Shown: positions 1 to 64,000 of the stretch, in pieces
How the letters are laid out: each line of letters starts with the position of its first letter
How positions within the stretch are numbered: the stretch's first letter is position 1
Assembly (NCBI RefSeq): GCF_032854445.1
Contig: NC_088297.1
Location: 13,443,335-13,507,334, forward strand
Length of the DNA stretch: 64,000 nt
Reading direction: 5' to 3'
From: Liolophura sinensis
Taxonomy: Eukaryota; Mollusca; Polyplacophora; Chitonida; Chitonidae
The notes under the pieces: model-generated
Seen by the model: the letters and a program-made list of their open reading frames with translations, nothing else
The model's database searches: none
Told to the model about the DNA's origin: nothing
Position numbers and translations under genes: made by a program

Positions 1-380
1 TGCTGAGTATGGTGTAACATGGATGTAGTTCTCAAACTTACTTGGCTGAGTATGGTGTAACATGGATGTAGTTCTCAATGTTACCTGGCTAAGTATGGTG
101 TAACATGGATGTAGTTCTCAATCTTACCTTGCTGAGTATGATGTAACATGGATGTAGTTCTCAAACTTACTTGGCTGAGTATGGTGTAACATGGATGTAG
201 TTCTCAATCTTACCTTGCTGAGTATGGTGTAACATGGATGTAGTTCTCAATGTTACCTGGCTGAGTATGGTGTAACATGGATGTAGTTCTCAATGTTACC
301 TGGCTGAGTATGGTGTAACATGGATGTAGTTCTCAAACTTACCTGGCTGAGTATGGTGTAACATGGATGTAGTTCTCATG
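1..380 (-). repeat. 43 bp tandem array made from the RFC1 exon 20 end and donor
   Basis: About nine head-to-tail copies reaching the left edge. On the minus strand each unit holds the exon end (ACATCCATGTTACACCATAC) and a donor-like CCAG|GTAAGT, CAAG|GTAAGA or CCAG|GTAACA. The copy at 341-380 is the real exon end. Confidence 0.93.
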
Positions 381-497
381 AACAAACAATGGTGCGATGC
401 TGTAATCGTTGAAGAAAAGATCTGACTTGTCTATTAGGGTCATCTTTGACGTCTCCTCTCCGCCCACAAACACCTTCCGACAAACATCAAATGGTCC
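343..497 (-). CDS. RFC1: RFC1 exon 20: start of the C-terminal domain, donor copied into an array
   Basis: Acceptor TTCCCTCCAG, donor CCAG|GTAAGT. Contains GPFDVCRKVFVGGEETSKMT and DLFFNDYSIAPLFVHENYIH, near-identical to vertebrate RFC1. The last 30 or so bases and the donor form the unit of a 43 bp tandem array filling 1-380. Reading past this donor gives a stop at once (AGG TAA), so this is the productive site. Later exons are outside the window. Confidence 0.93.
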
Positions 498-3400
498 CTG
501 GAGGGAAAACAAACCAGCAAGGAGATTCTGAGGTAACATGCAAACAGCACCTCAATCCTGTCTCCATCGCTAATTTTTTGAAAAGATGTAAAATTTCTAA
601 TAGGTGCAATGTTTCCCACACACCTCTGAAGCCCAGTTTTTGGGGGTGAATAAAACCACCACTCTTTGATAGATTCTGATGAACATCTGGAATTAAAGCA
701 GCAACCAATCTCGCCAGGACTGGATTGTAGCTTGCCTCCTTATTGATCAATACACTGCGTCAATAAGCTGAGTTCTGCAAGTTCATGTGGATATGGGTGA
801 AACAGAATGGAGGTTCTCGCAAACTAACGCAGCTAAAACGCGAAATTTTACCGTGCTTGTTAGAATGAATATACATCTCGTATAGCCCAGTATGTCTGCT
901 GTAAAATCAGGTCTTTTAGCTGCGTAAGTTCGCTAGAGCCCCCACCCTGTCTCGTTTCAATCTGCGTAAACTTCGGAAATTCCTGAAGTGCAGACTCGGC
1001 TTATAACAGCACTTCAGCCAGCTAGGGCACTATAAAACGGATGAAGAGTTTATGTCTCTGCTAATAACTGAAGACCCAAAAGGGCAAAGAGTTCATGCAC
1101 TTGTTTCTTGACCAAAGCACCCACCATTTTTAGATCCTTCTTGGCACGCGTGGAGTCTTCCTTCGCCTGCTCATAGGTCAGAGATTTACTGGTGGCACAC
1201 CACATAGACAGGTTGTGGATAACCTGTGAGACAAATCCAGCAAACAAATGAACTTAATTAAACCACACTGATTCAGGACATTCCTGTTCAAAAAATGATA
1301 CTGTGTCAGTTAAACTATCATATTGCAACTACATGACATGACTGATTAACTGATTGATTGATTGATTGGTGTTAAGCAGCACACTCAAGACTTGTTCACT
1401 TAAGATCAGCATCCTAATTCCTCAGCCTTTTCGCATTTAAAAGAGCAACATTTAGCGCATTTTACACACATTTTCAATTTGAGTTTGGAGACAAAGCTCC
1501 ATTGAATGGATTGGCCAACTTAAGGGTTTGAAACAAAGTATAAAACTATCAGGCTATATACAATGATGCCTTCAGAATATGCTTGAATAAACACCTTGCA
1601 AATATGTGAAAAGGTTGAAGAATTACAGTACTCGAACATGCGACCTGATTCGTCACGGATCTGACAGTCATCGCACTTTAGACATCAGAGCTTGCGAGGC
1701 CACCATGATATATCACATGATATGTCACATGATATTTCTGTTATTTCAGATCAAAACATTATAAACCATCTCATGTTTACAAATGTATTTATTTATTTAT
1801 TTGATTGGCACCATACTCAAGAATATTTCACTTATACAACGGTGGCCAGCATTATGATGGGAGGAAACCGGGCAGAGCACGGGAGAAACCCACGACCATC
1901 CGCAGGTTGCTAGGAGACCTTCTCACGTACGGCCGGAGAGAACGCCAGCATGAGCTGGACTTGAACTCACAGCGACCGCATTGGTGAGAGGCTCCTGGGT
2001 CATTACGTTGCGCTAGCGCGCTAACCAACTGAGCCATGGAGACCTCTGTTTGCAAATGTAGTTTGGGTGACTGTTATTATGTAAATGTATCAGATAGTTG
2101 TTCCTTTTTGAGCTGAGCACTCAGAGGCGACCACTAAATTGTGCAAAGGTACCTACTAAGACAAAAGCCATAGCCAGAGGTGGTCTCAGATGGTAGTTCA
2201 GATATTTATTTTTGAACCAGGACACAGAGCAAGCCACTTAATCGATCAAGGTACATGACAGTCCTACTGAGACAAACGCCAGAGCCAGAGCTGGATTTGA
2301 ACATGCAACCTCCTTGGTGCTCCAGCTCTGCCGCAAATCCATCCTTCCTTTGTAGACACATTTTTTTCATCATGGTGCGAACTGTCTAGGATAAAATGGT
2401 TCAAGGATTTTTGTGATGGGAGACTCACAAACCAACTCTCTTCCCTCAGGAGTGGTTATGAGAGTTACCTGTCTAACATCTTGATTAGCCCCAAGGATGA
2501 TCTCATTCAATGCTGGAGGGGGGATATTCAAGCCTTCCTTGAATACAATGGACATCATGGCACCCTGAAATGGGGAAGGAGTTCATAGCTTACAACAATG
2601 AAATCAAGTTCGGCAAGAAAATTTGAACAGAATTTAAATCCCTTGCTAAATATGCAAATTTTATACGTGGAGCACTCTTTGTTTCCAAGCTCGATCTGAG
2701 GGGGTCAAAAAATGAACCCACCCTATTTCTTCTAATTATTGGGACACCTGGTCAGATCTTTTTAGCCAGTATACAGGTAACTGTAGCAGGAGTATTTAGT
2801 TTCTTTTTTCTCACATGGTTAGACCATCTAATGAACAACATACTTAAATCTTTACTTTTCCAAAAGCAGGGGAAGAATGCAATATTCTGCTTTCAGCACT
2901 ACTAACTACATGTTGTGACCATTAAGAATCACAGATTTTCATACTATATCCCAAATTTAGGTACAAGATTGGTCCGAAGCCAAAGCAGCGAGCACTGGAT
3001 TTGAACACACAACCTAATTAATCACAAGCCTGATAATAGCAGTGATCCAGTGCATTAACAACCAGTACCAGTCTCACTCCTCCAGAGCCATATCTAGAAA
3101 AATATTAAAGGTTCACTTTCGTAGTAACATTGTGACATTACTTAAAATTTTTTTTGAAATGCAACGCATGCTTTCTATGAGCTTTTAAGGCTGTGCTAAA
3201 TTTAAGTTGTAATAGAGTTCTGATACTTTAACACAAAGTGAGAAAAGATTTCTTTTGTAAAGTTTGATTAATTTTTTAAAAGAACTACTTAAGTGTTCCA
3301 TTAGAAGTATCATTTCAAGGCCATTTTTTCATTTCGTATGTGTCTGAAAGTACATTTTTACACACACTAAACTTCAGGTGAAACACAGAAAGTTTGCAAA

Positions 3401-6400
3401 GAAAACCATAGGTAAGACAAAGGGAGATAACTGCAGTAAAATAAATGCACAAGACTGTTGGCTGCTGGCGAGAGATGAACATTACCTACATGTACATGCA
3501 CTAGTGCAAGGTCGTTTACCGTGCGAAAGAAGCAAATATCAGGTGAGAATGTAACCTTTGTAAATAGTGACTGACCCCTGAAATCACTGTACTGCAAGCC
3601 TACAAGCAAGCAGCCTGACAGGGACAGTGTCAGGCCTCAAAACCCATTTTTGTCAGGTACAAACTCAATGGTGCCTGACAAACTCTATATGTAAATGACG
3701 TAGGGTATCTTCAAAACACTACTTGGATTGACTGGGTTTTGAAACTTGTCAACCATGCATGAAGAGTCAGTGAGTGAGCGCTTGGGGTTTAACGTCGTGC
3801 TCAACAATTTTTCTGTCATATAAAGACGTAGGAATGCTTAGAGTGCATGTAATGTGCCTCCTTGTTGCAGGACGGACTTCCACCGCTCTTTTATCTAGTG
3901 CTGCTTCACTGAGACGACTTACCGAAGGCAAATAAGCTGCCCCGCCCGAGCCATTATACTGATGCGGGTTAACCAGTTGTTGCACTATCCCCTTCATGCT
4001 GAATGCCATTCGAGGAAGTTACAACTTCCTCTTTTAATGTCTTAGGTGTGACTCGACCAAGGACTGATCCTGGATCTACCATTCCCGACCATGCCTGAAG
4101 AAGTTATTTCCAGACCTGATACTCTACCTTTATTTGTTCCAGTCTTGGTTTGTAGAAGCGCAGGTCAAAACAGTAGTTGACAAGGGATCTCATTTTCTGA
4201 TGGTTACGATCATTACAGATGCATATGATAGGAATCTTTGTTTGCTTGATCAACTGAATCAACTCCTGAACAAAGAGAGACAAGATAAGTTGGTATCAGA
4301 TCACCACGTTGAATATATGAACAGTAGCAATCAAGGCGCGCCTGAGACACACATTTTGTCATCAACAACTTAAATTCTAGCATGGTACACGACTTGAAAA
4401 TTGATTTCACACAGTCGCCTAGAACATGCCCTGCGTCTTTTCAACATCACTGAAAACTGTTGACTGCTTCTCTTTGCATAATTCCGTCATATTTTCATAT
4501 TTCATATACTTTCTTAGTTCTTTGATGTTTGTGTGGGAATTCGCATTGCAATTATTGACCTGGAACATCCTTATTGGTTGCCACCTGGTATATAAATGAC
4601 AGTTTCGATGCAGTGATTTAATGCAGTACTCAAAAATATTTTAAAAATATGAACTTGTTGGGTTGAAAACTTTTAAAGATTATCTTGTTCACAAAATCAG
4701 ACGAACAGAAACACCGAGAGCATGTATGTGTGTAAGTATCCTCGGTTGACATCATACTTTCTGCCATATGAAGGCGAGTCATTCAGAAAGTGCTTATATA
4801 CTTTCTTCTTATGCCAGGGTGAGTCTATATCGTCGAAGTGCTGCCACCACTGAAGTACCATGCTGAAGACACAATACATGACGCCAAATCCAGTCACATT
4901 TCACTGACACCAGGCCAACCAGCCCTGCCTGCCTGCTCTAACCTTCCAATGCTTAGCACCAAGTGAGCCAAACACAAGTTACCATTTTTAAAATTTTTGG
5001 TATGACCTGGCACGGCTTTGATCCCAAGTCTCCGGACTTCGAGGTGGGCGCTCTAGCCATTACGCCACCAAAGTGGTCCACTACGAGCAATTTTCATGGC
5101 GACCGATAGTAAGAATGAATACCTGTGTCACACACCAATGACCTATTCTCACCTGAATTCCACCTCTGTCCTCGTTGCCAGCCACTCCGTCCACTTCATC
5201 CATAATAATACAGTGATTCTGTCCTGATGGACCTTTGGTGGTCTTCTTCTGATCACCTGGAGGGAAGGAGAAAAACACAGTAGTTATTATTAAGTTTGAA
5301 GCACTATAAAATGTTAAAATATCAAACTTTCCATTTCACGCGTAAGTGTATATACAGCAGCACATTGAGCAATTTCAGAGATGTTCGAAAACAAACTTCC
5401 CCCTCACAGTGTGATAATACTACTAACACTAGCCCTTGCTGATTTTGTAATCTCAATACCAAAGATTTTCCTGGGGCCGGTTTCATGAAGTGTACTGAGT
5501 GTTAAGTTGCCTTTAGCCAAGTGCATTTTATATCAGCCAAGTGCATTTTATTAAAGGTTTACTTAATAAAGTTCAAGGTTTTCAAGGCCCTGTGCAAACC
5601 CAAGTGCTATCGAAGTGGGGGTAGGTCTATCATGCCAGGTCTTACCCAGGAAGTCCACGAGTGTCTGGTTGTTAAGAGATTCAGACACCACATTCTCCAG
5701 CGTTTTCTTTGAGCGTGTATCTGATGCATTCAGCTCCACATAGGAAAACCCTGCCTCCTGTAAATACAAAATGGCACATACAATCAACTACTGCAAGTTC
5801 GAGCATGTCTTGTTTTCCCCATAAGGCCAGGCAAAGTGAAATTCTTGTTTTATGGGTAGAATGAATCTTTTTCCAAAATCATTCATTAAAAATAAAATTT
5901 AAAAAGTTGTCTAATTTGTGGGAAATATGGACTGTCCCACCATATTTATATGATTGGAAAGCCTTTAAAAAAAAAAACAGGAAAATAATGAATAATATCC
6001 ACATTTGAGAAAAAAAAAATTTTCAGTTTTACCTTTTTATACCACAGTTGTCAAAATATGGTAAATGACCTAAAGTTTTGCCCTAGGACTCCTGAAGTGT
6101 ATCCCAGGATTCATTGCGTTCGCTGTGGTTGTAACTGAATGAGTGCGAGGTGGTCAGGGGACTATACTGACCATTCAAAAATGTAATAAAGAAGTTCACG
6201 CTTCACTGAGCAGCAGCCTGTGCTACTACCAACAACAGTTCATGCTTGCCTCAGTTTTAATCATAATAATTTTAGTATATGCATTTCACGACAGGTTGAT
6301 TGTTTTATTATCACTATCTTGTGATAAATGGGAATTTGGGAGAAAACTGTGTGGAGATTCAGCGTGACTACCCTTTATGCATGTGGAGTGTCACGTCGAC

Positions 6401-9400
6401 TGTCCATTTTAAACTACTGGGCTCTCCGTACACAAAGCTATAGCAGAATTTAGCATACTGAGAATGCAAACTTGCAAACTAGGCCTACCAGCAGATGAGA
6501 TGAAGGTGTCAAATTGCGATGAAAACAACACCTACACATGTGTGTTTTCACCACAGCAGCTAAACAGTTCTTGTTCATTCTGGTGTGATTTGAAAGACTG
6601 TCAACTTTTGCCCATATTTTGTAAACATGAATGCTTAATTTACTTAATCAAGTCACCTGCGGATGAAATTTTAGACATACAGATTGGTTTTATCTACATG
6701 TAGAAAGTAGCCGCTTACAATCACTGGACTCGAAATTTCCATGTGTCTACCCATCCAGCACATGCTGGCAAAAAGGCAAAACAATAATCTTATCTGTCGT
6801 TGGGGACATGTAAATCATGCCTGGGCAAAACTGTATACAAAAAATCACAAATCATTTTGTTTATTACACCAGTGACGGTGTTGTGCGAACTCCTAATGTG
6901 ACCGAAGCTCAAACAAATTCTGTCTCCTGATATGCCAAGCTCACACGCAGTGCTACCAAAAGGGGTAAAAACAAAACATGGTAGTTTTTGGAAAGCTCGC
7001 GTGGAGTATGTTTTCTGTGTGTAATGGAGGTTCCCCAACATAAAAACGCGGGAAAAGGAACTCTTCTGCAATAGGTCAACAGTTCCAACTGTAAAGAAAC
7101 AAATGTGCATGAAAACTGACATATTAAATTGGAATTACATGGACACGTGAAGCTGAAGACAATTCATCTTTGAAATTCATTTTTAGCTGAAATACATTTG
7201 TGCACACATTCAATGCACAACGAGGGCTGTCAGCTGACAACCGTTTGCCAGATAACGGTGTGAGGCGACTTTCTACATTGGCCTAGCATGAATAGTCGGC
7301 AGACTAGGCCTACCAGCATGTACATTCCTTGTTTGGTGTGGTCATGCTTTCAGTGTTTGGAATTTGAAGGTTTGTACAATAAATTGCCTCCTTAACACTA
7401 CTTCATTCATAGGTATATTTAGGGATGTACAAGTAGGCTTACTAGTTGGGAGACTGCACACCTCACTGTCAGTGACTTAATATCATGTGGCGAGGATTAG
7501 CAACCAAAGCTGCTAAGTGCCATGCATGGTAATGATACGAGAGGAGGACTAATCACTCTTTTCTGTCATCTTGCCGTCAACCCAGATCGTGCGAAAGTGA
7601 ATGACAGTAACTCACAGATGAAACTTCAGGTCACTTACCGTACGCAGAATAAAGCTGGTGTCACCTAACTGTGATGAAATATTATTGAATATCATGCCCA
7701 AAATCTCCAAAAACACAAACTTATTGGACTGGCATATCAAGAATATTTCAATCAAACAAATAAATCTGTGAGAACATGCTGACAGCATCACATGACACCT
7801 CATCCAGACATCAACTTATCCAGACCAAATGTTTCCACAAAATTAATTTCATCGACATATTTCGTAACCTGCAGAGATTTCAAGTCCCCTGTATGAACCC
7901 TGATTTACTGTTATTACTCACCTGACATACAAGTGTGGCTGTGGTGGTTTTCCCCACCCCAGGAGGTCCTGACAACAGCGCTGCTCGGAACCCTGAGCCA
8001 TCATCCTTCCCAAAAAATCCTCCTACACAAAACAACGCTTTGAATAACTGATTGATAGATACACAGACTGGCTGATGTTAAACACCATGTTCTGTGGAGT
8101 GAATTGATAGATACACAGACTGACTGATGTCAAACACCTTGTTCTGTGGAGTGGAAGTTTACAGGCTGGACGGGTTTCACTCCAGGCCATCCTTAAAAAA
8201 TTCTTCACTGGATTAACCCAACCCTATTAGAAAATATACAGTAGATTGGTTGGTACAATTGTTTCTTTATTTAGGCTAGTGAAAAAGATATGGATTTAAA
8301 AACATAAACTGAGAGAAAAATCAAAACAATAAAACCCCATCAACCCCCATTTTTTTTTTTTTTCTTTTTTTTTGATTGGTGTTTTACGCCGTACTCAAGA
8401 ATATTTCACTTATACGACGGCGGCCAGCATTATGGTGGGTGGAAACCGGGCAGAGCCCGGCGGAAACCCACTACCATCCGCAGGTTGCTAACAGACCTTC
8501 CCACGTAAGGCCGGAGAGGAAGCCAGCATGAGCTGGTCTTGAACTCACAGCGACCGCATTGGTGAGAGGCTCCTGGGTCACTACGCTGCGCTAGCGCGCT
8601 AACCAACTGAGCCACGGAGGCCCCTTGGAAGGTCAGTGAGCTCACGCCTAATAAACGTAGTTTTAATTATGGCCTGTCTGCCAGCAACCTGCAGATGGTT
8701 GTGGGTTTCCCCCGGGCTCTGCCCGGTTTCCACCCACCATAATGCTGGCCGCCGTCGTATAAGTGAAATATTCTTGAGTACGGCGTAAAACACCAATCAA
8801 ATAAATAAATAAATAATTATGGCCTCATGTCTTATATTATCAGACGCAATTTTGCATGTGGTCTCAGCATGAAATGAATGAATTCTGATGACATTTATTC
8901 CATATACCTGCATGCTCAATGATGTCTGTCTGTCTGTCAGTTTGTCTGTTGACAACTTTATGGAAAATATGCAGGGATCTGGAGGACATTTTGTGCACAG
9001 ATTGGGCGTGGACTAAAGACCAATTCATTACTCCATCTGGGCCGGCATCAGGGTGTAGATCAAGAGATTTTTTTTAAAAGAATTCTTCATCCCTGACACA
9101 CTTTGTACATTTAACTGTGGTCTTCCATTCTTTAAATTTATTCATTTGTTTTTTGTTAAATGTCAAACTCCAGAACTTGACACACACTCTACATACATGA
9201 CAGCTGTATTTATTTACTTATTTATTTGATTTGTGTTTTAAGCCGACAGCTGTATGTAATGCAGTGAAAGAAACTTATTTTTTATCTATTGTCTTTAAAG
9301 TACTACTTTTTTTCTCCAAAAATCTGAATACAGGCCTATGGGTATAGCAATCTTCTGATGATTTCTAGTTTTAAAACTTCTTGAAGGTTAGCATATTCTC

Positions 9401-12400
9401 TTAACGTATGTCTGTCTGGGGTTTTATGTCATTCTAATCAAGTTTTCAGTCATATGACAACGAGGAGTCATTAGGTGTGTGCCATTAAGTTCTGCCGCCA
9501 CTGAAGTATAATGCCAAAGACACCAGACATGACACCCCACCCAGTCACATTATACAAGTAAGGCAGGAAAGAGAACATTTTTTAATGTCTTCAGTATGAT
9601 GACCAGGGTTGATCCCAGGTCTCCCGACGGTCTAACCATTGGGTCACAAAAGTGGTTCTTTCCGACAATGGTTCCTATGCAAACTGAAAATTCAGAGTTA
9701 CAACAGCTCCAGTGGCATGAGCTTCACTGCACCTTTACACACTAACCTGAAGGTTTCTTGCCGAGGGCCCTGTTCTTGTGCCAGTTCCTTATCCAATGAA
9801 TGAGCTTGACAGCATTGCTTTTGTCACCGGTTTGACCAATGATTTTCTTCAAAGAGGTCGGCTTGTACTTGTCTACCCAAAGTAAAGAGGGTTCTGATTG
9901 GTCAGATGACACTGACTTCTCTTCTTTCACTGATGCTGATTTGCTAGGTGTTTCAATTTTCTGCAAATTCTTTGAAGATGAGGACTTGAATGCCTGCAGT
10001 TTTTCTTCTACTTTAGGCGTGGATGGAGCTGGAGTTTTGGATTTCTCCTGGAAACAAAACACCTTGCTATGAGACTTGAATAATTTTCCTGTGTATCAAT
10101 CCGGTTTCGCGCAAAAATTTTTTAACAACTGAAGAAAATGTGTGCTGTAGAAAATTGTAAGTTTCAGCACCAAAAAGTAATATTATGTGACATTTATTTG
10201 CCCCTACTGGGCAAAATTTTATGTCATTTATGGGTGACAATGCTTCAAGGCCAGCAATCTATTGTGAGCTTTAAGTATGAGTACACAAAAGATCACCATC
10301 GCTTGCTCATTGCAACCAATGCACTGAGAACACTGCAAGTTGGGGAATCTTGAACATCCCTGTCCAAGAATGTGACTGAGCACATAAACACGGGTGACCT
10401 AGGCATTGATTTATTTATATATTTTTATTGTCGTTTTACGCTGTACTCAAAAATATTTCATTTATACAACGGCCGCCAGCATTATGATAGGAGGAAACCA
10501 AGCAGAGCCAGGGGGAAACCCATGACCATCCGAAGGTTGCTGATAGACCCCTAGGCATTGAAAGGTAACTGCCTCAACACCCAGCCGTAACCTCTTCCCT
10601 ATATGTCCATTTTATACTTCAGTAACTTTATACCATCCACAAAGCATACACAGTGACCAAGGAGCCTATCAGTATCACCAATCACCAGTATCACTGCTCT
10701 GAATTCTAAGTCCAGCACAAGCTGGTTTCTTCTCCTGTCATACATAGGGAGGTCTCCTAACAGCCTACAAACGGTACTGGGTTTTCCCTGGGTTCTGCTC
10801 GGTTTCCTCCCACTATAACACTGGCCGCCATGCTACAAGTGAAATATTCTTGAGTATAGGCTAAAACTCTAATCAAATAAATAAATAAATAAATTACTCC
10901 CCACACATTTATTTCAATTGGAATACCTGGCTACTTAATAAAAATACACATACCTTTTTCAGTTCAGCTTCAGCTTGAATTTCATACTTTGATTTCTTGC
11001 CAGGTAAAGTTCTGATGAGTTCTAACATAGAATCTTCATCCAGCTGTTTTGTCTTGAACTGTTCAGCCTGAAAATGATTGTAAGTATTTTGAATGACAGA
11101 TTGATGGATTTATGCCATGCCCAAGAATTCTTTATGGTGGTGAGGATTATGGGTGGGGGAATAAACTGTCAGCCTTAAGCCTGCGGACTGAGAACCACAG
11201 CCAAAACAGAGAGAGCGAGGTTCGAACATGCAACCTAATTTCAAAGAGCCTGATAGTAGCAGTACACCAGTTATTTCAAAGTGCAGAAATAGTCAAATCC
11301 ATTTACCTTGGTTTTTATACTTTTAATGATTGTCAACCCAAACCCTTTTATGACAAATTTGAGACAGACAAACAGACGCACAGATGGACAGGGCGATGAC
11401 AAAAACAAAAAACAAAAAAAAATCAGGGATCAGAAGCAAATGCCATACAGTTAGGCATAACTTGACAATGATCTATAATAAAACAGGATGCAAAATTACA
11501 GCTGCCCGATTGCCCGGGGCAACCGAAATAAGTAAATAAATAAATCCCTGACTTTCTCCATACCTTACTAAGTTTGGATGCACCTGCGTCTCTTCCCACC
11601 ACAACATAACTTGTCTTTTTGCTGAGAGATTGCGTGACTTTTGCTCCATATTTCTCTAACAAACTCTTCGTTCGTCTCTCTCAAACGATTCCAGAACACC
11701 AGTTATAACAAAAGTCAGTCCTTCTAAACAATTTGGCTCACCCTGAAAAAAAAGACCAAATAAAGCATTAATATTTATTTAATTGATTGGTGTTTTAAGC
11801 CGTACTCAAGAATATTTCACTTATAGGACGGTGGCCAGCATTATGGTAGGAGGAAACCGAGCAGAGCCAGGGGGAAACCCACGACCATCCTGAGATTGCT
11901 GGCAGACTAAAACATTAATACAAGATACTTTAGCTTGTCACAAAATGTGGTGACTGTGTGGTGTGACTTTCTGTGTTGGCAGACATTCAAAAGTTGAAGA
12001 GGGTAATATTAATGATCAAAACCACAGGGTCATATTTCAAATTCTTGACAGAAGCAATACCTCAAATACAACTGATAGGTTAATTGATGTGAAAAAGCGA
12101 AATAAATTATAAAAAAGGGGGAAAACATTTTAAACTTTGTCACTGGTTTTCAAAGAGCTTTCCATCTAGAGGTATATATGGTAAAGAGAACAAATTTGAC
12201 AACACTCAGGTGAAACATTTCTATAAATATAGTGGAAGCACCAGACATTTTATGGAATGCTGCTTGGAACAGATGAAAGCCTTACAATAATACCACTTGC
12301 AAAAATGACAAGCAATAAACAAAATGCCATTTTTTAGGATCACTGATCTTTTAAGTTTCCTTTGAATCTGAGAAAACTGAAGAAAAGATCGCTCAAGAAT

Positions 12401-15400
12401 TTCGTCTATGCGCTCCCCACCGGGCACTGTTCTCAAAGGGGCTGTAACGTTACGCTGACCTAATCACCATGATGTTGCATAATAAGGGCATACGATGCCT
12501 TGATATTTATGACCAGCGTAACATTACGACCCCCTTTGAGCTGTCTTTTCTTTAAAAAACAGTTTAAAAGGGGGTCTGGTTATTGTGCAGTGCAACTGCA
12601 GGATTATACGGTCTTTGCTGCACGAATGACTCCAGCGAGAGCAAAACCTGTAATACTGAACCTAGTGTAAACCTGAATCTCATCCAAACCTTGTGGAGAT
12701 GCTAAAAAAACACACCACACCGGTACAATCCAAAACTCAAACTACTTTGATAAATCAGTGACAATTTTCACCATCTCAGAAATGCCACGTGTCAAAAACT
12801 GGGTCTTCATACTGCCTCCCAATCATTATTATACGCCAATATTTTCAGATCGTATTACATACTGGCAAAATAATGTATAATGACCTATGTATATCATACA
12901 GCTACATGTAAACTAGGACCTTACTATCTGATCTTTGACCAATAATACTGCCTCAGTTGTACAATAGCTCAAGTTGTTTCTTGTTTTGAGTATTTGGGCC
13001 CAACCTTGGTTTACCAGGAGCATTCGAGACCTCAGGACCATCGCGATGACCCACTGACACATTGGCTGCTCCCACAACTTCCCAAGATATTGAATTTAAT
13101 AGCTTTTATCTTGTTCGTGAAATCTGCTGGTTCTTGGATTGAAAAGATCATTATTGTCTTATGAAGAAATAATTTTGATTCAGGTTAGAACTGTTTTCTT
13201 TCCCTTTAAATACATGTTAAAATCACCTCTGGTACTTCTTTGGAGCCCAACGACTTTGGTCCTTCTCTGTTCAGGTAATTACGGTAACGACACTGCCTTT
13301 CCTCTCAACAGGGGATTTCCCTGGAGATGGCGTCTGGAAAAATAAGACAAGACAGCTACAGGTGAAACATGTCACATGGTATATATCATAAGTTGGACAC
13401 GTCATATTATTAAAGCTTTAATCCATCATCCACAGTATAACCGTGAAGAAGATTTTCATGACCTTCAATGAATATTATTTGCGAAGTTTGCATCACACAT
13501 AAATCTGACAGCCTTCAAAAATTTGTATTTCTTTGATGAGTGTTTAACTGCTGGAAGGTGGGAGGAAACTGGCATCATATACCCTTTTCACATGGGCAAA
13601 GATAAGCCCGGTCACATGGTCAGGTGAACACCGCCTAGCAGTGAGCTTGATCACAGCAGACGCGCGGCAGACAGTTCCAGGAGCCTCTGCAGGTGCCCCT
13701 GGGCCCTCGAGGATCAAAGAGACGGCTTCCGTCCACAGAAATAGATCCGGACAAACTATAGTTGTATTCTACATAAGTTTGTATATGTTAGCCTTTTAAA
13801 ATAGATATGGGTTAACGTACATACTGGTACCCAGGCGGTATCTTTGTCATGTTGTTGTTGTTTCAAAAAGAAGACTTACTGCCTTGAGATACCGGGTGCA
13901 ATTGGCAAAAGAAATGCTTGTTCGTACACATTATTTTCTTCGTTTCTAATGTATCATCAGTATGTATAGCTTGTGTCATGGCGGTGTAACAGTTGAATTT
14001 GGACTACCGCCTAAACACATGGTGATGCCCTTCAGCCTTGCATCAGTGCAGAACTACACCAGGGACTTTATAAGTTGAGGCTCCGAAAGGGATTGTCCAA
14101 CTACGGAAAACGCAAACAAGTAACAGAATTCGTTGGGGGGACATGAATGATGTAGGCCTATTTATGCACGCTGACAAAACTGGCGATAGTTTTCACTTGG
14201 ATATACGTGTGAATTTTACTGTCCTAATTTTTCTGTTCACGTGAGGGAAAAGACAGCTCTAGGAAAGTAAACTCACTTAATACTTGAACTGAGTGCAGTC
14301 AAGGTCATCTGAAATATAGACTTTGGCAGATATTTTAATGTTCATGCTGGATATTAGAAAGTTATTAGAGGCTCCTTTAGAGAATGACCTTAAAGGAAAA
14401 GAAATCTTAAATATCAAACAAATACCACTGAAAAGAGTATGCATTTCCTCGCAGGTGCATGTCATAAAAGAAAATTCTAATATGTATCTCAAGTTGATAA
14501 ATTATAAATAAATTCAGCGCCAAAATCCGCTGTGGGCGACTCCATTTGGCCTAAGAACTAGTCTTGAAGTCTTCTGTGTTACAAGGAGAATTGCCGTCGG
14601 AAACCGGTGAACTTTTCTTCCCAGAAGGTAGCAAAAGGACAGTTCATTCTCCACTTGACGATCGGGAATGTTGCATGTAGGTTCCGAGTTTACACAAACA
14701 AGCTGGCAGTTTTAACAACTCCCACTGGCTGAGAGGCAACACACCCCCAGCATAAATTACAGGGTGTTCAAGATGGTGGACGTGATGGACTCAGCGATTT
14801 ATGCCTGTTTTGCCATTTTCAGGCATTATGTGTATGGCGAGGAAAAATCGCAAAATGATGAAACAGGCACCACCAGATAGAAAAAATGTGCTCTTTTCAG
14901 CCTATAGTGTCGTGTTTTGAAGTTTTCTTCTCCTTTAAGTGAACACCAGCCACATTAATTCTACAACTGTATAATCAGATAATCTTCTGATACTGTCATC
15001 TCACAAACAAAAGACAACAGAATCTTAACCTGGATGCGTTTCTTCCACATAGGCTGATTAGAGTTCAATGTGCTGTTTGTGTTAAGAGATTAAATGATTA
15101 AGAGATTACAGATGAGCCTGAATAGAGATCAAGGTACTTTCCTCCCCTCAGCGTACGACCTGTTAATCCTCCAAGCCGACCAGGAACCCCACCCAGCCTA
15201 ATCTCTTAATCCCATAAGCAGTATTGACCACATACATCCTTTGTTCTATTGTTGACACTTATTTCTCTACTTGTTATATTTAAATCCAACTGTGTTTTTC
15301 ATGTGCATTCACTTGATTACGATGTTAGTGACTACATCGAAACGTCGTGTTAATAAACCAAGAAGTTGTATATCTATAAGAATGCCTCGTTCAGTGAATA

Positions 15401-18400
15401 TATCCATAAGAATGACTCGTTCAGTGAATTTATCCATAAGAATGCCTTGTTCAGTGTGCTTTCATCCCAATTTCTAAATGCCCCTCAAACAAGTGATTTT
15501 CAAGCATTCAGCTGACAACGCCAAAAATACCACACTGACCATTACCCAGCAGGTGTTTTTATAGGAGATTACCTGGGGCATGAAACGCGGGTAGGAGGCA
15601 GGTGACTTGTTCGTTTGATGCGTGCCAAAGGTCGAATTTGTCAGTGACTACGGTAATCTGGTTTAACTGCCCTTGCTAGTAACATGGCTTTCATCCAGTT
15701 TCTGGTCTTGGGTCGGTTTATCTCCGTCGTGTGAATAATAACCAGATTACAAGACCCAGATACCTGGAGGTCAGGATGACGTTGGCTTTACTAAACCGAG
15801 TTAAATGTGACCATGTGAACGGACAAATCCCTGAACTGGCTTGGCCTCATGGTCGTGTGAACGCATGCATTTTTACAATTGGCTTCGATCCAGATTAACT
15901 TTTGGCCATTGTGGTATTGTGAGTGAATCGTTTTTGCACAAATTGTAAATATCAAATTACTCAAATGAATAAATAAAAGAAATATGAAATACTGATTTAC
16001 TAGCAGTATCAATGTTGTACTTACCTTAGCACTGGCTGGTCCTGCATTTGTTCCTGGTGAAGTTTTCTTTGTTTCTGATTTATTAGGTGTCTGGCAAAGA
16101 AATGAACAACTACCACAGTTACTTTCACAGCCTTAACTAAAATAAAATTTACATCTTGGGTTTTTTTTTTCTTTATATCATGCACTCTGTCAAATTTCTA
16201 CCATTCTATCTTTTGAGAAGGCTCATTCAACAAAACGCAAGGTCCAACAGGACAGGGCATTTTTTCACTTGTTTATGTCTCGCAGGGTTCCAAAACATGA
16301 GAAGAAATGTTTCTCAAGGACTGAATGCATCTTGTTTTCCAGCACAGTCAAGATCTATCATGAAAAAAAAATAACTTTTTCAAGAACTTTCAAGATCTGG
16401 AACACCTTTCAACAAAATTGTAAGAGTTATCCCAAAATAACTCTTTTTTTCAAGGACTTTCTCGAATATTTTCAATAAAATTCAAGAACTTTCAGCGATT
16501 TCAAGGATCAGTGGGGACCTAGGTCATGGACAAGTAAAGATATTCTCTCTCAAGATACATCTTGCTCCATCTGCAATGAGGCAAAAAATGAAAACAGCCA
16601 CGAACAAGTATTCTGATGTTTTACATGACACCACAAAATTCCCTTCTTTACAGAATATTTCTAAGCAAAAAAAAAAACAAAAAAAAACAAAAACACAATT
16701 AACAATAATATTTATTTTCTAAATCTTGGGGAAATTTGTTTTAATCAATAAATCATCACTGTAAGTCAGTCATATACTCAATCAAACTGAATACCCTAAA
16801 AGACATAAATTTTCGCCCACAAAAGTCACAAAATATGATTTTAAAATTTTCCAGTAGAATATCATCCCGTGTTCCAAGCAAACCTCAAAACACATTTCCA
16901 AAATCAACAGGACTCCGAATCATCAAAAATAGGCAAGTTAGTCATGGTTGAAATTCAAGCTCTTTTAAGGTATGTGTTACTTTTACAGCATAATTTGTTC
17001 ATAAAAAGCTGTTTTCACAGGTATTTAAAACACACACTGACATCAAAAGGACTAATTTACATGTACCTCATGCTTTTTAGGTGTGACCACAGACTTCCTT
17101 GGACTCGATCTTTGGTTAACAGGTGCTGCTTTTGTTTTCTCTGGGGTGTCTTCCACCATTACTTTCGATGATTTCGCCAAAGATGACAGTCTATTCGACA
17201 GTGAAGGTTTGGCTGTGGTAAATTAATTTAATACACTTTCATGCAAATGTCGGTGAAATTTGCTATACATTGTACAAGTGCATGACCCTTTAATACACCA
17301 GGGGCCTCCGTGGTTCAGTTGGTTAGCGCCCTAGCCCAGCGTAATGACCCAGGAGCCTCTTGCCAATGCAGTCATCGTGAGTTTAAGTCAAGCTCATGCT
17401 TGCTTCCTCTCCGGCCGTACGTGGGAAGGTCTGTCAGCAACATGTAGATGCCCCTGGGGTATTAATACACCATAACTCTGCAATCAAACCTGCAGTAACG
17501 GCTTCACCTGACTGTAAATGTATTATAGTCTACACCAGCAGGGCTTCCGTGGCCAAGGTGGTTAGAGTGCCAGCACGGGGCAATGATCCTGAAGCCTTTC
17601 ACCAATGCGGTAGCTGTGAGTTCAAGACAACCTCATGCTGGCTTCCTCTATGGCCATGCATGGGAAGGTCTGCCAGCATTCATCTGCTGGCTTCCTCTCA
17701 CACCGTACGTGGGATGGTGTGCAAGCAACCTATGGATGATCGTGGGTTTCCCCCCGAGCTCTGCCCCGGTTTCCTCCCACCATAATGCTGGCTGCAGTCG
17801 TATATGTGAAACGTTCGAGTATGGCATAAAACAGCAATAAAAAAAATCAGGATAACCCAGAAAGGTGGATGTCCTAATAAAATAGGCCCAAAACTGGGCA
17901 AAGGTAAACTAATTTGCTGATTACGAGACAGACGCACACGTGAAGAAAATGTTCAATGTCTTCGGGTACAAGCTGCAGTGAACACGCTTTTTACATTTCC
18001 ATCAACGACAAGTTGTATCACTGTGTAAACAAAATGGTCTAAAATTCCACCCATTTAAAAAGAAGGAAAGAAAGAAAGGAGAAGAAATATTAGAATGAAT
18101 TCACCAAGTAAACAGAAAGGACACTATGAAAAGGACGACTAAATAATCTGCTCACACTAACACATGCATGCAGCCAACTTTTTAAACTTTTTCCATCTTT
18201 CTAAACAAAAACTATCAAATTTAACAGAAATTAACAACAATAAATATGTGCATCAAGCGATGAAATGCAATCTGTGGTATGTTTTGTCATACATATACTA
18301 CAAATCACCAGGAAAGTCAAATTCTCAATAGCACAATTTTAGATCAGCAGACACACTGAAAACCGATTTAAGTTAAGATATTTTTAGGGACAGGAGAGTT

Positions 18401-21400
18401 CTACTCACACGGAGATGTCTCTTTCTTTGGAGGTGAAGACAAAGATTCTGTTTTTGTCTGTAAAGGAAAATATTCATTCATTTAGTGCTAAACTAAAAAG
18501 TATGCGACAGCTCTCAGACTTAAGAACTGAGGAAACCAGTGACAACTACCACAGTCTCATCCATGAGGAAACCAGGTGAAGTGAGACATCTTTGAGAGGC
18601 ATTTAGAAGTTGAGTTGGATAACATAACGAGATATATGGACAACAAATAAATAAACACAAGTCGTTATCCATATATCTCGTTATGTTGTACAGGTGAAGT
18701 GAGAACATTAATTTTTATTTCTTCATTCATAATTATTTTGATTAGAATGGAACACCTTACACCTTAAACGGCCATAAATTTCGTGCATGACTAACTTGCC
18801 CTTTTTTCCTCATTCTGAGAGTTCTATTGATTGTAGAAAGGTGTTTTGAGGTTTACTTGGACCATGGGATGATATTCTGCTGGGCAAGTTGTAGCACCAA
18901 AAAATAGCACCTTGTGATGTTTATTTGTGTCTAAAAATGCATTTTGACCCAAAGTATTCTTCAGTTAAATCATCTTGGTCAAATTTATGGGCAGAGGTGT
19001 CCGGAGTGCTTGGAGTATTGTGACAAACCCCTCTTGACCTTACAAAAGATGGCATCTATATAGACAGAGCTGGATTTGAACCTCACTGGCAAAGGTATGA
19101 TCAGATGTGGAAAGAATGAAGCTTTCATCAAACGAGCCAGCAAATGCCCAACCCGGCAAATATTTATTTATTTATTTGATTGGTGTTTTACGCCTTAATC
19201 AAGAATACATGTATTTCACTTATACAATGACAGGTAGCATAATGCTGGGAGGAATCCGGGCAGAAAACCCATGACCATCCACAGGTTACCGAAAGACTTT
19301 CCCACGTACGGAGGGGAAGCCAGCATGAGCTGGGGTTGAACTCACAGCAACCGCATTGGTGAGAGGCTCCTGGGTCATTACGCTGCGCTAGCGCACTTAC
19401 ACACTGAGCCACAGAGGCCCCCTACCCCTTAAATAAGCAGCCTAACAAGGACATTGCCTTACCCTCCTGAACTTCTGACTTTGCTGAACTAGCTGTTCCA
19501 ATTAATGCCGCTATCTTCTTGGACTTCTGACTTTGCTCATCTAGCGGCCCCAATTATTGCCCCTACCTTCTTGGACTTCTGACTATTCAACTAGCTGTTC
19601 CAATCATTTGCCTCTATCTTCTTGGACTTCTGACTGTTCAACAAGCTGTTCTAATTACTGCCCCTATGACTTTGCTCACTAGCTGTTCCAATTATTGCCC
19701 CTACCTTCTTGGACTTCTGACTTTGCTCATCTAGCTGTTCCAATGTTTTCTCAAAGTCTGCATCCTCATGAATTTCATCGTCAACATTATTTGAGGGTTT
19801 GGAATCATCTTCCTGAAAATAAAAGTAAGAACGAAAATTTTCTTTCCAAACCTTATTGACACTGAATTTAACAGCATACTGTTGTCTATATATCTAGCTA
19901 GGAACACTCCAAATAAACTTACCAGTTTTCTTTTACTCGCTGGTTTTCTGTCCACTCTCTTGACACTCCCACCTCCAAAGAAATCTGCAGCACTGACAGG
20001 AGTTCGCTTTGTTTGTTCTTCCACTTTCTTCTTCACTTCAGCTACAGGTCTACTGGGGGTTTTCTTCATGAAGGCCTTTAGGGGAGAGGCTCTGGTCTTT
20101 CTACTACAATCCTCGTCTGAAATGTCAGCATCCACACAAACAGTTATAAAGTCATTGTACAAATTTCAGAGTAAACAGGCCACATTTCCCACAAAGTAGA
20201 TGACATTTCATTCCATTTTTAAAACAGGGCTGAACTAGAATAGAAATGGATTTATTTATTTATTTGATTGGTGTTTTACGCCATACTCAAGAATATTTCA
20301 CTTATGCGACAGCGGTCAGCATTATGGTGGGAGGAAACCGGGCAGAGCCCAGGGGAAACCCACGACCATCCACAGGTTGCTGGCAGACAGAACAGAAAGG
20401 GAGATAAAATTACTGCTGTAATTTCAAAGCATGTAGGTAAGACAATCATTTTCTACCTATATATGCATCATCAATTTGTGCTTAACAACAATAAATTCTA
20501 CTTCAGCAGCACCATTTTAATTTAGTGTGTTACAGGTGAGCGAACTCTACAAAATCACATGTAATTGCAAATCCACCTTTTCATTTTTTTTTTTTGCAAT
20601 CTTAATGGTTTAGAAAACAATTGCGAAAAAGGAAACAGTCCGTATCTCCCCCAAATTAGATGACTTTTTAGTTCTTTTGTTTGTATACTGGGCTGTAACA
20701 TTGAAAAAAAAAAAAATTTATTCTGACTGTAAAACAATCCGTTAAACTGGTGTGACCTTATGTGAAAGGGGTCAGGTTTATGGGTGGAGGAAACCTCTGC
20801 CCTTTGCCTAGCACCTGACAATCCTCCTGACTTAACGCAACAGCTGACCCAGCAACAGGTGCTTCCTCATAGACTGTTTATTGTCACCAACGACCCACAA
20901 ACAGCGAGTGTTGGGAAACCTACAGTTCCTGTCCGTGCCTGGATTGAACTCACACAGCCCCACTAGTTATGATCTACTGCAAGCACACACATGTATAACA
21001 CACCTGAGTCCACTATCACCACAGACTGATATTCAGAGCTCTTCCGTTTGGATTTCTTAGGCACTGGGTCCTCTTCAGCTGATGAGTCTGACAACAAGAT
21101 TGTATTAATTGTCATTTTAGTTGGTGCGGCCCTGTCTCCCTCCCTCTCCAGTTGTCTCTCACCAAACATATAGGAAAAAATATAGCAGGTTTTCTTTTCA
21201 TAAAAATCTAGTAGAAATTTGGAAATATAATAAGTTTTTAGCAAATATAAGAGGATCTAAAAAATTAAATATAGGATATATAGGAACACTAAGACCTGTT
21301 AGTGTTTAACTGAAATATCAATCCAGTTTTAGCTTACATTATGTACATGATTACTGTAGGCTTACAGACAAAGGAAGTCAGAGTAAAAGCACAAAAGTTA

Positions 21401-24400
21401 TCAAATTGCCATTCAGACTATGTATACTGTATTTAAAGGTAATCTTTCTGAGAAATATATATTTATTTATTTATTTGACTGGTGTTTCACTTATACGACG
21501 GCAGAGAAGATTATGGTAGCAGGAAACAGTCACTGAGGCTGGGTGAAACCCACGACCATCCGCAGGTTTCTGCATGACCTTCCTGCATGTGGCCGGAGAG
21601 TAACACAATATGAGCTGCACTTGAAGTCAGTCACTGCGACAACATTGGTGAAAGGCTCCCGAGTCAATGTAATGTGCTATCACTCTAACCACTAGGCCTA
21701 TGTTGATAAATATCACTAACGATAACAGTTACAGCTGCACATGAACTCAGAATGGAGCTTTATGTTGACCTATATAACATGTGGGAAGGTCTGACAGCAA
21801 CCTACGGATGGTCGTGGGTTTCCATTGGGCTCTGCCCGATTTATTTCCACCATAATGCTAGCTGCCGTTGTATAAGTGAAATATTCTTGAGTACAGCGTA
21901 AAACCCCAATCAAATATATTAACACATTTAACACATTAATTGAACCACATAACAGCCACAAAACTGCCTCGTACTTAAGGGAGTAGATCACCTGAAGTAA
22001 AGTTATTCCGCATCACCTCAAAGGCCATTTCATGCAGTTTTGGAATGTAGTTTTTTAAGTTTGAGATACTTTAATCACTGACAGAAAATCATGAAACCAC
22101 ATCTTGAATCGGCATACTTTATTTCAAAGCGAACTGTTCTTTAAAGGGATACAGGACTGATGCTGATTGACTGACAGTGGAGATAAAATTTCCATGATTA
22201 AATCCTGCAGTCTTGGGTCTCACCTGAATAAATCTGGCATACCTAAAATGCAGTTTAGACTAACCACAGTCTGGTCTTGCCTATCTCTTACACCAGCCAA
22301 TCGGCAACGATTCTGTTTGCCTTTAATTATCAACAAGGACTCACGAATCCTGACTTCCACAGCCTATTTCTCCCCAATCTCATGAAGTTCTCGTGAATCC
22401 TGGCTTCCACAGCCTATTTTTCGCACTCTCATGAAGCTCTCATGAATCCTGACTTCCACATCCTATTTCTCCCACTCTCATGAAGTTGTCGTGAATCCTG
22501 ACTTCCACGGCCTATTTTTCCCCACTCTCAAGAATCCTGACTTCCACAGCCTATTTCCCCCACTCTCATGAAGTTCTCATGAATCCTGACTTCCACAGCC
22601 TATTTTTCCCACTCTCATGAATCCTGGCTTCCACAGCCTATTTCCCCCCACTCTCATAAAGAGCTTGTGAATCCTGATTTCCACCGCCTATTTTTCCCAT
22701 GTCTCTATCAACCTACCTGAATCATACACAATGCCTTTCCTACGGCCAGCTTTAGATTTACGTTTCTTAATGACTTCATCAAACTCATCGTCACTGTCAC
22801 CAAGGGTAACCTGTGAAGACAAAATCACAAGTACATGTACATTGCATCTACAAACAGTATGACCAAATGATCAACAAACAAGCTCCTGCAAAAATTTGTG
22901 ATCATCTTGCAAAGTGGTCCCTTGTCATCAAGTAAAACCGGCCCTGATAGCACAGTTGGTACAGCGTCCGCTTCGGGAGCGGTAGATCCAGGGTCAATCC
23001 TGGGTCGAGTCACATCCAAGACATTGAAAGAGAAAGTTGTTCCTTCCTTGCATGGTGTTCAGCATGAAGGGGATAGTGCAACCACTGGCTGACCTGTATC
23101 AGTATAACGGCTCGGGCTGGTTAGCTTACTTGCCTTCTGTAAGGCGTCTCAGTGAAGCATCAGTAGATAAAAGAACGGTGGATATTCATCCTCAACAAGG
23201 AGACATTATATGCACTCTAAGGATTTCTTGGTCGTCATATGACAGAAAAATTGCTAGGTACGAAGCCCAAAGCACTCACTCATTCACTCAAAGTAAATGG
23301 CCCATTTTTAAATGTGGAAAAGAACAAATAAACGATGTGAGTACTCGAAGGCTAGTAGGTTGCCCGGCCAGGGCTATTATACTAATACGGGTCAACCAGT
23401 CATTGCACCATACCCTTCATGCTGAATGACAAGAGAGGAAGTTACAACTTCCTTTTTTAAGGTCTTAGGGGTGACTCGACCCAGGATTGATCCTGGATCT
23501 ACCGAATAAACAATATGAACTTCACAGGAAAGAGTGTGTAAACATATCACATATATTGTTTGATTCACCAGTTAGAAGAGAAGAGCATTTCAAAGTAATT
23601 TTGGTACAGTAGGTACTGTAAGTTGAGCATTTTTCCAGCGGAATATCTTGCTTGATTCTGACTGATTAATTCAACTTACGGGGCTGTTGCGTTTCTTGTG
23701 AAGTTTCAATCATTTACAAAAACCTAAATGACAGCATCAAAAGTATGGCCGTAAGTGGGAAGGTCTGCCAGCAACCTGCGGATGGTCGTGGGTTTCCCCC
23801 GGGCTGTGCCCGGTTTCCACCAACCATAATGCTGGCCGCCGTCGTATAAGTGAAATATTCTTGAGTACGGCGTAAAACACCAATCAAAAAAAAAAAAAAA
23901 AAATCAAAAGTATGGTTTTAAGGCCTTTTTGTGCTTCTAAAAGTGCATTTTTATGCGCCTGACTTCTCCTGAAATACAGTATTTACAAGTACAAACTGCC
24001 CTATAACTGATGAGGCAGCCATTATTCTGTATTTCTGTCCTGTCGTGTCTTACAATGGTGAAGAATCGCTTTAAAAATTCCTGGAACCAGATCACCCCCC
24101 AAATTTAAAGGATTCAAAGATCAAATCCCTCCATAACTTCTTCTCAATGAGGGATTCATTCTGTGTAAGTTATGAGAATATTTATTTATTTATTTGATTG
24201 GTGTTTTACGCCTTACTCAAGAATATTTCACTTATAAGACGACGGCAAGGTTGGGCGGAAACCAGGCAGAGCCAGTGGGGTAATCCCACGACCACCCCCA
24301 GGGTGCTGGCAGACCTTCCCATGTACAGCTCGAGAGGAAGCCAGCAAGAGCTGGACTTGAACTCAGAGCAACCACATTGGTGGGAGGCTCCAGGGTCATT

Positions 24401-26253
24401 CTGCCGTGCTGGTATGCTAACAACCTCACCTAACCGATGAGCAAATGATGGCCAACCTCTATGAGAATATGGATGAAAACACCCCTCTAGTTCGACCCAC
24501 GAAAATTTGTACACGTTTGCTGAGATGCTTCACTTGTACAGGGAGTTAACGGATAACATGGATAGCGTTGTGTGAATCGATTCAATGGTTTGTTGTGAAC
24601 AGAATATACTACCTGAATAGGCTTCTTTTTAGCACTAGACTCCTTATCAGAAGAGTGTTTTCTCTTCTTTCTCGTATTCATCTTCTCTTCTTTATCAGTA
24701 ACCTTTGTAAACTCCTCACTAGCATTCCTCGACTTCTTATCTCTTTTACGGTCTTCATTTTCACTCTCTTTGTCTCCTTTGCGGTCTTCACTTTTATCCC
24801 GATTTTTCCTCTCATCTCTGTGCTTTGCTGAGGAGTTCTTATCAGCTTTCTTCGCCGGAATGCTGTTGTTGTTGTTGTTAGCCTCTTTCACTTTTTCCAA
24901 CCCACTTGCCTTCTTGACAGGTGGCGACCCAAAAAATTTACGAATATCCTGAAACCAAAAAATGTGATTATATTTCATTCAATTTTGTGAAATTCGTACT
25001 TGCCTATGAAAATGTAAACACAGTTCTATAATAGACATACTCCAAGCCATTTATCTACGAGCAAATGGGTGACCACTTCAGTGGCCTAATGGTTGGAGTA
25101 TCCACCTTGAAGTCAGGAGACCCCAGGATCAATCCCCGTTGGGTCATACCAAAGACTTTAAAAATGGTACTTGCTGCTGCATGGTTTGGCACTCAGCACT
25201 GAGAGGTTAGATGATGACTGGTTGGCCCGGTGTCAGTATAATGTGACTGGGTGAGGTGTCATGGCCGATGTCTTTTGGTAGCACTTTGGTAGCATGGACT
25301 TGCCCTGCCAGAGGGAGACACAATGTATGCAAACACACACCTAATGACTTATTGTCGTGGTATGACTGAAATATTGCAAAGTATGATGTTAAATCACAAA
25401 AATACATACTTACATATGAGCCACTGGAAAGACCACAGCCATAATGACATAGTTTTCACAAAAATTTTCTTAAAAGTTCACAAAAGCTGCATGAAATTAT
25501 GTATGGTATTCCTTTATGTATGTCATGGCTTAGATCCTTTGATCAGTTGTCAGTCACATGTCAACAAAGGGATCCTTAGAGTGCATGTAATGTGCCTCCT
25601 TGTTCCACATAAGTAACACGGGAAGCAGAAAGGTTCCGTATATGTAGATATAGTGTATGTATGCTGAGCTATTGTAATGAAATTTCAAACATGGTCCATG
25701 AATAACAGATGATGCTCATGAGTTTTTGTCCAGTGCACACGTGCAAGGCAAAGCATATCACTAAACTGATATACATCAGTCGCAGAAATGGGCAGTGATA
25801 ACAGACAACCACGTCACGCAGGGGAAGTATGTTGAGGTCAGCACATATAGAGCTGAGGAGTGCTTTCTACGTTTCTACATGATCATAACCCCATGAAGCT
25901 AATTGATATGTGTTATGTGATATGTGTTCAATTCAGTGAGCTAAATGATCTACCTCATTATTTAACATTATGACATTTACCCAATATATATCAGAAATAT
26001 AAACTATGGAGTACTACCGTACTTCCCACGTTGCTGAATTAGTATGCGTTGAGAAAATAGTGGACCACTTCAGCACGGGCAGATAAGATAGAGCCTGGCT
26101 GTGCTGCGAATGAGTGAACGTGCGTTTTTCGTCAGTTATGGTAAACCAAGTAATGTCGACAGTTATACAGTCCACGATTAGAAAGTCTGGTCGTGTCAGT
26201 GGAATTCCTTTAAAGGATGAATATTAACCTTTCGCGATATGTGATCTTACCAT
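343..26253 (-). CDS. RFC1: Replication factor C subunit 1 (RFC1), partial at the 3' end
   Basis: Large subunit of the clamp loader that opens PCNA and loads it on primer-template DNA in the nucleus. Twenty exons with matching phases give about 863 residues; RFC1 proteins are usually near 1,100, so roughly the last quarter lies beyond base 1. Order: PIP-like DIRKFFG just after Met1, a charged Lys/Ser/Asp-rich N-terminal region, a TPVSAADFFGGGSV motif, BRCT domain (about 375-495, exons 10-12), RFC box LLWVDKYKPTSLKKIIGQ (exon 13), Walker A GPPGVGKTT (exon 14), a YVELNASDTRSK block (exon 15), Walker B IIMDEVDG (exon 16), sensor 1 ICNDRNH (exon 17), then the start of the C-terminal domain. Exons 10 and 11 each lack one base relative to an open frame. 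Introns carry SINEs and minisatellites. Divergent from PASK, with E2F-type sites upstream. Confidence 0.95.
798..955. mobile_element. Inverted-repeat (MITE-like) element in an RFC1 intron
   Basis: Arms gcaaactaacgcagctaaaa (819-838) and ttttagctgcgtaagttcgc (914-932) are imperfect inverted copies; weaker pairing extends outward to about 40 bp per arm. No target duplication was identified. Confidence 0.5.
1125..1223 (-). CDS. RFC1: RFC1 exon 19: lid, HNLSMWCA block
   Basis: 33 codons, acceptor TCTCACAG, donor ATG|GTGGGT. Contains VIHNLSMWCATSKSLTYEQA and STRAKKDLKM. Phase 0 at both ends. The intron between it and exon 18 holds the SINE A at 1787-2044. Confidence 0.95.
1787..2044 (-). mobile_element. 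SINE A, near full length
   Basis: On the minus strand: tRNA-like head with A-box TGGCTCAGTTGGTTAGCG and B-box GAGTTCAAGTCC, a body, the conserved AAGTGAAATATTCTTGAGTA and an (AAAT)n tail. Confidence 0.85.
2469..2564 (-). CDS. RFC1: RFC1 exon 18: AAA+ lid
   Basis: 32 codons, acceptor CATTTCAG, donor CAG|GTAACT. Reads GAMMSIVFKEGLNIPPPALN then EIILGANQDVRQ, almost the same as vertebrate RFC1. The intron beyond (2565-4127) holds the SINE C and otherwise nothing recognised. Confidence 0.95.
3766..4085 (-). mobile_element. SINE C
   Basis: Minus-strand copy with the body motif TTCAGCATGAAGGGGATAG, ending in the CATATGACAGAAAAATTGTT tail. It abuts the RFC1 exon 17 donor. Confidence 0.75.
4128..4265 (-). 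CDS. RFC1: RFC1 exon 17: sensor 1
   Basis: 46 codons between TTTGTTCAG and donor AAG|GTAGAG. Contains ELIQLIKQTKIPIICICNDR and YCFDLRFYKPRLEQIK, matching the sensor 1 and FDLRF blocks of RFC1. An overlapping plus-strand open frame at 4134-4373 is a shadow. Next to it, at 3766-4085, lies a minus-strand SINE C. Confidence 0.95.
4693..5083 (-). mobile_element. SINE B
   Basis: Minus strand: tRNA-like head (GTGGCGTAATGGCTAGAG, B-box-like GGGATCAAAGCC), then the family B body. Lies between RFC1 exons 16 and 17. Confidence 0.75.
5153..5256 (-). CDS. RFC1: RFC1 exon 16: Walker B
   Basis: Acceptor CCCTCCAG, donor CAG|GTGAGA. Contains HCIIMDEVDGVAGNEDRGGI, the Walker B acidic pair of the ATPase. The stretch before it (DQKKTTKGPSGQN) is the variable loop. 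Confidence 0.95.
5646..5757 (-). CDS. RFC1: RFC1 exon 15: ELNASDTRSK block
   Basis: Acceptor TATTTACAG, donor G|GTAAGA. Contains FSYVELNASDTRSKKTLENV and ESLNNQTLVDFL, nearly the same as vertebrate RFC1. Phase 0 to phase 1. Confidence 0.95.
7922..8022 (-). CDS. RFC1: RFC1 exon 14: Walker A
   Basis: Acceptor TTGTGTAG, donor CAG|GTGAGT. Contains RAALLSGPPGVGKTTTATLV, the nucleotide-binding P-loop of the clamp loader. A two-copy, roughly 58 bp tandem repeat lies just upstream of the acceptor (8046-8155), and an inverted SINE A pair lies beyond it. Confidence 0.95.
8046..8155. repeat. Two-copy 58 bp tandem repeat
   Basis: Two copies of a unit with ttgatagatacacagactg and caccttgttctgtggagtg, in the intron just upstream of the RFC1 exon 14 acceptor. 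Confidence 0.8.
8373..8623 (-). mobile_element. SINE A, near full length (left arm of an inverted pair)
   Basis: Minus-strand copy with poly(T) at 8350-8372 as its tail and an intact A/B-box head ending at 8623. Confidence 0.88.
8671..8816 (+). mobile_element. SINE A, 5'-truncated (right arm of an inverted pair)
   Basis: Plus-strand 3' half with AAGTGAAATATTCTTGAGTA and an (AAAT)n tail, head-to-head with the copy at 8373-8623. Confidence 0.88.
9430..9655 (-). mobile_element. SINE B, degenerate
   Basis: Minus-strand tRNA-like head fragment (GGGATCAACCCTGG on the minus strand is diverged) and a family B body near 9470-9560. Confidence 0.55.
9747..10047 (-). CDS. RFC1: RFC1 exon 13: linker and RFC box at the start of the AAA+ module
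   Basis: Acceptor TTTCCAG, donor G|GTTAGT. The first half is a Ser/Lys-rich linker; the second half has LLWVDKYKPTSLKKIIGQ followed by a HWIRNWHK helix, the family signature before the ATPase core. It ends in phase 1 and the Gly codon is completed by exon 14. Confidence 0.94.
10409..10552 (-). mobile_element. SINE A, 5'-truncated
   Basis: Tail and body only, minus strand, in the RFC1 intron between exons 12 and 13. Confidence 0.75.
10714..10895 (+). mobile_element. SINE A, 5'-truncated
   Basis: Plus-strand copy with CATAATGCTGGCC-like body (diverged) and an (AAAT)n tail; inverted relative to the copy at 10409-10552. Confidence 0.7.
10954..11067 (-). CDS. RFC1: RFC1 exon 12: end of the BRCT domain
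   Basis: 38 codons between TTTTCAG and donor AAG|GTATGT. Contains DEDSMLELIRTLPGKKSKYE, close to the IDEDGLLNLIRTMPGKKSKYE of vertebrate RFC1. Phase 0 at both ends. Confidence 0.93.
11564..11742 (-). CDS. RFC1: RFC1 exon 11: BRCT core, one base short
   Basis: Acceptor TTTTTTCAG, donor AAG|GTATGG. Encodes GEPNCLEGLTFVITGVLESF, then LLEKYGAKVTQSLSKKTSYV and VVGRDAGASKLSK: the BRCT domain that binds 5'-phosphorylated DNA ends in RFC1. The first and second halves are in different frames; 179 bases instead of 180, with the break around 11668, between ERDE and KSLLEK. Confidence 0.9.
11768..11910 (-). mobile_element. SINE A, 5'-truncated
   Basis: Tail and body, minus strand, starting just beyond the RFC1 exon 11 acceptor. 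Confidence 0.8.
12420..12545. mobile_element. MITE-like inverted-repeat element, member 1
   Basis: About 27 bp imperfect inverted arms: ctcaaaggggctgtaacgtt (from 12433) and gcgtaacattacgaccccct near 12512-12531. A diverged relative lies at 42055-42190. Confidence 0.6.
13227..13333 (-). CDS. RFC1: RFC1 exon 10: entry to the BRCT region, one base short
   Basis: Acceptor TTTTTCCAG, donor GAG|GTGATT. It opens TPSPGKSPVERKGS in the frame set by exon 9, then continues YRNYLNREGPKSLGSKEVPE in another frame; the latter matches YRSYLNREGPKALGSKEIPK of vertebrate RFC1. The exon has 107 bases where 108 would keep frame. The break is near 13285-13297. Sequencing error or real lesion cannot be told apart here. 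Confidence 0.85.
15361..15460. repeat. 33 bp tandem repeat, three copies
   Basis: Unit with ccataagaatgcctcgttca, in the RFC1 intron between exons 9 and 10. Confidence 0.85.
16025..16090 (-). CDS. RFC1: RFC1 exon 9, short linker
   Basis: 22 codons (TPNKSETKKTSPGTNAGPAS then AK) between TTGCCAG and donor GTAAGTAC. Phase 0 at both ends. The following intron (13334-16024) shows only a short 33 bp tandem repeat near 15360-15460 and no other gene. Confidence 0.75.
17067..17212 (-). CDS. RFC1: RFC1 exon 8, Ser/Lys/Pro-rich linker
   Basis: 146 bases, acceptor TTACCACAG, donor GAG|GTACAT. Encodes a basic linker with VMVEDTPEKTK and SSPRKSVVTPKKHE. This part is poorly conserved in the family, so the call rests on splice sites, frame and composition. 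The intron on its 5' side (17213-18408) holds two SINE A copies. Confidence 0.78.
17298..17462 (+). mobile_element. SINE A, 5' head fragment
   Basis: Plus-strand A-box and B-box head; the 3' half is missing. Confidence 0.75.
17537..17843 (+). mobile_element. SINE A, with an internal partial duplication
   Basis: Plus-strand copy, diverged, in which the gctggcttcctct segment occurs twice (17638 and 17685). Tail weak. Confidence 0.75.
18409..18457 (-). CDS. RFC1: RFC1 exon 7, short Ser/Pro/Lys-rich exon
   Basis: 49 bases between TTTACAG and donor GTGAGTAG, encoding TKTESLSSPPKKETSP plus one base. The split Ser codon is completed by exon 8. Short and weakly conserved, but both splice sites are good and phases fit. 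Confidence 0.75.
18605..18690. repeat. Hairpin-forming inverted repeat
   Basis: Arms acataacgagatatatgga and tccatatatctcgttatgt are perfectly complementary over 19 bases, with about 30 bases between. Confidence 0.8.
19159..19420 (-). mobile_element. SINE A
   Basis: Minus strand, near full length with a small deletion in the body; (ATTT)n at 19159-19178. Confidence 0.82.
19460..19745 (-). repeat. About 52 bp tandem array made from the RFC1 exon 6 end and donor
   Basis: Five full copies and one partial. On the minus strand units read GTCAGAAGTCCAAGAAG|GTAGGG or a close variant (some with ATAG instead of GTAG). The first copy is the real exon end. Confidence 0.9.
19705..19812 (-). CDS. RFC1: RFC1 exon 6: acidic helix, end copied into a tandem array
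   Basis: 36 codons, phase 0 at both ends, acceptor TTTTCAG, donor AAGAAG|GTAGGG. Contains DEIHEDADFEKTLEQLDEQS, matching the EDEEFARTLAMLDEE block of vertebrate RFC1. Its last 40 or so bases plus the donor are repeated downstream (19460-19704), so several identical-looking donors exist; this one is chosen because it is nearest the acceptor and keeps frame with exon 7. Confidence 0.88.
19923..20116 (-). CDS. RFC1: RFC1 exon 5: conserved DFFGxGSVxR motif
   Basis: Acceptor ACATTTCAG, donor CTG|GTAAGT. Contains TPVSAADFFGGGSVKR and ASKRKL, which match the conserved TPTSVLDYFGTGSVQR and ASKRKE blocks of vertebrate RFC1. This is the strongest anchor in the N-terminal half. Confidence 0.92.
20249..20386 (-). 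mobile_element. SINE A, 5'-truncated
   Basis: Tail and body, minus strand, (TTTA)n at its left end. Confidence 0.82.
21004..21087 (-). CDS. RFC1: RFC1 exon 4: acidic Ser-rich segment
   Basis: 84 bases between GTCAG and donor GTGTGT. Encodes a segment with SSAEEDPVPKKSKRKSSEY and VVIVDS, comparable in place and composition to the acidic Ser/Asp stretch (IYDSDSESEE) of vertebrate RFC1. Phase 1 at both ends, in step with exons 3 and 5. Confidence 0.85.
21463..21700 (-). mobile_element. SINE A, degenerate
   Basis: Minus-strand copy lacking part of the tail motif; head still recognisable. Confidence 0.65.
21778..21920 (+). mobile_element. SINE A, 5'-truncated
   Basis: Plus-strand body and tail; inverted relative to the copy at 21463-21700. 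Confidence 0.8.
22338..22700. repeat. About 48 bp minisatellite next to the RFC1 exon 3 donor
   Basis: Eight copies of a unit with gaatcctgacttccacagcc. It begins about 15 bases past the donor and does not include exon sequence. Confidence 0.88.
22717..22810 (-). CDS. RFC1: RFC1 exon 3: acidic/basic N-terminal segment
   Basis: Starts VTLGDSDDEFDEVIKKRKSK after CACAG and ends in YDS plus one base before GTAGGT. The next exon completes the split Asp codon. A roughly 48 bp minisatellite begins a few bases past the donor, inside the intron. Confidence 0.88.
22937..23300 (+). mobile_element. SINE C, near full length
   Basis: tRNA-like head tagcacagttggtacagcg, anticodon-loop-like ttcggga, B-box-like gggtcaatcc, body with ttcagcatgaaggggatag and the common tail. 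Confidence 0.82.
23365..23505 (-). mobile_element. SINE C fragment, inverted
   Basis: Minus-strand 5' part facing the copy at 22937-23300. Confidence 0.7.
23746..23905 (+). mobile_element. SINE A, 5'-truncated
   Basis: Close to consensus, ends in poly(A) 23888-23902. Confidence 0.85.
24180..24436 (-). mobile_element. SINE A
   Basis: Minus strand, near full length with a body deletion; adjacent to RFC1 exon 2. Confidence 0.8.
24613..24948 (-). CDS. RFC1: RFC1 exon 2: PIP-like motif and charged N-terminal region
   Basis: Acceptor TTTCAG and donor CAG|GTAGTA, 112 codons, phase 0 at both ends. It begins DIRKFFG, the conserved N-terminal PCNA-binding-like motif of RFC1, then becomes low-complexity and very rich in Lys, Asp, Glu, Asn and Ser with a run of five Asn. 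It ends KKKPIQ. The acceptor places it directly after the exon 1 Met. Intron 2 (22811-24612) carries SINEs A and C. Confidence 0.9.
25070..25400 (+). mobile_element. SINE B
   Basis: tRNA-like head tggcctaatggttggag, then body gtcagtataatgtgactgg and the common tail. In RFC1 intron 1. Confidence 0.75.
25545..25605 (-). mobile_element. SINE C fragment
   Basis: Short piece with gagtgcatgtaatgtgcctc, found also in the copies at 3766 and 59035. Confidence 0.55.
26251..26253 (-). CDS. RFC1: RFC1 exon 1, start codon only
   Basis: The ATG is immediately followed by the donor GTAAGATC, and exon 2 opens with DIRKFFG, which follows Met1 directly in known RFC1 proteins. The 5' UTR continues to higher coordinates; its start is not defined. 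Intron 1 (24949-26250) carries one SINE B. Confidence 0.8.
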
Positions 26254-26324
26254 CTTCAACAATTCACGAGATATTTTACTGGGTTGGAAATATCTCTCAT
26301 TTTCCTTTCATTGAAAGGCAACCA

Positions 26325-26335
26325 TTCCCGCCAAA
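26325..26335 (-). promoter_or_regulatory. E2F-type site upstream of RFC1
   Basis: On the minus strand this reads TTTGGCGGGAA, the textbook E2F consensus, 72 bases upstream of the RFC1 ATG. E2F control of replication genes is well known; use of this site here is an inference. Confidence 0.6.
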
Positions 26336-26538
26336 TTTCCGTAAGAGACATGCGCCATGACCTCAGTTTGACCCAGGGAGAATTCGGTAATGAAGTATGA
26401 TAGTAGCGAATATAATTTATGTACCAGTATAAAAGACCTTTTTTTTTTCAAAAAATTCATGTTTTTCAATTTTTTTGGAACGATTAATTTTAAACTTACA
26501 TCAAAAATTTATTTGGATCAATGAAATTTAAAACTGAT

Positions 26539-26548
26539 CGCGCCAATT
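26539..26548 (-). promoter_or_regulatory. E2F-like site overlapping a CCAAT box
   Basis: Minus strand AATTGGCGCG, plus strand CGCGCCAATT. Close to the TTTSSCGC form of E2F sites and containing a CCAAT element; about 290 bases upstream of the RFC1 ATG. Weaker than the 26325 site. Confidence 0.35.
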
Positions 26549-27436
26549 TCAAATTGTATTACGAACTGATCCCAGATCGAGTCGTGACCATTCCTCAAAG
26601 CGCCACTTTGAAAGATCTCGAAAATATTTGCCGATGTCTGCTTTCTTATTGATTCAGACGGCAATACATGTTTTAGCACCGGTATAGTCTTTAACCCCTT
26701 CCGTGTTTTTAAAAGGACGACTTTTAACTCCTCAAAGTTTTACCCGAGTCACATCGTTTACGCGTTTTAGTCGCTGGACCCTTTATTTGGCTTTGGAAAG
26801 GTAACGACAACAACAACGCAGGTGGTTGGATACGAACATTCCCGTTTTCGCCAAACTCAGTTGTCATTAGTATATGGTATTGTATATAGTAAATACTGAA
26901 AATACTGTTCTCCATGTCAACTTTAGTTTAAGTTGTTTAGTAAGAGGACAAAGGAGATAATAAATTTTATTAATTTGAAAGTTGTATCAAAAGTAAAGGA
27001 ACTGTCAGTATACTTCTGGTCTGGTGATGATAGAGTCAGAAACCATGTAGCCTCAACATAATTCTTAAGGTAGAAGTACGACCAAACGTTTTGAATGCAG
27101 TAAGGAGACAGAAATGCAAGATTTCTGGAAGCAGGTTTCCCTGGTGGTAATCTCAACATCTTGTTTTGCTGTTATTTTTTACTGTGATAGTCATAAATTT
27201 GATTGCTGATAACTGAACTCGTTCAACTAAGGGAACACCTTTTGCTACACAAAATTTTTATGTCATCTTTAGAATGAAGAGACCCATACCTGTCAGGCCG
27301 TAAGTTGAAGTGCAAGATGAAAAACCAATAAACTGGTCCTCAGGCTTAAAACTTTGGAACAAGTAGTTTAGCCTTTCTTGGTAATTTTCAGCATCAAGTC
27401 ACATTGAAAAGGCTGTCGATTCAGGTTCAGGTTCAG

Positions 27437-27525
27437 CTTGTGCCCCCTTACAACTTGTGCCCCCTTACAACTTTTGCCCCCTTACAACTTGTGCCCCCTT
27501 ACAACTTGTGCCCCCTTACAACTTC
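27437..27525. repeat. 17 bp tandem repeat upstream of PASK
   Basis: Five head-to-tail copies of cttgtgcccccttacaa, nearly perfect, about 140 bases before the first PASK coding exon acceptor. Confidence 0.9.
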
Positions 27526-27722
27526 CATTTGGGTCTGCTGTTGGACTGCTAAAGTTAACTATTCTTCAAACCCATGATATCATCCTTTTTGTAGAAGACG
27601 ACGTGTGAAATATTTTGAGTGTTAGACAAACTTGTAGTCAACTAAATTAAACTTTTATTTCAGGCCTGAAGTGATGTGTCATACAAGCGTTACAACAGTG
27701 TAGTCAGAGAAGATAAAATCTG

Positions 27723-50369
<22,647 letters not shown>

Positions 50370-51580
50370 GGCAGCTTTATTTTAAGCCGTGATGCAGAAC
50401 TTCAGAGTTACAAAGGTGTTTGAAATGAACGAATGCAAGGTTTATGTTGATGAAGATGGTGATGATTATAGGGTATCAAGTGTTCAACATGGCAGAAGAC
50501 TTAATGGACTGTGCCGAGGCAGATTTATGATAGAGGTTTCATTTAGAAAGTATTTTATACCTTCAGGATAACAAGGATGTTTTAGAAAGCTACGAGCGTA
50601 ACTTTGTTGGAGAGACATTGTTTGCAAAGAAATCGGCGCCATTTCCATTGCCTTTTTGATGTTTGAAGAAACCTTGACCATCATGTTTAGTACTCTCTAT
50701 TATCAGGAAATGTTGATTATTTCTCGTCTTTTGATCAAAATCCAACAAGGTGTAAAACTCCGTCAGCAAGGTTGAAATCTTGTGTGACATGCAATATCTT
50801 GATTCTGATATATTTTGTGATATGCTCAGAAAGAAATGGCTACCATTGAGTTTTCTTCACTTTAGTGCGAATTTGATCTCTGGGCTCTGATGTCAAGAGA
50901 TGTTACCTGGTGCAAAATTAGCTTACATGGTGCGTAAAATGCGAAAATTATACCACTGATGGTGCCATTCATTTTAATCAATGCAACCTACATGTATACC
51001 TCTGTGTTATGCTACCGGTGCGAATCTTGTGAACCAGATTGGACTACTCAGTAAGTAGTGACAAACTTCTGTTCACTAAGTTCAAAAATATCAGCTAGGC
51101 TGGTTATCTGACTTTTTTATTTTGATAATTTTAGTACCTCAATAATCAAAACATTCTCCATACTTTTAAATTAAAGTGGGTGGTGCCTCTGGGCACGAAA
51201 TACCTCTTATATATGTTAAATTAATACCACCAGTGAAGACATGAAATATATCAGATAGATCCTTTCTGCTTTATATAACAGTTGGAAAAGGTGAGAGACC
51301 AGTTAGATATCTCAACCCTAAGAAAACAAATAGTAGTAAACATTGTTTTGTGGCCCTCAAATTCAGCTCATACATGTGAGGCAGATTTTGTGAAGATAAG
51401 TACATCATGTTGGACAACAGCTTGGCTGGGACCAAATTAAATCTCTCTTTAGAGTGGGATGTCATATTGTAACCTGGGCTGAAAGTCATCAGGAACTGTG
51501 ATGAAGGGATTGAGGTAAATCCATGAATAGTAAGGCGTGAACTGTCACTGATTGCTGCGCACGTAGGACCAATCCACTCC

Positions 51581-52530
51581 TAGATATTGAAGCGGTTCAC
51601 TGATATTCAGCCAAACATCAATACCAGCACATTGATGTCCAGCCAATCCTAAGTATCCATACAATGACTTCCAGCCAGTCATCAATACCAACACATTGAT
51701 GTCCAGCCAATCCTAAGTATCCATACAATGACTTCCAGCCAATCATCAATACCAACACATTGATGTCTAGCCAATCCTAAGTATCCATACAATGACTTCC
51801 AGCCAATCATCAATACCAACACATTGATGTCCAGCCAATCCTAAGTATCCATACAATGACTTCCAGCCAATCGCTCATACCTACACATTGATATCCAGCC
51901 AGTCAAAATTACTGGTACACTAATGTCTAGCTGATCATATATGTCCTATTAATCATTAGTACCGGTTCATCGATCACTTCAGTCCAGCCAGTCAGATTGT
52001 CATATGTCTCACTTGTGTTGATGTATCATTCAACTTGGTTACCAATTTCACGAGAAATCCTAAGTATCCATACAATGACTTCCAGCCAATCATCAATACC
52101 AACACATTGATGTCCAGCCAATCCTAAGTATCCATACAATGACTTCCAGCCAATCATCAATACCAACACATTGATGTCTAGCCAATCCTAAGTATCCATA
52201 CAATGACTTCCAGCCAATCATCAATACCAACACATTGATGTCTAGCCAATCCTAAGTATCCATACAATGACTTCCAGCCAATCATCAATACCAACACATT
52301 GATGTCCAGCCAATCCTAAGTATCCATACAATGACTTCCAGCCAATCGCTCATACCTACACATTGATATCCAGCCAGTCAAAATTACTGGTACACTAATG
52401 TCTAGCTGATCATATATGTCCTATTAATCATTAGTACCGGTTCACCGATCACTTCAGTCCAGCCAGTCAGATTGTCATATGTCTCACTTGTGTTGATGTA
52501 TCATTCAACTTGGTTACCAATTTCACGAGA
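51581..52530. repeat. Higher-order satellite: 475 bp block in two copies
   Basis: Two 475 bp blocks (51581-52055 and 52056-52530) with the same end ccaatttcacgaga. Each is built of 64 bp subunits with taagtatccatacaatgact, four in the first block and five in the second, plus a unique part. Confidence 0.92.
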
Positions 52531-52893
52531 TTGAATTTAGTGGAACAAATGTTTTAAATCTTAAAGAGTGTCGTGTTCTTTTTACTTGTCTTTTTAAGTA
52601 CGTTAATTTCCTAAATCCTTAATTTAGCCTTATGGTTTGTTGTTTGAATTTCACACAAGGAAGCAAGAAGCACCTCAACCCTGAATTATAATTTAAATTA
52701 GTTTATGGGCACTTTTATACATTTAATGAAGCTTGTAGTTCATGTGCATTGTTGCCATTTTGTTTTTTTCTTTTTTTTTTTTTAATTATGTTGATACGTG
52801 CACAAGAATTGGTGTGTTTCTGCGCTAATTTCCCAACTCCTAGATATATACATGTATTGCTTTTTGCAAGTGAGTGTAAATCTGGTTTTATAC

Positions 52894-52899
52894 AATAAA
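52894..52899 (+). terminator. Candidate poly(A) signal (AATAAA)
   Basis: AATAAA on the PASK strand, 2.5 kb past the PASK stop. A variant ATTAAA lies at 51170-51175. Neither is proven. Confidence 0.25.
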
Positions 52900-52929
52900 T
52901 TATTGATGCTGTTATTAATAAGCCTGATA

Positions 52930-53175
52930 GTCGGTTTAGCGCGCTAGCGCAGCGTAATGACCCAGGAGCCTCTCACCAATGCAGTCGCTGTGAGTTCAAG
53001 TCCAGCTTATGCTGGCTTCCTCTCCGGCCGTAAGTGGGAAGGTCTGCAGCAACCTGCGGATGGTTGTGGGTTTCCCCGGTTTCCTCCCACCATAATGCTG
53101 TCCGCCGTCATATAAGTGAAATATTCTTGAGTACGGCGTAAAACACCAATCAGATAAATAAATAAATAAATAAGC
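52930..53175 (+). mobile_element. SINE A, near full length
   Basis: Close to consensus from the A-box region to the (AAAT)n tail. Confidence 0.85.
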
Positions 53176-53544
53176 CTGATATGTCTGTCTCCATCGTTAG
53201 ACTTCTAGTCTTCAAGGTTCAAATCTGAGTTGAGGTTTTAAAAATTGGCAGCCTTAGCATTTCTTTACTGGATGCCCAACATAAAGGGATACGCCAATTA
53301 CTGGTTAGTCCAGTGTGCGTATACTTTGACTGAATGGTTTGATTGAAAATGAACTTGTGTTTACCGGTGGTACACACTTGAAAAGCTGCATCCGAGGCTG
53401 GATTTAAACATGTGACATCATTGATACAGTAACCTCAGTTAACCAGCTGTCTGAATAGGGTGTCCGTTCTGGTGCCTGTGTCATGACATTCTTGTGAGCC
53501 AGCACTATAAACAGACTGCCCTGGTGCAGAGAGAGTGTTTATAA

Positions 53545-53680
53545 TGATTATTTATTTATTTATTTGAATGTAGTTTTACGCCGTACTCAAGAATACACGT
53601 ATTTCACTTACACAAGGGTGGCCCGCATTATTGTTGGAGGAAACCGGACAGAGCCCGGAAGAAACTCGCAACCATCTGTT
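53545..53680 (-). mobile_element. SINE A, 5'-truncated
   Basis: Minus-strand tail and body. Confidence 0.75.
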
Positions 53681-53715
53681 TAGAATGAATTATTAGGGTT
53701 TAATGTCACCAAGGA

Positions 53716-54060
53716 CTGCTGTGGTTGCCTAATGGTTAAGGCATCCAGCTCGAATTCGGGAGAGCTGGGTATCCATAGGGTCACATCAAAGGCTTCAGAA
53801 AGGCTTTAAGCAAAAACCAAAGGCTTTAAAAATGGCACTTGTTTCTGCCACGTTTGGTGCTCAGCCATGAGGGGTTAAACATGAGGAAACCTGACTAGTT
53901 GGCCTGGTGTCAGTATAATGTGACTGAATGGGGTGTCATGTTCGGTGTCTTCGGCATGATACTCCAGGGACGGTAGCACTTTGGCAGCATGGGCTCGACA
54001 AAACGCAATATATATATATACTACACACGCCTAATCTTGTTAAAGTACGACGTAAAAAGC
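53716..54060 (+). mobile_element. SINE B
   Basis: Head ggttgcctaatggttaaggc, body gtcagtataatgtgactg and common tail. Confidence 0.75.
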
Positions 54061-54114
54061 TGAGCATACATGAATAAAGTTGCAAGTGACGAATCACAAT
54101 CAAAGAAACCACAC

Positions 54115-54170
54115 TGTATAAGTGAAATATTTTGAGGGCGGCGTAAAACACCCATGAAATAAATCGAAGA
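54115..54170 (+). mobile_element. SINE A, 3' fragment
   Basis: Tail only. Confidence 0.55.
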
Positions 54171-54974
54171 AACACCTTTTTTGAGCGCAGTGCATCTAAC
54201 ATTCGAGCTTCGGTCATTCGGGCCAATTCTTCATTGCTCTGCCTCTAGTGTTCCTCGAGGCCTGGGTTGACAGCAACTTTCAGGCGATGTAAATGAAGTT
54301 CATTAAGATCACTTGCCTTCCATTAATGTGGCATACACTCGAAGCACGCTCAGCAAGTGAAACCTATATACGTCACCTGTTAGATGGGTGGTTTAACTGT
54401 CCACTTTCCGCTGACATTGACTTCCGCCGTATAGGTGAAATATTCTTTTTATACATTTAATTCATGTAAAAACCACGTTTGGCTGTTAAAAATGTGGTTA
54501 TAGGCCTAGTATTGGTGACCCAGTGAGACAGCACTACTAAATGACCAAATATCTCCCCCCCCCCCCCCACCCACCCCCCCACCCCGCCCAAAACAGCATT
54601 TTTAGAGGCAAAATAAATGCCACCTCTAAGTAGACATCTTACTTTTCTAAGAGGCTGCAAAACGGCTTTCCGTGTTCAATGGAACTTTCGGAATCAGACA
54701 AAACGTGCAACTAAGTCATGGAAGAAGTTTTAGGTCAACAATTGGCCTGCCTGTCACCAGGAGGCCTTGGGGTCGAAATTAACTAAAAGATAGCACCGTG
54801 TAATGCTAGGTTCAGTTTTACAAATTGATTCCAGACTATAGCCTAGAATTGTAAACAAAATTAAACTCTTACATACATGCACCAAACTGATAAGGCCGTG
54901 ACCGCTAATTCTGTGATTTGGTAGAACGATTTTCTGTTACGTTTGCGCATTCAGCTTCCAATAATTATTTATTC

Positions 54975-55325
54975 ACAGTTGGTAGAGCGTCCACTTCGGG
55001 AGCGGTAGATCCAGGGTCAATCCTGGCTCGAGTCAGACCTAAGACATTAAAAGAGGAAGCTGTAACTTCCTCGCTTGGCGTTCAGCATGAAGGGGATAGC
55101 GCAACAACTGGTTGATCCGTATCAGTATAATGGCTCGGGCGGGGCGACTTACTTACCCTTGGTAAGTCGTCTCAGTGAATCAACACTACATAAAAGAGCC
55201 GTGGCAGTCCGTTCTGCAACAAGGAGGCACATTAAATGCACTCTAAGTATTCCTTCGTCGTCATACGACTGAAAAAGAGTAAGATGTTAAGTAAGACGTT
55301 AAACCCCAAGCACTCGCTCCCTCAC
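54975..55325 (+). mobile_element. SINE C, near full length
   Basis: Head acagttggtagagcgtccac, ttcggga loop, body and the tail with gacgttaaaccccaagcact. Confidence 0.82.
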
Positions 55326-55435
55326 TCCATAATCATTACACAATAAGATTAATATTTTTGACTTTCGCCCAAAATAGTTTTCTGAAACGGGAGCCAGTAC
55401 CTCCCTCACAGAAGTTTGAAAACATGATCAAATTG

Positions 55436-55438
<3 letters not shown>

Positions 55439-55482
<44 letters not shown>
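55439..55482. repeat. (TA)n microsatellite
   Basis: About 21 uninterrupted TA units. Confidence 0.95.
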
Positions 55483-55483
<1 letters not shown>

Positions 55484-55954
55484 TATGTTTAGTGGAAGCC
55501 ATGTTTATAGAATTTTATTTTTTAAACAAATGCACGAAGGTTATTCGTACTGGTAACCGAATCAATGGTTAATAAATTACAGTGTTTGAAGGCGCTATAC
55601 CGGAAATGTTTGACCAAAATTTGATTAGAACAAATCCAGTCGAATTATTGCTATTATTTTAGAATTCCGGTAAATTAAATAATTTGACAAAATATCCCCA
55701 CGGGTACTGTTCACAATCGGCAGTAAAGTTTCTAAAATGTATAAAAAAATAAGCAATAATTTGAGCTTATTTATAAGCCAAGCTATTGTGTACTTCCCTT
55801 TCAAAGACATTTGGAGTCACCGCACCTTTTGTAAATAGAGGTAAAACACTGCCACAGTGCTTGTAGCCACCTTGGTACATATACATGGTGTTGGAAAATT
55901 TTGCCAAAGACTCCACATTTTTATAATGCATACGTAGATTTAAAGGGAATATAT

Positions 55955-56080
55955 ATTCATTTATTTCTGTGATTTGTGTTTGACGCCGTTCTCAAGAATA
56001 TTTCACGAATGCGAAGACGGTCAGCAAAATAGTGGACGGAAACTTTGCAGATCCCGGAGGATACCGGTACATGGAGCACA
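55955..56080 (-). mobile_element. SINE A, degenerate
   Basis: Minus strand; ctcaagaatatttcac and a diverged body. Confidence 0.5.
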
Positions 56081-56237
56081 TTCTTATGAATTAAAACGAA
56101 ACAGTTCAGGTGTCTTTATTTCTTGATATCATTTACATATTAGGCCTATTTATTCTCTGTTCTTCTTGCAAAAATAAATAAATAAATAAATAAATAAAAA
56201 ACGTGACCTTAACATGAATAATTCTTGAGTGTCGCAT

Positions 56238-56395
56238 TAAATTTATTTATTTATTTCATTTGCGACGAATATTTCACTTTTCACTACGTCGGTTTGCATT
56301 ATGAAAAGCGGACAGAGGCCTCAGGGTGATGGAAAACTTTGGTGGGCGTGAACTCACAGCAACCATATTGGTGAGAGGATTCTTGGTCAAGTGTC
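56238..56395 (-). mobile_element. SINE A, degenerate
   Basis: Minus strand, (TTTA)n start and gtgaactcacagcaacc near the head. Confidence 0.55.
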
Positions 56396-56453
56396 AGTGA
56401 CCCCCGCCCCCTCCCCACCTATTTTTTACATAATAATTTAAAACCTTTCCATT

Positions 56454-56454
<1 letters not shown>

Positions 56455-56494
<40 letters not shown>
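56455..56494. repeat. Poly(T) run
   Basis: About 38 consecutive T, 270 bases before the MBOAT ATG. Length is prone to error. Confidence 0.9.
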
Positions 56495-56497
<3 letters not shown>

Positions 56498-56584
56498 TTT
56501 GAACAAACGGACGAAAAACGGCATTTACTGCAGCTACAAAATTGTCTGAAACCTTTAAAGAGAATTGTTTGCAAATATGTCATA

Positions 56585-56596
56585 AACCACGTGGTT
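56585..56596. promoter_or_regulatory. Palindromic CACGTG E-box near the MBOAT start
   Basis: AACCACGTGGTT, a perfect 12 bp palindrome with a CACGTG core, about 170 bases before the MBOAT ATG. A typical bHLH-zip target; function is inferred. Confidence 0.45.
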
Positions 56597-56606
56597 TTGT
56601 TTACGT

Positions 56607-56616
56607 CGCCATCTTG
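56607..56616 (-). promoter_or_regulatory. YY1-type site upstream of MBOAT
   Basis: Minus strand CAAGATGGCG, the usual YY1 core, 11 bases after the E-box palindrome. Confidence 0.45.
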
Positions 56617-56623
56617 ACCGCGG

Positions 56624-56635
56624 TGCATTGTGGGG
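56624..56635 (-). promoter_or_regulatory. ZNF143/Staf-like core upstream of MBOAT
   Basis: Minus strand CCCCACAATGCA, similar to the CCCANAATGCA core bound by ZNF143/Staf. Together with the YY1 site it suggests a housekeeping-type promoter. Confidence 0.35.
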
Positions 56636-56765
56636 AGATGCTGGGTAACCCGGTTCGCGACAGGAAAAGCGTTTTGCAGTCAGGTCCAGCGAGGAAATTT
56701 GGCTGTGTTTTGTTTTTTTTTTAACTGAGCATTTTGGCTCATAGATGCAGGGCTGACGGTCCAGG

Positions 56766-56846
56766 ATGGTGATGAAAAGCAACTTTTACGCAGGCTCCCG
56801 ACTTTTTACGCCCATATCGGACGTAGTCGGCCTGCCGATCGACAAG
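56766..56846 (+). CDS. MBOAT exon 1
   Basis: ATG at 56766 is the first in frame after a TAG at 56742; a second Met follows at 56772. Encodes MVMKSNFYAGSRLFTPISDV then VGLPIDK, with donor AAG|GTAAAC, phase 0. Confidence 0.85.
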
Positions 56847-59800
56847 GTAAACTTCATTTGGGATGTTGTTGTTGTTTCATATTGTTGCTGTTTTCTGTTT
56901 GGATCTTTTGTACCAGTGCTGTACGCTGTCAAGACTTTCTTACACTGATGATTATTTGATTAAGGGCGAGGGTGCATGATTTGAAAACAGTAGCAATCTT
57001 CACTGAAACCTCCCACCTGTAATTTAACCTGAGTTACTAAGGAATCATTAGTGAGTTCTTATTGTTCACCTGTTCGACAGAGAGTAGTAAGACAGTCGAC
57101 TTCAGGTATTTGTACAAGCACCATATTACAATTTATATTGATAACTGCGCAGTGAAAGCTCCAGTGACCTAAAAGCCATAGTCATTTCTGATTTGTCATT
57201 TCTCTTTTTCCCCTCGACCGTAAACCTATAATTTATTTACACCCCCCTATGCAATATTCAAACAGGACATGTGCCACTGGCACTATTAGAGGGCTAGTAT
57301 GAGAGCTACATTATGTAATATTACAAAGGCTACATGAATATACATGTACATATATACATATATAGATGCAGTACTGAAGCTCTTCTATGGCAGGCTGATG
57401 AACAGAGAACCACAGAGTGAAAGGTGACAGAATTGGTCGGGTAACTTAGCTATTTAGATACGGATTCTTGGTTAACATTTCCAGCAAAAGTAAAAGCCTG
57501 CTTTTCATCAACATTAAAGTCCCATCTTGCATTGCCTTTCAAGGTATAGTTATAATTCATACACAACAGCATCGTATGCTAATATTTATGCTACCACGAG
57601 GGGTCTCTGTGGCTCAGTTGGTTAGTGTGCTAGCGCACCATAATGACCCAGAGGTCTCTCACCAATGCGGTCGATGTGAGTTCAAGTCCAGTTCATGCTG
57701 GCTTTCTCTCTGGCCATACGTGGGAAGGTCTGCTAGTAACGTGCAGATGGTTGTGGGTTTCCTCCCAGGCTCTGGCCAGTTTCCTCCCACCATAATGCTG
57801 GTCACCATCGCATAAATGAAATATTCTTGAGTACGGCGTAAAACACCAATCAAATAAATAAATAAATAAATTATACTACCATGACTTCTAGCGAGGTAGG
57901 CCTGTTCCTTGTTGCAATATACATAGCTCATGTATCTAGATCGAGTACTGCAGCCATGAGAGTTACAATGTGAAAGTCTCCCTAAAATCTTTCTGATTAA
58001 AGACGTTTCTAGGTAAATATTTTCAAAAAATACCATGCTGGAAAGCAAAAGTTTTAATTACAGACCACAGAGTATATACAGACTTAGCGATGCCAAATGA
58101 TTTCACTAACAAGCTCTTGTTTTCATCTTTATGACATTTATGCTGTATTTCAAAACATGTTGTTGCTGTTGTCTTCAGTCTGAACTATGATCAAAAATAA
58201 AATCATAACCATTAAAAGAACAAGCTTGTCACTGGGATTTTTGACCTCAGTCAGTCTGTATATACACTCTGGACTCTCAGTACAACTTTTGCTTTGCACC
58301 GTGACTTATTTTTGAAGATATTTACAGATAAATCTCCACAATCAGAAAGTTGATATTTTAACTAAAATAAGATCTTGCATAATAGAAGATTATTATAATA
58401 TATGTATCACAAGTGTTAAAATTTTGGTAAATGACTTTCAAATGTCACTCTTCCATAAATGTGCTTTGCATTGTGCATAAATCCATATAATGATCTAATA
58501 CGTGTATCAAGGGATATTTTCTGGCAACAAAGTCGGACATGCCAAAGGGGAAGCGTCTGATTCTGTTTATGGGACCCAAAATTAATCTAGATTAGGCCTA
58601 GATGTATTCAACTTTTGATTAACACGTGATGCAGTATGCAAGTTAATGTATGACTTTATGACTCCATTAATCTAACAGATTTGTCAAGCTTGGTAACTGT
58701 TGTACATTAGTAGTAGCCAGCAGTTCAAAAACTTTTTTTCTATTTGAATTGACAGCATAATACTGGAAATGTATTTCTCTCTATAATTTTTATACAATGA
58801 ACAAACAAGTAGACAACATTACAAGTACAACATTGTCTTTTGTCAACAGAAAATTTATTATGTATGGAATGAATTTGGAAATTGTACAATTGTATACCAC
58901 TCCTATTCATTACGACACATGCTTCAGTGTATTAACACTGTGTATGTCACTGTGTTGTGACAACAAAATGTTTCACTAAGCTGTCGCACATATCTGTTCG
59001 TACTTTCAAAGGTTTTAATGAAGAAACATTCCGATTATGAGTGTGTGAGCGCTTGGGGTTTAACACGGTACTTAACAATTTTTCAGTCATATGATGATGG
59101 TATCCTTAGGGCGCGTGTAATGTGCCTCCTTAATGCAGGAGGATGGATTTCCACTGCTCTTTTTATCTTGAGCTGCTACCCAAGGCGAGTAAGCGGCACC
59201 ACCGAAGCCGTTATACTGATATGGGTTAACCAGTTGTTGCACTATCCCCTTCATGCTGAATGCCAAGTAAGGAAGTTAGAACTTCCTCTTTTAAGGTCTG
59301 TGACTTGACCCAGGATTGACCCTGGATCTACCGCTCCCGAAGCGCTCTACCGCTCCCGAAGCGCTCTACCAACTGTGCTATCTGAGCCGGTCTGCTCAGA
59401 GGAATGCTATGACTCAAATGCCACCCACCCAGAGCCATTATACTGATATCGGTCAACCAGTCGTTGTACTATCCTCTTCATGCTGACATTCTGATTTTGT
59501 ATACTTGTTTTACTATGTAATTATTCAGTGAAAGCTATGATATTGTGATGATTTGGCTTACATTTAACATCTAGTTTCACAATTTACCCATTTCTGTATT
59601 ATAATTTATGTCACAGGCTGCCAGAGGTAAGCAGACTTCATAATTTGCCCTACTTATAGATTGGTAGGCAGATTTGTCTCCAAACATGAGGGAGATGTGT
59701 ACATATACAACCAGGTGTATGTATGATTTGGTAAACGACCTAAAATTTTGTCCCAAAAATTGGATTTTTAGAGACAAATGAATGTCTTAAAATATTACTT

Positions 59801-62800
59801 TTTGTGCTGAGACTTGTAGTTTACTCTCCAAATAAACCCCAAATAACCTCTGTAAGATCTATACAACTCTGAAAAGCAGGTAAAATGATCGTTGTTATGA
59901 ACGAAATTTGAAAAACAGAACAAAACACAAAAATGATTCAAAATATCAGATGAAAGAGCGTGGAAAGTTAATTGCAAATGTAATGTCTAATATTTTTTTC
60001 GTCTATTTTTTCTTCCAAAGAAAAGGGTATTTGAAAATATTTTTGTATGGTGAATATTTGGGACCACCTTTTGGTACCTATCGTCCTTGCATTATAATGC
60101 TCTATATAGGGATGTGATGGCGTGCCCCCCTTAAACAACTTAGTTTCAAATGTCTTTTCTCATTGAAGAAAATTGCCCAGAAAGTGTTTATCACCACATA
60201 TATAACTAACAGTTTCAAACTCTTTCATCTAACGTCATGTAATTTTTATGTTTTCTCCACCTAGTTCAAATTATTTACCACATGTACATGTATGTGTACA
60301 TACTATAATTGCACTAAAAAGTAGTCCAGAAAAGAGCAGTTTTGAAGCCAGATAATAGTCATAAATATTACTAATGGTGATAAAACCTACATTTTTCAGT
60401 AGTATATTATTTGACCTACATGTAATCCAAGTAAACCTTAAAAAACTATTTTGAGTTAAATGTAAAGCAGAAAAAGGTAAAAAAAAAAAAAAACACCCCA
60501 AAAAACAAACACCAAAACTTTTTTATGGCCGAGATTTTAAGTGAAGTTCAGTACAGTATTTGGAATAGCCTCCTGGGCTTCATGTTACATGTGTCTGTAT
60601 TGAGGAGTTCATTATGTAGTCATGTGTGTATGTACTTAAACAAACACGGCAGATTATCCTGCAAGAATAGGAAGATGTGACAAATTTATATGTTGTTCTA
60701 ATAATGAAGTCTATTGATAATGTCAACATTAAATCTGTCCCAGTCATGAAAAATGGACACACTCCAGTGTTAACTGTTATGCGGCTGGAGTTTGTGAGTA
60801 TTGTCTTGATGTTATTGAATAAATGAGTATTCATTTGGACAGAAATATGGATATTTGACCCTGGAAATCATTGTAACCATTTGGAAATCACAGTAAATCC
60901 CATGCACGTGTAGGGTTGTTATTATTCATAGGTATTGTTGAACTAAAAAACTATGTTATGTGAATTGTTTAAAGGCAGATTGAACTCCTGGTGGGTGATT
61001 ATTAAATGGTTTAGAACTGCTGTAGCGGTGTTGGTTGTGTAAACCGATGCTGCTAAACCTTCTTTTGTACCTCGTCAAATCCATTGAATCCTCGGTCAAG
61101 GAATTTAATGAGGCGTGAAATAAGGTTCAGGTTAGATATCAAACACCAAGATTTTGACAAGGTGCCAAACAAGGTTCAGCGCCTTTGGGTTACACAACAG
61201 ACACCTAGGCAAAGGTGTTAAAGTCTGTTCTGCCCCAAAAAATTAAGGAAATGAGGCAAAACTGCATATTTCACGTAGCTTTTTTCTTCCGTCCTCTTTC
61301 ATTCTCTCCACAGAAGTCATGCATTTTAGCCCAATCAGCGGCGAGCTTAGCCATTGAACTTGACTTAGATACATCATAGCTGCGTATGCATGACGTCGTG
61401 TTTTATTATTGCATGATGTAAGACAGTAAAAGCTTACCGTACATGTATAATGACGTCATACCACTGAGCTCAGGTTGGAACGTCATGAAACAAAGGTTTC
61501 TTTTTCCTAGCTATGGCATCGAGGTATAAAATATCAAAAATGTCAAAACAAAGGCGATATATATATAAAGTGTGCGAAGTAACACTTTTATCACTGAAGG
61601 AAATTCCGATAGTTTGCCTTTATATAAATCATAAAAGCAAATATAACAAATAAACAAACTCAACTTCTTTTATTTGCATTAGCGTGAATAGTTGACATAT
61701 CGGTGTATGCAAATTAGTTCATTTGTTACCTTGGTCATATTTTTGGCAACTTGTTGTTACTTTTTTAAGCAAATAATGAGAAAATATGTTAAGGCATTTG
61801 GATGATAATTTTGCTCGGGCAGAGCATAATATACAGGTCTATTCGCCAGGGCTCTGTTTGGAATTGGGGCCTCCGTGGCTCAGTCGGTTAGCGCGCTAGC
61901 GCAGCGTAATGAACCTGGAGCCTCTCACCAATGCGGTCGCTGTGAGTTCAAGTCCAGCCCATGCTGGCTTCCTCTCCGGCCGTAAGTGGGAAGGTCTGCC
62001 AGCAACCTGCGGATGGTGGTGGGTTTCGCCCAGGCTCTGCCCGGTTTCCACCCACCCTAATGCTGGCCGCCGTCGTATAAGTGAAATATTCTTGAGTATG
62101 GCGTAAAACACCAATCAAATAAAATAAATAAATCTATTTGGAATTACATGTAATCCCTTTGATCTTTTTCCTAATTTGCAGCCACAAATGCCCCCAACTG
62201 GGAACTAATTTCCCAAAATGTACACTAGCTTGACTGTAAATACTTTTTGAACAATGGGTCTAGTGTGAGGTGTAACATGACAAATGAAGTTTTGTGTGTG
62301 TTTGATTATGGTTAACATAAATAAGGAAATCAGTATTGTCCCTTTTCTTGTAGTATGTGAATTTGTACATTTACCTTACTTGGAAAAGTAGGCAGGATCG
62401 TTCAGACTGTCCAGCTTAACTGATTTCATACGTGCACATATTCATGAGATTTTTCTGAGGCTACAGTGCCCTTAATTTCACATCTGCACTGTACATGTAT
62501 AATACCTTTGATTGAAGATTAAAGGCCCGTGTTCAAACCCGACCAGGGAATTTGTAGATTCTAACCCTCTTATCCTGTGTGCAGCCTTAGTGACAATAAG
62601 CAGTCAGCAAGCTTTTGTGGCCGTTTCTGCCGTCTAATGCTTGTTGAAGACCACTTGTCCTTCACCAGTGTGGTGTACATATCTGTATGTTTGGGAAAGT
62701 TCGTCAGTAATTGCTGAAGGTCAGTGGTTTAACCTAAGTGCTTTGGTTCCCTCCATTCAAAAACTCGCCACCGTGATATGTACAAGTGAAAATTCTTCAG

Positions 62801-63268
62801 TATGTGGTTAAACAGCATTTAAATACATGAATAAATCTAATACATGTAGTCCTCGAACAAGATCAAATACATAAATAAATCAAGTCCTGTCATTCTTGAG
62901 CAAAGATCAGCAGTGATCATTCCTGAAAAACTTGGTAGGATAATCCTGATGAACTGAAGGATTAATCCTGCACAAATGCTCAGCACCTCTTTATCTGCAT
63001 GATGCACATGTATGTGTATCATCTGTGTTTCAGATTAGCTTCTTGGTGTGTCAAATTGTAGCACTGGGGCTGACCATCCTGTTCCGCATCGACTTTCAAC
63101 TACATGTACATCTGTGTTTCAGATGAACTTCTTGGTGTGTCAAATCGCAGCGCTGGGGCTGGCCATCCCATTTCGCACATACCTGTCGCCCTCCAAAACC
63201 AGCCCTAAGATCCGCCATTGTGTTGAGCTTGTCACTGGCCTCCTTCTGGCCGGTTTTTGTTTCGGATA
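56766..63268 (+). CDS. MBOAT1/2-type lysophospholipid acyltransferase, first two coding exons
   Basis: Membrane-bound O-acyltransferases of this group re-acylate lysophospholipids (PE, PS, PC) with acyl-CoA in the ER membrane. The spliced product reads GSRLFTPISDVVGLPIDK from exon 1, then MNFLVCQIAALGLAIPFRTY and HCVELVTGLLLAGFCFG from exon 2, collinear with the human MBOAT1/2 N terminus (LQPLSNAVQLPIDQVNFVVCQ... FCFGWY). Two hydrophobic segments fit the first membrane helices. Only about 76 residues are present; catalytic Asn and His are outside the window. MBOAT1 and MBOAT2 cannot be separated from this piece. Intron 1 is 6.3 kb with SINEs. Confidence 0.85.
57598..57873 (+). mobile_element. 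SINE A, full length
   Basis: From the A-box (tggctcagttggttagtgtg) to (AAAT)n, in MBOAT intron 1. Confidence 0.88.
59035..59400 (-). mobile_element. SINE C, near full length
   Basis: Minus-strand copy whose head contains a tandem duplication of about 19 bases (taccgctcccgaagcgctc twice). Confidence 0.8.
59415..59490 (-). mobile_element. SINE C fragment
   Basis: Second partial body right beside the copy at 59035-59400. Confidence 0.6.
61867..62135 (+). mobile_element. SINE A, full length, near consensus
   Basis: The cleanest copy in the window: ggggcctccgtggctcagtc start, B-box gagttcaagtcc, tail caatcaaataaaataaataa. Confidence 0.9.
62500..62845 (+). repeat. Dispersed repeat D, copy 2
   Basis: B-box-like gttcaaacccgaccaggg, gccgtctaatgcttgttg, then gtgtggtgtacatat; its end resembles a SINE A tail. 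Confidence 0.5.
63034..63122 (+). repeat. Duplicated acceptor and start of MBOAT exon 2
   Basis: 89 bp tandem copy: TGTGTTTCAG, then sequence reading ISFLVCQIVALGLTILFR, about 80% like the real exon start, then the real acceptor again. Out of frame with the real copy. Confidence 0.85.
63123..63268 (+). CDS. MBOAT exon 2
   Basis: Acceptor TGTGTTTCAG, donor TA|GTAAGT, phase 0 to 2. Encodes MNFLVCQIAALGLAIPFRTY, LSPSKTSPKIRHCVELVTGL, LLAGFCFG. A degraded copy of its start, with its own acceptor, lies 89 bases upstream (63034). Using that copy would meet a TGA after 30 codons. Confidence 0.9.
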
Positions 63269-64000
63269 GTAAGTTCTCTTTTGCATGTAGAACTAACCTT
63301 GTGGTTTGTCAACCCTGTTCACTGTGCTCAGAAGCTTGGCATCCATTTTTTAGGCCATAATTAAAAATATGTTAATGAATGCCCGACCCACCCTTCTATA
63401 GTTGGACATACTCTTAAATTTTTATTATGCTTTTTGATGAAATTTCTTTTTCTGTTTTTCTCTTAATGTTCATATCCTATAACCCATTCTTTTCAATTAG
63501 CCTGAATAAAGTTTACTGACCGACCTACCCTTTTTTTCTGTCATAGGGGTTGGTGCTTTGTTGGCAAGAAACGATTCACAATAATTGTATCACCATTAAA
63601 GTGCCTTTACATCGTTTGAGATACATATTCTTATCAGTACCTCGACCAGTATGGCATACAGATTTCTTTCTGCAGGTGAAAAATCAAATACCAATGCTTG
63701 CCAAAGGCCAGTGGTTTACTCCTGGCACCTCCTCCTCCCATACAACTGAATGCCGTAGAATATAAAGAAAGATTACAACTCACTGACACGCGTGTAACAG
63801 ATTGCCAATAAACTGTGGAGAAGTAAATCACCAAATTTTGGCAAGCTACTATCAAACTTTCCCACTTGTGACATACTTCTTATTGGTGGAGGTCAACTAC
63901 TCTCTGGCAAATTTCATGCAGAACTGCAAAAGAACGCTTCATGCCACCAAACCCTTGAAAACAATGAAGAGACAGTAATGTTGAAATTCTCGGTCAGAGA

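Follow-up and report, generated by a model that had tools for sequence, protein, structure and literature searches.

The window, i.e. the whole 64,000-nucleotide stretch of Liolophura sinensis DNA analysed here, carries exons of RFC1 on the minus strand, the PASK gene on the plus strand and, at 63123, one candidate exon of a third gene. A map was built on which 74 splice junctions, 38 modelled exons and the tandem arrays were placed together. Since only modelled exons were counted, the exon numbers differ from those of an earlier sequence-only reading, which are given below in brackets. The annotated PASK protein of L. sinensis matched the window exon by exon. The joined RFC1 exons matched human RFC1 (6vvo_A, E 1.8e-154), and two molluscan RFC1 proteins served as guides for modelling them by spliced alignment; as no Liolophura RFC1 protein was found among the 120 matches listed in either RFC1 search, the RFC1 splicing rests on the proteins of relatives. 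The third gene had been named MBOAT, an identity that was not confirmed, the 48-residue exon 63123-63268 returning no Pfam family and no PDB match. The features relevant to the analysis are the following.

343..497, minus strand, RFC1 exon, 19th modelled (exon 20), donor at 343
1..378, minus strand, donor array of RFC1 exon 343-497, 43-bp unit, junction score 107
19705..19812, minus strand, RFC1 exon, 4th modelled (exon 6), donor at 19705, exon model from spliced alignment
19454..19744, minus strand, donor array of RFC1 exon 19705-19812, unit of about 51-52 bp, junction score 93
22340..22705, minus strand, borderline seventh array with units of about 38-49 bp, on the donor side of RFC1 exon 22717-22810, resemblance to the exon end read by eye
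42683..42808, plus strand, PASK exon 13 of 18 (exon 12), identical to the L. sinensis PASK protein
42803..43318, plus strand, irregular donor array of PASK exon 13, basic period of about 38 bp, junction score 35
46266..46465, plus strand, PASK exon 15 of 18 (exon 14), acceptor at 46266, from the L. sinensis PASK protein
45722..46298, plus strand, acceptor array of PASK exon 15, unit of 80-82 bp, junction score 101
45655..45732, plus strand, outermost copy of the PASK exon 15 array, older and degraded, 69% identical to the exon copy
48287..48420, plus strand, PASK exon 16 of 18 (exon 15), donor at 48420, from the L. sinensis PASK protein
48376..49031, plus strand, donor array of PASK exon 16, unit of 106-110 bp, junction score 110
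63123..63268, plus strand, candidate exon of a membrane protein (MBOAT exon 2), open frame with splice signals
63020-63093 and 63109-63197, plus strand, two copies of the acceptor and exon start, spacing 89 bp, junction score 84

For each junction, represented by 40 exon and 20 intron bases, copies were sought by local alignment in its own flanking sequence (700 bp at most). Intron-side copies were detected at five of the 74 junctions with scores of 84-110, the control maximum being 28 (n=1321), while 68 junctions scored 22 or less. The donor of PASK exon 13 (42808) scored 35, above the control maximum and far under the other five. Owing to this low score, to the participation of only about 11 exon bases and to the irregularity of the repeat, we graded it as a probable sixth junction-spanning case. 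The sequence-only reading had counted six junctions inside tandem repeats, four with a copied donor and two with a copied acceptor. Five of the six were clear, comprising three donors (RFC1 343, RFC1 19705 and PASK 48420) and two acceptors (PASK 46266 and exon 63123), and the fourth donor, PASK 42808, is the probable one. The unit lengths were confirmed as 43, 51-52, 80-82 and 106-110 bp in four of the clear arrays, and the 89-bp period of the fifth corresponds to two copies, 87% identical over 69 bp.

In the clear arrays the units spanned the exon/intron junction. The unit of the 1..378 array comprises about 35-36 exon bp and 7-8 intron bp, and 8.8 copies lie inside the window, exon copy included, the array being cut by the window end. 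The 19454..19744 unit consists of 39-40 exon bp and 12-13 intron bp and recurs in five further copies, one of them truncated, with the GT lost in three of the five. In PASK, the acceptor unit at exon 15 joins about 48-49 intron bp to 33 exon bp, and six decoy copies keep the AG; the donor unit at exon 16 joins 45 exon bp to 61-65 intron bp, and the donor is unchanged in five decoys. A degraded tandem copy also spans the PASK stop codon (50206-50282 and 50395-50469), and is another copy turned non-coding, as in the arrays.

Two further RFC1 arrays were considered. The array at 8051-8153 was rejected as that of exon 6, being intronic and 28 bases from the nearest acceptor; the array described for this exon is the one at 19454-19744. 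The borderline array at 22340 starts 11-17 bases from the donor of exon 22717-22810 (17 when it is taken as 22340-22699), and its units repeat the exon end GATTCA and not the donor; it gave no signal in the junction scan with 40 exon and 20 intron bases.

Nine repeat units were searched against the window with nhmmer, and the matches were confined to the array of origin with a single exception, a short match at 58236-58263 of the non-junction array at 8051. As the units recurred only locally within the window, an origin of the arrays as mobile-element copies was not supported, and the local origin of the copies is clear. They might also have been produced by mis-joined reads, and the available part of PMC3087553 does report an aberrant draft assembly for one comparable amphioxus structure. 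Read stacking, on the other hand, would not be expected to yield units with both shared and private changes, nor an outer copy at 69% identity, and we give hardly any credence to an assembly artefact.

The excess of arrays at junctions depended on the null that was used. As the pattern was spotted before testing, in a window chosen for its striking look, none of the enrichment P values is clean, beginning with those obtained by placing the unit at random, where five of 12 tandem loci fell at junctions against 0.76 expected (P=4.9e-4), or four of 11 against 0.65 without the gene at 63123 (P=2.6e-3). Addition of three long-offset pairs weakened the excess to 5/15 (P=7.4e-3), and to 4/14 without that gene (P=0.027). 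When whole arrays were placed at random, the five overlaps did not differ significantly from the 3.33 expected (P=0.21), and counting six overlaps gave P=0.077; with Tandem Repeats Finder spans taken literally the count was 3/10 (P=0.022). Random placement of units is the fairer null, since the growth of an array adds copies and not new junctions. Split by gene body, the enrichment under the unit null was weak (RFC1, 2/5 loci, P=0.044; PASK, 2/4, P=0.056), with PASK reaching 3/4 (P=0.0037) when the weak 42808 array was counted.

These results bear on the possibility that the arrays are ordinary intronic minisatellites of a repeat-rich gene region that have no preference for junctions and in some cases merely happen to overlap an exon edge. 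Such an origin would agree with the whole-array null, with the selection of the window and with the six of the 12 tandem loci that remained outside the junction-spanning count (8051, 15369, the borderline 22340, 27437, 40659 and 51608). The unit null argues against it, with or without the gene at 63123, and we consider it unlikely. The earlier assertion that ordinary minisatellites would not line up with junctions so often holds under the unit null and not under the whole-array null. The associated proposal of by-products of a duplication process favouring exon edges is compatible with the data and has moderate statistical support in this one window, which is weak gene by gene.

The use of the copied sites was then considered. 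In the annotated L. sinensis PASK protein, exons 13-14, 14-15 and 16-17 are joined at the exon-side sites. The decoy donors are weaker than the real donor at RFC1 343-497, equal to it at PASK 48287-48420, about equal, where usable, at RFC1 19705-19812, and stronger at PASK 42683-42808, where the nine decoys listed (score >3) scored 5.9-8.1 and the real donor 5.4. As this difference was inconsistent across arrays, the idea that selection weakens decoys was discarded. Comparison of the decoys with one another, made without the truncated RFC1 copy 19656-19691, the degraded PASK copy 45655-45732 and the irregular 42808 and 22340 arrays, showed variable columns in 23 of 154 exon-derived and 28 of 134 intron-derived positions (P=0.22), a result that does not support template repair from the exon as the means of keeping the exon parts of the decoys alike. 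Differences between decoys and exon copy amounted to 62/898 cells in the exon part and 87/711 in the intron part, although the cells are not independent and the exon copy can change freely in its intron part.

The sequence-only reading had suggested that the arrays might buffer or tune splicing, having met an early stop where it traced the use of a copied site; for functional decoys, mRNA decay would follow. The observation on the stops was verified in nearly all cases, and many decoys keep an intact GT or AG. Chance alone would place stops in intron sequence, however, and decoy strength follows no rule across the arrays. Moreover, the GT is missing from most copies at RFC1 19705-19812, exon- and intron-derived decoy parts do not differ significantly in variability, and for the amphioxus arrays the accessible text of PMC3087553 and PMC3902484 reports no interference with regular splicing. 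No good evidence for tuning or buffering was found, and such a function is very unlikely.

The copied AG/GT sites might also have a dual-specific or recursive role, with the intron being removed stepwise through them. The copied donors of PASK intron 13 (TTAAG/GTGAGT) have T-rich sequence upstream and a donor score of 8.1, and arrays of dual-specific sites are described for human UBC in the available part of PMC10809524. When 153 intronic AGGT sites were scored, three array sites were among the best 16 of 153, but their acceptor scores were poor, at 0.3-0.8, and eight other AGGT sites outranked them. The case for recursive splicing at the array sites, as judged from site scores, appears weak, and we find this explanation scarcely credible.

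The arrays are most likely tolerated by-products of tandem duplication. We favour, with a probability of roughly 0.75, the view that they are minisatellites of the type called mirages, in which a junction segment was duplicated, expanded and partly homogenised, and which are tolerated since the exon-side site is the one spliced. A short segment across the exon/intron junction would first have been duplicated in tandem, and unequal exchange would then have expanded the array and partly homogenised it. The spliceosome would take the exon-side copy and leave the protein unchanged, so that selection would let the array stay; this presumes that the arrays are neutral and that the PASK annotation reflects the real mRNA. 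By the same logic, the position of the exon as end member and the outward direction of copying, both stressed in the sequence-only reading, would add no evidence, because a protein can survive duplication of a junction unit only via the exon-side site.

The similarity among units, compared in the two clear RFC1 arrays and in those of PASK exons 15 and 16, suggested a slight edge effect in PASK and none in RFC1. The exon copy was the least similar to the others in the arrays of PASK exon 16 (mean identity 0.911 vs 0.914-0.952) and PASK exon 15 (0.889 vs 0.902-0.925, the degraded outer copy at 0.719 being left out), whereas in the two RFC1 arrays it was the most similar (0.865) or shared the top value with two units (0.953). 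Of these four arrays, only that of PASK exon 15 showed decay outward from the exon, and no steady trend was seen in the rest. As regards the junction excess, the simplest idea is that duplication would prefer exonic DNA and selection would remove duplicates lying within coding sequence. We advance only tentatively the broader proposal that a chiton duplication process prefers exon edges, or exonic DNA with selection of the survivors that straddle an edge, and leaves several percent of junctions with mirages.

The founding paper on mirages is reportedly that of Canestro et al. 2002 (NAR). The comparisons that follow refer to the portions of the cited papers that were available. Amphioxus mirages consist of tandem units, from tens of bp to about 160 bp long, across the 5' or 3' exon/intron boundary with the splice site copied, and show length instability between haplotypes or cells (PMC3087553). 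They share with the chiton arrays the unit size, the occurrence on both donor and acceptor sides and the many decoys with AG or GT. Regular splicing is reported as undisturbed in amphioxus, and in the chiton the exon-side sites are those of the annotated PASK protein. In amphioxus globin mirages the array edges are excluded from homogenisation (PMC3087553), and edge units appear weakly less homogenised in two of the four chiton arrays, both in PASK. The chiton, however, is not a cephalochordate, and its five or six cases lie within 64 kb, spread over three neighbouring genes.

Other systems show partial likeness. Intron gain by tandem duplication of AGGT exon segments (PMC3443670) similarly involves a short duplication that copies a splice-like site and is tolerated because it is spliced out, but in that process an exon acquires a new intron, whereas here an existing intron is lengthened. 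Human UBC and other tandem-repeat genes (PMC10809524) have a splice site in each repeat unit as well; in UBC the repeats are coding and each site doubles as donor and acceptor, while the chiton copies are intronic. The abalone TSSK1-like gene has a minisatellite (PMC6905558) that is also molluscan and intronic, with length polymorphism between individuals, but its 27-bp unit lies in intron 3 and no junction placement is given in the available part.

In the available parts of PMC3087553 and PMC3902484, mirages are reported solely in cephalochordates, and their potential as raw material for intron gain is discussed. The literature searched, which did not extend to most subscription papers, contained no account of mirages from a mollusc. 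The type of structure is thus already known from amphioxus, and what looks new, within that literature, is the phylum and the density. If the cases hold, the presence of a known structure in a new phylum implies a process that is either convergent or widespread. Under the broader proposal of a chiton duplication process, chitons would represent a second independent animal lineage with mirages, and the arrays a standing stock of ready splice sites from which introns could be lengthened or gained and alternative exons formed. Five reference-quality chiton genomes have been compared (PMC12005716, as far as available), and chitons would permit the bias of duplication, the tolerance of splicing and the role in intron gain to be measured genome-wide.

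Across the window, ab initio exon scoring returned from left to right a gene on the minus strand, a gene on the plus strand and a single exon. The left gene was identified as RFC1 by its match to human RFC1 (6vvo_A, E 1.8e-154) and the middle one as the kinase PASK by its match to 3dls_A (E 1e-99). The top PASK match in the protein database was a Liolophura sinensis protein with a reported identity of 84%, a value that is probably too low, since the query missed some exons. Exact runs of at least 6 residues located in the window 1142 of the 1143 residues of P0001, the annotated PASK protein of L. sinensis, the single residue outside them being a codon split by an intron, and spliced alignment gave 18 exons. 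The sequence is therefore from L. sinensis, a chiton that the taxonomy entry assigns to Polyplacophora, Mollusca, or from a species that PASK does not separate from it. Intron 9 (37300-37860) is ambiguous, as the exact P0001 run starts at 37843 without a preceding AG and a normal acceptor lies at 37860, which is possibly an annotation slip; exon 10 was started at 37843 in the junction scan and the main placement test, and at 37860 in the unit-anatomy, by-gene and unconfirmed-gene-omitted tests. Intron 12 appears to have a GC donor at 41653-41654 (CAAGAG/GCAAGT, the slash marking the junction).

No Liolophura RFC1 occurred among the 120 matches listed in either RFC1 protein search, and the RFC1 borders were obtained by spliced alignment to the Mizuhopecten and Gigantopelta proteins combined with ab initio models. 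The resulting model spans 343 to 22810, with weakly conserved and less certain exons near 18409, 13227, 12624 and 11564. The right-hand exon (63123-63268), which may resemble MBOAT, returned no Pfam family and no PDB match, and MBOAT is a putative name proposed in the sequence-only reading.

Junction set used in the analyses (38 exons, 74 junctions)
RFC1, minus strand: 19 exons, 38 junctions, from spliced alignment and ab initio models
PASK, plus strand: 18 exons, 34 internal junctions, from P0001
Right-hand gene, plus strand: 1 exon, 2 junctions, from exon scoring

For each of the 74 junctions, 60 bp (40 exonic and 20 intronic) were aligned to up to 700 bp of the junction's own flank; 1321 alignments to flanks taken from other junctions of like kind served as controls. 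Five junctions scored 84-110, one scored 35 and the other 68 scored 22 or less; the control maximum was 28 and none of the 1321 reached 35. This two-humped distribution demonstrates that local copying of junctions is a real feature. Of the six exon borders originally described as lying in tandem repeats, five were thus clear and the PASK donor at 42808 was weak.

Copied junctions and one borderline array
343, minus strand: RFC1 donor, clear
19705, minus strand: RFC1 donor, clear
46266, plus strand: PASK acceptor, clear
48420, plus strand: PASK donor, clear
63123, plus strand: acceptor of the right-hand gene, clear
42808, plus strand: PASK donor, weak (score 35), with an irregular repeat of 38 bp that takes in about 11 exon bases
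22340-22699, minus strand: borderline RFC1 array starting 17 bases from a donor, with a few exon-end bases in common

A uniform repeat catalogue (offsets 25-259) contained 15 loci, 12 classed as true tandem arrays and 3 as long-offset pairs. Whether the arrays meet junctions beyond chance, as had been proposed, depended on what was placed at random. Whole arrays often strike junctions because they are long, and their random placement in the window gave 3.33 expected hits against 5 seen (P=0.21; P=0.077 for 6). Array growth, however, is the copying of a unit and meets no new junctions, and the unit is therefore the thing to place: 0.76 hits were expected and 5 of 12 seen (P=4.9e-4; P=3.5e-5 for 6). 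Omitting wholly exonic and whole-exon placements gave 0.80 expected (P=6.2e-4 for 5), while adding the three long-offset pairs gave 5/15 (P=7.4e-3). Without the unconfirmed right-hand gene the count was 4/11 (P=2.6e-3), or 4/14 with the long-offset pairs (P=0.027). Unit placement per gene body returned 2/5 for RFC1 (P=0.044) and 2/4 for PASK (P=0.056), and Tandem Repeats Finder spans taken at face value showed 3 of 10 at junctions (P=0.022). The apparent excess is a consistent trend, but the loci are few and the window was chosen post hoc.

Other repeats were also observed. A large nested array of 64-bp units within a 475-bp duplication (51608-52530) occupies the gap between PASK and the right-hand gene, at no known exon, and a 56-bp array of 6-7 copies (40659-41053) lies within PASK intron 11, distant from junctions. 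At 17302-17678 a sequence starting GGGCCTCCGTGGTTCAGTTGGTTAGCGCC is present twice at a spacing of 239 bp, and may be a tRNA-derived SINE.

The units of the four clear RFC1 and PASK arrays carry 33-45 exon bases each. The observed end position of the intact exon in every array needs no special cause, because a junction-spanning tandem duplication leaves the protein unchanged only when splicing takes the exon-side site. P0001 does join the exon-side sites at all three PASK arrays. Copied sites had also been said to meet early stops, and nearly all those listed do so, the listing being confined to sites that passed a score threshold; these stops are no sign of design, as a random intron would act much alike.

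Donor scores and outcome of using listed sites
RFC1 343-497, minus strand: real donor 8.7, copies 3.5-7.0; early stop with 7/7 decoys (intron-side copies of the real site)
RFC1 19705-19812, minus strand: real donor 4.7, usable copies 4.7 and 5.0, 3/5 copies without GT; early stop with 2/3, the third, 25 bp out, being a chance GT that no stop precedes
PASK 42808, plus strand: real donor 5.4, listed copies 5.9-8.1; early stop with 9/9 decoys
PASK 48420, plus strand: real donor and copies all 2.8; early stop with 6/6 sites, one a chance GT
PASK 46266, plus strand: stop with 28/28 listed AGs (6 true copies), in 25 cases ahead of the real exon and in 3 within it
Acceptor 63123, plus strand: stop with the 1/1 copied site in all three frames

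As for the history of the arrays, the exon copy had the lowest similarity to the rest of its array, by a small margin, at PASK exon 16 and, with the degraded outer copy omitted, at PASK exon 15; this was not so in the two RFC1 arrays compared. At PASK exon 15 a younger set of inner units matches the exon copy at 91-93%, and outside it lies the degraded outer copy (69%); this array therefore probably expanded in more than one round; the other three arrays examined showed no steady outward trend. A tandem duplication (50206-50282 and 50395-50469) also crosses the PASK stop codon and has left a degraded copy of the coding end in the 3' untranslated region. Together with the junction arrays, this places every catalogue locus that overlaps modelled coding sequence at a coding border, a statement that leaves out short-period, low-scoring repeats inside coding exons, such as 50263-50314. 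These positions fit a filter by which duplications within coding sequence would be removed and those at its borders would survive.

The arrays resemble the mirages of amphioxus, minisatellites whose unit straddles an exon/intron junction including the splice site, in unit size, in boundary spanning and in occurrence on both sides of exons (PMC3087553, PMC3902484); for undisturbed splicing, a further feature described there, the comparison in the chiton was with the annotation. They differ in phylum and in their number within three neighbouring genes. No mirage in a mollusc was found in the article listings and text excerpts searched. The interesting part is their apparent preference for exon edges.
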